This document shows positions 1-49,787 of a stretch of DNA of 49,787 nt, one piece after another. The DNA comes from Steroidobacter sp. GTDB taxonomy: Bacteria; Pseudomonadota; Gammaproteobacteria; Steroidobacterales; Steroidobacteraceae. The stretch covers positions 1 to 49,787 of the forward strand of contig JAICPY010000022.1 in NCBI GenBank assembly GCA_025929585.1. Direction: 5' to 3'. Made by a program: the position numbers and the translations under genes. Numbering within the stretch: the stretch's first letter is position 1; each line of letters begins with the position of its first letter. A model generated the notes under the pieces. It was given only the letters and a program-made list of their open reading frames with translations. It was not told where the DNA came from and ran no database searches.

Positions 1-94
1 CGAAACACTGCATGCGGAAGTTTGACAGGCAACTTGCGTCGGGGTTTCCCTCGCGCTTACCTGTCACTCGTCACCCGTCATTTCTTGCCAACCG

Positions 95-2608
95 CTAAAA
101 GCGATAATTCATCCTCCCATAAACAAACCGTCCCGATCTGCCGAACGGAGAATAGTTCGAGAAGGATGTCGTGCCGGTGCCGTTGACAACAGGGGGATTC
201 ATGTCGGGATACTCATCCGTCACATTGTCGGCACCGATGGCGAGGCGAATACTTTCTGTCAGCTCGAGACGAGCTTCGATATCGATGAGCGTGGTGGGCG
301 ACAGAACGACATCGTTCACGGTCGTGGACGTGAAAGTTGCCGCGGTATCGGGCGAGAGCAGCTCGCCGTAGCGGGTCGCGCGCAGTGTTGCGCCCCAGCG
401 ATCAAGCGACCAATTGGCGCCGAAGCTGAATTTGTTCTCCGGCGTGCCTTCCTCGAAGGTCAACACGTTCAAACGATCGAACAGCACCGGAGCCGGGTCC
501 AGCGCTTCCAGCTCCGCTGTGGTCGGCACGCGCGTCACATCCGTGGAGTTGAAGTTTGCCGTGAAGGTAAAGTCGAAGCGGCCGACTGTCTCGGTGAGCC
601 ACGGATAACTCATCACGATGTCGAGACCTTCGGTTTCCGTATCGACGCCATTGATGAAGAAACGTCCGCCTCCCACACCGATGAAACCCTGATCAGTCAA
701 ATAGTCGCGAACGTTCTCTTGCGTCAAATTCTCCGAGAGCACGATGCGGTCATCGATATCGATGCGATAGGCATCGATGGTGATACTGAGGCTGCCGAGC
801 TGCAGAACCGCACCGATCGAGAAGTTCTGCGAGGTCTCGGCATCGAGCTCGCGCGCCCCCAACGCTTGCGCCACCGGATCGCTTGCTGGGAAGGTGGTGA
901 TATCGAAAGGAATGCCGCCGATGAAATTCGTCGAGGTCGTTGCAAAGAACTGCTGCTGGAGCGACGGCGCGCGAAATCCGTTCTGCACTGAACCTCGCAG
1001 CGCGAAATTGTCGGTGAAGTCATAGCGACCCGATAGCTTGCCGGAAAGGTTCTCCCCGAAATCCGAATACGATTCGCCACGCACCGCAATCGAGGCCAAG
1101 AAATTCTGCGTGATGTTCGCTTCCAGATCGATATACGCGCCAACGGCCTCACGATCTTCGTCGACTTCGTTCTCCGGTCGGAAGCCGGGAAACACTTGCG
1201 CGCCGGATTGCGTCGGCCCACCACCGGGCAAGAGCACGCCGCCATTGCGATAAGAGTCCGGCTCGCCGGCCGTGATCGAGTAGCTCTCCCTTCGCGCTTC
1301 CAACCCGATTGCGATATTCAGAGGTGATGCAAACGCATCGATCGTGACGGGCCGAACTCCTGAGACGTTCAGGACGAGTTGGTCGTAATCGAATCCGCCC
1401 GCATCGAACTGCGTGGGGCTACTGGGGCCGAGCGAGCGATTCAACGTGTCTTCGATCGTGAACTCCATCTCGTTGCGGCCATAGGTGAGCGAGGAATCCA
1501 TGTCCCATTCGCCCAACCGCCAAGTGACTCCGTAGGCGGCGGATAGGTCGGTGACCTTCGGCGCGATAATGGGCAAAAATCCTTCCGGATAGATTTCGAT
1601 CGTGTTGCGGTCATCGAGCGCACGACGATAGAACCCCGCGCTTCGCGCATCCCGTTCTTGCCAACTTGCCCAACCATACAAGGTCGCGCCGGCCTCGAAT
1701 TGATACTCGCCATTCGCGAACAAGGTCGCTTGCTCCATTTCGGGCTCGCCGTACCAGGAGTTGAATCGATCGAATGTCAGCTCGCGAGGATCGAATGCGT
1801 CGCCATCGAGCGGGAACTGCTGTCGAGCATCCCAGCCGCCTCGCTCCGTGTGTTCTTGATCCTTGTACTCAGCAGCGATCGTCAGTGAACCGCTGTCGCC
1901 CAAGGCGAAGCCTTTCCATGCAGACACAGTTAAGGTTTCGCCATCCGAAACGTCACGCGACAAAACCGGAGGCGCGGACCAGCCCGCGCCGTCCGGCGGT
2001 GTTCCTGTCAGCGTTTCGTAGCTCGATTCACGCCAACCATAGCTCACGCCGAGATCACCGCCGTCGGAATCAGCGCGCAGCCGAAGATTCACGACACCGG
2101 CGATCGCATCCGATCCGTACTGCGCGGAAGCGCCATCACGCAGCACCTCGATAGCCTCGATGATGCCGCTTGGGATCGTGTTCAGATCCACCGCAGAGGA
2201 GCCGCGACCGATCGTGCCGTTGATATTGACGAGCGAGGCTGAATGGCGTCGTTTGCCATTCACGAGCACTAACGTTTGATCGGGCGCCAAGCCGCGCAAT
2301 GTGGCTGGCCGAATCGTATCGGTGCCGTCGGCCAGACCCGGCCGTGGGAAATTGAACGACGGCAGCGCAACGGACAAAGCCTGATTGACTTCCGATACCC
2401 CCAAATTTTGCAGCGTCTCGCCTGAGACCACGTCGACGGGCACAGCGGTATCGAGTGCAGAGCGATTCGCAACGCGCGTTCCCGTGACGATGACGGTCGC
2501 AAGCTCGTTCTCTTCTGCAGTCGTCGCCTCTTGCGCAGTCGCGAGTGAGCCGATGCAGGTAAGCGGGAGAACTGTGGCAAAGCAAACTAACGAGGAGGTC
2601 TTGTCCAT
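95..2608 (-). CDS. TonB-dependent outer-membrane receptor
   Basis: Predicted outer-membrane active-transport receptor of 837 residues powered by TonB-ExbB-ExbD. The chosen ATG gives a signal peptide (about residues 1-26). A TonB-box-like ATVIVTGTR follows at 37-45, then a plug domain (about 50-168) with the typical segments [20 protein letters not shown] and [20 protein letters not shown]. The remainder is a long beta-barrel ending in a terminal Phe (MNYRF), as expected for Bam-assembled barrels. The reading frame stays open 27 codons further upstream, but that extension has no signal-like character and the ATG at 2608 has GGAGCG just before it. The substrate cannot be told: no periplasmic binding protein, catabolic operon or regulator is adjacent. 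It is transcribed divergently from the NTF2-like gene. Confidence 0.93.
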
Positions 2609-2675
2609 TGGCGCTCCATGGTGGCAAATACTTACCTGCAAGGCAGGCGCATGTGAATGAGCATTACATCTTCCG

Positions 2676-2685
2676 TTGCATGCAA
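2676..2685. promoter_or_regulatory. Short palindrome in divergent spacer
   Basis: A perfect 10-base palindrome TTGCATGCAA lies in the roughly 200-base divergent spacer between the TonB receptor and the NTF2-like gene. It could be an operator for either gene. No regulator family is recognised, and a palindrome this short can arise by chance. Confidence 0.2.
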
Positions 2686-2811
2686 ACAAGATCTCGCTTG
2701 CGAGCGCGCATCGAACTTGCGCCTTGTACTAAAACATCGCAATCAACGATACCGCTACGATGTCGTGCGGCTCGATCTGGCGCACGCAAATGTATACGAA
2801 GGAGAAGTAAG

Positions 2812-3276
2812 ATGAACCGTCCACCGCTTCCGCCCTTTACGGCTGAAACCGCCGCGCAGAAAGCGCGGCTTGCTGAAGACGCATGGAATACGCGCGAACC
2901 TGCGCGAGTGGCGCAGGCTTACACGGTGGATAGCCGATGGCGCAATCGCTCCGAATTCTTCTCAGGCCGCGAAGCGATCGAAGCATTCTTGGTGCGCAAG
3001 TGGCAACGCGAGCTCGAGTACCGACTCATCAAAGAAGTGTGGGCATTCACCGGCAATCGCATCGCCGTGCGTTTCGTTTACGAGTCGCACGACCCCAGCG
3101 GCAACTGGTTCCGCTCGCACGGCAACGAGCAATGGGAATTCGACGAACACGGCCTCATGCGTCGCCGCGAAGCAAGCATCAACGATGTGGCCATTCAAGA
3201 GAGCGAACGCAAATTTCATTGGCCGCTCGGAAGACGCCCGGACGAGCATCCGGGGCTGTCAGAGCTGGGGCTCTGA
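2812..3276 (+). CDS. DUF1348 (NTF2-like) protein
   Basis: A 154-residue protein of the nuclear-transport-factor-2-like superfamily, DUF1348 type, recognised from the [20 protein letters not shown] start and the [18 protein letters not shown] centre. These proteins form small alpha+beta cone-shaped domains. No reaction has been established for this branch that I can name. Length matches the family. The ATG at 2812 is preceded by GAAGGAGAAG, an excellent ribosome binding site, so the upstream extension of the frame is rejected. No signal peptide: cytoplasmic. It is followed on the same strand by a glutaredoxin/GST-N gene across an inverted-repeat element. Confidence 0.88.
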
Positions 3277-3293
3277 AGAGCACACGTGATGAA

Positions 3294-3407
3294 AGTGATG
3301 GAGGTGATGTAGGCGAGTGCTGTTGCTCAAGCGAGGCGACTCCCCTGTCGAGGCGAGAACCGCGGGAACCGCTTCAGCCGTTCATCCCTTACATCACCTC
3401 CATCACT
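3294..3407. repeat. Inverted-repeat element with perfect 18-bp arms
   Basis: The left arm AGTGATGGAGGTGATGTA (3294-3311) is exactly reverse-complemented at 3390-3407, leaving 78 bases between the arms. The arms are built from GTGATG units also seen in other spacers of this window (13367-13420, 20323-20360, and in the opposite sense 14110-14285). There is no coding content or transposase inside. It fills the space between two same-strand genes and ends 9 bases before the start of the next one, so in RNA it could form a long hairpin. Confidence 0.75.
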
Positions 3408-3416
3408 GGCAATGCG

Positions 3417-3746
3417 ATGCCAACCGCTTACCTCCGCAAAGGCTGCCCCTTCTCCTTCAAATTCCTGCTGTTCGTGTCGGAAGCGGGGTTACGCGATCTG
3501 TTCGACATCGTGATCGTGGATCCTGAGAGCGCGCGCATGAAGGAAGTAAAAGCTAAGCTCGAGCGTGGGACAGGAAAGAAGATGACCTTTCCGACAGTGG
3601 AGATCGAACCGAATGTCTACAAGTCCGACTCAGATGCACTGATCGAGCATTTCAGTCGGCAGCACGGGATTGATGCACAGAAACTGCCGACACTCAGCTT
3701 CTACAAAGACAGCATCCTGCCGCAGCTCGAGAAATTGCATTCATAG
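3417..3746 (+). CDS. Glutaredoxin / GST N-terminal-domain protein
   Basis: A 109-residue single thioredoxin-fold domain. The beta-1 strand AYLRKGCPFSFKFLLF carries a C-P-F-S motif in place of the dithiol CPYC, and a cis-Pro signature occurs in KMTFPTVEIEP, followed by SDALIEHF as in GST N-terminal domains. It resembles the thioredoxin-like half of glutathione S-transferases without the helical C-terminal half, so it is probably a monothiol glutathione-dependent redox protein. Start choice is uncertain: the ATG at 3417 has only a weak ribosome site and lies just after the inverted-repeat arm. The frame is open far upstream but overlaps the previous gene. Confidence 0.75.
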   Translation: MPTAYLRKGCPFSFKFLLFVSEAGLRDLFDIVIVDPESARMKEVKAKLERGTGKKMTFPTVEIEPNVYKSDSDALIEHFSRQHGIDAQKLPTLSFYKDSILPQLEKLHS

Positions 3747-4398
3747 AGTACGGCGCAGAACCACTCCCGCGGGATCGTTGCGCCAACAGCGCGTTTCCGC
3801 GATATCAAATTCCATTCCGTCACCCTTGCGTATGCGAGGGTCCATCTTGGTATTTCGATCGACCTCCGCCTAGGCATTTCCTCGAAGAAACAGCACGCTT
3901 GATCTCCGCAGGAATTTCTCGCAGCGGCGCAGCGGACGAGAATCAGATCCCGTATTTCATCCGTTCTCTGCGGGCTCTGCGTCTCTGCGAGATCACCCTC
4001 GTCAGGCTCATTTGCGCAACAGACATTCTCATGGGCCGATAGATAGTCGTGGGGTACTGGCGTGATCAAGAATAACTCTCGCAAAGATCGCAAAGGCCTC
4101 AAAGGTCAAGAGTAAAGGAGAGCTCAGTCATTTCGCTTTTTTCCCGCCGCGCCGCTGCGCCGCCGCGAGAACTTTTCTTGATGCCGTCTATTTGTACCCT
4201 GCTGCAGCACCGGGCACAGTTCTCCTCTTTGACCTTTGCGAGATCACTCTTGTCGCACTTAACTCCGCCAGAGACGTATTCATTACAAGAGATCTCTGCA
4301 TAGGCTGATCAGTCCTCTCTGCATCGAACCTACCGCTACCGAGCGATAACCGGTTTAGAATGCCCACTCCCTGACGCTGATTACTATCGGAGAATTAG
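3747..4398. other. 652-base spacer filled with dispersed repeats
   Basis: No convincing gene. The stretch contains repeat segments shared with the spacer at 21.9-22.2 kb: 27 identical bases at 3904-3930, the CTCTGCGTCTCTGCGAGA-type unit near 3974-3991, and a 20-base GC-rich unit at 4144-4163. It also has AAAGATCGCAAAGG-like and GACCTTTGCGAGATCAC-like variants (4080-4110, 4232-4248). A minus-strand reading frame across 3701-4102 is judged to be an artefact of the repeats. The promoter of the esterase gene must lie near its right end, but no clear -35/-10 pair was seen. Confidence 0.7.
3904..4163. repeat. Dispersed spacer repeat, copy 1 (CTCTGCGTCTCTGCG family)
   Basis: Bases 3904-3930 (CTCCGCAGGAATTTCTCGCA...) recur identically at 21957-21983. 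The following region (GAGAATC...TCATCCG...CTGCGTCTCTGCGAGA) recurs in diverged form, and CCGCCGCGCCGCTGCGCCGC at 4144-4163 recurs identically at 22080-22099. The order of blocks is the same in both copies, with different spacing. This looks like a mobile or recombining non-coding element. Confidence 0.7.
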
Positions 4399-6399
4399 AT
4401 GCATCGGCGCCTCGCTGTTTCGCTGCTGTTTGCCGTTTCTGTTTTCGCCGCTCCGCTCTGCCTTGCCGAGCCTCTCACCCTGACGCCGTTCAAGCCCGGT
4501 GGGATCTACGCGCTCGGTGAGAAGGCGGGTTGGAACGTAGTGTCTCCGGCCGAAGCGGCAGCGCACGAGTACAGCTACACGATCAAGAAAAACAATCTGG
4601 ATGTGATCGAGAGCGGCAAGCTGGATTTATCCAAACCAGCGACGATCGATGCGATCTTGAACGAGCCTGCGATGCTGTACGTGGAGATCGACGATGGCGA
4701 TCCGGATACGGCCGTTCAAGTTGTCGGTGCCGCCATTGCGCCTGCGCAGTTGAAACCTTCGGTCCCAGAGCCTGGCGACTTCGATCGCTTCTGGGCTGAG
4801 AAGATCAAGCTGCTGCAGTCGGTGCCCGCGAATCCCGTGCTGACGCCCAAAGCTACCGCGAAGCCGGACGTCGAGCATTTCATCTTGAAGATGGATCACA
4901 TCGAAGGCAGGCACATTCATGGGCAAGTGGCGAAGCCCAAACGCGAAGGTAAGTTTCCGGGCCTACTGATCCTGCAGTGGGCGAGCCCACCTTATCCCTT
5001 GCAGCCCGAGTGGGTAACGGACCGCGCAGCGGAAGGGTGGCTCGCGGTCAACATCGAGCCGCACGACGTACTGCCGGATCAACCGAAAGAGTATTACGAC
5101 GCGCTGCCGAAGGAATTGAAGGAATACCACAAGATCGGCATCAACGACCGCGATAAGAACTACTTCTTATATATGTATCTTGCCGATTATCGTGCCGCCG
5201 AGTATCTCGCGAGTCGCTCCGACTGGGATGGGAAGACCCTGGTCGTCATGGGCACGAGCATGGGCGGCCAACAAAGTTTTTGCACGGCGGGGTTGAACTC
5301 GAAGGTCACTGCAATGATCACTCATGTCCCTGCGGGCGCCGATACGCACGGGCCGCTGCACGGTCGCCGATCTGGCTATCCGAATTGGCCGACCGACGAT
5401 CCGAAAGTACTCGAGACTTCGCGATATTTCGACACGGTCAACTGTGCCGCACGCATCAAAGTGCCCTCGCTGGTGTCGATGGGATTCATCGACACGGTCA
5501 CGCCTCCGGTTGGCACCTTCATCGCGTTCAACCAGCTGCGTGGGTACAAAGAAGCCGTGCCGCTCATCGAAGCGCCACACAACCATCTGGCTACACCCGA
5601 GCAACAGGCGCCTTACGAGAATCGCTCGCGCGAATGGCTCGGCGATATCGTGCGTGGTGGCAATGTGGCGGAACCGGCCGATCGCGCCAGTCCGCGATTG
5701 GACAAGAACTCACAGCTCGCACACGAACAGTTATTGCAGAAGAAGACTCTTGGCAAGATCGATGCGTATTTCATCGGCGATTCGATCACCCGTCGTTGGG
5801 GTACTTCGGATCCGCAATGGAAGCACTTACTCGACAACTGGAATGCAAACTTCAAAGGTTGGAACGCAGCCGACTTTGGCTGGGGGGCAGACAAAACTCA
5901 GAACATCCTCTGGCGCCTGGAGAATGGTGAGCTCGATGGTGTAAACCCAAAGATCATCGTCATCATGGCCGGCACGAACAATGTCGGCAACCTCACCCCG
6001 ATCGATGACGATCGCGAACGCGTTGCGGATATCACCCGAGGCATTCAGAAGATCGTGCAAGTGAGTCAAGAGAAGGCACCGAAGGCGACGATCGTTCTGA
6101 CTGGCATAACGCCCCGCAACGACAACCTCGCAGTGATGCCGACGATCAACGCCATCAATGCGAATCTCGCCAAGCTCGCTGACGGCAGAAAGATCCGCTT
6201 CATCAACATCAATGACAAGCTCGCCGATGCTGACGGCAAACTATTCGAAGGCATGAGCGATGATCGACTGCACCTCACGCCGAAGGCGTACCAGATCTGG
6301 GCCGATGCTCTGAAACCCATTTTCAAGATAGTGCTCGGCCCTCGCGCGAAGGTCGACCACGCACCGCCGCCGACGGGCGATCCGAGTGCAGCGCGCTAG
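4399..6399 (+). CDS. Secreted two-domain esterase: acetylxylan-esterase fold fused to SGNH/GDSL hydrolase
   Basis: A 666-residue protein with a signal peptide (residues 1-23), a beta-rich N-terminal region (25-115), an AXE1/CE7-like alpha/beta-hydrolase domain (about 120-420) and an SGNH hydrolase domain (about 450-645). The first domain has the nucleophile elbow GTSMGG (Ser287), acid Asp365 in GFIDTVTPP and His394/396 in APHNHLATP. The second has block I FIGDSITRRWG (Ser462), block III AGTNN (525-528) and block V DDRLHLTP (Asp622, His625). Both active sites look intact, so two deacetylase/esterase activities, probably on acetylated plant polysaccharide, are expected outside the cytoplasm. 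Substrate is inferred from the CE7-like fold, not shown. The ATG follows ATCGGAGAATTAG, a good ribosome site. No glycoside hydrolase is adjacent. Confidence 0.85.
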   Translation: MHRRLAVSLLFAVSVFAAPLCLAEPLTLTPFKPGGIYALGEKAGWNVVSPAEAAAHEYSYTIKKNNLDVIESGKLDLSKPATIDAILNEPAMLYVEIDDGDPDTAVQVVGAAIAPAQLKPSVPEPGDFDRFWAEKIKLLQSVPANPVLTPKATAKPDVEHFILKMDHIEGRHIHGQVAKPKREGKFPGLLILQWASPPYPLQPEWVTDRAAEGWLAVNIEPHDVLPDQPKEYYDALPKELKEYHKIGINDRDKNYFLYMYLADYRAAEYLASRSDWDGKTLVVMGTSMGGQQSFCTAGLNSKVTAMITHVPAGADTHGPLHGRRSGYPNWPTDDPKVLETSRYFDTVNCAARIKVPSLVSMGFIDTVTPPVGTFIAFNQLRGYKEAVPLIEAPHNHLATPEQQAPYENRSREWLGDIVRGGNVAEPADRASPRLDKNSQLAHEQLLQKKTLGKIDAYFIGDSITRRWGTSDPQWKHLLDNWNANFKGWNAADFGWGADKTQNILWRLENGELDGVNPKIIVIMAGTNNVGNLTPIDDDRERVADITRGIQKIVQVSQEKAPKATIVLTGITPRNDNLAVMPTINAINANLAKLADGRKIRFININDKLADADGKLFEGMSDDRLHLTPKAYQIWADALKPIFKIVLGPRAKVDHAPPPTGDPSAAR

Positions 6400-6408
6400 C
6401 GAGGCACG

Positions 6409-6428
6409 GTGGCGCAGCATGGCGCCAC
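6409..6428 (+). terminator. Stem-loop after the esterase gene
   Basis: GTGGCGC (6409-6415) pairs perfectly with GCGCCAC (6422-6428) around a 6-base loop, 9 bases after the esterase stop codon. There is no T tract, so an intrinsic terminator is possible but not certain. Confidence 0.35.
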
Positions 6429-6438
6429 GGGCGGCCTT

Positions 6439-6522
6439 GTGACTCGTGATTCGTGACTCGCGGGTAGTCGGAAGAGAGCCCCTCCTCTTACTATCTATCC
6501 GCGACCCGCTAGTCACGACCCA
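6439..6522. repeat. Dispersed 31-bp repeat element, copy 1
   Basis: Thirty-one bases at 6439-6469, beginning GTGACTCGTGATTCGTGACT and ending GCGGGTAGTC, recur without mismatch at 28104-28134. In both places a partly complementary segment follows at a similar distance: here GCGGGT (6460-6465) can pair with ACCCGC (6504-6509). The element is therefore probably about 70-85 bases long with a foldable structure. Confidence 0.75.
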
Positions 6523-6544
6523 TTTTGCCTATGATGCGCTCGTT

Positions 6545-6598
6545 GGGGACGTCCTCGTCCTCGAGGAATGTCCCCGAAGGATCCTTCGACCTTGCGAC
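6545..6598. repeat. REP-like palindrome, copy 1
   Basis: GGGGACGTCCTCG (6545-6557) pairs with CGAGGAATGTCCCC (6562-6575) apart from one unpaired position. The downstream flank CGAAGGATCCTTCGACCTTG is repeated with changes after copy 2. The GGGGACA...TCCTCG type of palindrome resembles REPs that travel with REP-associated tyrosine transposases; that family link is from memory, and no such transposase is in the window. Confidence 0.65.
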
Positions 6599-6650
6599 CG
6601 GTGACCTGCTGATCACGATGCGCCTCCCTGTACGCGCATTGAGAGAAGGA

Positions 6651-6716
6651 GGGGACACTCCTCGAAGACGAGGAATGTCCCCGAGGGATGCTTCAACCTT
6701 GCTACCCGCGACCCGC
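6651..6716. repeat. REP-like palindrome, copy 2
   Basis: GGGGACACTCCTCG (6651-6664) pairs with CGAGGAATGTCCCC (6669-6682) with one mismatch and a 4-base loop. The flank CGAGGGATGCTTCAACCTTG matches the flank of copy 1, so the two copies are direct repeats about 106 bases apart. Confidence 0.65.
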
Positions 6717-6799
6717 GTCTTTGCCTGCCGGAAATTTACAATACAACCGACCTCCTCTACGCGATCCTAAGGTTCCTGCACACAACCCCGTGAGGAGCC

Positions 6800-7291
6800 A
6801 TGGAGCGAGATCGTCTGTTTCGCGTTACGCTTGCGTACCTGCTTGCGGCGGCAGCGGGTTACGCCGTCGCGTCAATCTTCTTCACTAGCGCAAATCTCAT
6901 TCGTCTGAGCGCGGTTGGCGCCGAGATCTCGTTCGCAGACGCACTTCGCACATTCCTTTTCGACATGCGAGGCATGGCGCCTTCGATGGTCTGGACCCAG
7001 TACGGCAGTTTGATCTTCATCGGATTCGCCATCGCATTCCCGGTCGCCGCGTACCTGCGTCGAGTCGTCCTGCGCTCGACCGGTCCGATACGAAAGATCG
7101 CGCCCTACCTGTTTCCGATCGCCGGTGCGACAGCAATCGCAGTGATCCTGCTCACCAGCTATCCGAAGTACGAAGTCTTCATGTTCGCGGGTGCTCGTGG
7201 AACGTTCGGCTCTCTGGCGCAATGTTTGGCAGGCGCGCTTGCTGGCTATGTATTTCATCTGACGCTCAACAAGAGGGAGGCACGTTCGTGA
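6800..7291 (+). CDS. Small four-helix membrane protein, unknown function
   Basis: A 163-residue integral membrane protein. Hydrophobic segments are near residues 7-28, 66-84, 97-117 and 136-156, with a charged tail. I do not recognise a named family. The stop codon overlaps the next start by one base (TGATG at 7289-7293), so translation is probably coupled to the secreted PQQ-type dehydrogenase. A membrane partner or electron-transfer role is only a guess: no haem or quinone motif is visible. The ATG follows GTGAGGAGCC, a strong ribosome site. Confidence 0.75.
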   Translation: MERDRLFRVTLAYLLAAAAGYAVASIFFTSANLIRLSAVGAEISFADALRTFLFDMRGMAPSMVWTQYGSLIFIGFAIAFPVAAYLRRVVLRSTGPIRKIAPYLFPIAGATAIAVILLTSYPKYEVFMFAGARGTFGSLAQCLAGALAGYVFHLTLNKREARS

Positions 7292-8451
7292 TGTCCCGGA
7301 TCTACCAGAGTGCGGTCACGGTGTTCAGCTGCACTTTTCTTCTTGCTCCGCTCGCGACTCTAGGCGATGTCTCACATGAGCCGAGCATTCACGTCGAGGT
7401 GCTCGCCGACGGACTGGATGCGCCTTGGGGACTCGCGCTATTGCCCGATGGCCGCATGCTGGTCACGGAAAGATCCGGCGGCTTGTACTTGTTGGATGCT
7501 CAAGGCGAGCGCATTGCAACCATCCGAAATGTTCCGGAAGCCTTTGTGAAGCTGCAGGGTGGCCTGCTCGATATCGCGCTGCATCCGCAGTTCGATACGA
7601 ATTCCACGCTCTACCTATCGCTTGCACATGGCCATCAAAAGCACAACACCACGCGAGTCGTCCAAGCTGTGCTGGCAGGTGATGCACTGGAGAATGTGAA
7701 GGTCATCTTCGACAACACTCCTAAAGGGACTTCGGTGCATTACGGCGGGCGGCTCGCCTTTCTCCCAGATGGCACACTGCTCGTAACGACCGGTGAAGGC
7801 GCGGACTATCGAGAGCATGCTCAAAGACTCGACTCTTTGTTGGGAAAGATCGTTCGCATCAAAGCGGATGGAACGATCCCGGCGGACAATCCCTTCATCG
7901 ATACACCCGGTGCGCATCCTGCCATTTGGTCTTATGGGCATCGCAATCCACAGGGGCTGTTCGTCGATGCGCAGACGGGAACAGTCTATGCAACCGAGCA
8001 CGGGCCCAAAGGCGGCGATGAGATCAATATCATCGAGAAACAAACCAACTATGGATGGCCGATCGCAACTCACGGCATCGACTATTCCGGCGCACGAATC
8101 TCCCCTTTCGAAACCTATGCAGGCATGCGCGAACCGCTGCTCTTCTGGACTCCCTCGATTGGACCGGGTGGCATCGCCATGTATCGAGGCAGCATGTTCC
8201 CGGAGTGGGAAGGAGACTTGCTAGTCGCGGTACTGGGACACAAGCATCTTCGCCGCGTCGATCTAGACAATGGCCGGGTGGTCGATCAAGAAATGCTTCT
8301 GGACGATCGCCAGGCGCGTTTCCGGCAGGTGGAAATTGGATCGGACGGATCGATCTATGCGGTAGTGGAATCAGTGGGCGAGCAGCCACGCTCAGGACAA
8401 CTGCTCAAGCTGACGCGATCGCGAGATCTTCGCTCAGCAAGTGGTTCGTGA
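7291..8451 (+). CDS. PQQ-dependent sugar dehydrogenase (glucose/sorbosone dehydrogenase family)
   Basis: A 386-residue periplasmic protein with a signal peptide (about 1-25, MSRIYQSAV...LGDV) and a six-bladed beta-propeller typical of soluble aldose dehydrogenases (Asd/YliI type). Family signatures: LDAPWGLALLPDGRMLVTER at the start, HYGGRLAFLPDGTLLVTTGE, the conserved SYGHRNPQGLF, and ATEHGPKGGDEINII followed by NYGWP. These are the segments that line the PQQ site in the family. It would oxidise aldose sugars in the periplasm and pass electrons to the respiratory chain; the real substrate is unknown. Translation is coupled to the upstream membrane gene. Its 3' end overlaps the convergent AraC gene by 47 bases. 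Confidence 0.88.
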   Translation: MSRIYQSAVTVFSCTFLLAPLATLGDVSHEPSIHVEVLADGLDAPWGLALLPDGRMLVTERSGGLYLLDAQGERIATIRNVPEAFVKLQGGLLDIALHPQFDTNSTLYLSLAHGHQKHNTTRVVQAVLAGDALENVKVIFDNTPKGTSVHYGGRLAFLPDGTLLVTTGEGADYREHAQRLDSLLGKIVRIKADGTIPADNPFIDTPGAHPAIWSYGHRNPQGLFVDAQTGTVYATEHGPKGGDEINIIEKQTNYGWPIATHGIDYSGARISPFETYAGMREPLLFWTPSIGPGGIAMYRGSMFPEWEGDLLVAVLGHKHLRRVDLDNGRVVDQEMLLDDRQARFRQVEIGSDGSIYAVVESVGEQPRSGQLLKLTRSRDLRSASGS

Positions 8452-9382
8452 CATCGGTCGAAGTAGGCGCGCGAGGAGCGATCAAACGTGTCGGCGAAGA
8501 CCCGGTGAAGAAGCGGAACTCTTTGTAGAAGTGAGACTCGTCGTAATACCCATCGAGGGCATCATCGTGCCGAAATCTTCCGCGAGATTGATGTACGACA
8601 GCCTTCGAAAATGTGCCGCCGCGACGGCACTGATTCAGCACCGCATGATAGGCATGCTTGAACCGGACGATACGCGCGTATGCCTTTGGTGACATTCCGA
8701 CCCAGGCGGAGAACCTGCGTTCCAATGTGCGTGGGTCGATGCCGTACTCGCGTGCACATTGCGCGATCGACAACATACCTCTAGCGGCACGAACGCGGGC
8801 GATAAAATGATCGACCACTGGATCGGGCGTGGTGACGCTCCTGTGATACCGTGACAAGAATCGATTCAAGGTATACGAGATCTCCTGCACGTTGTGACAC
8901 TCGGCGATCCGAGCTTCAAGCTCGAGCAGCGCCTTGTTATTGAGCTCCGCAAAGCTAATGGTGGAATCTCGCAACGCCGACAGTGGCATGCGTATGAGCT
9001 GTCGTAGGAGTCGTGACTCTAGTTTGACGCCGATGACACGCAGATCGCCCATGTCGCGCGTCAGCACGGTTCGACTGCGCGCCCCGATCACATAGCTGTG
9101 CGACATGACGTTCGCGTTCGTTGGGCGCTCTATCGAGTAGCGATCGAAACTTCCACAGAATACGAAGACCAGCTCCGCATAGCCATCCGGCAGATGTAAC
9201 TCCTCTTTGCAGACTCTACGAGCTGCAGCCTCGACGACGAAATAACATTTGACGTCTTCGCGCAGGCTTTCCTCGGGACGCAGTAACCAATACTTCATCT
9301 CGCCGCGGACCAGCGTTGGCGACCACGCTGCGCAATCTTTGGACGTGAGATGAACACGCGTTGTGTTGGTCAGTTGGACCAT
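8405..9382 (-). CDS. AraC-family transcriptional regulator
   Basis: A 325-residue regulator. The N-terminal part (about 1-200) is a DUF6597-like or cupin-like sensor that begins with a strand-rich region and includes a YAELVFVFCGSFDRY segment. The C-terminal part (about 215-320) is the AraC double helix-turn-helix, with IAQCAREYGIDPRTLERRF as the first helix-turn-helix and YYDESHFYKEFRFFTGSSP as the conserved end. The second helix-turn-helix is somewhat irregular (HQSRGRFRHDDALDGYYDESHF). Start: the frame is open to 9508, but that extension would overlap the upstream Cys gene, so the ATG at 9382 is preferred although its ribosome site is weak. It might control the neighbouring sugar dehydrogenase, which it meets tail to tail, or the genes upstream on its own strand. 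The ligand is unknown. Confidence 0.85.
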   Translation of the reverse strand: MVQLTNTTRVHLTSKDCAAWSPTLVRGEMKYWLLRPEESLREDVKCYFVVEAAARRVCKEELHLPDGYAELVFVFCGSFDRYSIERPTNANVMSHSYVIGARSRTVLTRDMGDLRVIGVKLESRLLRQLIRMPLSALRDSTISFAELNNKALLELEARIAECHNVQEISYTLNRFLSRYHRSVTTPDPVVDHFIARVRAARGMLSIAQCAREYGIDPRTLERRFSAWVGMSPKAYARIVRFKHAYHAVLNQCRRGGTFSKAVVHQSRGRFRHDDALDGYYDESHFYKEFRFFTGSSPTRLIAPRAPTSTDVTNHLLSEDLAIASA

Positions 9383-9468
9383 GCCGGAATGATAAACGCC
9401 GGCACCGCCCTCCTTAGCCGCGCGTGGCGGCTGTTCGTCGCCGGAATCTATCCTTTCGTCGCTCGCGC

Positions 9469-9711
9469 TTATGGATTGCGAGGATCGGACGGGCCGATCT
9501 CGACCCAAATACCCTGTCTACATTCCAACACTGTCGTGCCGCTGCGCACGTAGTCGCCGTTGCGAAACTGCTGGCCATTGAAATAGCACACGGTGTCTTC
9601 GGGTGCTTCGAGTTGAACCGTGTCCAACTCCTCGGTGATTTGCTCGGCGACCGGCGATGTCCTGAGCTCAGGATCGATGGCGCCAACATTGCGGGTTCCG
9701 GCGGGGGCCAT
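9469..9711 (-). CDS. Small protein with CYFNG...C motif
   Basis: An 80-residue protein with an unstructured N-terminus and a compact C-terminal segment VCYFNGQQFRNGDYVRSG...ECRQGIWVEIG. A pair of Cys residues brackets a short beta motif, reminiscent of DUF1496-type small proteins; this match is weak. No signal peptide is evident. The ATG follows CGAGAGGAGAACGCC, a strong ribosome site, which is the main reason to call it. It lies 86 bases upstream of the AraC gene and 119 bases downstream of the VOC gene on the same strand, so it may belong to the same transcript. Function unknown. Confidence 0.65.
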   Translation of the reverse strand: MAPAGTRNVGAIDPELRTSPVAEQITEELDTVQLEAPEDTVCYFNGQQFRNGDYVRSGTTVLECRQGIWVEIGPSDPRNP

Positions 9712-9830
9712 GGCGTTCTCCTCTCGGCGGAAAATGAGACGGAGAGCGACGATGCATCATCGCTTGGACTGGAGAGATCCGTATCTTTCGCAATGCAACT
9801 TCGTGTTGTCGCGTCGCAGCGCAGCGATGT

Positions 9831-10235
9831 CTAAACGGTCAGCTCTAGTCGATTCCCGTCAGGATCCAAGATCACGCTTTCGTAATAGCCGTCGCCCGTC
9901 CGTCGCGGTCCGTCGACAACGTCATAGCCGTCGCTGCGCAGCGTACGCGTCAGGCGATCGACCTCGCCTTCAGATCCCACCGAAATCGCCAAATGAGTGA
10001 GACCCAAGCGCTGCGCTCCGCGCTCGATCTCCACCGGCGACAACAGCGTGGTTTTCATGATTTCGATGCGCGCACCGCTCTCGAAGCTCAAGAAACACGA
10101 CTCGAAGCCTTTGGCGGGATTCACATAAGTGGCACCAGGGCGCGCGCCGAAGTACGTCACGTAAAAGCGCTTACAACGCTCGATATCTCGCGTCCACAAC
10201 GCAACGTGCTCGATGCGCACTCGAGCCTCGATCAT
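9831..10235 (-). CDS. VOC-family protein (glyoxalase fold)
   Basis: A 134-residue vicinal-oxygen-chelate protein with two beta-alpha-beta-beta-beta modules. A full set of candidate metal ligands is present at the usual places: His10 (IEHVALW), Glu58 (RIEIM), His81 (LTHLAIS) and Glu131 (NRLELTV). The arrangement fits the lactoylglutathione lyase/dioxygenase superfamily; specific substrate unknown. Its start overlaps the stop of the DUF2277 gene by four bases (ATGA on the minus strand), indicating an operon with it. Confidence 0.87.
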   Translation of the reverse strand: MIEARVRIEHVALWTRDIERCKRFYVTYFGARPGATYVNPAKGFESCFLSFESGARIEIMKTTLLSPVEIERGAQRLGLTHLAISVGSEGEVDRLTRTLRSDGYDVVDGPRRTGDGYYESVILDPDGNRLELTV

Positions 10236-10504
10236 TCGAGGCCGAATCTCAGGCGCGAGCGTTCGCGCGCCTTCTCGGCTTCGATCTCTCGATACCTAGG
10301 CGAGGCATTCGTGATCAGTGAATTCATCAGAACGCGCGCAGTCGCCGTCACTTCATCGACGGCACGGTTGAACGCCGCTTCGTTCGCCTTGGAAGGCTTG
10401 TTGAATCCGCTGAGCTTGCGAACGAATTGAATCGATGCCGCTCGAATTTCTTGCTCGGTGGCGGGCGGGTCGAAATTGAATAGAGTTTTGATGTTGCGGC
10501 ACAT
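10232..10504 (-). CDS. DUF2277 protein
   Basis: A 90-residue cytoplasmic protein whose sequence fits DUF2277 throughout: it begins MCRNIKTLFNFDPPAT and continues EIRAASIQFVRKLSGFNKPS. Family members normally begin at MCRNI, so the ATG at 10504 is chosen over one two codons upstream. The family is of unknown biochemical function. The stop overlaps the VOC start by four bases, and the YCII gene lies 22 bases upstream, so the three probably form one operon. Confidence 0.9.
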   Translation of the reverse strand: MCRNIKTLFNFDPPATEQEIRAASIQFVRKLSGFNKPSKANEAAFNRAVDEVTATARVLMNSLITNASPRYREIEAEKARERSRLRFGLE

Positions 10505-10526
10505 AGGCATCTCGCATCAGGTGGGT

Positions 10527-10913
10527 TCATTCTGTTACCGGATTCTCTTCGGCAGGCAGCGTGCCTCCTGGAATGTAGCGGCGAACAGGACGCACCTCGA
10601 AGATAGAACCGAGTGTCGGCAAAGAACGAGCAATGCTCATTGCTTCGTCTTGAGATGCACAATCTACGACATAAAATCCCAATAGTTGTTCCTTGGTTTC
10701 CGCGAACGGGCCATCCACTACAACGGGGCTGCCTGCCGTACGCAATTGTCGCGCCATACGTGTGGGCATCAACCGGACGGCAGGGCCAAGCTTGTTCTGC
10801 GCGGCGAGGCGCTCCTGAAGCTCCAGATGCTTGTCGATGTGCTCATCATCTTCTTCAGGCGTCATCCCCTCGACGACGTCTTCAGCCACATAAATCAAGA
10901 TTGCGTACAGCAT
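10527..10913 (-). CDS. YCII/DGPF-domain protein
   Basis: A 128-residue YCII-related protein of the DGPF type, with VVVDGPFAETKEQLLGFYVVD in the centre and a ferredoxin-like fold expected. Family members are often encoded beside ECF sigma factors; none is here. The ATG at 10913 is preceded by CGAAGGAGGGCCCC, a near-perfect ribosome site, so the seven-codon upstream extension is rejected. It is the first gene of the minus-strand run YCII, DUF2277, VOC. Confidence 0.88.
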   Translation of the reverse strand: MLYAILIYVAEDVVEGMTPEEDDEHIDKHLELQERLAAQNKLGPAVRLMPTRMARQLRTAGSPVVVDGPFAETKEQLLGFYVVDCASQDEAMSIARSLPTLGSIFEVRPVRRYIPGGTLPAEENPVTE

Positions 10914-10984
10914 GGGGGCCCTCCTTCGGGGCATAAGAGCTTAATGAGCCGCGAGAACTGCGGCAACGTCGTGAGTCATTTATC

Positions 10985-11016
10985 GGGGACGTTCCTGGTC
11001 CTTGAGAAATGTCCCC
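10985..11016. repeat. REP-like palindrome, degenerate copy
   Basis: GGGGACGTTCCT at 10985-10996 pairs imperfectly with AGAAATGTCCCC at 11005-11016. It is the same family as the palindromes at 6545 and 6651. It lies in the divergent spacer between the YCII gene and the DUF3313 lipoprotein gene. Confidence 0.55.
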
Positions 11017-11111
11017 CGACCCGCCTCTCTCGTCATTACTAGGGAACTTCCCCACGCTTACAGGACACTCATACATATAACTTCGGTTCTGATTGCACGT
11101 TGGAGTTTCAT

Positions 11112-11795
11112 ATGAATGCGCGAGCGAAATTCGCTCTGATTGTTGCCGTGTTGGCGTTAGGTGGATGTCAAACAGCGAGCCAGAAGGCCTCGCCGATCGA
11201 TAGCGCTGCAATCGATGCGGGTATGGCGCGAGTCGTGGGATCGGGTCTCGATGCGTTGTACTTGAAGGAGGACGTCGATTTCTCGAAGTACACGAAATTG
11301 TTGCTCCGCCCAGCGACCATTTCCTTTAGAAAATCCTGGACGCCCGAACGACCCGGCACGCTCGTGAATTTCAGCGACGCGGAGGTCGAGTTGATCCGCA
11401 GCGATCTCGCGAAGACATTCAACACGGCGTTCGAGCGCACGCTGCAAAAGGGTCATGCGTATCAGATCGCGTCAACTCCCGCCTCGGATGTGCTCGAGCT
11501 GCATGTTGAAGTGATCGATGTCTTCATTCCAGCGCCCGATCTTTCACGCTATTCCGCAACCCGTACGCGCTCCTTCACGCGTGATGGCTCGGAAATGACC
11601 CTGCTCGCAGAGATCCGCGACTCCGTATCAGGTGATGTGATTGGTCGTGCGTACGATATGCGCCGTGCATCGCAATCGGCCACGTTTGAACTAGCTAATG
11701 AGATCACGAATGCCGCGGATGCCAGACGCATCACGGCAGCGTGGGCAAATGCGTTGCGTACCGCACTCGCGCCGAACAGTAAGGACAACTCCTAG
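11112..11795 (+). CDS. DUF3313 lipoprotein
   Basis: A 227-residue lipoprotein with a signal sequence ending in the lipobox LGGC (Cys19), then a domain consistent with DUF3313 (YTKLLLRPATISFRKSW, SDAEVELIRSDLAKTF, EVIDVFIPAPD). It is expected to be anchored in the outer membrane, since residue 2 after the Cys is Gln rather than Asp. Function unknown. The ATG at 11112 follows TTGGAGTTTCAT; a TTG four codons upstream is less likely because that would place the ribosome site inside the gene. Confidence 0.85.
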   Translation: MNARAKFALIVAVLALGGCQTASQKASPIDSAAIDAGMARVVGSGLDALYLKEDVDFSKYTKLLLRPATISFRKSWTPERPGTLVNFSDAEVELIRSDLAKTFNTAFERTLQKGHAYQIASTPASDVLELHVEVIDVFIPAPDLSRYSATRTRSFTRDGSEMTLLAEIRDSVSGDVIGRAYDMRRASQSATFELANEITNAADARRITAAWANALRTALAPNSKDNS

Positions 11796-11960
11796 ATCGC
11801 CCGGACTGAAGCAAGTCGCGCCGAAGGTCGAGCGGTTCGAGCGCGGTTACGGCATGGGCATCGAAACTCTGTACCTACGATCAATAGCAATGGATTGCTA
11901 GCGCGCGTAGCGTCCTCGTCAATGGCCGATGAAACGATCGGCCGCCACCAGGACGGCATC

Positions 11961-12311
11961 ATGAGCAAAGCGCAAACCGCGATCGCTTTGGTCCTCGCAC
12001 TGAGTTGTATCGGTGTTCTTGCAGATGCAGTTTTGAAGCTTGCGAGTGCGCAGCGCAATGTGATGCTCAGCAAGTGGCTGTTTGTCGGCGTCCTGCTATC
12101 GTGCTCGTTCGCCGTTGGCTGGGTTTTCTTGATGCGCGTCATGAAACTTGCCACTGCCGGCGTCATCTACGGAGTCACGAGCGCTGTGTTGCTTTGCCTG
12201 ATCGGCATCGTGTTCTTCGATGAGAAACTTTCAGGGATCGAACTGATGGGTATCGCCACTGCCACCCTCGCCATCATCTTGCTCGGATACGCGCCCGCAA
12301 ACACGCGATAG
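11961..12311 (+). CDS. Half-size EamA/SMR-type membrane transporter
   Basis: A 116-residue protein with four hydrophobic segments (about 5-25, 33-55, 60-80, 88-108), the size of small multidrug resistance proteins and of ArnE-like EamA half-transporters. TM4 has the EamA-like SGIELMGIATATLAIILLGY ending. The membrane-embedded Glu of true SMR exporters is not seen in TM1; an Asp (residue 22) sits nearby. It is therefore better called an EamA-type half transporter that probably works as a dimer; substrate unknown. The ATG at 11961 has AGGACGG at a proper distance; longer starts at 11895 and 11922 lack this. Confidence 0.75.
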   Translation: MSKAQTAIALVLALSCIGVLADAVLKLASAQRNVMLSKWLFVGVLLSCSFAVGWVFLMRVMKLATAGVIYGVTSAVLLCLIGIVFFDEKLSGIELMGIATATLAIILLGYAPANTR

Positions 12312-12499
12312 CATCGTTAGACCCGCAGACGACCGACGGGTAAGAATTGCGCAGCCGGACGTTGCCCTTAGAGGTATGACCTGTCACAAGCGATCACCGA
12401 CGCGCTTAGGCTCCGACGTTTGGAGCGCGCGAGCGTTTGGAACTTCTTGGGGCGTTACGCTCTTCGATAGTTCAAGCCTGCGGATATCAGAGACGAGTC

Positions 12500-13366
12500 A
12501 TGCTGCAAGAACATCCCTACCCGAAACCGCCTTTTCCACACCAACCACAATCGCTACCTGGATCCAGCGACAAAATGGATCCGCAGCCAGACTACGGCGA
12601 GGAGACGTACGAAGGTTCCAACCGCCTGCTGGATAAGAAGGCGATCATTACCGGGGGTGACTCGGGTATCGGGCGCGCGGTCGCGCTAGCTTTTGCACGC
12701 GAAGGAGCGGACGTCGCGGTGAGCTATTTGAACGAGCACCAAGACGCGAAGGAAACACAGCGTCTCGTCGAGGCAGCAGGGCGACAGTGCTTGCTTTTGC
12801 CCGGTGACATTTCCAAAGCGGCCCATTGTCGTGAGCTGGTCAAGAAGACCGTCGAGGCTTTCGGGCGCATCGACATCTTGGTCAACAACGCGGCGCATCA
12901 GATGACGTTCGAATCGATCGAGGAGATCTCGGACGAGGAATGGGACAAGACCTTCGCTACGAACATTTCATCGATGTTCTACATCACGAAGGCGGCAGTG
13001 CCACACATGACTTCGGGCAGCAGCATCATCAACACCGCCTCGGTCAACGCGGATACTCCCAGCCCTCAGTTGCTTGCGTATGCAACCACCAAAGGCGCAA
13101 TTCAGAACTTTACGGCCGGGCTTGCGCAACTGCTCGCCGAGAAAGGCATTCGCGCCAATACCGTCGCGCCAGGCCCCGTGTGGACGCCGTTGATTCCGGC
13201 GACGATGCCCAGCGAAAAAGTACAGCACTTCGGCGAGCAAGTTCCGATGAAGCGACCGGCTCAGCCGTGTGAGCTCGCACCGGTGTACGTGATGCTTGCG
13301 AGCACAGAATCCAGCTATGTCTCCGGTGCGACCGTGGCAGTAACGGGCGGCAAGCCGATTCTCTAG
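12500..13366 (+). CDS. SDR-family oxidoreductase (YghA / GSP39-like)
   Basis: A 288-residue short-chain dehydrogenase. After a Pro-rich leader (HPYPKPPFPHQPQ) come the cofactor loop TGGDSGIG (51-58), the NNAA segment (129-132), catalytic Ser181 and the YxxxK pair Tyr194/Lys198. The leader and the Rossmann fold match the E. coli YghA and Bacillus general-stress-protein-39 group, which act as NADP-linked reductases with poorly known substrates. The start at 12500 is chosen because the group begins a few residues before the Pro-rich leader; its ribosome site (GAGACGAG) is moderate. The gene stands alone. Confidence 0.88.
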   Translation: MLQEHPYPKPPFPHQPQSLPGSSDKMDPQPDYGEETYEGSNRLLDKKAIITGGDSGIGRAVALAFAREGADVAVSYLNEHQDAKETQRLVEAAGRQCLLLPGDISKAAHCRELVKKTVEAFGRIDILVNNAAHQMTFESIEEISDEEWDKTFATNISSMFYITKAAVPHMTSGSSIINTASVNADTPSPQLLAYATTKGAIQNFTAGLAQLLAEKGIRANTVAPGPVWTPLIPATMPSEKVQHFGEQVPMKRPAQPCELAPVYVMLASTESSYVSGATVAVTGGKPIL

Positions 13367-13420
13367 AGGGTGACGAGCGTGATGTAGTGACATGGTGATG
13401 AGGTGATGGGGTAATGACGA
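13367..13420. repeat. Degenerate GTGATG-type spacer repeat
   Basis: The spacer just after the SDR stop is made of GTGA-based units (GTGACGAGCGTGATG, GTGATGAGGTGATGG). Related strings occur at 3294-3311, 20323-20360 and, reverse-complemented, at 14110-14285. No coding potential. Confidence 0.5.
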
Positions 13421-13492
13421 CAGAACGAATGGGGTCGTAAGACTTCTCTCACCGCTTCTGAATCGAGAAGACTAGACTGTCGTTAGCCAACG

Positions 13493-13915
13493 CTAGCCCG
13501 TGGGGCGTTTGCCTGCGACCTTCGCTTCGAATCTTTGCTTATCGATAACGAATCGCTCGTGGCGTCCTCGAGAAATGAGATCGACGCCATCGTGCGCTTC
13601 GACCTCGAACACGAGTTTGCGGCCGCTCACTTCGATGAGCTTCACCTTCGCGGTGACCTCTAAACCAGGCGGCGTTGCAGCCTCGTGACTCACGTCGATG
13701 TGAGTTCCGAGCGTCTGCTCGGCGGGCCAATCCAGGTGATCATTGATCGCCTTGATACACGCCCATTCCAAGAAGCCGACCAAGTAGCCAGTCGCGAAAA
13801 CTTCCGGCATGGCCATGAATTCAGACGACTCTGGATAGAGCGCCGGCACGGTCTTCGATTTCGGAATGACGAAGCGGTGCTCGAAGGTGAGGCCTGCTCT
13901 GAGAGTGTCTTTCAT
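13493..13915 (-). CDS. FlK-like hotdog thioesterase
   Basis: A 140-residue single hotdog domain. From memory it resembles the Streptomyces fluoroacetyl-CoA thioesterase FlK along its whole length: KTVPALYPESSEF, PEVFATGYLVGFLEWAC, SHEAATPPGLEVT and AHDGVDLISRGRHER all have counterparts. The catalytic set Thr42, Glu50 and His77 (His76 in FlK) is present. Of the two gate Phe residues recalled in FlK, Phe33 is kept and residue 36 is Met. It therefore probably hydrolyses acyl-CoA thioesters, but fluoroacetyl-CoA selectivity is doubtful. The ATG at 13915 follows TTGAGGAGCAAACG, a strong ribosome site. It is transcribed towards the SDR gene. Confidence 0.87.
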   Translation of the reverse strand: MKDTLRAGLTFEHRFVIPKSKTVPALYPESSEFMAMPEVFATGYLVGFLEWACIKAINDHLDWPAEQTLGTHIDVSHEAATPPGLEVTAKVKLIEVSGRKLVFEVEAHDGVDLISRGRHERFVIDKQRFEAKVAGKRPTG

Positions 13916-13966
13916 CGTTTGCTCCTCAAGATCGAAATTTTTGCGGGACCAGAGCCGCACCCGCTT

Positions 13967-14009
13967 ACCCCTCACCCTAACCCTCTCCCACAACGGGAGA
14001 GGGGATGGA
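13967..14009. repeat. CCCTCACCCTAACCCTCTCCC palindromic repeat
   Basis: CCCTCTCCC (13981-13989) and GGGAGAGGG (13995-14003) form a perfect 9-base stem with a 5-base loop, preceded by CCCTCACCCTAA. This spacer palindrome is widespread in gamma- and betaproteobacterial genomes as far as I recall. It could act as a transcription-termination or RNA-stability hairpin. Confidence 0.65.
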
Positions 14010-14089
14010 ATCGGAAGTAGATAGATGAGAACAACTGTTCACCGCTAGAGCAATAGTCGGCGATCTTGTTTGACCAAGCATCACTCCTC

Positions 14090-14285
14090 TCCCATTCCTG
14101 CATCTCCCATTCCTGCGTCGTCACTCCGTCACCCCGTCACCTTCGTCACTCTCCTCACCTCCGCACCTCCGCCTCATCCCTTCGTCACCCCGTCACCTCG
14201 TCACCCTCCTCACCTCCGCGCGTCTGCACCGTCACACCTCATCCCTCACCACCCGTCACCCGTCACCCGTCACTCAATCACTCTC
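14090..14285. repeat. TCACC-rich degenerate tandem tract
   Basis: About 195 bases built from units such as CGTCACCCCGTCACC, CTCCTCACCTCCG and ACCCGTCACCCGTCACCC. Units CCCGTCACCCGTCACCCGTC near the right end are exact tandem hexamers. The tract is strongly pyrimidine-biased on the plus strand and is the reverse-complement counterpart of the GTGATG/GTGACG units seen in other spacers. It sits 95 bases upstream of the tyrosinase start. Confidence 0.7.
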
Positions 14286-14379
14286 CCTCTCACCAAAAGC
14301 ACGTCCTTTTGCCCAATCGCCCACCACTGTCTCGCGGCGTAGATTCGATCCCACAGGTATCGCAATCGGGAGGTCGGCC

Positions 14380-17160
14380 ATGGGCATACGGAAGAACGCT
14401 AAATTCTTGACGGCAACGGAGATCGAAGATTTCGTCAGGGCCTGTGTATTGATGAAAGCAGATATCGTCAACCCCGGCGCGCCGGCTGGCGATCAGTACA
14501 GCCGATGGGATGAATATGTCGCGATTCATCAAATGATCCAGAACGCATTCGCGCCGGGGGCTGCAAGCGTCAACTTCGGTCACGGCGGCAACCTGGCATT
14601 CAGCTTTCTCAGCTGGCATCGCTACTTCTTATATCGCCTGGAACTCGAGCTGCAATCGCACGTGCCCGGCGTGATGCTTCCCTATTGGGATTGGACCGAT
14701 CCGACCTCGATCATGACCGACACATTCTTGGGCCCGGACGGAGGCGCGGGCGACGTCGTGCAGCGCGGGTATTTCGCATTTGACCGCCCTGGCGTTGGAG
14801 CGAACACGACAGCATTGCCGGCGTGGTGGCCCGCGGCATTGGTTGGATGGCGCTTACCCGCAGTGTTCGGCACTTGGGAAGGTGGACTGCGGCGCAGCCT
14901 TGATTCGCCTGCTGATTTGCCGACGACCGACGATCTACGTGAAGCGCTGCAGATGAATACCTATGCTGATTTTCAGAACGCACTGGAAAGCGGCGCTGGG
15001 CTCGCGTCCGGCCATCAAATGCACAATCGGATGCACACGTGGATCGGAGGGCACATGGGGAATCCGGCGGCATCGCCGTTCGATCCGATCTTCTATCTAC
15101 ATCATTGCAACATCGATCGACTTTGGGCGATGTGGCAAATGGACGGTCACGCGGATGAATATCCGGCGGCAGGCGGCGATCCTCATCATCTTCGCAACGA
15201 CATCATGTATCCGTGGACAGGTGGTGCCGCCGGTTATGGCACGAACGCCGCGATCGAAAGTTCAATCCCGATGCCGGATTTCAGCGGGCTGGGCGCACAG
15301 ACGAACGAAGACACACTCGACTTCAGAACCGAGTACGACTACACGTACGACACACTCGCCATCATCGGCATCGGCCTCGATCGCACCGGCAGCATGTTGG
15401 GATTGACGCCGGATCCGATGACCTCTGGCGCTCCGGACGTCACTAAATGGGAAGCTGCGACGCGAGGCGTCTCTGCCTTCCTGCAAGATTGCGAGACGGT
15501 CCAAGACAGCGCAGTCACGTATGTGCATTGCGGTGTTAAGACATTCCGGCGATTGTTGGCCAATGATTTCACTAACGTCTTCGCCGCGCCTGGATACGGA
15601 CTCGTCAAAAACGGAGGCACGTTCAGTCAGGCAGCCTTCGATGCGGCCGCCGGTGCGATGACCCCGGCAGGATCGACTCCACTTGCCGATGCACTTTTGG
15701 ATGTACAAGACACCATCGTCGAGCCGCCATTTGCCGGTCAACCGACGGATGAACGACGCTATCTAGCGATGCTGACCGACGGTCTGTTGACCGCAGGTGC
15801 ACCACTGAACTCGATCGCAGATGGATCACTCACCCGCACTGCGATCTTTGCAATGGGCTTCGGCACGGCCGCTGATGTCGACTATGGCACGCTGGCAGAC
15901 GTCGTCGCCAAAGGGCAAACACTGACGACGACGCAGATCTTCCACGGCGAGAACGCGGGGACTATAGACAAGTTTTATTCCAACGCGCTGGCAGCAGCGA
16001 TCGGCTTTACGACGATTTTCGATCCCGTGATCGAGCTCTTTGCAGGTGAACACACGCACGTGGATTTCCATGCGACCTCCGCGGACGATGTTTTCATGAT
16101 CACTGTTCAGGGCATGGACTTCGACGATGACAATTGGTCGTTCCATCTGCATGGCCCAGGCGGCACGATGCTGTACGGCGATGCGATGAAGCATGCTGAG
16201 CACACCTGCCACGAGTGCTGTCCTGCGCCTACGGTAAGCGCGAAGCGCGCGAACGGCAGGCTTACTCTCATCGTTCAACGCGGCAACGCCGAGGCAGCTT
16301 GCTGGGTGGGACGATGGCGACTCATGGTCGCATTCAAAGCGCGGCGCTTCGATGCGATGGTCATGCCTGAGATCGGCGAATGGCTGTTCCCCGTCAGTGC
16401 AGGCCCGGTTCGCGGCGCGCGTTATGCACGATTGCTGCAGCAACCTTTGCAGCGCCGCGCGAAACGCAACTCCTTACGTCGGGCATTGCATCCGCTGGAT
16501 GTCACCACGGTCGGCACAAATCGCAATGACCGAGAGGCCTGCGACTGCTTGGTTAACATTTACGCTCGCACGGGTCTTCGCCTGCGGCTTTCGACTCCAA
16601 ACACTTTGCTGTCGATCGGCGAAGAATTGACTGTCGAGGTGCACAACGATCTCCTGCGGGGCAGCATCGTTCCGACGCGATCGTTCGCTCGGTTGGTAGC
16701 GCCCAGCATCGATCTCAAAGCATTGGTCGCCGGAGTGAAGCGCAATGCGATCCCGGCACACGCGGCGCTGAAAGGCTCGACTGCATTGAAGTTCGACTCC
16801 GCTAAAGTTTTGGCAGCGCTGGAACGCACCAGTCCAAAGCTCGCAAACCTGAGAGATCGCGCGATTCGCCTCGTCAGTCATCATGGTGGACCGCTTCACA
16901 TTCACGACAAGGAAACAGCGATTCGCGGTGTCTATCATCTGGGGCTGTATATGGAGGGCACGTACTATCCGAACGAAGCTTCGCCGACTGCTGGGCATGG
17001 CGGCCATCACGGATCCTCGCACGGCACCAAACCGCAGGACGGCGAGTACTTCAATCGTCTGCTCAATGTCGCGATCGCAGTGGATGAACGACCCCGGCGT
17101 ACAGCCTCCGCGGAGATAGGCAAAACACGAACCGCCAAGAGGGCGCGCAAGAGCAAGTGA
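14380..17160 (+). CDS. Tyrosinase fused to a von Willebrand factor A domain
   Basis: A 926-residue protein in three parts. Residues 1-300 are a type-3 dicopper tyrosinase domain. CuA ligands are probably His50, His68 and His80 (SWHRYFLYRLE); CuB ligands are His215 and His219 (HNRMHTWIGGHM) and the His241/His242 pair in DPIFYLHHCNIDRLW. Residues 325-545 are a vWA domain with MIDAS-like DRTGSM (334-339), the Thr motif GSTPLADAL (431-439) and Asp467 in MLTDGL. Residues 550-926 are not recognised; they contain a Cys-rich HTCHECC (608-614), a His-rich HGGHHGSSHG (873-882) and a basic tail. No signal peptide is seen, so either it is cytoplasmic or it is released by another route. Expected activity is oxidation of phenols to quinones; the vWA part suggests a metal-dependent protein contact. 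The ATG follows GGGAGGTCGGCC. The gene stands alone with no caddie protein nearby. Confidence 0.85.
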   Translation: MGIRKNAKFLTATEIEDFVRACVLMKADIVNPGAPAGDQYSRWDEYVAIHQMIQNAFAPGAASVNFGHGGNLAFSFLSWHRYFLYRLELELQSHVPGVMLPYWDWTDPTSIMTDTFLGPDGGAGDVVQRGYFAFDRPGVGANTTALPAWWPAALVGWRLPAVFGTWEGGLRRSLDSPADLPTTDDLREALQMNTYADFQNALESGAGLASGHQMHNRMHTWIGGHMGNPAASPFDPIFYLHHCNIDRLWAMWQMDGHADEYPAAGGDPHHLRNDIMYPWTGGAAGYGTNAAIESSIPMPDFSGLGAQTNEDTLDFRTEYDYTYDTLAIIGIGLDRTGSMLGLTPDPMTSGAPDVTKWEAATRGVSAFLQDCETVQDSAVTYVHCGVKTFRRLLANDFTNVFAAPGYGLVKNGGTFSQAAFDAAAGAMTPAGSTPLADALLDVQDTIVEPPFAGQPTDERRYLAMLTDGLLTAGAPLNSIADGSLTRTAIFAMGFGTAADVDYGTLADVVAKGQTLTTTQIFHGENAGTIDKFYSNALAAAIGFTTIFDPVIELFAGEHTHVDFHATSADDVFMITVQGMDFDDDNWSFHLHGPGGTMLYGDAMKHAEHTCHECCPAPTVSAKRANGRLTLIVQRGNAEAACWVGRWRLMVAFKARRFDAMVMPEIGEWLFPVSAGPVRGARYARLLQQPLQRRAKRNSLRRALHPLDVTTVGTNRNDREACDCLVNIYARTGLRLRLSTPNTLLSIGEELTVEVHNDLLRGSIVPTRSFARLVAPSIDLKALVAGVKRNAIPAHAALKGSTALKFDSAKVLAALERTSPKLANLRDRAIRLVSHHGGPLHIHDKETAIRGVYHLGLYMEGTYYPNEASPTAGHGGHHGSSHGTKPQDGEYFNRLLNVAIAVDERPRRTASAEIGKTRTAKRARKSK

Positions 17161-17168
17161 GCTTCGCC

Positions 17169-17198
17169 CAGTAGTGATGCCGACGAGCGACACTACTG
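17169..17198 (+). terminator. Stem-loop after the tyrosinase gene
   Basis: CAGTAGTG (17169-17176) and CACTACTG (17191-17198) form a perfect 8-base stem with a 14-base loop, 8 bases after the tyrosinase stop. There is no T tract. It may be a terminator or 3'-end stabiliser. Confidence 0.4.
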
Positions 17199-17386
17199 TG
17201 GGTTCTCCCGACTTGCAGGCGGGCAACTGCGCATAGCCGCGTACGTCAGAAGGCGGAAAATGCGTTCTCGCCCTGAGCCAAGCGGACTGATGCAGATGCG
17301 ACTACGAGTGAGCTGCGAGAATCTGCACGGCGCACCTCCGCCGATATCGATCGATGGATAATATCGAATCTCAGTAACAGAGCGCT

Positions 17387-17848
17387 CTATTCTGCCGGTC
17401 CTCGAACCATCAGCACTGGGACGGGCGTTGAACGTAGCACCCATTCTGCATCGCTTCCCAAGACGAGCCGGCTGAGACCGCGCCGGCCGTGGGTACCCAT
17501 CACGATGAGATCCGCTGGCCACTCCTTCGCTTTCTCGACAATCAAGTCAGCGGCGCGCCGTCCGATCGTTTCGAGAAACGTGGATTGGGGCTGAAGGCCG
17601 GCTTGTCGCACTAACGCTTCGGCTTCTTCGAGGATGCGGCGTCCCGAGGTCTGCAACGCCGCTATTGCATCCGCGTAGATGGAAGAAGACATGTATGAGG
17701 CATCCAGCGCGGGGCCGATAAGGTACTCATCGACTACGTGCAAGAGCTGAAGCGCTGAGCCGTCCCCTTTCGCGACTTTGATGGCTTCTTGCAGAGCGAG
17801 CTTCGATGGCTCGCTGCCATCGATCGGCACCAGAATGCGCTTATACAT
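17387..17848 (-). CDS. Universal stress protein (UspA family)
   Basis: A 153-residue single Usp domain beginning MYKRILVPIDGSEPSKLAL. It has the ATP-binding motif G-x2-G-x9-G-S in MGTHGRRGLSRLVLGSDAEWV, so it belongs to the ATP-binding group. Two adjacent ATG codons follow GGCGGAGGTCC; the second (17848) is at the better distance. The transaldolase gene lies 152 bases upstream on the same strand, separated by a stem-loop, so co-transcription is possible but not certain. Role: stress survival; no specific partner is visible. Confidence 0.92.
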   Translation of the reverse strand: MYKRILVPIDGSEPSKLALQEAIKVAKGDGSALQLLHVVDEYLIGPALDASYMSSSIYADAIAALQTSGRRILEEAEALVRQAGLQPQSTFLETIGRRAADLIVEKAKEWPADLIVMGTHGRRGLSRLVLGSDAEWVLRSTPVPVLMVRGPAE

Positions 17849-17981
17849 CATGGACCTCCGCCCGAAAGTGTCGTAGCTATCGCGTGCCCGCATGCTACTG
17901 CCGAGTGTCCGTGGCCGCACTGGGGAAATCTACCGAACCCCACGTGGGATTCACGAACCGTACCTTGGCCAACTGCGCTGA

Positions 17982-17995
17982 GCCCGAGATCGGGC
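17982..17995 (-). terminator. Hairpin after the transaldolase gene
   Basis: GCCCG (17982-17986) and CGGGC (17991-17995) pair around a 4-base loop, 5 bases after the transaldolase stop on the minus strand. The stem is short and no T tract follows. Confidence 0.3.
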
Positions 17996-18000
17996 CAGGT

Positions 18001-19119
18001 TCAACCGGCCTGCAGCTGCGCTCGTTTCGAGCTAAGCGCTGCGATGATCGCCTCGTGAGGAGCGACGAACTTCTTGATGCCATCCTCTTCGAGCTTCAGA
18101 GCAATCGCGCTCCAATCAATATCCGCCGCTCGCAGCACCTCCTGCATCGAAAAGGTCCCATCTGTTCGAGCAGTCTCCAGCCGACGTGCAGGATCCCCAT
18201 GATCGCGATATGCAATCAGAGTGTCGGGTGGCAGCGTCGTCACCGTATCGGGGCCGATCAATGGCTCGACATACTTCACATCGCTATAACGGGCATCTTT
18301 GGTGCCAGTGCTCGCCCACAGCAGGCGTTGAGGTCTCGCCCCCTTTACGGCCAAGGCCTGCCAGCGAGCAGTGAGCACCGTCTTGCGAAAATGGGCGTAC
18401 GCACCGCGGGCGCACATCAAAGCGCATTCTCCGGCGAGCGCTCGAACCTGCGGGTTCGAGGCAGATTCCAGCTTCGGATCCAGCAGCGTGTCGATGCGGC
18501 TCAAAAAGAAGCTTGCAACCGACGCTACCTGGCCAATCGGGAGGTTCTTCCGAACACGATCCTCCAATCCAGACAAATAGGCCTCGAGGACTTCCGCATA
18601 TCGCTCCACCGTGAACAGCAGCGTGACATTTACATTGATACCTTCTGCGATCAGCCGGCGAATCGCCGCGACGCCTTCGGTCGTTCCGGGAACTTTGACC
18701 ATCAGGTTGTTTTTGCCCACGAGCGTCCAAAGGCGCTTTGCATCCGCATACGTTGCTTCCGCATCCCGTGCCAACAGCGGCGAAACCTCGAGGCTCACGA
18801 AACCGTCGCGACCCTCGGTACGCACGAAAACGGGGTTCAACTGATCCGCCGCTATCAAGATGTCCTCGACCATCAGGGCCTCATGCATCTCTTGCGCGGT
18901 ATGTCCGGCGCGCACATGAGCAGCGATCGCCTCATCGTAGCTATCATGTTCCGCAATGGCTTTCTGGAAAATGGCAGGATTGGAGGTGACGCCGCTGAGA
19001 CCGTCCTGCGCGATCAAACGCAACAGCTCGCCGTTCTTCAGAAAACTGCGCTCGATGTGGTCGATCCACACGCTTTGGCCGAGCTCGGCCAAGCGGCGTA
19101 AAGGATTGCTCTGGCTCAT
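18001..19119 (-). CDS. tal: Transaldolase
   Basis: A 372-residue cytoplasmic enzyme of the non-oxidative pentose phosphate pathway, exchanging a dihydroxyacetone unit between sedoheptulose-7-phosphate and glyceraldehyde-3-phosphate. Signatures: GVTSNPAIFQKAI (43-55), NLMVKVPGTTEG with the Schiff-base Lys142, NVNVTLLFTVERY, and LLWASTGTKD. It is the longer bacterial type found in actinobacteria and many proteobacteria, here without the phosphoglucose-isomerase fusion sometimes seen. The ATG follows GTGGGAGAAGCATC. It is transcribed divergently from the PRPP synthase gene, so both genes around this 260-base spacer use or make pentose phosphates. Confidence 0.94.
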   Translation of the reverse strand: MSQSNPLRRLAELGQSVWIDHIERSFLKNGELLRLIAQDGLSGVTSNPAIFQKAIAEHDSYDEAIAAHVRAGHTAQEMHEALMVEDILIAADQLNPVFVRTEGRDGFVSLEVSPLLARDAEATYADAKRLWTLVGKNNLMVKVPGTTEGVAAIRRLIAEGINVNVTLLFTVERYAEVLEAYLSGLEDRVRKNLPIGQVASVASFFLSRIDTLLDPKLESASNPQVRALAGECALMCARGAYAHFRKTVLTARWQALAVKGARPQRLLWASTGTKDARYSDVKYVEPLIGPDTVTTLPPDTLIAYRDHGDPARRLETARTDGTFSMQEVLRAADIDWSAIALKLEEDGIKKFVAPHEAIIAALSSKRAQLQAG

Positions 19120-19379
19120 GATGCTTCTCCCACTACATGCGTTTGCGTGCCTTGACTCGACACATTAGACGATGCCGTTCGCTTCAGTCACGTCAAGGTT
19201 TCAGGCGATTTCATTCGAATCGCGACACAAAGCCGGGAAGGTCTGGATAATCAACACACGCGAGCACTCAGCGCTGCGCAGTAGGTCAGATCACGGTACG
19301 CTACATGGATAACTAAAGCGCTGTTGTAGCTAAGCGTTTTTGTGCAACGTTGTCGGGACCTAGAGACATTGGAGGATCG

Positions 19380-20324
19380 ATGCTCATTTTCGCACCCACC
19401 CTTTCGGCAACCTTCGCCCGGGCCGTTGCCGCCGAGTTGGGGGTGCCGCTTGCGGCGAGCGAGGAACGGGAATACGAAGGCGGGGAGCACAAAATGCGTC
19501 CTTTGCAAGAGGTTCGCGGGCAGGAGGTCTTCGTCATTCAAAGCCTGTTCGGCACCGAGCGCGCATCAGCGAATGACAAGCTTTGCCGGTTGTTGTTTTT
19601 CATCGGTGCGTTGAAGGACGCAGGCGCCACAAAGGTAACGGCGTGCCTGCCGTTTCTTGCTTACTCACGCAAAGACCGCCGCACCAAACCGCACGATCCG
19701 GTCGTCAGCCGATACGTGGCTGCGATGTTCGAGGCAGTCGGAGTGGATCGAGTCGTCGTACTCGACGTCCACAATGAGGCGGCCTTCGATAATGCCTTCC
19801 GATGCGAAGCGTTGCGGATCGATGCCATCGAACCCTTCGCTGAGTTCTTATGCACGAAGCTCGAAGCTCGCGACCTGGTCATCGCATCGCCCGACATCGG
19901 CGGAGTCAAGCGAGCGCAACGCTTCCGCGACGTGCTTGCCAGGAAGCTCGGCAAGGACGTGGGATTCGCATTCATGGAGAAGCGGCGCGAGAAAGGGGTG
20001 GTGTCAGGCGAGATCCTGACCGGAACGGTGGAACATCGCGACGTCATTATCTTCGATGACATGATTTCCTCCGGGACGACGACGTTGCGAGCGGCGAGCG
20101 CTGCGAAACGCGCTGGAGCAAACCGCGTCATCGTGATGGCCACACACGCGGCATTTCAACCCGAAGCGGTTCAGCTTTGGCAGGATCAAACGATCGAAAC
20201 CGTCATCGTGAGCGACTCCGTCGCGTTGGATCCCCCCTACGTCGCAGCAGAAAGCACAAGGTTGCAGCTCTGCTCGCTCGCGCCGCTGTTCGCGAGGACC
20301 ATCGCTTCGCTAGGAGCGAAGTGA
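19380..20324 (+). CDS. prs: Ribose-phosphate diphosphokinase, divergent paralogue
   Basis: A 314-residue PRPP synthetase converting ribose-5-phosphate and ATP to PRPP. It has the N-terminal phosphoribosyltransferase-like half with FGTERASANDKL, the SRKDRRTKP segment, VVVLDVHNEAAFDN (the site of the catalytic-loop DLHA segment in usual enzymes), the flexible loop MEKRREKGV and the PRPP loop VIIFDDMISSGTTT. It differs from housekeeping Prs in the DVHNEAAF stretch, so it is probably a second, divergent copy. The start at 19380 follows TTGGAGGATCG; the frame is open 10 codons further but without a ribosome site. No purine or pyrimidine gene is adjacent. Confidence 0.88.
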   Translation: MLIFAPTLSATFARAVAAELGVPLAASEEREYEGGEHKMRPLQEVRGQEVFVIQSLFGTERASANDKLCRLLFFIGALKDAGATKVTACLPFLAYSRKDRRTKPHDPVVSRYVAAMFEAVGVDRVVVLDVHNEAAFDNAFRCEALRIDAIEPFAEFLCTKLEARDLVIASPDIGGVKRAQRFRDVLARKLGKDVGFAFMEKRREKGVVSGEILTGTVEHRDVIIFDDMISSGTTTLRAASAAKRAGANRVIVMATHAAFQPEAVQLWQDQTIETVIVSDSVALDPPYVAAESTRLQLCSLAPLFARTIASLGAK

Positions 20325-20360
20325 TGACGGGGAAATGCGGTGATAAGGTGATGAAGTGAT
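20323..20360. repeat. Degenerate GTGATG-type spacer repeat
   Basis: Starting at the prs stop codon, GTGATGACGG, GGTGATAAGGTGATGAAGTG and similar units repeat. This is the same family as at 3294 and 13367. It lies between the convergent prs and MFS genes. Confidence 0.45.
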
Positions 20361-20428
20361 AACGTCAGAGGCGAAATCCTAGAAGTCGTTTAGATATATG
20401 GCTTCAGCAACAACTCCACGCCTGTCAT

Positions 20429-21841
20429 TCACCCCATCTCCACCGCCTCTTCTTCCGTTTTCGTGGATCTAATTTCGGGTGAGAGCTGCCAGAAGATCCA
20501 CGCGGATGCGCAAGTCATGATGCCGATGGACAAGAAAGTTGCTTGAAAGGCGCGCAGCGCTTGAGCGTGCCCGGGATCGGGGAAGATTCCGTTGAATGTA
20601 GTGAGAAGCGCGGCCGCGGCCGCAACACCCAAGCTCATCGAGAGCATTTGCACGACCGACAACAATCCGTTGCCGCTGCTGGCAGATCGGGCGTCGAGAT
20701 CTTTCAGCGCGACCGTGTTCATCGCCGTGAATTGCAGCGAATTCACTGCACCCAAGAAAAACAACTGAACGACTCTGACCCATACCGGTTGTTCCGGAGT
20801 CGTCAATGAAAAACTGGCAATCATCGCGCCGACTAGAACCGTGTTCGTGACCAGAACGTTGCGATATCCGAAGCGGGCAATCAGGGGCGTCACAGCTCGC
20901 TTCATCGACAGCGCAGCCATCGTCACCGGAATCATGGTGAGTCCTGCTTGCAGAGGGCTGAACCCAAGGCTTACCTGCAATAAAAGCGGCACTAGAAAGG
21001 GCATCGTTGCGGTTCCCAGACGGGCAAACAGATTGCCTATCAGGCCGACGGCGTAAGTCCGCACCTGAAACAATTCCGGTGAGAACAGCGGCGCTGGCGT
21101 TCGCGCGGCATGCAACCAATACGCCGCCAGATTCGCGAGGCCGAAGACCAACAACAGCACGACGAAGGCGCGGTGCAAACCCAACTCACCCAGCCCTTCT
21201 AAGGAAATGGATATGGATGCCATGCCCACTGCTATGAGCAGGTATCCAGTTGCATCGAAGCGCGTCCGTTCTTGCTTCGCATCGCGAGGCATATAGCGCA
21301 GTGTTGCCAATGCCCCGATAAAACCTATGGGAATATTGATTAGGAAGATCCAGTGCCAAGACACCTCTTCGGAGAGCCATCCACCAAGCGTCGGACCGAT
21401 GAGCGGGCCGATCAAACCTGGGATCGCCACGAAGCTCATCGCTTTCAAGAATTGCTCGCGAGGAAATGCGCGCAGCACCGCAAGCCGCCCTACCGGCAGA
21501 AGTAGCGCGCCACCCGCTCCTTGGACGACGCGTGCAACGATGAGCTGCGTCATCGACGATGACAGCGCGCACGCGAGGGATCCGATGACGAATACGAGAA
21601 TCGCGCCGAAGTAGGCTCGACGAACACCGATCCGGTCCGCAATCCAACCCGAGGCTGGAATCAGGATTGCCATCGTCAATGCGTACGCGATCACCACCGA
21701 TTGCATGCGCAAAGGACTTTCATTCAGGCTGCGCGCCATCGAGGGCAACGCGGTATTGACGATCGTCGAATCCAGCGTCTGCATGAAGAAGCCGATCGCG
21801 ACGAGCCACAGGAGCATGCGGGAGCTGGAGCTTTCAGGCAT
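20429..21841 (-). CDS. MFS drug exporter, DHA2 family (MdtD-like)
   Basis: A 470-residue inner-membrane protein with about 14 transmembrane segments. From memory it resembles E. coli MdtD along most of its length: GFFMQTLDSTIVNTALPSMA in TM1 with the Asp typical of proton-coupled DHA2 exporters, ASGWIADRIGVRRAYFGAI (motif A), QGAGGALLLPVGRL, SWHWIFLINIPIG (motif C region) and ARSASSGNGLLSVVQMLSMS. It probably exports a drug or metabolite by proton antiport; the substrate is unknown. No membrane-fusion or TolC partner lies beside it. The ribosome site before the ATG is weak. Spacer repeats lie upstream. Confidence 0.88.
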   Translation of the reverse strand: MPESSSSRMLLWLVAIGFFMQTLDSTIVNTALPSMARSLNESPLRMQSVVIAYALTMAILIPASGWIADRIGVRRAYFGAILVFVIGSLACALSSSMTQLIVARVVQGAGGALLLPVGRLAVLRAFPREQFLKAMSFVAIPGLIGPLIGPTLGGWLSEEVSWHWIFLINIPIGFIGALATLRYMPRDAKQERTRFDATGYLLIAVGMASISISLEGLGELGLHRAFVVLLLVFGLANLAAYWLHAARTPAPLFSPELFQVRTYAVGLIGNLFARLGTATMPFLVPLLLQVSLGFSPLQAGLTMIPVTMAALSMKRAVTPLIARFGYRNVLVTNTVLVGAMIASFSLTTPEQPVWVRVVQLFFLGAVNSLQFTAMNTVALKDLDARSASSGNGLLSVVQMLSMSLGVAAAAALLTTFNGIFPDPGHAQALRAFQATFLSIGIMTCASAWIFWQLSPEIRSTKTEEEAVEMG

Positions 21842-22269
21842 GCACGCAGATTACCGGAGTCACTAGCAGGAGTGCGATGAGGTTCTTTCTACACTCGAGC
21901 TCAGAAGAAGCGCGTGCGCGAGATCAAATCTTCCAGCCCTCCCCAGTTAGCTTTAGCTCCGCAGGAATTTCTCGCAGCGGCGCGGCGGCGCGGCGGATAC
22001 AGAAACGGATCTCATCTGTCTTTCCCTGCTATCTCAGCGTCTCTGCGAGACAAATCTTCATCCTTGCCTGATGCCTTATCCGCCGCGCCGCTGCGCCGCT
22101 GCGAGCTTTTTATGGCACAAGGATGGTTAGGTCACGACGACGAGGCATACCTCGAGATCGGCAAGAGGTATTTCGCAGAGACGCAGTGACCGCGGAGATC
22201 GTAACGAGAATTAAGATGGGCAGCGTGCTATGTCGAAAGACCAAGCAACCTACGCAAGGGAACGGCGCC
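21842..22269. other. 428-base spacer with repeat element
   Basis: No gene. It is mostly occupied by the second copy of the CTCTGCGTCTCTGCG family (21957-22193) between the upstream end of the MFS gene and the 3' end of the M48 peptidase gene. Frames reading through it are repeat artefacts. Confidence 0.7.
21957..22193. repeat. Dispersed spacer repeat, copy 2 (CTCTGCGTCTCTGCG family)
   Basis: Identical to copy 1 at 21957-21983 (27 bases) and 22080-22099 (20 bases), with diverged sequence between. It contains CAGCGTCTCTGCGAGAC (22035-22051) and a unit in the opposite sense, TTTCGCAGAGACGCAGTGAC (22172-22191). The inner segment GCGGCGCGGCGGCGCGGCGG (21974-21993) is a short tandem GCGGC expansion absent from copy 1. 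Confidence 0.7.
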
Positions 22270-23790
22270 TCACGCCGCGCAGACGCGGCTCCAGAATCTT
22301 TGCGCCTCGCTCTTGCGACCGCGCTCGACCAAGTAGTTGTAACCCGTGCCAGCCGCATCCTCGAGGATGTTTGCGTCGTGCTTCGCGGCATCACGCAAGT
22401 TCTGCAATCCTTGTTCATCGCCGGCCTGGAGCAGTAATTTTCCAAGCAGCAACTGCGCTTTCGCCATCGCGGGCTCGCGTGCCACCAAGGCTTGTAACTC
22501 TTCGATCGCTCGGCTCTGTTCGCCCAGATCCAAGATCAACAGCGCCTTCTGCCAAACATCCTCGGCCTTCAGCTCGAAAGGTGGGGTTTTCTCGTACTCC
22601 GCGATTTTCCAACGCAACTCCGCGATCGCTTTATGCCGCAGGCGCCACGTGATGCCGTTTTCTTTGAGCCAAGCTTGATCGCACCATTTCAAGATTGCGG
22701 GCGATTGACCTGCAAACAGCGACAACGAGCTTCGATCAGCTGCATAGGTGGGCGGCGCGGGCTCGATATTCAAGGCTGCGAAACGATCGCCAAGCGTTGG
22801 ATGCGTGTCTCCTTCCGGGCTCGGGGAACGCAGGCAACGTTCCAGCCAATCTTGGCGCGACCACTGCTTGAGTGCGAGCCCGAACGCGCGTGGCATCATC
22901 GAATACGGCAAGTACGGCGGCTCGGGCGAAGCCTCGACCTGCTGCATCAAGCGCGGCCAAAAATCTTCCTCCAGGAACCGCTTCATCAGAGCGAGCTTGG
23001 TCAATGCGTTCGCAACCGCACCGGGATGTGTAGCCTTCGCGGCCGTGCGATCGGCTGAGTATTCGAGATTCCGCGCCATCACGAACGTGTATGCCAGGAA
23101 GTAGACGGCATACCAGCTGTAAAACTTCGCAAGCACGCGTTCGGCCGCTGATGTGGGATGGTTGAATTTGTTCTGGAGCGCGCGCCAGACCGCACGTTGC
23201 CGATAGATCCACGCATTGAACGCTTCTTGCTCACCGCCCAAATGGCCGATCTCGTGCGCAAGCACCGCTTTGAGCTCAGCGATGGTCAGGGCAGCCAGGA
23301 GAGGCACACCTAGGTGCAGATGATTCTCGTATGCGCCGAATACTCCTCGCCTTGCGACTTGATGAAGCGTCGCTTCGAACGATCCATCGATCGATACGCT
23401 ATGAACGAGTGCGGTCTGCAATTTTCCGGATTTATTGATCGAAGTCCGTTGCAGCACATCATCGATCGCGGCGTATAAAGCAGGCGCATCCTCCGGCGTA
23501 ACTTCCCGTGCGATCGGTGGATCGTTATTCAGGGCTAGCGCCTGCGCGATGAGGGCGGCACCCGCGCCGCAAAAGAGCACCAGGACGATACCGAGAACGG
23601 ATACGCCTGCGCCCTTCAACAGCGAGGCGAGTAGGATTACCAAACCTACGAGCACGCCCAGTCCCAGCACGGCGATGGGTGCATAGCCGAGCGCACTCAC
23701 GCCCGCCACCTTGATCAGATGAAGTCGTGGATTGACGTCGGACTCGCGTTCGAGTCGCCCGATGAGAATGGAAATATCGTTGCTATCCAC
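22270..23790 (-). CDS. M48-family membrane metallopeptidase with TPR-like tail
   Basis: A 506-residue protein. Two membrane segments (about 33-58 and 62-88) precede an M48 peptidase domain with the zinc motif HEIGH (179-183) and the third ligand Glu243 in NLEYSADRTAAK. The C-terminal 110 residues form helical TPR-like repeats (LLILDLGEQSRAIEELQALV, AKAQLLLGKLLLQAGDEQGL). The fold is like HtpX/Ste24 peptidases involved in membrane-protein quality control; substrates unknown. The start is a GTG (GTGGATAGC) without a clear ribosome site, so it is less certain than the rest. It lies alone between a repeat spacer and the phospholipase gene. Confidence 0.85.
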   Translation of the reverse strand: MDSNDISILIGRLERESDVNPRLHLIKVAGVSALGYAPIAVLGLGVLVGLVILLASLLKGAGVSVLGIVLVLFCGAGAALIAQALALNNDPPIAREVTPEDAPALYAAIDDVLQRTSINKSGKLQTALVHSVSIDGSFEATLHQVARRGVFGAYENHLHLGVPLLAALTIAELKAVLAHEIGHLGGEQEAFNAWIYRQRAVWRALQNKFNHPTSAAERVLAKFYSWYAVYFLAYTFVMARNLEYSADRTAAKATHPGAVANALTKLALMKRFLEEDFWPRLMQQVEASPEPPYLPYSMMPRAFGLALKQWSRQDWLERCLRSPSPEGDTHPTLGDRFAALNIEPAPPTYAADRSSLSLFAGQSPAILKWCDQAWLKENGITWRLRHKAIAELRWKIAEYEKTPPFELKAEDVWQKALLILDLGEQSRAIEELQALVAREPAMAKAQLLLGKLLLQAGDEQGLQNLRDAAKHDANILEDAAGTGYNYLVERGRKSEAQRFWSRVCAA

Positions 23791-23998
23791 GGTGTTTTTT
23801 ACGGGCTCGAACTTAGCCGGCAGATTACGTCGTATGGGTGCGCGAGCAGTTTGAACCAGTTCTCATTTGGAGAAGCAGGTCTCGGGGAGCAAGGTATCGG
23901 ACGGCGCTATCGCCCTGCCTTAAGGAAGGGCCGCGCGGTCGATTAAGGCAGCGGAGCAAAAAGTCGCGATTTCGGCGTGCCCGGCTCTCCGGAGCTCA

Positions 23999-25489
23999 TC
24001 AAAGCAGCGGCTTGATCGGCAGGAGTTGCCAGAAGGAAGCCTTGGCTCGCTTCACAAACGAAACGAACTGATCAGGATCTTCGATCGCGTTCCAACTATT
24101 GACCGGCAGCATGTCGATCGCGATTGCCTGAGCCACTCGCCGTGCCTGCTCCGCATCATGGATGACTACACCGACTTCCGTATTCAAGTTCTCCGAACGC
24201 GGATCCAAGTTGTAGGTGCCTATATAGACGATTTCCTCATCTACGACGAGCGTCTTCGCGTGCAACGCAAAGATAGGAGACTTCTCTTGCCGATTCGCGT
24301 AGCGCTGCATGACTTGCTGCTGCACTTGAGGGTCCGGCTTGAATTCGTAGATTTCGATGCCTAGCTTCAAGAGCTCTTCGCGCTGATTTCTGTAACCGCT
24401 GAACGCCTGAATGTTGTCCGTCGAAGCGAGCGAATTGGTGCTGATTCGAACCCGCACTCCGCGCGCCCGCACGCGCTCGAACAGGGCGAGTGCCGCATCG
24501 GAAAGCACTAGATAAGGTGATTGAATCAAGACGTCGCGGCGCGCGCCGCCGAGAAGCGCAGCCAGCGCATCTGTGCTCAAGCCGCCGCCGCCCAAGGCCG
24601 AGCGAGAGGTATTCTTGCCCGGTAGATCGCTGATGAAATCGACTTTGCCCCACACGACTTGCGTCGCGAGCTCGGGGAATTTCACAGGGATAGCCGCGAT
24701 GGCGGCACGGATCTCGGGTTCGAAATGCTCCTGGGAGCTCGCGTATTCGTGCATCTCACGGTAGATCCGTCGAGCTTCGCGATCCGAAACCTCTACGCTC
24801 TTCCTCAAGATCCCGAACCCGTCGTATAGCGTCTCGACCGGCACCGTAAGGTCGCTGCTCCAGAATCGATCGAAGCTCGCTCGCATCTGTGTGACGGCAT
24901 GACCGACAACGAGAGCATCACGGTCGCGAAAGTTGTACTCCTGATCGAAATCGAAATACTCATCCGCCATGTTGCGCCCGCCCGTGATCGCGAGCTCGGC
25001 GTCGACGATAAAGGTCTTATCGTGCATCCGTTGATTGGCACCGCGGAAGTTCGTAACCAGATTGATCAGGCGCGTTCGCAAAGGAACGCCCACGGAATGC
25101 ACCGGGTTATAAACTCGAATCTCCATGTTCGGATGCGTTGCCAGTGCGAGCAGTGTCTTATCCGGCGCATCCATCAGCAAATCATCGACGATGACGCGCA
25201 CCCGCACGCCGCGCTCGGCCGCACGCAGGAGCGACTCGGAAGCAAGAATGCCAATGTTGTCCGTGCTCCAGATGAAATACTGCACATCGATGCTGCGCCG
25301 CGCGTGATCCGCAAGCCAAGCCCGCGCCAGCAACGCTTCTTCGCCCTTCTCCAGCACAAAGGTCCCGGTCAGCCCAGGGTGAGCGGCAATTTGCCTATCG
25401 ATAAAGCTGCGGCCCTCAAAGGCAGACACGGCCGGTGAGGACAGGCATACAGAGGGCAGTAATGCGATGGCCAGGAGCAGGCGCAACAT
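23999..25489 (-). CDS. Phospholipase D family protein (cardiolipin synthase C-like)
   Basis: A 496-residue exported or membrane-anchored protein with two complete HKD motifs: HDKTFIVD (156-163), followed by GGRNMADEYF, and HAKTLVVD (410-417), followed by GTYNLDPRSENLNTEVG. This two-motif arrangement and the conserved flanks match ClsC (YmdC)-type cardiolipin synthases, which join phosphatidylglycerol and phosphatidylethanolamine. Residues 1-23 form a signal or anchor helix. The start is chosen so that the hydrophobic segment begins the protein; ATG codons at 25546 (GAGAG directly before it) and further upstream are open, and no start has a good ribosome site. Confidence 0.87.
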   Translation of the reverse strand: MLRLLLAIALLPSVCLSSPAVSAFEGRSFIDRQIAAHPGLTGTFVLEKGEEALLARAWLADHARRSIDVQYFIWSTDNIGILASESLLRAAERGVRVRVIVDDLLMDAPDKTLLALATHPNMEIRVYNPVHSVGVPLRTRLINLVTNFRGANQRMHDKTFIVDAELAITGGRNMADEYFDFDQEYNFRDRDALVVGHAVTQMRASFDRFWSSDLTVPVETLYDGFGILRKSVEVSDREARRIYREMHEYASSQEHFEPEIRAAIAAIPVKFPELATQVVWGKVDFISDLPGKNTSRSALGGGGLSTDALAALLGGARRDVLIQSPYLVLSDAALALFERVRARGVRVRISTNSLASTDNIQAFSGYRNQREELLKLGIEIYEFKPDPQVQQQVMQRYANRQEKSPIFALHAKTLVVDEEIVYIGTYNLDPRSENLNTEVGVVIHDAEQARRVAQAIAIDMLPVNSWNAIEDPDQFVSFVKRAKASFWQLLPIKPLL

Positions 25490-25654
25490 GGACAACAGAC
25501 TACGCTTGCGCGAACTGCAGAGTTCTGAGCGAGTTCGCAGTTCCATCTCTCGGTCCGACAGGACCCTATGACGGGACGACTGCAGCGCGACCGAGCCCAT
25601 ATAAGGACTCGGCTTCTGGAAGGTTGAGCGGGGTATCCGGATTCTTCAGCTGGC

Positions 25655-26407
25655 TCAGGCTAATTCGGCCACGACTCGCCTTCGGCGAAGCGCGAGACCA
25701 CCGAGAACGGCTGTCAGGAACAGCAAAGCAGTTCCTGGCTCCGGAACATCTATGGTTCGGAATCGCAAATGATCGATGGTCGTCGGCTCGCTTTCACCAC
25801 CGATGACGATGCGATAGATATCCGGGTGACTGAACTCCGCACGCCATACGGGATATGACGGGAACGGTCCGTCGCCAAAATCCTCGGTGCCGAGATACGC
25901 AACGATGCTGTCGGGGTCGTCTACGTAACTCGACATGATCAGGTGGTCCGTCGAATCGTAGACCCACCAGCGAACCGGATCGTCGCTACAGCATCCCGCA
26001 TCACCGATGATCTCCGCTGCCAGCAGGCTGGCATAGTTAACAGGATTTGTGAACGTGATGACGAATGCCTGTGGTTGCAATGCCCAGAGCGCCGCATCGT
26101 AGACGGACATATCCTCTTCGGGCCAAGCAAACCATTCCGAGTTATCAGAGTTGCCCTGAGAAAATACATGCTTCCCCAACGGGCCCGTGCCGGTGACCTC
26201 AGGAGGTTGCGATTCGCCTAAACGCGGATAGACGCCAGATGCATAAACGGCGGTGCCGGCAGCAGTGGATAAACTAACCAAGGAAGATGCAGAAGAGAGA
26301 TCGGTGCCGGCGAGATAATCGTCGGGGTCGATCGTTACCATGCCCGCGTGTCCGAGCAAGGGGAGCGAAACTGAAAGTGCCACTGCCAAAAACTGTTTGT
26401 GAAACAT
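25655..26407 (-). CDS. PEP-CTERM sorted extracellular protein
   Basis: A 250-residue secreted protein with a signal peptide (1-21) and a C-terminal sorting signal: VPEPG at 221-225, a hydrophobic stretch, then RRRR (241-244). PEP-CTERM proteins are cleaved and displayed by the exosortase EpsH in bacteria that make exopolysaccharide. No exosortase or polysaccharide gene is in the window, so that machinery must be elsewhere. The body is not recognised: it is rich in Asp/Ser, with ITFTNPVNYASLLAAEIIGD and a CCSDDP pair of Cys. The ATG follows GGGGGATAAGGA. A 17-base palindrome lies 41 bases upstream. Confidence 0.87.
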   Translation of the reverse strand: MFHKQFLAVALSVSLPLLGHAGMVTIDPDDYLAGTDLSSASSLVSLSTAAGTAVYASGVYPRLGESQPPEVTGTGPLGKHVFSQGNSDNSEWFAWPEEDMSVYDAALWALQPQAFVITFTNPVNYASLLAAEIIGDAGCCSDDPVRWWVYDSTDHLIMSSYVDDPDSIVAYLGTEDFGDGPFPSYPVWRAEFSHPDIYRIVIGGESEPTTIDHLRFRTIDVPEPGTALLFLTAVLGGLALRRRRVVAELA

Positions 26408-26447
26408 TCCTTATCCCCCAAATCTGACCCGACCGCGAAGCCCAATA

Positions 26448-26464
26448 CCGCTTACGTTAAGCGG
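26448..26464. promoter_or_regulatory. Palindrome upstream of PEP-CTERM gene
   Basis: CCGCTTACGTTAAGCGG: perfect 7-base arms with a 3-base centre, 41-57 bases upstream of the PEP-CTERM start codon. The position fits an operator or a 5'-leader hairpin. Confidence 0.4.
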
Positions 26465-26605
26465 CATCTTGGCGAGTGACCGTTGATGACTGCAAGAGCG
26501 CCGTCTCTATCTGGCCGTCAGCCGTCAAGGGACGAAGCGCCATCGCTAAGCCCAAGCAAGTAACATTCCATCATTATTGCTCAATAAGTTGGAATTTGTG
26601 TACCA

Positions 26606-26642
26606 CCGATATGTAAAAAAACGCGGCATACAGTCATATCGG
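26606..26642. promoter_or_regulatory. Inverted repeat in AT-rich spacer
   Basis: CCGATATG (26606-26613) and CATATCGG (26635-26642) are perfect 8-base arms 21 bases apart. They enclose an A tract (TAAAAAAACG) and lie in the only AT-rich part of the spacer. Half-sites spaced about three helical turns centre to centre could bind a tetramer or two dimers. Confidence 0.35.
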
Positions 26643-26992
26643 AGATGTAATCCAGATCCTACTCTTCACCCGCCCAGTGTGATGCCAGTACGTCGAATAT
26701 TCATCGTGTAGCACCACCCGATGTCGTCCTGGATCCGAACCTCATGCGAAAGCGCACTCGCAGCTCACAGACCCGCTCTAGTCGGTGAAGGTTCGACAGC
26801 GACACATGCGGTGCTGCCATTCTTTCACTAAACACGCTTTGGGATTCGCTCACACAGTTCGATCTTAGGAAATGATGCTCACATCGCCGGGGCGCAACAT
26901 GAGTGCCGTTGAATGCGCTTGGAGATCGTGGGAACGCCCTCGCGAACCGGGTCATTTAGGTCCTTTCGGTAAATCAACATGAGGGACCGTCG

Positions 26993-27472
26993 ATGGCTAC
27001 CAAAGCAATTCCCGATGGTTATCACTCCGTGACGCCATACCTCATCGTTAATGGCGCGGCTGCCGCAATCGCGTTCTACAAGGATGCATTCGGTGCGACC
27101 GAGCTCATGCGTATGCCGACGCCCGATGGGAAGATCGGTCACGCGGAAATCAAGATAGGCGATTCGGCCATCATGCTTGCGGATGAGTATCCGGAGATGG
27201 GTTACAAAAGTCCGCAAAGCATCGGTGGGTCGGCGGTGAGCTTGATGATCTATCTCGAAGACGTGGATAGCACCTTTGCGCGCGCGATTGACAAGGGGGC
27301 TAGAGCACTGCAGCCGATCAAGGATCAGTTCTACGGCGATCGATCGGGAACGCTCCAAGATCCTTTCGGTCACGTTTGGACGCTGGCCACACACATCGAA
27401 GACATTCCGCCCGACGAGCTGCGAAGGCGAGCTGAGGAATTCAGCCAGAAGGCGGCGACTCAGAAATCGTAG
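26993..27472 (+). CDS. PhnB-like VOC-family protein
   Basis: A 159-residue VOC protein of the PhnB/3-demethylubiquinone-type group: YHSVTPYLIVNGAAAAIAFYKDAFGATEL at the start, GKIGHAEIKIGDSAIMLADE in the middle and a DPFGHVWTLATHIEDI ending. The PhnB group has no settled substrate. Candidate metal residues are His50 and the Asp/His in the DPFGHVW region. The ATG follows ATGAGGGACCGTCG. It stands alone on the plus strand, divergent from the PEP-CTERM gene. Confidence 0.88.
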   Translation: MATKAIPDGYHSVTPYLIVNGAAAAIAFYKDAFGATELMRMPTPDGKIGHAEIKIGDSAIMLADEYPEMGYKSPQSIGGSAVSLMIYLEDVDSTFARAIDKGARALQPIKDQFYGDRSGTLQDPFGHVWTLATHIEDIPPDELRRRAEEFSQKAATQKS

Positions 27473-27664
27473 TTGGCATCATTCACCTGCAGCGACGTTG
27501 ATGATGTGCCGCTATCACGTAAGCAGCGTCATTGGTTGCGAGCCACGGAGCGGGAACCGACCGCGGGTACCCAGACACTCAATGGATAGGGCCGTCGGAA
27601 ACGACTTAAGCACCGATTCATCTTCGGCGGCCCACAGTAAGTGCGGGTCACCCGGAGAGTTTCT

Positions 27665-28114
27665 ATGCATCGTACGCTCGTATGTATCGGCTGTTTGCTG
27701 CTCAGTTGGGCCAGTCTCGCAGCCCCAAAGAACACGACACCTGAGGATCCGCTGCCTGATGCGGACCGAAATGACTGCTTCACGATTAGATTCTCCAAAG
27801 ATCGGCGGGTGCTCGATGACAAACGCCTGCTAGTCTGGGAAAACGGCGAAATCCCCTATCTCGTCGAGCTGGACCGGCCGCTCCAATACTTGAGCTCGGG
27901 TGGACATAGCATCACGTTGATCGACGGCGACGGCGATGGGCTCATGTGTCGTTCGCTGCGCGACTCGATTGTCGTAGTCGATACGATCTTGTCGAAATCG
28001 CGAAAGGTCGTCGGCGTCACCGAGCTCGATGCGCAGGACATTCAAGTGCTGGAAGCGAAATACAAAACCTCACTTGCCCGAAAGAAGCGGGGACAATGGA
28101 ATCGTGACTCGTGA
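27665..28114 (+). CDS. DUF6491 secreted protein
   Basis: A 149-residue protein with a signal peptide (about 1-21, MHRTLVCIGCLLLSWASLAA) and a DUF6491-like body: NDCFTIR, VLDDKRLLVWENG, YLVELDRPLQYLSSGGHSITLIDGDGDGLMC and ITELDAQDIQ-like ending. Family function unknown. The ATG at 27665 follows CCCGGAGAGTTTCT. The stop codon (28112-28114) and the last three residues lie inside the dispersed 31-base repeat, so the 3' end of the gene has been defined by repeat insertion or vice versa. Confidence 0.78.
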   Translation: MHRTLVCIGCLLLSWASLAAPKNTTPEDPLPDADRNDCFTIRFSKDRRVLDDKRLLVWENGEIPYLVELDRPLQYLSSGGHSITLIDGDGDGLMCRSLRDSIVVVDTILSKSRKVVGVTELDAQDIQVLEAKYKTSLARKKRGQWNRDS

Positions 28115-28190
28115 TTCGTGACTCGCGGGTAGTCAGAAAGAGGTGATCCGTGCTCCTGCTGCTGCCTGCCATCTGCTAGTCACTACCCGC
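28104..28190. repeat. Dispersed 31-bp repeat element, copy 2
   Basis: Bases 28104-28134 are identical to 6439-6469. GCGGGTAGT (28125-28133) pairs perfectly with ACTACCCGC (28182-28190), so the copy can fold with a 48-base loop. It begins inside the last codons of the DUF6491 gene. Confidence 0.75.
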
Positions 28191-28389
28191 TTCTTCCGGA
28201 ACCTCGGTCCTTCCTTTCGTGCGCAAAACTCGAGGCTCGAGCCGACTCGCAAGCTCGACAGGGAGCTGTGCCGTGTATACTTGCACTCCAGTGGCCTCGG
28301 AGCGCCTCGTCACGGTTAAGCCTGTGAGCAGGAGAGCGCACGAGAACTCGTGCCGCACGCTGATCTGGGGATCGACCGGGACAAAGCCT

Positions 28390-28899
28390 ATGGCAGATGA
28401 CGAAGAGCTCGAAGCGCTGAGAAAAGCGGTGCTCAATGAGCCTAGGAACGGTGAACTTCGCTACTTGCTGGCCGCCGAAATGGCCGAACGCAAGGATTTC
28501 GACGGCGCAGTTCTAGAATTCTCTGCTGCGATCGCACTCAATCCGTACCTCCACGTCGCACGCTTGCAGCTGGGCTTGCTCCACCTCACATTGGCTCAGC
28601 CGCAGCATACGCTGGCGGTTCTCGCTCCACTGGAGGCTTTAGACGAAAGTTCCGCTCTTAAGCACTTCAAGTGGGCGTTGGAAGCTTTGATCGCAGATGA
28701 TTTCGGCGCGTGCACAACGCACCTAAAGCGCGGCATCGAATTGAACCTGGAGAATCAGCCGTTGAATCGCGACATGTCCTTGCTTTTACAACGTGTGACC
28801 GCTGCATTGCAGGAGCAGAGCAGCAAAGTACAACCGCAGGTCGAGGGCGAAGAAGCCGTGCGTACGGATTTTTCGTTGTACGGCGTGACCAAACACTGA
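28390..28899 (+). CDS. TPR-repeat protein
   Basis: A 169-residue helical protein with TPR-like units: ELRYLLAAEMAERKDFDGAVLEFSAAIALNP, HVARLQLGLLHLTLAQPQHTLAVLAPLEAL and a third starting FKWALEALIADDFGACTTHL. No signal peptide or membrane segment: probably a cytoplasmic scaffold or chaperone-like protein. The ATG at 28390 is the first good start before the helical region; its ribosome site is weak. It is followed two bases after its stop by the GTG start of an unknown gene. Both converge on fliA, the last gene of the flagellar block, so a flagellar export-chaperone role is possible but unproven. Confidence 0.75.
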   Translation: MADDEELEALRKAVLNEPRNGELRYLLAAEMAERKDFDGAVLEFSAAIALNPYLHVARLQLGLLHLTLAQPQHTLAVLAPLEALDESSALKHFKWALEALIADDFGACTTHLKRGIELNLENQPLNRDMSLLLQRVTAALQEQSSKVQPQVEGEEAVRTDFSLYGVTKH

Positions 28900-28901
28900 A
28901 C

Positions 28902-29279
28902 GTGGATCCCCTTCGTCCTTTCGCGACGTTAGTACGTTCGCTCCTGACCACCAAGACCAGGAAAACGGAAGCGAGTCGCAAGCCAACGGGGAATCCAAGC
29001 CCGATTACCCCGGTCGCCGGATCTGGCGAAATACAGACGGTTCAGCAGCGTCTTTCCGCGCGGCTGCCTCTTCCAGAACAGTGGAATGAGGACGAGGCTA
29101 GACATATTTTCGTGGAATGCATTCTGGTCGCCGAGTTCGGCGATGCTGTCGCGACCGATCCTCAGTTTGCGAACCTCATCGATCGGGTCAGCGCTCATCT
29201 GTGTACCGAGCCGCCCCTCACAAAGCGGCTTGATGAGGTACTGCGCGAGCTGGCCAGCGGCCGACGAAGAACAGAATAG
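28902..29279 (+). CDS. Unknown small protein paired with the TPR gene
   Basis: A 125-residue protein starting at GTG (28902), two bases after the TPR stop, so it is probably translationally coupled. The first 55 residues are basic and low in structure (LLTTKTRKTEASRKPTGN). The rest is a compact helical region: LSARLPLPEQWNEDEAR, HIFVECILVAEFGDAV, PQFANLIDRVSAHL and TKRLDEVLRELASG. No family is recognised. The frame is open upstream through the TPR gene, but that part is a shadow. Its position next to the flagellar block and the TPR partner suggest a small export-related or regulatory protein. Confidence 0.6.
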   Translation: MDPLRPFATLVRSLLTTKTRKTEASRKPTGNPSPITPVAGSGEIQTVQQRLSARLPLPEQWNEDEARHIFVECILVAEFGDAVATDPQFANLIDRVSAHLCTEPPLTKRLDEVLRELASGRRRTE

Positions 29280-29299
29280 ACAATCTAGCCCTCGCACCG

Positions 29300-30034
29300 T
29301 CACACTTTCCGATCGATCCCTGAGCTGTCGGCGAGCATTTCGCGCAGCATACCCAGTGCTCTGGCATGAAGTTGCGACACCCTGCCCTTCGTCACTGCCG
29401 ACTGTTGAGCGATTGTCTGGAACTCCAACCGGCCGAAGTAGTGTCCTTTGACAATGTCTCGTTCTCGTTGCGGTAGGCGCTCTACGCACGCTCGTATGAG
29501 CTCGGAGAGTTGTTGCAGCTCCGCAGCCGCGTAGGGGTTGGCGTGAATGGTCTCGTCGATTGGTTCGATTTCATCAGAGTCGAGTATCAGGCCCAATGCC
29601 ATACCGACCGTGATGTCGATGAGGTCCTGTAGAGATGCGCGCTCCGGTTTGTCTGCAAGACTGCCTATGAGCGAGTCCATTCGCTCTGGGATGCGCGTTC
29701 TCCAAAATTCGCGTTGAGCCGAAAGCTCCGTCTCGTGACTGATCCCATTGAGTATGGACCCGCGAATTCTATGCACGGAATAGGCTTCGAACGGCACCTC
29801 CCGGCTACAGTCATAGCGATCGATGGCCTCCATCAGGCCAACCCTTCCATATTGCAGGTAATCCTCGAAGCTCACAGAGTCATCTGGGCGCAGCGCAAAG
29901 ACCTTCGCAGCTATCATGCGCGCGAGAGGCATATAGCACTCCACCAATTCCGCGCGAAGCGCCTCGGATCGAGTGCGCATAAAGCTATCCCAAAGCGCAC
30001 GAGAATTGGCTTTCGATTGCGCTGATTCCGTCAC
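29300..30034 (-). CDS. fliA: Flagellar sigma factor, sigma-28 type
   Basis: A 244-residue sigma-70-family factor of the FliA group. Region 2 includes LARMIAAKVFALRPDDSVSFEDYLQYGRVGLMEAIDRYD and FEAYSVHRIRGSILNG. Region 3 and region 4 follow, with the DNA-binding helix-turn-helix QTIAQQSAVTKGRVSQLHARAL. It would direct RNA polymerase to late flagellar promoters. The start is GTG (30034), 23 bases after the fliP stop, with no strong ribosome site. It is the last gene of the minus-strand flagellar block. No anti-sigma factor FlgM is in the window. Confidence 0.9.
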   Translation of the reverse strand: MTESAQSKANSRALWDSFMRTRSEALRAELVECYMPLARMIAAKVFALRPDDSVSFEDYLQYGRVGLMEAIDRYDCSREVPFEAYSVHRIRGSILNGISHETELSAQREFWRTRIPERMDSLIGSLADKPERASLQDLIDITVGMALGLILDSDEIEPIDETIHANPYAAAELQQLSELIRACVERLPQRERDIVKGHYFGRLEFQTIAQQSAVTKGRVSQLHARALGMLREMLADSSGIDRKV

Positions 30035-30057
30035 GGCGCGTCGATCTTACGATGGGG

Positions 30058-30828
30058 TCAGTGAAAGCTGCCAAGCAACGACCGCACGACCAATGCCCAG
30101 CCGTCGATAAGTACGAACATCAGGACTTTCATTGGCAAGGAGATGATGGTCGGAGGCACCATCAGCATACCCATCGACATCAGTACACTCGCCACCACCA
30201 GATCCAGTAAAAGGAAAGGCAGGAAGATCACGAAGCCAATCTGAAAGGCGGTTTTGAGTTCACTCAACAAGAATGCCGGAACGATGTGGATCGTCTTCAC
30301 ATCTTCTATCGTCTCGGGTTGCGGTGCGCGGGCGATCTCGATCATCAGTGCCAGATCCTTTTCACGGGTCTGACGCACCATGAACTCCCGCAGCGGACGT
30401 ACGCCTTCATTCACGGCAACTTGTAAATCTATCTTCTCCGCCATCAACGGTTGAAGGCTGTTCGCATTGATCTGCTGTAGGGCAGGACTCATCGTGAACA
30501 GAGTCAAGAACAAGGCTACGCTCAGCAGCACCATGTTCGGCGGGGTATCCTGCATGCCGAACGCGTGGCGCAACATTGACAAAACGATGATGGTTCGCGT
30601 GAAGGACGTCATCGCGATCACAACTGCCGGCAGCAAAGCGAGCACCGTGAGCAGCAGCACGATCTTCAGCGGATTTGCCAAGGATCCGGTTCCGCCATCG
30701 AGCTGCAGAGTGAGCGCACCGGGATCGGGATCTGCGGCCGCGAGTACTGCGCCGAGCGGCAGCACGCATGCAGCAATAGCGCCGATGAGGAGCATACCCT
30801 TCGAGCTGTGAGGCTTAGAGCGCGGCAT
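30058..30828 (-). CDS. fliP: Flagellar export gate protein FliP
   Basis: A 256-residue core export-gate subunit with a signal peptide, then membrane segments. Signatures: LLTVLALLPAVVIAMTSFTRTIIVLSMLRHAFGMQDTPPN and the C-terminal DLVVASVLMSMGMLMVPPTIISLPMK. It forms the FliP5-FliQ4-FliR1 gate with the products of the distant fliQ and fliR genes at the other end of this block. The start is uncertain: ATG 30828 overlaps fliO by 14 bases, ATG 30831 is next to it, and ATG 30795 (just after AAGGG) would give a 245-residue protein like E. coli FliP. Confidence 0.95.
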   Translation of the reverse strand: MPRSKPHSSKGMLLIGAIAACVLPLGAVLAAADPDPGALTLQLDGGTGSLANPLKIVLLLTVLALLPAVVIAMTSFTRTIIVLSMLRHAFGMQDTPPNMVLLSVALFLTLFTMSPALQQINANSLQPLMAEKIDLQVAVNEGVRPLREFMVRQTREKDLALMIEIARAPQPETIEDVKTIHIVPAFLLSELKTAFQIGFVIFLPFLLLDLVVASVLMSMGMLMVPPTIISLPMKVLMFVLIDGWALVVRSLLGSFH

Positions 30829-31210
30829 CATTGGTAGCTTTCGCTTTGCCGCTAAGAAGCGTGATCGCGATTCCATTTCGGCTCTCTGCCACAACGAGCT
30901 TCTGCTCGCCAATCTCGACCAGATGAACGCGAGCTCCGCCCAGCAGAGCCGCACGGTCGATGACGCGGATCTGGCCAGCACCAGTCATGGGGCCACCAAA
31001 CTGCGGTAGGTATCGTCGCAACGCTACAATCAAGGCAACTGCGATAGCCGAGATGATCACGAAAACGAGTACCACACGTCCCACACTCGGTGCAGTGACG
31101 AGATCTTGCCCTTGTGTCAGTGGTGCGCGGTCCGCAGCGTGTGCGAATGCACTGCAATGCAAGGTGACCGCGAGCAGCCAGACCCGGCGCATCACGCTCG
31201 AGTGCGACAT
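30815..31210 (-). CDS. fliO: Flagellar biosynthesis protein FliO
   Basis: A 131-residue protein with an N-terminal signal-like segment, one transmembrane helix (VGRVVLVFVIISAIAVALIVALRRYLP) and a small cytoplasmic domain with IRVIDRAALLGGARVHLVEIGEQKLVV, the FliO hallmark. FliO is the scaffold for FliP assembly. Starts: GTG at 31231 would overlap the fliN stop by four bases; ATG 31210 has TTGGA at a suitable distance and is preferred. Confidence 0.87.
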   Translation of the reverse strand: MSHSSVMRRVWLLAVTLHCSAFAHAADRAPLTQGQDLVTAPSVGRVVLVFVIISAIAVALIVALRRYLPQFGGPMTGAGQIRVIDRAALLGGARVHLVEIGEQKLVVAESRNGIAITLLSGKAKATNDAAL

Positions 31211-31227
31211 TGCGCTATCCAAGATGC

Positions 31228-31542
31228 TCACTCCTTGAGGATCTCGCTAATACGTACTCCGAAGTTATCGCCGACTGCCACAAGGGCGCCACGGGCGATC
31301 ACTTTGTCGTTCAACTTCACATCCACAGGAGCGTCGACGCTTCTGTCCAGCGCGATGACTTCATTCGCGCTCAGGGAGAAAAGTTTCGCGACCGTCATTT
31401 CGGCCCCGCCCAACGAGACACTGACTTTCACCTTTACATGCCCGACCAAATCGAGCCTCTCTCCGAGCGTGGCGGCTCCGGGCGCAGGCGCAGCACTTGC
31501 GATCGGCTGGAGATCCACCCGGCTAACTACATTCGATGCCAT
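31228..31542 (-). CDS. fliN: Flagellar C-ring protein FliN
   Basis: A 104-residue protein made of a short leader and one SpoA domain (LVGHVKVKVSVSLGGAEMTVAKLFSLSANEVIALDRSVDAPVDVKLNDKVIARGALVAVGDNFGVRI), as expected of FliN. It docks the ATPase complex through FliH and builds the base of the C-ring. The ATG follows GTCGAGGAACGAAA. It is shorter than E. coli FliN because the leader is short. Confidence 0.92.
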   Translation of the reverse strand: MASNVVSRVDLQPIASAAPAPGAATLGERLDLVGHVKVKVSVSLGGAEMTVAKLFSLSANEVIALDRSVDAPVDVKLNDKVIARGALVAVGDNFGVRISEILKE

Positions 31543-31569
31543 TTTCGTTCCTCGACTAATTAAGGCCGC

Positions 31570-32376
31570 TCAGGCGACAACACTGACTGCACGGCATGAA
31601 CCGCTGCAACCGAGCACGATATCTGCGACTCGGGCACCTGTATCGGTTGTGAGATATCCCGGGTCTCTCAACGTTTTTTGCAGGACGATGACATCGCCAC
31701 ACGACAAGTCCGCAAGCTCCTGCAAGCTGACTTCCGTATCTCCCAGCCAAGCTTCCAAACGAAGAACTTCTTCAGTTATCGCTTGTCGACGTGGTTGCAG
31801 CGGCGGCTCCGCGACAGATTTGACGCTGGGCGGCGCAAGGACCTCTAAAAGCGAGATATGCAATAGCACCCGAAACTCGGCTTCCTGTCCGAAGCGGACC
31901 GTGGCGCTCCAATAGCTCGAGGCCTCACTCTCGAGTGAACTCCTGCCTTGCCGATGCGATTTGGTGTCTAAAACTTCGATTGATGCGTCGAGCGTGCGAG
32001 CTCGAACGAGCAACTCAGCACACAAGGAGCGTGCAACCTCGGCCAATACGTCGGATTCCAGTGTGTCAGTAGCGAAGCCGCCCGTACCATACGGTGAGCT
32101 CGACCCGAGTAGAGTCGCGACCAGCCTCGCCGGAACCTCCACGGTCATGAGCACGCTTCGAGAGTTGCTATGCGCTGTAGCTATGCACCCTTCCGATAAT
32201 TCTCGGGCTTTAGCGGCTTGGAGCCAGTCCTCTGCAGCGTTCACGCTGACCGCTTGCGAGCCGTGCGACCACTTCGCCTGCCAGCTTTCAATGCCAAGTT
32301 TGAGAGCCCGCGCCGCTGCATTGCGACGCGACTCGCCTATCATGAGATACGGACGGTGCTCGTGCGGCCCACTCAT
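31570..32376 (-). CDS. fliM: FliM-like C-ring protein without CheY-binding N-terminus
   Basis: A 268-residue protein, shorter than usual FliM (about 330). The C-terminal 70 residues form a SpoA domain (LRLEAWLGDTEVSLQELADLSCGDVIVLQ...RVADIVLG). The middle has a FliM/SctQ-like region (ATLLGSSSPYGTGGFATDTLESDVLAEVARSL). The N-terminal peptide LSQxEIDALL that binds CheY-P in FliM is absent: the protein begins MSGPHEHRPYLMIGESRRNA. It could equally be described as a SctQ-like protein. Its start overlaps the flgE stop by four bases (ATGA). Position between flgE and fliN is that of fliM in standard operons. Confidence 0.8.
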   Translation of the reverse strand: MSGPHEHRPYLMIGESRRNAAARALKLGIESWQAKWSHGSQAVSVNAAEDWLQAAKARELSEGCIATAHSNSRSVLMTVEVPARLVATLLGSSSPYGTGGFATDTLESDVLAEVARSLCAELLVRARTLDASIEVLDTKSHRQGRSSLESEASSYWSATVRFGQEAEFRVLLHISLLEVLAPPSVKSVAEPPLQPRRQAITEEVLRLEAWLGDTEVSLQELADLSCGDVIVLQKTLRDPGYLTTDTGARVADIVLGCSGSCRAVSVVA

Positions 32377-33584
32377 CGGCCACCGTCCATTGCAAGGAGC
32401 GTCTGGATCAACTCGTTGGCTACCGAACTGATCTGAGAGCTCGCTTGGTAGCCTCGCTGCATGATGATCAGATCCGTGAATTGCTGGGTGAGCTCCACGT
32501 TCGACATCTCGAGCTGACTGCCGATGATTCGGCCAAACCCGGAGCTCAGCGCGGTTCCCAAGATGGGTTGTGCGGCATCGGCGGTAACGAACAGACCCGC
32601 ACCGAGTGCGCGCAGCTGCTCGGGTGCGTCGAATTGCGCAAGCAACAGAGAACCTGCAATCTGCGTCTCGCCATTGGAATAGGTAAGCTTGAGCTGCCCA
32701 CGCTCATCGAATTCAGTCCTACTCAACGAACCGACTTGCAAACCATCCTGCCGTAACATTTGCAGTTGTGAGGCAGTGCTGGCGACGGGGCTCGTGACAC
32801 CCGCAAAAGAGCCGGGGGATCCGAAGTTGAAGACCACCTCGAAATCGCTCGTCACTGCAGAATCGACGGTAATAGTTATGCTCGAGGAGCCTTCGGCCGG
32901 AGTGCCATCTTCGTTGAATACAACCGCACCGCTGCCGAACACAGCGTTCTCGGGTCCAAGAACTTCGACTGTCCAGCTCAATGGGTTCGAGGCATCGCGG
33001 ACTAAACGCGCTCGCAACGCTATGGCGGTCCCCGATGAGTCATACACCGTGAGATTCGGCAGCTCATAAGTCGTCGTCGTTCCGCCACGAGCCAACGTTC
33101 CGACAATCGTTACCTCTGTCGTTGCGCGAGGCGGGTGGACGCGTGCGGAGTCAATGTCGAAGAATCCGACCGAGGAGCTCTCCGTGCTCACAACGATCGG
33201 CGCCCCTGTCCCGCGCTCCACTAGCACACCCTCGTCGTTGAATTCGAACTGTCCTGCGCGCGTATAGATATATTGACCGTCCTTGTTGAGCACGAAGAAG
33301 CCGCTGCCATCGATCGCTGCATCCAGAGAATTGCCGGTATCTCGCAATTCGCCTTGACGGAATGAAATGCTCGATCCCTGCACCTGGACGCCAGCACCAC
33401 CCGGTCTTGAACCTGCGTCACGAGACCCAGCAGTGCCCAGATGCCGATACACAATTTCTCGAAACAGCGGGTCCGAAACCTTGAACCCCGGCGTATTTAG
33501 GTTCGCTACATTGTTGCTGATCAGATCCAGTCCTTGAGAATAGGCCGTCATACCCGACAAGCCCGTATAGATCGCTCCAAACAT
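32373..33584 (-). CDS. flgE: Flagellar hook protein FlgE
   Basis: A 403-residue hook subunit. N-terminal rod/hook signature MFGAIYTGLSGMTAYSQGLDLISNNVANLNTPGFK, the internal FlgE domain with GELRDTGNSLDAAIDGSGFFVL, and the C-terminal heptad helix NVELTQQFTDLIIMQRGYQASSQI. Length is close to E. coli FlgE, so the hook domains are all present. The ATG follows CGATAGGAGTCCCATT. It lies 26 bases after flgD, its hook-cap partner. Confidence 0.95.
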   Translation of the reverse strand: MFGAIYTGLSGMTAYSQGLDLISNNVANLNTPGFKVSDPLFREIVYRHLGTAGSRDAGSRPGGAGVQVQGSSISFRQGELRDTGNSLDAAIDGSGFFVLNKDGQYIYTRAGQFEFNDEGVLVERGTGAPIVVSTESSSVGFFDIDSARVHPPRATTEVTIVGTLARGGTTTTYELPNLTVYDSSGTAIALRARLVRDASNPLSWTVEVLGPENAVFGSGAVVFNEDGTPAEGSSSITITVDSAVTSDFEVVFNFGSPGSFAGVTSPVASTASQLQMLRQDGLQVGSLSRTEFDERGQLKLTYSNGETQIAGSLLLAQFDAPEQLRALGAGLFVTADAAQPILGTALSSGFGRIIGSQLEMSNVELTQQFTDLIIMQRGYQASSQISSVANELIQTLLAMDGGR

Positions 33585-33610
33585 AATGGGACTCCTATCG
33601 AACCTGACAG

Positions 33611-34021
33611 TTATCTAACTAAAACGACTTCCGACAGTCGCACATCGACAAACGTTGAGCCGTTCGAATTGATCGTTAGTCTCGGTTCGCCTGTCCGAAA
33701 AGAAATTGCCCCTACTGTGCCCACGACGGAAGCCCCTTGCGCGGACTGCATCTCGACAGAGCGTCCGATGAGCCCCACAGCTTGATCAGCAGCTTGCATC
33801 GCCAACAAAGTGTCGATCTTGTCGCTCTGCTGCCGATTGATCTCGAGCGCGCTGAACTGCGCCAACTGGGCGACGAACTGTTGGTTGTCGACCGGTTTGA
33901 GGGGGTCTTGGAATCGCAATTGCGACAGCAGAATTCGCAGGAAATCTTCTTGGGCAATACCTGCATTGCGCGGCACATCGCCACCGGCCTCACCCAACAC
34001 ACCGATTGCATCTACTGCCAT
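33611..34021 (-). CDS. flgD: Short flagellar hook-cap protein FlgD
   Basis: A 136-residue FlgD. The conserved N-terminal region is complete (QEDFLRILLSQLRFQDPLKPVDNQQFVAQLAQFSALE), followed by AVGLIGRSVEM and a short beta segment. FlgD usually has 220 or more residues with an Ig-like and a second beta domain; here only a short piece remains, and the next gene follows at once, so no frameshift is involved. The ATG at 34021 has GGGGAGAG eight bases before it; the TTG two codons upstream is less likely. Confidence 0.9.
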   Translation of the reverse strand: MAVDAIGVLGEAGGDVPRNAGIAQEDFLRILLSQLRFQDPLKPVDNQQFVAQLAQFSALEINRQQSDKIDTLLAMQAADQAVGLIGRSVEMQSAQGASVVGTVGAISFRTGEPRLTINSNGSTFVDVRLSEVVLVR

Positions 34022-34023
34022 AT

Positions 34024-34515
34024 TCAACTCTCCCCATTGATCTTTGTATGCTCAACGATATCGATCGACAAACGCGCGAGCGCATGTTCGTCCAACCGTT
34101 TCTGGTCTCGGCGGGCCAGATCTTTGCTGGCCTCCACTGCTCGACGCTCGCCCAAGCGTTCAACGACCGAAAGCTGTTCGAACTGTTCGAGGACCTGCGA
34201 ATGCGCCTTATCGGTTACCTCGATCGACGCCTGCAACGCGCTCTGGGCTTCTGACAACTCGTCCGCTTTACGAGAGGCGAAGTCTGCGAGCCGGCGCAGT
34301 GAATCCAGCGACAGCGTACGTCCGGAATTCAGCTCGCCACGAGCAAACTCGTGCAGCTCGGTGATGCTAGAGGAGACCTCATCCGCGCGTGCCTCGCGTT
34401 CCATCGTGACCTTCTTGGCCTGCACGTACTGCGTTTGCGCCTCATCGAGCTCCACAGCGCGCCACCGTTGAAGTGTGCGCAGTTGGCGCGATGATTTCGG
34501 GTCTTCCAAGCCCAT
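34024..34515 (-). CDS. fliJ: Flagellar export protein FliJ
   Basis: A 163-residue, highly charged, mostly coiled-coil protein (RTLQRWRAVELDEAQTQYVQAKK..., ASRKADELSEAQSALQAS), in the fliJ position right after fliI. FliJ is the stalk that links the FliI hexamer to FlhA. The ATG overlaps the fliI stop by one base (TGATG) and follows AGGAGAAGG; a GTG one codon upstream is also possible. Sequence identity is low, as usual for FliJ, so the call rests on coiled coil and position. Confidence 0.85.
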   Translation of the reverse strand: MGLEDPKSSRQLRTLQRWRAVELDEAQTQYVQAKKVTMEREARADEVSSSITELHEFARGELNSGRTLSLDSLRRLADFASRKADELSEAQSALQASIEVTDKAHSQVLEQFEQLSVVERLGERRAVEASKDLARRDQKRLDEHALARLSIDIVEHTKINGES

Positions 34516-35834
34516 CACACCTTCTCCTTCATGATCGCTTGCAGGCGCTGCATCGCCGAGGCACGAGACTCCGTTTCATCTGGTCGTTGCGCGATGAATT
34601 TCTCGAGTTCCGGTACCAATTTTATCGCTCGATCCACTTGAGCATTCGATCCCGCGCGGTATGCGCCCACCTCGATGAGGTCACGCGAGGACTCATACTG
34701 CGCAATGATTCGGACTGCGTCGTCGATCAACCGTCGCTCTTGCTCGGAGACGATCGAAGTGGTGAGTCGGCTGATGCTCTGTGTTATGTCGATTGCTGGA
34801 AAGCGAGCTCTCTGCGCCACAGCGCGCGAGAGCACGATGTGTCCATCGAGAATCGATCGCACCGTATCAGCGATGGGATCTGCCATATCATCGCCTTCCA
34901 CCAATACCGTATAGAGCGCCGTGAGTGAGCCGCCATTTGCCGCTACTCCGCCTCGCTCCAACAACTTGGGCAACAGTGCGAACACCGAAGGAGTGTACGC
35001 GCGCGCTGTGGGTAGCTCGCCACTCGCTAGCCCGATCTCCCGCTGCGCCATCGCAATGCGGGTCACCGAGTCCATGGTGAGGCACACGTGCAGTCCCTGA
35101 TCTCGGAAATATTCTGCGATAGCTGTCGCCAAGAATGCGGCGCGCCTTCGCACTAACGCGGGCTGATCGGATGTCGCTGCGACGACAATGGAGCGCGCTC
35201 GCGAGTCGGCAGATAAGCCGTTCTCAACGAAGCTCTTTACTTCTCTGCCGCGCTCGCCGATGAGTGCGATCACTGAAACGTCGGCTTTGACTTGACGCGC
35301 AATCATTCCGAGCACCGTGCTCTTCCCCACGCCGCTACCGGAGAAGATGCCTACACGCTGGCCGCGAGCGATCGTGAGAAGCGCATCGATCGCGCGGACA
35401 CCGGATTCGAGGACTTCGGAGATCGTTCCGCGATGCAATGGATTCAATGGTGGTGGATAGAGGGGATACTTCGTTCCGCTGAGCGCAAGCGGTTTCCCAT
35501 CAAGAGGCAAGCCGAACCCATCGATCACGCGCCCCAACAGGTGTTCACCGGCGTTCGCGTGCGCTGTTTCACCCGTCGCCATCACCTCGGATCCGGATTC
35601 GATCCCGATCAAATCCTCGTACGGCATCAACAGCACACGCCCCTCGGTGAATCCAACCACTTCGGCAAAGCTGCGTCCGCCACGAGCGCGAGAAGAAATC
35701 TCGCAAATCTCGCCTAGGCGTGCATCCGGTCCTTCGGATTCCACCGTGAGGCCCACAGATCGACGAATGCGTCCCGTACGTTTGACCCAATCACTGGAAC
35801 GGATCGTATCGAGCAGTCGAGAAGCTTGGCTCAT
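34515..35834 (-). CDS. fliI: Flagellar export ATPase FliI
   Basis: A 439-residue F1-beta-like ATPase. Walker A GSGVGKST (166-173), IGERGREVKSFVE, Walker B LTMDSVTRIA and SGELPTARAYTPSVFALLPKLLERGG are all canonical. It energises flagellar export with FliH and FliJ. The start overlaps the fliH stop by four bases (ATGA). The frame continues upstream within fliH, which is a shadow. Confidence 0.97.
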   Translation of the reverse strand: MSQASRLLDTIRSSDWVKRTGRIRRSVGLTVESEGPDARLGEICEISSRARGGRSFAEVVGFTEGRVLLMPYEDLIGIESGSEVMATGETAHANAGEHLLGRVIDGFGLPLDGKPLALSGTKYPLYPPPLNPLHRGTISEVLESGVRAIDALLTIARGQRVGIFSGSGVGKSTVLGMIARQVKADVSVIALIGERGREVKSFVENGLSADSRARSIVVAATSDQPALVRRRAAFLATAIAEYFRDQGLHVCLTMDSVTRIAMAQREIGLASGELPTARAYTPSVFALLPKLLERGGVAANGGSLTALYTVLVEGDDMADPIADTVRSILDGHIVLSRAVAQRARFPAIDITQSISRLTTSIVSEQERRLIDDAVRIIAQYESSRDLIEVGAYRAGSNAQVDRAIKLVPELEKFIAQRPDETESRASAMQRLQAIMKEKV

Positions 35835-36628
35835 TGCGTCTCGACCCCAACGGCCTTCGCAGCCTTCAATGTCTCGAATAGTTCTCGCAACTGCACCTCG
35901 AGGCGTCCGTCCAAACTTCCGAGTTTCGACTCGACGATGCATCCGCCTAACTCGACTCGCGAGTCAGGCAGGACAGTAATCTGCCTGCCGGCGAAAGCAG
36001 CCTTCAACGTTTCAACATCTATGCGACCCGATTGAATGTCCTCAGAGCAGACGCGAATCTTCACATCACGATCATCTTTGACCCGTTTGAGCACCTCGGT
36101 GATCGCACCAATCGTTGCGTCTCGAGTCGGTAGCAGCCTTCCTGCGATCTTCGTGAACGCTTCGGTGACAATGTCTACGCACGTTTGCGCAAGCGCCTCG
36201 CTTTCGCGGTGAAACTCTGCCTCCGTACTCTCGACGATGTTCTGTAGAAGCTGGCTCGACGCCTTCTGCTCTTGCGCAGCAATGGCCAGCGCTTCCAGTT
36301 TCCCGGCGGCGAATCCTTCCGCTTTGGCGCGTTCATGAACCTCGGCTAGCTCATCGCACAACATAGACGCGCACGCCGCTCGCGTTTGCGCATCTTGAAC
36401 GGCGAGCCATGCAGCAACCGCTTCGAAGGAAAGAACGGGTTCGCGTACTGCAGGGATCTCTTGCTCCTCGCTTCCAGCGCCACCTAACGGTTGACTTTTG
36501 GCAGCCAATTCGTCGTGAGCGTGCGGTAAGACCTGGTGCAGTACCGGCGGGTGCGCAGGAACGATCGAGCGTCCACCGGCTGCAACGGATCTGGTCTGCT
36601 CTGAAAGGCTAGGATTGCGCAAAATCAT
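35831..36628 (-). CDS. fliH: Flagellar export regulator FliH
   Basis: A 265-residue FliH/SctL-type stator of the export ATPase. A Pro/Ala-rich N-terminal third (HPPVLHQVLPHAHDELAAKSQPLGG), a long helical middle (RAKAEGFAAGKLEALAIAAQEQKASSQLLQNIVE) and a V-ATPase-E-like C-terminal domain (VDIVTEAFTKIAGRLL...IRVCSEDI...PDSRVELGGCIVESKLGSLDGRLEVQLREL). It overlaps the mini-FliG stop and the fliI start by four bases each. Confidence 0.93.
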   Translation of the reverse strand: MILRNPSLSEQTRSVAAGGRSIVPAHPPVLHQVLPHAHDELAAKSQPLGGAGSEEQEIPAVREPVLSFEAVAAWLAVQDAQTRAACASMLCDELAEVHERAKAEGFAAGKLEALAIAAQEQKASSQLLQNIVESTEAEFHRESEALAQTCVDIVTEAFTKIAGRLLPTRDATIGAITEVLKRVKDDRDVKIRVCSEDIQSGRIDVETLKAAFAGRQITVLPDSRVELGGCIVESKLGSLDGRLEVQLRELFETLKAAKAVGVETQ

Positions 36629-37152
36629 AGGTGCGTAGATCGTTTGCGCGACCTCGATGCCGCGATCCGCTGGACAAGCGCCTCGAAGCGCGAGCGCGTC
36701 TGTGTGGTCGGCGAGATCTGGCTCAATCGCCTTGCAGTTAGCTTCACGAGGCTCGTTGACATTTCCGGCGTCAGCCTCATCGTATCCAGCAGGTTCGCGA
36801 TCTCCGCTCGCTGCAGGTGCGGCAGCGCTTGCAGCAACTCATCTCGCCACGACCAGTTGTGCGATAGCAGAAGACCAGCCACAAGATAGGCGGGCTGATT
36901 GCGCAGGAACTCGACAAGAACACTCGACTCGGCACGGCGCAGGATGCGAAATTCCTCAACGTCTTCGCGCACGTCCGATAGAGAAGGCGCGTCACCGGTC
37001 TGCAGTAGCGCCTGAGGCCGAGCCTCGCTTTCTTTTGGACCCAGTGCGAGCAATCTCTTCCGAGAGTTTGCTGGCAGCTTGCTCAAGATCCACGAGCGAT
37101 CGGCCTCGCTAAGCTCGCCTAAGCGTGCCAACACGTCGAATTCCGTATTCAT
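36625..37152 (-). CDS. Mini FliG-like switch protein (175 residues)
   Basis: This gene occupies the fliG position between fliF and fliH, with four-base overlaps on both sides, so there is no room for a full fliG of about 330 codons and no frameshifted remainder. Residues 1-75 hold ARLGELSEADRSWILSKLPANSRKRLLAL. Residues 80-150 hold VLVEFLRNQPAYLVAGLLLSHNWSW..LLQALPHLQRAEIANLLDTM..., which resembles the FliG middle domain around its EHPQ motif in helix spacing only. The C-terminal FliG domain with the charged torque helix is missing. By position it could also be an SctK-like linker. It probably connects the FliF ring to the FliM-like/FliN ring without driving rotation. Assignment to FliG is an inference. 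Confidence 0.65.
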   Translation of the reverse strand: MNTEFDVLARLGELSEADRSWILSKLPANSRKRLLALGPKESEARPQALLQTGDAPSLSDVREDVEEFRILRRAESSVLVEFLRNQPAYLVAGLLLSHNWSWRDELLQALPHLQRAEIANLLDTMRLTPEMSTSLVKLTARRLSQISPTTQTRSRFEALVQRIAASRSRKRSTHL

Positions 37153-38606
37153 ATGCGAGTACGCCCCGTGGCTACGGCAGAATCCTCGCTCAACGTGCGC
37201 TGAATCTCGTCGAGAATCCGCTGCCGATCTTCGTTCGATAATGATTGCGGCTTTCTAGAACGCAGCATCCCGACGATTAGTAGCGCGATGCCCAGCAACG
37301 CCCCGCAGGCAATCAGAAGATAATGGTTCGGTATTGCGGCCAGGGGCGCGGTGGACCGAATCGGTGCGGGTGAGTCGTCCAACTCGACTGCATCGTCGGG
37401 CGTCAGCGCTTCGGAAGGCTCCCCGATATCGTTGTTAGTCATCTCCGCCAGAGATTGCACACTGATGGCATCGCCGCGTGTATCGCTGATGCCTACGGCA
37501 ACACGAACCAATTCCGTGATGCGTGCACGATGCTCCTCGGTGAGCGCCCCTGGGACGATGACTCCCACGCTCATCCGTGTGAGCGCTCCGGGCGCAGTGA
37601 TGACTTCCTCTATGCGTTTGCCGTACTGGTACTCGATCTCCAGCGAGGAGCTTGGCGTCCGATCACTAGACGGTCCGTCGGCAGCATCCGTCCACACCGG
37701 CTCACCGCCCGAGGCTCCTGTCACTTGCCGTCGGCGAACGACTCGACCCTCGCCGGCCGCTGCATTCGTTGCAGGCAGAAGATCTTGGATCGTTGTCTTG
37801 CTTGCGTCGAAGTTCAGAGTTGCATCGATACTGACGATGGCCTGTCCGGGTCCAAACGCACTATCGAGCAATCGCGCAACTTTGAGAGCCAAGTAGTCCT
37901 CGATGTCGCGTTTGACCTGTAAGCGAGCTTCAGTCGCCGCAGGACCGACGCCAGTCGAATCGGCTGCCGAAAGCGTCACGCCACGATGATCCGCTACGAC
38001 AACACGCGCCGGGTCCAATCCCGGAACAGCTGCCGCGACCAGCCGCTGCACACCGGAGATCTGCTGGCGTTCCAGCGACATGCCCGGCTCCATTGCCACG
38101 GTCACCGCCGCGCTAGCCTCTTGCCGATCACGCGTGAACAGTGTGGATTCCGGCAGCACTAGGTGAACGCGCACCTGCTTGACATGATCGAGCGCGCCAA
38201 TCGTCCGCGCTAACTCACCCTGCAGCGCGCGTTGATAGGAGACTTTCTGCGAGTGCTCCGTTGCGCCGAGGCCTTGCTTGTCGAAAACCTCAAAACCCAC
38301 CCCGCCACTGAGCGGCAAGTCTCCGCTCATGAGACCTAATCGAACTTCGTGCACTTGATCTGCAGGCACGGACACCCTCGTGCCTCTGTCTTCGATGCGA
38401 TAAGGTGTTTTGTCCTTCTTCAATCGCTCCACGATCACTGCCGCATCGGTCGGTGCGAGATCCGAGAACAACACGCCATAGTCTTCTTGTAAGGCGCGAA
38501 AAAGCAGCCACATGAGCAGAGCCAGCGCCAAGGTCGCCGCACCAATGGCGGCAATCCGGGTACCTCGCCCCAGTCTCATCCACGACTCTGTTAATCCAGT
38601 ACTCAT
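37149..38606 (-). CDS. fliF: MS-ring protein FliF
   Basis: A 485-residue FliF with TM1 (IAAIGAATLALALLMWLLFRAL), YscJ/FliF ring domains (DYGVLFSDLAPTDAAVIVERLKKDKTPYRIEDRG, GVGFEVFDKQGLGATEHSQKVSYQRALQGELARTI, VRVHLVLPESTLF) and TM2 (HYLLIACGALLGIALLIVGML). The cytoplasmic tail is short (RQRILDEIQRTLSEDSAVATGRTRI) and lacks the terminal DP-x-VA-x-VIR-x-W segment that binds FliG in usual FliF. The start is uncertain: ATG 38606 sits directly behind an (AT)6 tract with no ribosome site, while a TTG at 38645 overlaps the fliE stop by four bases, the coupling style used elsewhere in the block. Confidence 0.93.
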   Translation of the reverse strand: MSTGLTESWMRLGRGTRIAAIGAATLALALLMWLLFRALQEDYGVLFSDLAPTDAAVIVERLKKDKTPYRIEDRGTRVSVPADQVHEVRLGLMSGDLPLSGGVGFEVFDKQGLGATEHSQKVSYQRALQGELARTIGALDHVKQVRVHLVLPESTLFTRDRQEASAAVTVAMEPGMSLERQQISGVQRLVAAAVPGLDPARVVVADHRGVTLSAADSTGVGPAATEARLQVKRDIEDYLALKVARLLDSAFGPGQAIVSIDATLNFDASKTTIQDLLPATNAAAGEGRVVRRRQVTGASGGEPVWTDAADGPSSDRTPSSSLEIEYQYGKRIEEVITAPGALTRMSVGVIVPGALTEEHRARITELVRVAVGISDTRGDAISVQSLAEMTNNDIGEPSEALTPDDAVELDDSPAPIRSTAPLAAIPNHYLLIACGALLGIALLIVGMLRSRKPQSLSNEDRQRILDEIQRTLSEDSAVATGRTRI

Positions 38607-38616
38607 ATATATATAT
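38605..38616. repeat. (AT)6 dinucleotide tract at the fliF start
   Basis: Six AT units occupy the place where the fliF ribosome site would be and include the A and T of the ATG start. If translation begins at the TTG 39 bases upstream, the tract is inside the coding region and a change of one unit would shift the frame. Confidence 0.6.
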
Positions 38617-38641
38617 GTATCGGTTTTAGGGGCTAGCGGGA

Positions 38642-38947
38642 TCAAACCTGCATGCGCATCAGCTCTTGATAGCCTTCGAGCATCTTGTTTCTCACCTGCA
38701 TCATCAGGTCGAAGGTCAGGCGCGTGCGCTCGAGATTCATCATGATTTGATGCAGATTGTCGGTCTCGCCCAGTGCCAGGTTTTGTACCGCGACCTCATT
38801 GGTTTGAATTTGTTGATTCAAGCCCTCGATGCTGTCGAGCACTTTTGAAAACACCTGCTCATTCGGCGCGACGCCCGCGGAATGTAGAGTGCTGATCGAG
38901 TCGGAAACAGCGGAAGCACTCAACGCTGCAATGGCTTCGATCGTCAT
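38642..38947 (-). CDS. fliE: MS-ring/rod junction protein FliE
   Basis: A 101-residue FliE with the helical C-terminus AVQNLALGETDNLHQIMMNLERTRLTFDLMMQVRNKMLEGYQELMRMQV, which contains the FliE signature. It joins the MS ring to the proximal rod and is the first exported substrate. Its start overlaps the flgC stop by four bases. Length is normal. Confidence 0.95.
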   Translation of the reverse strand: MTIEAIAALSASAVSDSISTLHSAGVAPNEQVFSKVLDSIEGLNQQIQTNEVAVQNLALGETDNLHQIMMNLERTRLTFDLMMQVRNKMLEGYQELMRMQV

Positions 38948-39390
38948 CGGCCTTTACCCATATCGATGGTTCTTTGAATGAGATGGCGCGTGATGTCGAA
39001 GGCGCGCAAGTTCGCCTCGTAGCTCCTAGAGACGGAGATCAAATCCATCATCGTTGAGAGATTGTCGACCCCGGGCATTGCAACGAACCCGCGCGCGTCC
39101 GCATCCGGATGTCCAGGGTCGTACACCATGCGCGGCGCTACCGACGTTTCTACGATCGAGGTTACGGCGGGGCGAGGGAGCGACTCTGCCCGCAGCGAAG
39201 CTTCGATGTTCGCGTAACTCCCGTCCGCCGCATGCACCGTTCTTACGACTGCGGCGAGCGGCTGATAGGGACCGCCGTCGCCGACGTTCGATGTTTTTGA
39301 GTTCGCCAAGTTCGATGCGGCAATAGCAAGGCGCGCTTGCTCCACGGACATTCCCGCCGAGCTGATATCGAAAACTCCAAAAAGATCCAT
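38944..39390 (-). CDS. flgC: Proximal rod protein FlgC
   Basis: A 148-residue rod protein: FGVFDISSAGMSVEQARLAIAASNLANSKT at the N-terminus and GVDNLSTMMDLISVSRSYEANLRAFDITRHLIQRTIDMGKG at the C-terminus. The NAVAANVTG-like helix is recognisable. ATG at 39390 follows GAAGGGAGTAATCAA; the frame is open 11 codons further upstream inside flgB. Confidence 0.95.
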   Translation of the reverse strand: MDLFGVFDISSAGMSVEQARLAIAASNLANSKTSNVGDGGPYQPLAAVVRTVHAADGSYANIEASLRAESLPRPAVTSIVETSVAPRMVYDPGHPDADARGFVAMPGVDNLSTMMDLISVSRSYEANLRAFDITRHLIQRTIDMGKGR

Positions 39391-39394
39391 TTGA

Positions 39395-39757
39395 TTACTC
39401 CCTTCCTTCTTTGATGGCCACACGCAGCAATCCCAGTGACTTCTCGTACGCGCCGAGCAAGGTTTGGTAGGTAAGAGCGTTCTTCGCCATCAATCCCATC
39501 TCTTCATCGAGCTTGACCACATCGTTGGTCGACACGACTTGAGCTGCATTCGTTGAGAATGCAGCTTCGACGGTTCCCGCCTGGGAATTCGCCATCTGCA
39601 TCGCAACTCTCTCCAACTCGCGATCGAAGCTAACCTCCATGCGTCGATAGCCGTCCACGTTTGCATTCGCGATATTCGCGGCATAGACAGATTGCTTCAG
39701 CGCACTGACTTCAACCGCGCGCTCCAGAAGCTCCATGGTGGGAGTGATTGCGAGCAT
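39395..39757 (-). CDS. flgB: Proximal rod protein FlgB
   Basis: A 120-residue FlgB: MELLERAVEVSALKQSVYAANIANANVDGYRRMEVSFD at the N-terminus and a C-terminal helix LMAKNALTYQTLLGAYEKSLGLLRVAI. ATG at 39757 follows ACGGAAGAATC. The longer frame overlaps the flgI end and has no ribosome site. The order flgB-flgC-fliE-fliF is the standard one. Confidence 0.95.
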   Translation of the reverse strand: MLAITPTMELLERAVEVSALKQSVYAANIANANVDGYRRMEVSFDRELERVAMQMANSQAGTVEAAFSTNAAQVVSTNDVVKLDEEMGLMAKNALTYQTLLGAYEKSLGLLRVAIKEGRE

Positions 39758-39782
39758 GATTCTTCCGTTTGTACCTAATGTA

Positions 39783-40892
39783 TTACTGGATGATGAGCTC
39801 GGCATGCAGTGCGCCGGCGCGTTTGATTCCCTGCAGAATGGCGATTACATCCCTGGATGAAGCACGTATGCCTTTGAGTGCCGAGACGAGATCGCCGATC
39901 GTGGCTCCTTGAGGAAGGTTGACGGCCTTCAGGTCGGATTCGCTTACGTTCATTGTGGTCTCGGGCACAATTGCCGTTTGAATCCCGCTATTCGGTCGAA
40001 CCAGGAAACCTTCAGGCTGTGAGACCAGAAAGCGCTGATCGATGGACACGCGGATATCGCCTTGGGTGACGGTGACCTCGGACAACCAAACGTTCCCACC
40101 GGACACGATCGTGCCTGTTCGCTCGTTAACGACCACTCGCGCTCTGCCATCGGGCTCGACCGTCAGATTCTCGATAGATGCAATGAGCGCAATGACCCCT
40201 GGCATCTCGCCGGTTGCTGGCGACAGACGCACGCGTCCTGCTCCGACAGGCACAGCTCCTGCTCCGCGCACTTCGCTGTTGATCATCGACGCCACACGAA
40301 TCGCCGTAGTGAAATCCGGTTGATTCAGGATCAGATCCAAAGACCCATCCTTCGCAAGTAGCTGCGGCACGATCGAGCGTTCTGCAATCGCACCCTCCGG
40401 GATGTTCCCGGAGGTAGGATGATTCTTTTGCCGCACTGTGCCGTTCTGTTCGAATCGAAATCCGCCGATAGATAAGGCGCCCTGCGCGACCGCATAGACA
40501 TTGCGGTCCGTTCCGCGCAGAGGAGTCATGAGCAACGTGCCGCCTGCGAGGCTGCTCGCATCGCCGATCGAGGAGACGTTTACATCCAAGCGATCTCCGA
40601 TGTTGAGCACGCCAGGTACGTTCGCGGTGACGAGAACGGCCGCGACGTTGCGGCTATTCACGGCCGCAGGCGGCACCTGCAAGCCGAATTCTTGCAGCAT
40701 GTTCGAGACGGACTGAACGGTGGCTAGGCTGCGGCGCGAGTCTCCAGACCCTGAAAGCCCAACGACCAATCCATAGCCAATGACGACGTTTTCGCGTACT
40801 CCATCGAAGCGGCCGAGATCCTTGATGCGGACCGCGGCGTGCGCGGGAAGCGCGAGGACAAGACATACGAGGATCGAACCGAGCGTTTTCAT
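39783..40892 (-). CDS. flgI: P-ring protein FlgI
   Basis: A 369-residue periplasmic protein with a signal peptide (MKTLGSILVCLVLALPAHAA) and the FlgI core: RIKDLGRFDGVRENVVIGYGLVVGLSGSGD, NMLQEFGLQVP, VNSRNVAAVLVTANVP, GGTLLMTPLRGTDRNVYAVAQGAL. It builds the ring in the peptidoglycan layer around the rod. ATG 40892 is chosen; a TTG at 40907 overlapping the flgH stop by four bases would add five residues before the signal peptide. Confidence 0.96.
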   Translation of the reverse strand: MKTLGSILVCLVLALPAHAAVRIKDLGRFDGVRENVVIGYGLVVGLSGSGDSRRSLATVQSVSNMLQEFGLQVPPAAVNSRNVAAVLVTANVPGVLNIGDRLDVNVSSIGDASSLAGGTLLMTPLRGTDRNVYAVAQGALSIGGFRFEQNGTVRQKNHPTSGNIPEGAIAERSIVPQLLAKDGSLDLILNQPDFTTAIRVASMINSEVRGAGAVPVGAGRVRLSPATGEMPGVIALIASIENLTVEPDGRARVVVNERTGTIVSGGNVWLSEVTVTQGDIRVSIDQRFLVSQPEGFLVRPNSGIQTAIVPETTMNVSESDLKAVNLPQGATIGDLVSALKGIRASSRDVIAILQGIKRAGALHAELIIQ

Positions 40893-40903
40893 TCTGGCGT
40901 CCG

Positions 40904-41497
40904 TCAATTCAGGCCGAAGAGATCGAACAGCTTCGTCATCAATCCTGGGGATTGCTTACGCGCCAGGATTCCATCGCCCTTGAAGTCGATCTTCGCGTTA
41001 GCGATCCGCCATGAAGCCACTGTGTTGTCCGGCGACACATCATCGGCCCGCACGAGCCCGCGAAGAGCGATACGCTGACGTTCATTGTTGACGTTGATGT
41101 CTTGCTCGCCATAGATCGTCATGTTGCCGTTGCTGTCGATCTGCTCGATGACTACGGCGAGTTTCGCAAGCAACCTTCCGCTACGCTGAATCTCGCCACC
41201 CCCCGTGAAGTCGTTGCCGAACGCAAGGTCGATGTGCCACGGGCTTTCATCAGGCTCATTGATATCGCCGAAGACGGATTCTTCCTTGTCGGTGCGCGTT
41301 CTGGCCGTTGCCGTCGCTGCCGCAGACTCAGTGATCACGACAGTGAGCAGATCTCCAGGGCGGACAGCGTGCCGATCCGCAAACAGCGATCGCTGGAGAA
41401 GCACCGCATTCTCATCCGCAGGTACTTGCTCGAGTGGAAGCAAAGCGATCGTCGCAACGGCGAGCGCAGATACCCAATTTGAGATTCTTCTACTCAC
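40904..41497 (-). CDS. flgH: L-ring protein FlgH without lipobox
   Basis: A 197-residue FlgH with LLQRSLFADRHAVRPGDLLTVVITESAAATATARTRT, ITESA-type beta segment, LAKLAVVIEQIDSNGNMTIYGEQDINVNNERQRIALRGLVRADDV. FlgH is usually a lipoprotein; here the signal region (MSRRISNWVSALAVATIALLPLEQVPADE) contains no Cys, and none occurs in the protein, so lipid anchoring is not possible. The start is GTG, overlapping the flgA stop by eight bases, after GAGGTGATGGTCC. Confidence 0.93.
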   Translation of the reverse strand: MSRRISNWVSALAVATIALLPLEQVPADENAVLLQRSLFADRHAVRPGDLLTVVITESAAATATARTRTDKEESVFGDINEPDESPWHIDLAFGNDFTGGGEIQRSGRLLAKLAVVIEQIDSNGNMTIYGEQDINVNNERQRIALRGLVRADDVSPDNTVASWRIANAKIDFKGDGILARKQSPGLMTKLFDLFGLN

Positions 41498-42176
41498 GGA
41501 CCATCACCTCACCGCGACCACTAACGGCAGCTGAATAGACCTCTCCGCTCGAAGGGCTGCGGACCTTCAGTCGCTCACCCAACTCAGCATCTTCCTGAGC
41601 GATACCCGTAGCGGTGATCGTGACTAGGCCTACTTTTGCGTAAACCGCCACGTTATCGCCGCGCGCCACCAACGGTTGTGGTTCGATCCACTCCCTGCAA
41701 ACGGGATCGTCCGTCTCGAGTTTTCGCACGGCGCGCATCCCAGCTACGGACTGCGAATCCGTGACCGGAGTGCATTGGGCAACAAAGGCTTTCACCTCGC
41801 CGCCACGAATGGCGCTCGCTTCGAATGACGCTCCAGCTGCGATCGGCTGCGATGCCACCAGTGCCGAACGAATGCCCTCGACCGCATACCAGACAGTGGA
41901 TTCATGAGACTTCCCGAACTTGTGCGTGCGCAAACGCACAGCACTTCGCGCGCCGAGTTTGGTTACGCGAATGCTCCGAACATCGACATCCGAGAGCAGC
42001 GTTTCCTGTTGCTCGGATACGAGCGGTGCTACCGACCACTGCCGCACGTCGGGATACGCCTTTTGCAGCTCCAAGGTGAGCGTGCGTTCTGCCTCCGCAC
42101 GCCACTGCGCAGAGGCAGGCGCACTGGTGCACGCTGCGATCCCTAGAAGCACGAACGTGAAGTGGCGAGCTCTCAT
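41490..42176 (-). CDS. flgA: P-ring chaperone FlgA
   Basis: A 228-residue periplasmic protein with a signal peptide (about 1-23) and a C-terminal SAF domain with RKLETDDPVCREWIEPQPLVARGDNVAVYAKVGLVTITATGIAQEDAELGERLKVR and a final SGEVYSAAVSGRGEVMV, the FlgA hallmark. It assists FlgI ring assembly. The start is two bases after the flgG stop. Confidence 0.93.
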   Translation of the reverse strand: MRARHFTFVLLGIAACTSAPASAQWRAEAERTLTLELQKAYPDVRQWSVAPLVSEQQETLLSDVDVRSIRVTKLGARSAVRLRTHKFGKSHESTVWYAVEGIRSALVASQPIAAGASFEASAIRGGEVKAFVAQCTPVTDSQSVAGMRAVRKLETDDPVCREWIEPQPLVARGDNVAVYAKVGLVTITATGIAQEDAELGERLKVRSPSSGEVYSAAVSGRGEVMVRE

Positions 42177-42178
42177 GA

Positions 42179-42964
42179 TCAGCGATACAAGCTATTCGTG
42201 ATCGAGAGCATCTGATCCGCCGCTTGCACGACGCGCGCATTCATCTCGAACGCACGCTGAGCCACCATCATCGTGACTAGCTCATCGGCGAGCTGCACGT
42301 TGGAGCTTTCGACGAATCCCTGACGCAGCAATCCCATGCCAAGCTCGCCGGGAGCTGCAACTTGCGGTTCGCCCGCCGCCGCCTCGGCCACGTAAAGGTT
42401 GCTACCTGCGGCGCGAAGAGCGCTTGGATTCGAGAAAGCCACTAGATCGATCTGTCCCACTTCGATGGGCTCTTCCTGATCGCTCGCTAGAACGCTCACC
42501 CGACCATCGGGAGAGATCTGAATCTCGCGGCTATCAGACGGAATCTCGATGCGCGAGGCGAGTGCGGAACCATCGGCCGCAGCCAATAGATTGTCCCCGT
42601 TCACCGCCAGTTTCCCGGCTCGCGTATACGCTGGCGTGCCGTCTGCGCGGATCACTTCGATGAATCCCACGCCGTCTATTGCCAGATCGAGCGGCTCACC
42701 GGATTGCTTGAGCTCGCCGGCGAGAAGCGACAGCGTGACTTCGCCTGCCACTCCTGAACCTCGTAGGCCATTTGCGAATCCGCGCGTGTTCGAGACTCCA
42801 TCCAAGCCACTCGTAGCGGCAAGCGCGGCAGTTACCTCGGAGAAGCTCACGACGCCACGTCGAAAACCCACCGTATTCACATTCGCAAGGTTGTGCGCAA
42901 TCGTATCGATCTGCAGCTGCTGACCGCGCATCCCGGTCGCACCGACATACAATGCATCGAGCAT
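42179..42964 (-). CDS. flgG: Distal rod protein FlgG
   Basis: A 261-residue rod protein: MLDALYVGATGMRGQQLQIDTIAHNLANVNTVGFRR at the start, GVAGEV...LAIDGVGFIEVIRADGTPAYTRAGKL in the middle, QGFVESSNVQLADELVTMMVAQRAFEMNARVVQAADQML at the end. Length equals the usual FlgG. The ATG follows ACAGGACCAATCAA. Confidence 0.96.
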   Translation of the reverse strand: MLDALYVGATGMRGQQLQIDTIAHNLANVNTVGFRRGVVSFSEVTAALAATSGLDGVSNTRGFANGLRGSGVAGEVTLSLLAGELKQSGEPLDLAIDGVGFIEVIRADGTPAYTRAGKLAVNGDNLLAAADGSALASRIEIPSDSREIQISPDGRVSVLASDQEEPIEVGQIDLVAFSNPSALRAAGSNLYVAEAAAGEPQVAAPGELGMGLLRQGFVESSNVQLADELVTMMVAQRAFEMNARVVQAADQMLSITNSLYR

Positions 42965-42990
42965 TTGATTGGTCCTGTTAGTGTTGTTCG

Positions 42991-43710
42991 TTAACCGATC
43001 TTGCCGAGCTCGCTGATGGCCTTTTCCATCATCTGGTCATAGCCACGCACGAAGCGTTGCGATGCTTCGAAGTGCCGCAAGGTCTCCATCAACTGCACCA
43101 TCTCGCCGACGGGCGTGACGTTCGAGGTCTCCAAGAAACCTTGGCGAACGGCGCCGTAACCGTCGTTGCTCGCAAGCACACCGCTTGCTGCGGCATACAT
43201 GCCCTCGCCTAGGTACTGTAGTTGCGCATCGGGGGCGACCTGCACGATTTGCAGTTGCCCGATAACTTCATCCTCCACACTGACCGTCCCATCTGTGCTG
43301 ATCACGGGTGAGCTCGCACCAATCAAGAGTGGACCGCTCGTACCCATAACGGGATGACCGGATGCAGAGGTGAGCATGCCTTGCGCGTTGACCCGGAAGT
43401 CACCGCGCCGCGTGAGTGCGATGCCGGCAGGCGATTGAACTGCGAAGTAGCCGCTTCCCTCGATCGCAACATGAAATGTTTCGCCAGTCGCCCGAAGCGT
43501 GCCTGGCTGCGAATCGATGGCCACGCCGCTTGAGAGTGCATTCTCGGAGCGCTCCATTTCCGTCGCGATCTGAGAATAGCCCACAGAGCTGAGCGGAATT
43601 TGTCGGCGATACGCCGTCACTTCGGCGTTCGCGATGTTCTGACCGATCAATCGCAACGCTTCGGCGTCGGCACGCATCGCACTTTCGATCAACGCAATGG
43701 CTTCACTCAC
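42991..43710 (-). CDS. flgF: Proximal rod protein FlgF
   Basis: A 239-residue flagellar basal-body rod protein of the FlgF/FlgG family. It has IGQNIANAEVTAYRRQIP near the start, GETFHVAIEGSGYFAVQSPAGIALTRRGDFRVNAQGMLTSASGHPVMG in the middle and RQGFLETSNVTPVGEMVQLMETLRHFEASQRFVRGYDQMM at the end. Upstream position to flgG identifies it as FlgF. The start is GTG at 43710, overlapping the previous stop by eight bases, after a strong ribosome site GAGGAGGG. Confidence 0.92.
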   Translation of the reverse strand: MSEAIALIESAMRADAEALRLIGQNIANAEVTAYRRQIPLSSVGYSQIATEMERSENALSSGVAIDSQPGTLRATGETFHVAIEGSGYFAVQSPAGIALTRRGDFRVNAQGMLTSASGHPVMGTSGPLLIGASSPVISTDGTVSVEDEVIGQLQIVQVAPDAQLQYLGEGMYAAASGVLASNDGYGAVRQGFLETSNVTPVGEMVQLMETLRHFEASQRFVRGYDQMMEKAISELGKIG

Positions 43711-43969
43711 GGGTTCGACCCTCCTCGATATCCACACGCATGACATGCACGAGCAGCGCCGCCATGACAGGAAATAATTCGCGCCCGATCGGTGCATCGA
43801 TCGGCACCCGATAAAGATCCCGCACGAGCTTCGCGTCCTTGACCACGTGTACGGAGTCGTCTGCTCGCGCAAGCGCTGCCTCGGCCTCCTTGCCGCTCCC
43901 TTTGAGGATGACGCGAGGCGCACCTGCGTCTAGCTCATAGGCAATTCCGACTACGCGCTTCTCGTCCAT
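43703..43969 (-). CDS. FlhB C-terminal-like export-switch protein (FhlB/FlhX type)
   Basis: An 88-residue protein matching only the cytoplasmic C-terminal domain of FlhB: RVVGIAYELDAGAPRVILKGSGKEAEAALARADDSVHVVKDAKLVRDLYRVPIDAPIGRELFPVMAALL. It has no NPxH cleavage site and no membrane part, like FhlB/FlhX proteins that can replace the cleaved FlhB fragment. The full-length flhB is in the same block. ATG follows TGAGGTAACG. It lies between the fliK-like gene and flgF, which fits a role in hook-length/export switching. Confidence 0.88.
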   Translation of the reverse strand: MDEKRVVGIAYELDAGAPRVILKGSGKEAEAALARADDSVHVVKDAKLVRDLYRVPIDAPIGRELFPVMAALLVHVMRVDIEEGRTRE

Positions 43970-43976
43970 CGTTACC

Positions 43977-45095
43977 TCAGACTAGCCGGCTCAACGTATC
44001 GGCATTCAACACGTGCTCGACGATGTGCCTCGCCGCTCGCGATGTATCGACCTGCAGATCGTATCTGACCGACTCTACGTTCCAACCCAATCGCCCCGCT
44101 AACTCGCGTGCTTCATCCACCCGTGCTGCCAACGCATGGTTCGCTAGCGCGGAATCAGTCTTGATCGCAATGGACAATCGCTCGCCGAATGCTTGAGCGG
44201 TGATCTCGACATGACCAAGTTTCGCAGTACTGAAGCTCATCACGAGTCGTCGTATGCCTTGCCCTGGCTCGACTTCGCGGCGGTTCCGGAAATACACCAG
44301 GTCGAGCTCGACGAGCTCATCCCCGATCATTACGGGAAGCACTCCATAGCTATAGCCGACACTGCCTTCGTCTTGTGTGTTGAGCACGCGATGTGCCAGA
44401 TCGCGCCGAGTGCCTGAATCGTTCGAATCAGTATTCGCGCTGAATGCTCCGGCATCGCTCGTGTCTACCTCACTCTCTGTCGGCACCGGAGATTCGGAGG
44501 AATCCAATGCATCACCGAGCGCTTGAGCCAGATCCTCGCTCGACGCGAACGCTTGGGCATCTGATGCAGTGACCTCTGATTGCGACCACACCTGGCTCGC
44601 GTAGAGCGCTTTCAAGGTTGCACTTTCGACCGGCAATGCCAGTTTGCCGAGGTACATGCCGCTTACCGCCATCACCGCAGGATTCCCAGCGGTATTCATC
44701 AGCTCACGAATGCTTTCGCGCTGCGTACGATCCAGCGCTATGGCGTACTTGCGCTCGAGCGTGCCGATCTCGTCCGCGGTGGTCTCGTGTTCTTCTAGTC
44801 GCTGGCCGAGATCAACAGCCTCTTCAGTACTGACGTACTTGAGCTCGAGCTTCTCACCAACCGAGACAACCGCCGCACGAACTTTAGAACCTACCTCTAA
44901 GCGGACCGAGCTCTCAACTACATGCTCGGAGTTCGCAAGGGACACTAGGTAGTGCCGCTCGTCCAGACGCCTGGAGACTTTCAAGCTTACGAATTCGCCT
45001 GGGGCGAATTGCTTTTCGAGGGTCTGTCTGTGCTCGTTGGTCCGCCCGTGAGTTGCGGACGTTGGATGCGCGCTGCTCAAGTGCGAGATGCTCAT
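43977..45095 (-). CDS. FliK-like hook-length control protein
   Basis: A 372-residue protein. The N-terminal 270 residues are hydrophilic, with an Asp/Ser-rich linker (DSSESPVPTESEVDTSDAGAF). The C-terminal 120 residues resemble the FliK C-terminal domain: LVMSFSTAKLGHVEITAQAFGERLSIAIKTDSALANHALAARVDEARELAGRLGWNVESVRYDLQ. FliK senses hook length and switches export specificity at FlhB. The neighbour on the 3' side is an FlhB-C-like protein, supporting this. The start overlaps the flhA stop by four bases. Confidence 0.78.
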   Translation of the reverse strand: MSISHLSSAHPTSATHGRTNEHRQTLEKQFAPGEFVSLKVSRRLDERHYLVSLANSEHVVESSVRLEVGSKVRAAVVSVGEKLELKYVSTEEAVDLGQRLEEHETTADEIGTLERKYAIALDRTQRESIRELMNTAGNPAVMAVSGMYLGKLALPVESATLKALYASQVWSQSEVTASDAQAFASSEDLAQALGDALDSSESPVPTESEVDTSDAGAFSANTDSNDSGTRRDLAHRVLNTQDEGSVGYSYGVLPVMIGDELVELDLVYFRNRREVEPGQGIRRLVMSFSTAKLGHVEITAQAFGERLSIAIKTDSALANHALAARVDEARELAGRLGWNVESVRYDLQVDTSRAARHIVEHVLNADTLSRLV

Positions 45096-47137
45096 ACCTT
45101 CACCACGCCGAAGGCTCGCAAGCTGATGTGATTGGATATCTCATTCAACGAGAGCACCGATAATTGCGGAACGAGCCGCTCGGTGAACTTGCGAACATGG
45201 CGGCGCAAATTCGGCGCGCACAGCAGCACCGGGCGTACATTGCCGCGAGCCATGCGTTCCACTTCCTCGGACAGCTTGCGCAGAATCTGCTCGGCGAAGC
45301 GCGGGTCGAGCACCAACGAGGTTTTCTCCTCGGTTCCACGCACCGCGCCAGCCAGCGATTGCTCGACCGACGGATCGAAGGTCAAAACATGAATTTCACC
45401 TTTGCCGTCGGCGAGCTGCTGGCAAATCACGGGTGCTAGTCGCTCGCGTGCCAATTCGGTCAATTGCTCGACATCACGCGTTTTCCCACCCGCATCTGCA
45501 AGTACTTCCAAGATTGCATCGATGTTGCGAATCGAAACGCGCTCTTTGACGAGGCCCTGCAACACCCGTTGTATGTCGCCCATCGAGAGAACCTTCGGAA
45601 TGAGCTCTTCCACCAATGTCGCTTGCTGCTCCTTCACGCGAGCGATGAGTCGTTCCGTCTCTACACGCGTGATCATGTTGTGCGCGTTCTGACGCAGGAC
45701 TTCGGAGACGTGTGTCAGGAATACGGTCCCACTATCTACGACCGTGTAGCCGCTGCTCTTCGCAGCTTGCCTGCGCTCGTCCGTGATCCAGATGGCGGGC
45801 AACCCATATGCGGGATCGAAGGCCGTGACGCCATCGATCGGCGGTCGTGTACCCCCTGGATTGATCGCTAACCATCGATCCGCGAAAACCTCGCCTTCGG
45901 CGATACGCGCGCCGAAGATTCTCACTTCATACCTATTCGCAACCAGTCGCTTGTCATCGCGAACACGCACGAGCGGCAGAACGACGCCCATGTCGAGCGC
46001 ATATTGCTTGCGGATGCCGCTCAGCTTTTCGGCCAGCACATCCCCGCCTTCTCCGACGATTGGCATAAGTGCGCTGCCGATGACTATCTCGACAGGATCG
46101 ATCTGCATCGCCTTGTAAAGGTCATCCCCCGCGGCATCGGGCTTGGGGCTTGCGGCGGATTCTTTGGGCTGGATTTGCAGCGACTTCTTGTGTGCAAACC
46201 AAAATAGGAGCGCGGCCCCAATAGCAAGCACTGCAACTGGGAAGACTGGGATGCCAGGCAGGAAGGCAAGCCCGACGAGAACGATGGCGACGATAGCGAT
46301 GGTCTTGGGATAGGCGAGTACCTGCCTCGTGACTTCTTCGCCGAGTCGTGCATCGGAAGCGGCGCGTGTGACGATGATGCCTGTACCCGTCGCAACTACC
46401 AGCGCCGGAATCTGAGTCACGATGCCATCGCCGACGGTGAGCAACGTATAGGTCTGCAGCGCCTCGCCCCAAGACATCCCCGCTTGGGCCACGCCGATGG
46501 TCAATCCGCCGATGATGTTGACGAGGATGATCAGGATGCCCGCGATCGCATCGCCTTTGACGAATCGGCTCGCCCCGTCCATCGCTCCATAAAAGTTGGC
46601 CTCGCGCTCGATCTGCTTGCGTCGATCACGCGCCTCGTTTTGATCGATGAGTCCCATGTTGAGGTCGGCATCGATGCTCATCTGTTTACCGGGCATGCTA
46701 TCGAGCGTGAAGCGCGCTGCGACTTCTGCGACGCGCTGCGCACCATTCGTGACGACGACGTATTGCACGACGATCAGCACGATGAACACGATCAAACCAA
46801 TCACATAGTTGCCGCCCACCACGTAATTGCCGACCGCGCCGATCACTTGACCTGCATTGGCTTCCGAAAGGATCAGGCGCGTCGCAGAGACGTTCAATCC
46901 AAGACGAAAGAGCGTGGCCACCAAGAGCAGTGAGGGAAATGTCGAGAACTCGAGCGGCCGACCCATGTAGAACGTGAGTAGCAGGATCAAAAGCGCGAAG
47001 GAGAAGTTCGCGATCAACAAGAAATCCAGCAGACCGGGCGGAATCGGCGCGAATAGCACGAGCAAGATGCCGGCAAGCATGCCGACCAGCGCAAGCTCGG
47101 TTTGATCGCCGAACACATTGCGAAGCCACGCGATCAT
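45092..47137 (-). CDS. flhA: Flagellar export gate protein FlhA
   Basis: A 681-residue FHIPEP protein with eight membrane segments in the first 320 residues, the FHIPEP loop with AARFTLDSMPGKQMSIDADLNMGLIDQNEARDRRKQIEREANFYGAMDGASRFVKGDAIAG, and the cytoplasmic ring domain with ITDERRQAAKSSGYTVVD and NAHNMITRVETERLI. All functional regions are present. It couples export to proton flow and docks substrates. ATGA overlap with flhB. Confidence 0.97.
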   Translation of the reverse strand: MIAWLRNVFGDQTELALVGMLAGILLVLFAPIPPGLLDFLLIANFSFALLILLLTFYMGRPLEFSTFPSLLLVATLFRLGLNVSATRLILSEANAGQVIGAVGNYVVGGNYVIGLIVFIVLIVVQYVVVTNGAQRVAEVAARFTLDSMPGKQMSIDADLNMGLIDQNEARDRRKQIEREANFYGAMDGASRFVKGDAIAGILIILVNIIGGLTIGVAQAGMSWGEALQTYTLLTVGDGIVTQIPALVVATGTGIIVTRAASDARLGEEVTRQVLAYPKTIAIVAIVLVGLAFLPGIPVFPVAVLAIGAALLFWFAHKKSLQIQPKESAASPKPDAAGDDLYKAMQIDPVEIVIGSALMPIVGEGGDVLAEKLSGIRKQYALDMGVVLPLVRVRDDKRLVANRYEVRIFGARIAEGEVFADRWLAINPGGTRPPIDGVTAFDPAYGLPAIWITDERRQAAKSSGYTVVDSGTVFLTHVSEVLRQNAHNMITRVETERLIARVKEQQATLVEELIPKVLSMGDIQRVLQGLVKERVSIRNIDAILEVLADAGGKTRDVEQLTELARERLAPVICQQLADGKGEIHVLTFDPSVEQSLAGAVRGTEEKTSLVLDPRFAEQILRKLSEEVERMARGNVRPVLLCAPNLRRHVRKFTERLVPQLSVLSLNEISNHISLRAFGVVKV

Positions 47138-48219
47138 CCCGCGACCTCCACTCGCGCCTGAGCGACTCGGCGTTGGCCGATTTCGGCATACACCCGTGCG
47201 ACGTCAACGAAAGCTTCCGGTGGGATCGGCTGGTCGATCTGCGTGCGCTTGAAGAGTAACCGCGCGAGCTTGCGCCGTTCAAAGCGCGGAATGCCGTGCT
47301 TGGCAGCGATGGTGCGCATTTCTGCTGCCCAATTGTCAGCCCCTTTTGCGAGCACGACCGGCGCGTTCATGCGGTCGCGGTCGTAACGCAACGCAATTGC
47401 CAAATGCTCCGGATTCGTGATGAGCACGTCTGCTTCGGGCACGCGGTTGAGGGAGCGCGCTTGTTTGCGATTCTCCCGCTGCAACTCACGGATCTTGGCG
47501 CGAATCAGCGGATCGCCCTCGCGACGCTTGACCTCTTCCTTCACTTCGCGAGTGCTCATCATCATTTGACGCTTGAACTGCCAGCGCACGAACGCTAGAT
47601 CGAGCAATCCGACGATGACCAGCGCAAGCCCTAAGCGAAACAACAGCGCCATCGCGCTGTTGCCTAACCACAGCATCTGCCCGGCGCTATCGCTCGCCGC
47701 AATCGTCGGCAACGTCGGCCAGATCGCGAAGAAGAATGCAAAAGCGATCAGCCCAAAGAACCCCAGTTTGACGAAGCTCTTGAATGCCTCGAAGAGCATC
47801 TTCTTGTTGTAGATTCTCTTGAAGCCGGCGATGGGATTGATGCGCTCGAACTTCGGCTTTAGAGGATCGGCGCTGAACACGGGCCCTGTCTGAATGATGT
47901 TCGAGATCACCGCAAAGACAAATCCCGCACCGGCAAATGGCAGCACGAGCGCGAGCGCTTCGCTGGCTATCACGCTAGCGGTCCCTACGAAGCTTGCATG
48001 GTCGAGCTGCAGCTGCGCCGCACTCGCGAACAACGCCGCACATAGTTCGCAGAGCCTTTCCCACTGCGCACTTCCCCATATCGCCAATGCCATCAGCAAG
48101 CCGCATACGACCACGAAGGTATTGAAGTCGAGGCTCTTAGCGACCTGCCCTCGTTTCTTCGCTTCGCTGAGCTTGAAGGGCGTCGCCTGTTCGGTGCGAT
48201 TTTGTTCTTGTTCTTGCAT
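47134..48219 (-). CDS. flhB: Flagellar export switch protein FlhB
   Basis: A 361-residue protein with four membrane helices in the first 215 residues, the linker KEEVKRREGDPLIRAKIRELQREN and the autocleavage site at residues 269-272. The site reads NPEH rather than the common NPTH; the cleaving Asn-Pro and His are conserved. The ending lacks the long Pro-rich tail of E. coli FlhB. ATG 48219 is two bases after the fliR stop. Confidence 0.96.
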   Translation of the reverse strand: MQEQEQNRTEQATPFKLSEAKKRGQVAKSLDFNTFVVVCGLLMALAIWGSAQWERLCELCAALFASAAQLQLDHASFVGTASVIASEALALVLPFAGAGFVFAVISNIIQTGPVFSADPLKPKFERINPIAGFKRIYNKKMLFEAFKSFVKLGFFGLIAFAFFFAIWPTLPTIAASDSAGQMLWLGNSAMALLFRLGLALVIVGLLDLAFVRWQFKRQMMMSTREVKEEVKRREGDPLIRAKIRELQRENRKQARSLNRVPEADVLITNPEHLAIALRYDRDRMNAPVVLAKGADNWAAEMRTIAAKHGIPRFERRKLARLLFKRTQIDQPIPPEAFVDVARVYAEIGQRRVAQARVEVAG

Positions 48220-48221
48220 TG

Positions 48222-48989
48222 TTAGCGCCCGCTTGCGAGCTCTCCCCAATACGAGAACGTAGTGCCGAACAGATTGCCGAGGATGGCCTCGCCAACGCGA
48301 ATCGAGAGCGCGAGCCCCGTCAAGCCGAGCATGATCTTCACCGCGAAGCCGAGTACGAACACATTGAGCTGCGGCATGCTGCGCGCGAAGACGGCCATCG
48401 CCACATCGGCGAGTAAGAGCGTGAACATGATCGGCGCGGCTAATGCCAAACCGAAGGTGAACATCACACTCGAGTGCTTGAGGATCAGAACCGGATCCAA
48501 CTCAAGGAGTGATGTGCCCGGAGGCATGGACTGTATCGAGGCCGCGAGCGCTCGGATGAGCAGCAAGTGACCATCCATCGCGAGGAAGCCGGCGATCGCG
48601 ACCATGCCGAAGACACTGCCAACCAGCGGCGAGACAACCTGAGTTGCTGGATTCAATACGCTGGCTGCACCGAATCCCATCTGGATATCCAGCGCACGTC
48701 CAGCAACTTGCGTAGCCGCGTAGGCGATGAGAAACCCGAATGCGAACGCAAGCCCGAAGAAGATCTCCCCGAATGCCGCAAACATGAGCGTCGCCAAATT
48801 GGTGATGGTGACGGCGGGAATCGGCGCAGAAGCGACCAAAAACGCGCTCAGCCCCAAAACCAAGATAATTCGAGCAGAAGCAGGCACCTGACTCGGTCCA
48901 AATACAGGCGCGATCATTGTCGCGCTCGCGACGCGAACGGACACCAGCAGCGTGGCAATGAGCCAGCCTATGTCGATACGCAACGACAT
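48222..48989 (-). CDS. fliR: Flagellar export gate protein FliR
   Basis: A 255-residue, six-helix membrane protein: IAPVFGPSQVPASARIILVLGLSAFLV, GEIFFGLAFAFGFLIAYAATQVAGRALDIQMGFGAASVLNP and ALAAPIMFTLLLADVAMAVFARSMPQLNVFVLGFAVKIMLGL. This is the single FliR subunit of the export gate. It lies eight bases after fliQ. Confidence 0.96.
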   Translation of the reverse strand: MSLRIDIGWLIATLLVSVRVASATMIAPVFGPSQVPASARIILVLGLSAFLVASAPIPAVTITNLATLMFAAFGEIFFGLAFAFGFLIAYAATQVAGRALDIQMGFGAASVLNPATQVVSPLVGSVFGMVAIAGFLAMDGHLLLIRALAASIQSMPPGTSLLELDPVLILKHSSVMFTFGLALAAPIMFTLLLADVAMAVFARSMPQLNVFVLGFAVKIMLGLTGLALSIRVGEAILGNLFGTTFSYWGELASGR

Positions 48990-48997
48990 GGCGCGGC

Positions 48998-49273
48998 TCA
49001 GAAGTAGCTGGGAATGCCGGAGATGAGCTCAGTCGCGAACTGCGACAACGTGCTGAGCATCCATCCGCCCAGCACCAGAAGAGTCGCAACCGCAGCGAGA
49101 ATTTTTGGAACGAAGGTAAGAGACGTTTCTTGAATCTGCGTAACGACTTGCAGAATGCTGACGGCTAAACCGACCAGCGTGGAAATCCCAATCACCGGTG
49201 CAGCGATAATCACAGCCGTCCAGAGCATTTCGGACGTCAACGTCATCGCGGCATCCGCGCCTAAGTCTCCCAT
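48998..49273 (-). CDS. fliQ: Flagellar export gate protein FliQ
   Basis: A 91-residue, two-helix protein with LTSEMLWTAVIIAAPVIGISTLVGLAVSILQVVTQIQETSLTFVPKILA and a second hydrophobic helix, characteristic of FliQ. ATG 49273 follows TCGAGGGAGGTTGTC, one of the strongest ribosome sites in the block, fitting its place as the first gene. The frame is open further upstream but without start signals. Confidence 0.95.
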   Translation of the reverse strand: MGDLGADAAMTLTSEMLWTAVIIAAPVIGISTLVGLAVSILQVVTQIQETSLTFVPKILAAVATLLVLGGWMLSTLSQFATELISGIPSYF

Positions 49274-49787
49274 GACAACCTCCCTCGACAGCACCCGCCA
49301 GTGTCTGTCCATCTCGCTTGTGGCTGGCCTTTGTTTTGCGATCAGGCCTAAACCAATTCTTGTGCGGACGGATTTATTGTGGGCGAAACATATACGCGCT
49401 TTTCGAGACGGGTCAAGACACTCACGTGAACGAGTGCATCGTGGAGCGCATAGATTCAGCACTTCGAGAAAATATTTTCTCCATCGCTCAATGGTTTGGT
49501 GCTGTCAGAATTCTTTTCTTAAATTTCTCTGCAGAGCGGGCGTCTCATCTCCGCCCTGAGCGCCCCGATGATTCGATCCGCGGAAAGTTGCCGTTGCCCG
49601 CGCAACCCTTGCGGATTCGTTGAAAGGATTTGCTCGGGATTGCTCGTCTCTGCGATTGCCATCGCTGCTGCTGAGCCCGCAATGAAGCGCTTAGGACGTA
49701 AAAGATTTCGACAATCAACGACGTCTGGCAATGATTTGATACTGCTTTCGTCTAATTGCGTTCTTTCACAAACGCGTCTCCTCCGGC
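49274..49787. other. 514-base leader region before the flagellar block, cut by the window end
   Basis: No gene is convincing. Frames at 49155-49623 (plus) and 49519-49731 (minus, TTG start) have no ribosome site or known features. The promoter of the 26-gene block should lie here. No sigma-28 (TAAA-N15-GCCGATAA) or sigma-54 (GG-N10-GC) promoter was identified with confidence. A 16-base palindrome at 49466-49481 and an AT-rich patch at 49505-49530 are the notable items. Confidence 0.6.
49466..49481. promoter_or_regulatory. Perfect palindrome upstream of the flagellar block
   Basis: GAGAAAATATTTTCTC is a perfect 16-base palindrome 193 bases upstream of the fliQ start and is AT-rich in a GC-rich region. 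It is a plausible operator for a regulator of the whole block. No regulator family is recognised. Confidence 0.4.

What the first reader, a model, noticed from the sequence alone, without database searches (positions are those of the whole stretch)
29300..49273. Complete flagellar export apparatus and hook, but a reduced rotor: possible motor-less or non-switching flagellar machine
In one 26-gene block the export gate (FlhA, FlhB, FliO-P-Q-R), ATPase complex (FliH-I-J), rod, rings and hook are all intact. Every part that couples to rotation is altered. FliF lacks its FliG-binding tail, the FliG-like protein has 175 residues and no torque helix, and FliM has no CheY-binding peptide. MotA/B, FliL and chemotaxis genes are absent from the window. 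Seen directly: lengths, gene order, missing motifs. Known: roles of the FliG C-terminal domain, the FliF tail and the FliM N-terminus. Inferred: the machine may export or display hook-like structures without rotating, or use a different rotor.
Basis: partly seen in the sequence, partly recalled or inferred. Interest (0 to 1): 0.85.

Follow-up and report, generated by a model that had tools for sequence, protein, structure and literature searches.

The report
Motorless flagellum linked to giant proteins
This DNA encodes a second flagellum-like export machine that keeps the secretion channel, rod, rings and hook but lacks the parts that make a flagellum turn, and in other bacteria and on plasmids the same machine sits next to genes for enormous repeat proteins that it may export.

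Summary
The 26-gene block is real and is not the cell's motility flagellum: the same genome has an ordinary flagellar set with full FliG, FliM, flagellin and stators on other contigs. The block's 175-aa "FliG" matches the FliG N and middle domains only (hhalign score 36.5, E 2e-4; 0 of 200 shuffles as high) and lacks the torque domain. Its FliM-like protein lacks the CheY-binding peptide and FliM middle domain. FliF lost its linker but keeps a short C-terminal segment, so "no FliG-binding tail" is too strong. The block occurs in 4 of 369 sampled class genomes (four families) and on three Burkholderiales plasmids or megaplasmids; the seven FlhAs group together (100/100). One holder, 97% complete, has no flagellin and no FliG torque domain. 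All seven holders carry a giant RHS-type protein (up to 12,948 aa) with a shared N-terminus, within about 1-5 kb of the block in six. The one new holder found by a blind search (G357) had already ranked next for the giant. Such giants also occur without a detected block. Best reading: a mobile, non-rotating flagellar-type T3SS dedicated to exporting giant RHS proteins. Non-rotation is well supported; export of the giants is inferred.

The parts
29300..30034 (-). FliA/WhiG-type sigma factor of the block
   Evidence: Sigma70_r2 and r4 Pfam; FliA_WhiG subfamily 1.7e-28, below that model's cut-off; same place next to fliP in G322, G357, Variovorax, Undibacterium, B. ubonensis, not seen in G278
30058..30981 (-). 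FliP export-gate protein (true start probably inside this ORF, which overlaps FliO)
   Evidence: 56-64% to the FliPs of the six other blocks
30815..31231 (-). FliO
   Evidence: position, and 24% to Undibacterium FliO at 8e-6
31228..31542 (-). FliN
   Evidence: FliMN_C 1.6e-20
31570..32376 (-). FliM-like protein without CheY-binding peptide and without recognisable FliM middle domain (SctQ-like anatomy)
   Evidence: only FliMN_C, 4e-5; alignment with primary FliM; Pfam FliM domain found in the primary FliM
32373..33584 (-). hook protein FlgE
   Evidence: FlgEFG subfamily 1.4e-75 over cut-off; FlgE models below their cut-offs
33611..34027 (-). hook cap FlgD
   Evidence: 43-49% to FlgD of the other blocks
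34024..34518 (-). FliJ
   Evidence: Pfam FliJ 3.7e-10
34515..35942 (-). FliI ATPase
   Evidence: 45-60% to the FliIs of the other blocks
35831..36628 (-). FliH
   Evidence: Pfam FliH 8.4e-11
36625..37152 (-). mini-FliG: FliG N and middle domains only, no torque (C-terminal) domain
   Evidence: hhalign of six mini-FliGs to FliG 9-190 of 340, score 36.5, E 1.8e-4, probability 48%, 0 of 200 column shuffles as high; FliG_C 0.12 only
37149..38645 (-). FliF MS-ring protein with shortened C-terminus
   Evidence: TIGR00206 5e-64 over cut-off; tail comparison
38642..38947 (-). FliE
   Evidence: tblastn to the other blocks
38944..39423 (-). rod protein FlgC
39395..39805 (-). rod protein FlgB
39783..40907 (-). 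P-ring protein FlgI
   Evidence: 41-53% to FlgI of the other blocks
40904..41497 (-). L-ring protein FlgH
41490..42176 (-). P-ring chaperone FlgA
   Evidence: Pfam ChapFlgA 1e-19
42179..42964 (-). distal rod FlgG
   Evidence: TIGR02488 over cut-off
42991..43923 (-). rod FlgF (ORF runs upstream of the likely start)
   Evidence: TIGR02490 6e-42, below cut-off; FlgEFG subfamily over cut-off
43703..43969 (-). stand-alone FlhB C-terminal domain
   Evidence: Pfam Bac_export_2 2e-7; orthologue in G322
43977..45095 (-). FliK-like hook-length protein
   Evidence: Flg_hook 1.3e-4, below cut-off; orthologue in G322 at the same place
45092..47137 (-). FlhA export gate
   Evidence: TIGR01398 over cut-off, injectisome SctV model below its cut-off; the seven blocks group together, 100/100
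47134..48249 (-). FlhB
48222..48989 (-). FliR
48998..49273 (-). FliQ (contig ends 514 bases beyond its start)
28219..28899 (+). TPR protein (TPR226; true start probably near 28387)
   Evidence: homologues on the block contig in G278, G322, G357 and Variovorax
28986..29279 (+). small conserved protein of unknown function beside sigma (conserved part of ORF 28710-29279)
   Evidence: tblastn to G322 and G357 beside the block; no Pfam match

Best explanation
The block encodes a non-rotating, flagellar-type type III secretion machine: MS-ring, export gate, ATPase, rod, P and L rings, and a hook with a cap and a ruler-like protein. In place of a torque-generating rotor it has a minimal docking ring: mini-FliG (FliG N+M only) bridging FliF to a SctQ-like FliM plus FliN. 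It has its own FliA-like sigma factor. Its dedicated late substrate, in place of flagellin, is most likely a giant RHS-type protein whose conserved N-terminal leader is read by the gate, with the TPR proteins as candidate chaperones. The giant would be passed through the rod and hook to the cell surface or to neighbouring cells. Shown by computation: anatomy, domain losses, grouping, spread and gene linkage. Inferred: that it does not rotate in vivo, that the giants are the cargo, that the TPR proteins are chaperones, and that the target is another cell.
For: Anatomy. Mini-FliG is FliG N+M: (0 of 200 shuffles reach the score). No FliM middle domain in the four separate FliM-likes scanned (window, Variovorax, Undibacterium, G322) nor in the B. 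ubonensis ORF, where one 363-aa frame carries two SPOA domains, as injectisome SctQ does (SctQ recalled). Of the primary system's proteins used as tblastn queries, FlgE, F, G, H, I, FlhA, FlhB, FliI and FliP hit all seven block regions, while FlgJ, FlgL, flagellin, FliD, FliM, FliL, MotA of C265 and both MotBs hit none (full FliG none; several names by eye). G322, 97% complete: no FliG_C, no Flagellin_N. FlhA: the seven blocks group together, 100/100, apart from the primary FlhA of the same genome (unrooted). Spread: 4 of 369 class genomes, three plasmid-collection replicons, 0 of 59 near relatives. Giant: present in all 7 holders, about 1-5 kb from the block in six; in the own genome on another contig directly after a TPR392 gene. 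RHS repeats in the five giants scanned. TPR392 homologues in 6 of 7. Blind step: the only new block genome (G357) was the next-ranked genome for the giant, and the two turned out to lie 4 kb apart.
Against: No experiment shows secretion, hooks or absence of rotation. Giants of this leader type also occur without a block: Undibacterium KW1 plasmid pUKW01 (whole record viewed, no block annotated) and two Eleftheria plasmids (about 40 kb viewed of each) (their chromosomes not examined). A looser relative of that N-terminus occurs in giants of genomes with no detected block (G150, G063, G232 and others). So the leader may be a structural part of RHS proteins, and the giants may have another route. 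tblastn no-hits are weak evidence: the primary FliJ, FliK and FliO also hit no block although blocks have such genes. G322 has a MotB-like/MotA-like gene pair, and the own genome has two MotB genes. The B. ubonensis mini-FliG is placed by position and weak similarity only (no blastp hit). Mini-FliG and FliM-like AlphaFold models were too poor to use (pLDDT 47). The own giant lies on a different contig, so its link to this block is by analogy.
Confidence: 0.6

Rival explanations
1. A second, unusual but rotating flagellum: the block builds its own basal body and hook, borrows flagellin, hook-associated proteins, stators or even FliG/FliM from the primary system, and swims or swarms.
For: The own genome has an intact primary set that could lend parts; G278 also has a full FliG and flagellins elsewhere.
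Against: G322 keeps the block without any FliG_C or flagellin. The short FliG recurs in all seven holders. The block FlhA is remote from the primary one (41% identity).
Confidence: 0.12
2. A non-rotating hook-basal body whose product is the hook itself (adhesin, conduit or sensor); the giants are neighbours because both ride the same island or are co-regulated, and are exported by another route.
For: FlgE, FlgD and a FliK-like gene are intact. Giants of the same leader type exist without a block on pUKW01.
Against: Linkage holds in six hosts with the giant on different sides of the operon (fliP/sigma side in five, fliQ side in Undibacterium), which suggests selection for co-residence rather than one inherited accident.
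Confidence: 0.2
3. A decaying flagellar cluster in which the rotor genes eroded first.
For: Short FliG and FliM-like proteins; sporadic distribution; FlgI annotated in two pieces on pUYM01; mini-FliG sequences diverge fast (only 3 columns invariant in six).
Against: All 26 window ORFs are open; the same reductions recur in seven holders with 49-59% FlhA identity to the window; three mini-FliGs share 23 invariant positions.
Confidence: 0.05

Closest known systems
Bacterial flagellum (hook-basal body of the motility organelle)
   Same: Export gate, FliHIJ, FliF, rod, P/L rings, hook, cap, FliA-like sigma; FlhA passes the flagellar model cut-off and not the SctV one
   Different: FliG lacks the torque domain, FliM-like lacks CheY peptide and middle domain; no hit to the primary flagellin, FlgL, FliD, FlgJ, MotB or FliL in seven block regions
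Injectisome (NF-T3SS)
   Same: Protein export without rotation (inferred here); SctQ-like reduction of FliM and, in B. ubonensis, a single two-SPOA protein
   Different: Retains FlgH/FlgI rings, rod and FlgE hook. Recalled: injectisomes lack FliG and use a secretin and needle
Myxococcales NF-T3SS ('Myxo'; needleless T3SS*)
   Same: Flagellum-derived T3SS without motility parts; passages of Abby and Rocha 2012 (PMC3459982) say it lacks FlgBCDEK, FliEG, FlgH and MotAB
   Different: The present system keeps FlgBCDE, FliE, FlgH and a mini-FliG, so it looks like a separate reduction
T3SS-associated FliO operons in Pseudomonadota (PMC12248157; sections 6 and 7 and passages)
   Same: [quoted passage not shown] Luteimonas arsenica without canonical flagellar genes; possibly the same or a related system
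   Different: The parts read describe no gene content, short FliG or giant proteins; whether it is this system could not be checked
RHS/YD-repeat polymorphic toxins
   Same: RHS repeats in the five linked giants scanned; the related giant on pUKW01 is followed by genes annotated as polymorphic toxin-type HINT domain and SMI1/KNR4 family
   Different: Passages of PMC3482391 name the type III system among toxin routes and note an RNase gene tied to flagellar operons in Firmicutes, asking whether the flagellar system delivers it; they do not describe a flagellar-type route for RHS giants

Membership tests
Motility flagellum | Flagellar export gate and FliHIJ | tested here: met
Motility flagellum | Rod, P/L rings, hook | tested here: met
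Motility flagellum | FliG with torque-generating C domain | tested here: not met
   FliG_C only E 0.12 in the window protein, no match over cut-off in the six; homology stops at FliG residue 190
Motility flagellum | FliM with CheY-binding peptide and middle domain | tested here: not met
Motility flagellum | Own flagellin and hook-associated proteins | tested here: not met
   no hit to primary flagellin, FlgL or FliD in seven block regions; primary FlgK hits only by its first 35-68 residues, E 2e-6 to 2e-4, at rod or hook genes where checked; G322 genome has no Flagellin_N
Motility flagellum | Dedicated MotA/B stators | tested here: inconclusive
   no hit in block regions with MotA of C265 and both MotBs (the C82 MotA frame was not reliably tested); a MotB/MotA-like pair elsewhere in G322 and two MotB genes in the own genome
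Injectisome (NF-T3SS) | Gate protein of the SctV family | tested here: not met
   SctV model 608.8 bits, cut-off 692.25; FlhA model 792.9, cut-off 772.1
Injectisome (NF-T3SS) | Secretin and needle | not tested
   no dedicated search made; FlgH and FlgI are present instead
RHS polymorphic toxin (the linked giant, not the block) | RHS repeats | tested here: met
   own giant, B. ubonensis, G278, Variovorax and Undibacterium giants (whole or part) all match RHS_repeat; G322 and G357 giants too cut to scan
RHS polymorphic toxin (the linked giant, not the block) | C-terminal toxin domain plus immunity gene | tested here: inconclusive
   no toxin Pfam in the one complete giant scanned, B. ubonensis; the 196-aa gene overlapping its end matches no family; HINT and SMI1/KNR4 annotations follow the related pUKW01 giant

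The most novel reading that the evidence does not exclude
A third kind of type III secretion machine, neither propeller nor injectisome: a horizontally mobile, motorless hook-basal body that uses a torque-less FliG as scaffold and secretes giant RHS-type proteins of about 5,000 to 13,000 residues through the hook, probably for contact with or attack on other cells.
Probability: 0.5. Interest if true: 0.92.

Novelty: new variant of a known kind. Interest (0 to 1): 0.84.

Why it matters
It would be a living step between flagellum and secretion machine that kept the rod, rings and hook but dropped the motor, which makes the exaptation question directly testable. It would also name an export route for some very large bacterial proteins, carried in part on plasmids, one of them typed conjugative, and give a natural separation of FliG's scaffold role (N+M) from its torque role (C).

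Tried and rejected
FliF-based scan of genome contigs: 28 loci, mostly Desulfobacterota and Myxococcota. 23 of 28 show a full-length FliG beside FliF; the other five (L036, L048, L051, L055, L056) show no FliG hit, three to five of them being cut short. None was recognised as a block member, so no named chromosomal relatives came from it. The G296 hit (E 1.8e-4) was dropped: no block gene near it and no hit with the six-sequence model.

Order-wide search around G322: 1 of 41, G322 itself. A three-sequence mini-FliG profile matched only the FliG middle domain (E 7e-4, probability 26%) before the six-sequence one reached N+M. AlphaFold of mini-FliG and FliM-like from single sequences: pLDDT 47 each, not used. 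PDB profile search with mini-FliGs: nothing significant, FliG 3hjl at E 2.3; FliM-like against PDB: nothing. Composition: G+C 0.56-0.60 in the block, 0.55-0.59 in its flanks, so no sign of recent arrival. Alignment A3 held a truncated G278 row and was replaced by A5.

The coincidence of block and giant (1.3e-9 if the four block genomes were the top four of 369 by chance) is not used as a probability: the link was first noticed on the plasmids, and three of the four genomes had already been checked; only G357 was blind. Of the 82 of 369 genomes with a giant-query match at E 1e-3, most matches in the part of the list shown start after residue 90 of the query, in the repeat region. G150 (E 1e-23, 34%) is close behind G357 (8e-24), but its start is of a different type and it has no detected block.
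Full report
What is there. The window is an entire contig of a draft genome (5.13 Mb, 297 contigs, 97.6% complete). Between 29300 and 49273, all on the minus strand, lie 26 open reading frames for a sigma factor, the export gate (FlhA, FlhB, FliO, P, Q, R), FliH-I-J, FliF, FliE, rod (FlgB, C, F, G), rings (FlgH, FlgI and chaperone FlgA), hook (FlgE, cap FlgD, FliK-like protein), an extra FlhB C-terminal domain, FliN, a FliM-like protein and a 175-aa FliG-like protein. The contig ends 514 bases past the FliQ start, so absence from the window is weak evidence by itself.

A second, ordinary flagellum in the same genome. A FliG of 340 aa with N, M and C domains is on contig C277 next to FliH-like and FliI-like frames. 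FliM of 335 aa with CheY-binding peptide and middle domain, and FliN, are on C133 with FliL-, FliO-, FliP-, FliR- and FlhB-like frames (the last names by eye and similarity). Rod, hook and ring genes, flagellin, FlgL and a FliD-like frame are on C134; FlhA, a FliA-like sigma and a MotA/MotB pair are on C265 (partly by eye). The genome has two Flagellin_N proteins, both in that C134 cluster, so the block has no flagellin set of its own. Thirteen congeners and 46 other relatives have no match to the mini-FliG (0 of 59 besides the genome itself).

The rotor parts. A profile of six mini-FliGs aligns collinearly over 155 columns to residues 9-190 of FliG, the N and middle domains (hhalign score 36.5, E 1.8e-4, probability 48%; best of 200 column shuffles 23.4; reversed profile 17.5). 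One of the six, B. ubonensis, is placed by gene position and weak similarity. No member has a FliG_C match over cut-off. So the protein is a FliG that stops before the torque domain. In the FliM-likes only the SPOA domain is recognisable (four scanned), and the CheY-binding peptide of the primary FliM has no counterpart. In B. ubonensis FliM-like and FliN are one frame with two SPOA domains, as in injectisome SctQ (SctQ recalled), though the public annotation starts that gene later. FliF: ordinary relatives end with a linker of roughly 60-80 aa and a terminal IIKNWIQEG-like segment; the six block FliFs inspected lack the linker but keep a short charged segment after the last membrane segment, with W at the matching place in four of six (window and B. 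ubonensis lack it). I read this as a shortened, not absent, FliG-binding tail; this is by eye.

Relatives. The window mini-FliG alone hit 4 of 369 class genomes, of which G296 was spurious. The six-sequence model hit 4 of 369: the own genome, G278, G322 and the new G357, from four families; the G357 frame has 181 aa. The block is also on Variovorax sp. PDNC026 (1.24-Mb record), Undibacterium sp. YM2 plasmid pUYM01 (175 kb) and Burkholderia ubonensis pMSMB2035 (299 kb, typed conjugative). Gene order is conserved, with small differences such as FliH moved in Undibacterium and no sigma seen in G278. FlhA proteins of all seven group together against ten ordinary FlhAs, including the genome's own primary one, with 100/100 support in an unrooted tree. 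G322 (97% complete, about 550 contigs) has no FliG_C and no flagellin; G278 has both elsewhere; the other holders besides the own genome were not tested for this. G322 does have a MotB-like/MotA-like pair on C308, so absence of every stator-like protein cannot be claimed. With the primary system's proteins as tblastn queries, FlgE, F, G, H, I, FlhA, FlhB, FliI and FliP hit all seven block regions, FlgD six, FliR five; FlgJ, FlgL, flagellin, FliD, FliM, FliL, MotA (C265), both MotBs and full FliG hit none. The primary FliJ, FliK and FliO also hit none, so a no-hit is only suggestive for fast-changing proteins.

The giant proteins. Beside the block in B. ubonensis (4,897 aa), Variovorax (6,182 aa from its likely start) and Undibacterium (12,948 aa) is a giant gene with a related N-terminus that starts MVAIV. 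The B. ubonensis N-terminus used as a query found N-terminal relatives in the own genome (contig C185, E 9e-55), G278 (two, one on the block contig) and G322 (on the block contig). RHS repeats were found in the five giants scanned in whole or part, DUF6531 in two of them (own and Variovorax), a weak LysM match in B. ubonensis. In 369 class genomes the three holders known by then ranked first, G357 fourth (8e-24) and G150 fifth (1e-23). Only afterwards did the six-sequence mini-FliG model reveal a block in G357, and its contig carries the start of a giant 4 kb from the sigma gene with TPR392 between. Distances between block and giant in the six linked cases are about 1 to 5 kb. In the own genome the giant follows directly after TPR392 on a 9-kb contig that ends inside the giant gene. 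TPR392 homologues (26-32% identity): 6 of 7, none in 40 kb around the Undibacterium block; TPR226 homologues: 5 of 7; the small 28986-29279 protein: 3 of 7 at E 1e-4.

Against over-reading. In the plasmid collection six records hold the leader-type giant (E 2e-32 or better; a seventh match is weak), and three of them hold the block. On Undibacterium KW1 pUKW01 the whole record was viewed and no flagellar block is annotated (the collection's gene tables are incomplete); around the two Eleftheria giants about 40 kb each shows none, and block proteins have no tblastn hit in those three 40-kb stretches. Chromosomes were not searched. On pUKW01 the giant is followed by genes annotated as polymorphic toxin-type HINT and SMI1/KNR4, which favours a toxin-like role for the family. 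More distant giants with a similar start occur in genomes with no detected block. So linkage is strong from the block's side (7 of 7) and weaker from the giant's side.

Literature. Ten full-text searches were made; no listed title or abstract start describes this gene set or flagellar-type export of RHS giants. Abby and Rocha 2012 (PMC3459982; passages) describe a different motility-less form in Myxococcales that lacks FlgBCDEK, FliEG, FlgH and MotAB. [quoted passage not shown] PMC9380563 (abstract and passages) is about a different inner-membrane structure. PMC3482391 (passages) reviews polymorphic toxin export and notes an RNase gene tied to flagellar operons in Firmicutes. Other papers were seen in search listings only.

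Verdict. A non-rotating flagellar-type secretion machine is the best reading (about 0.85 for no rotation, in my judgement); export of the linked giants about 0.6. It is a new variant of flagellar-type T3SS, a distinct and evidently mobile lineage.

Noticed in passing
L030, L031, L032 (G013, G003, G001): Three of five congeners tested carry a second full-length but divergent FliG (about 340 aa), which points to another, different second flagellar system in the genus.
   Followed up: no
window 43703-43969: A free-standing FlhB C-terminal domain gene inside the block, also in G322 but not seen in the other blocks.
   Followed up: partly
L075 784-39630 and L072 5944-7035: Undibacterium pUYM01 devotes 38.8 kb of 175 kb to one 12,948-aa giant; the next ORF looks HINT-like by eye.
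   Followed up: no
L154 4528-7298 (pUKW01): Genes annotated as polymorphic toxin-type HINT domain and SMI1/KNR4 family follow a related giant on a plasmid without the block.
   Followed up: partly
L077 18586-19176: 196-aa gene overlapping the end of the B. ubonensis giant by four bases, no Pfam match: possible immunity protein.
   Followed up: partly
G278:C34 22544-26689 (L021): A 1381-aa protein with a lipoprotein-like start lies between fliP and the giant in G278.
   Followed up: no
L072 16146-17278: FlgI on pUYM01 is annotated as two pieces; either a real break or a sequencing error.
   Followed up: no
L125-L132 (G150, G063, G232, G158, G087, G338, G364): Related large proteins (1,200-4,250 aa, several cut) with a similar G-x-GLG start, in seven of eight loci preceded by a 540-1,250-aa ORF, without a detected block.
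   Followed up: partly
L122 2108-3765 (G322 C308): MotB-like then MotA-like gene pair in a genome without flagellin and without FliG_C.
   Followed up: partly
window 22270-23790 and L117 5449-7344: Two similar large proteins, M48-peptidase-like by eye, one in the window and one next to TPR392 and the giant on C185.
   Followed up: no
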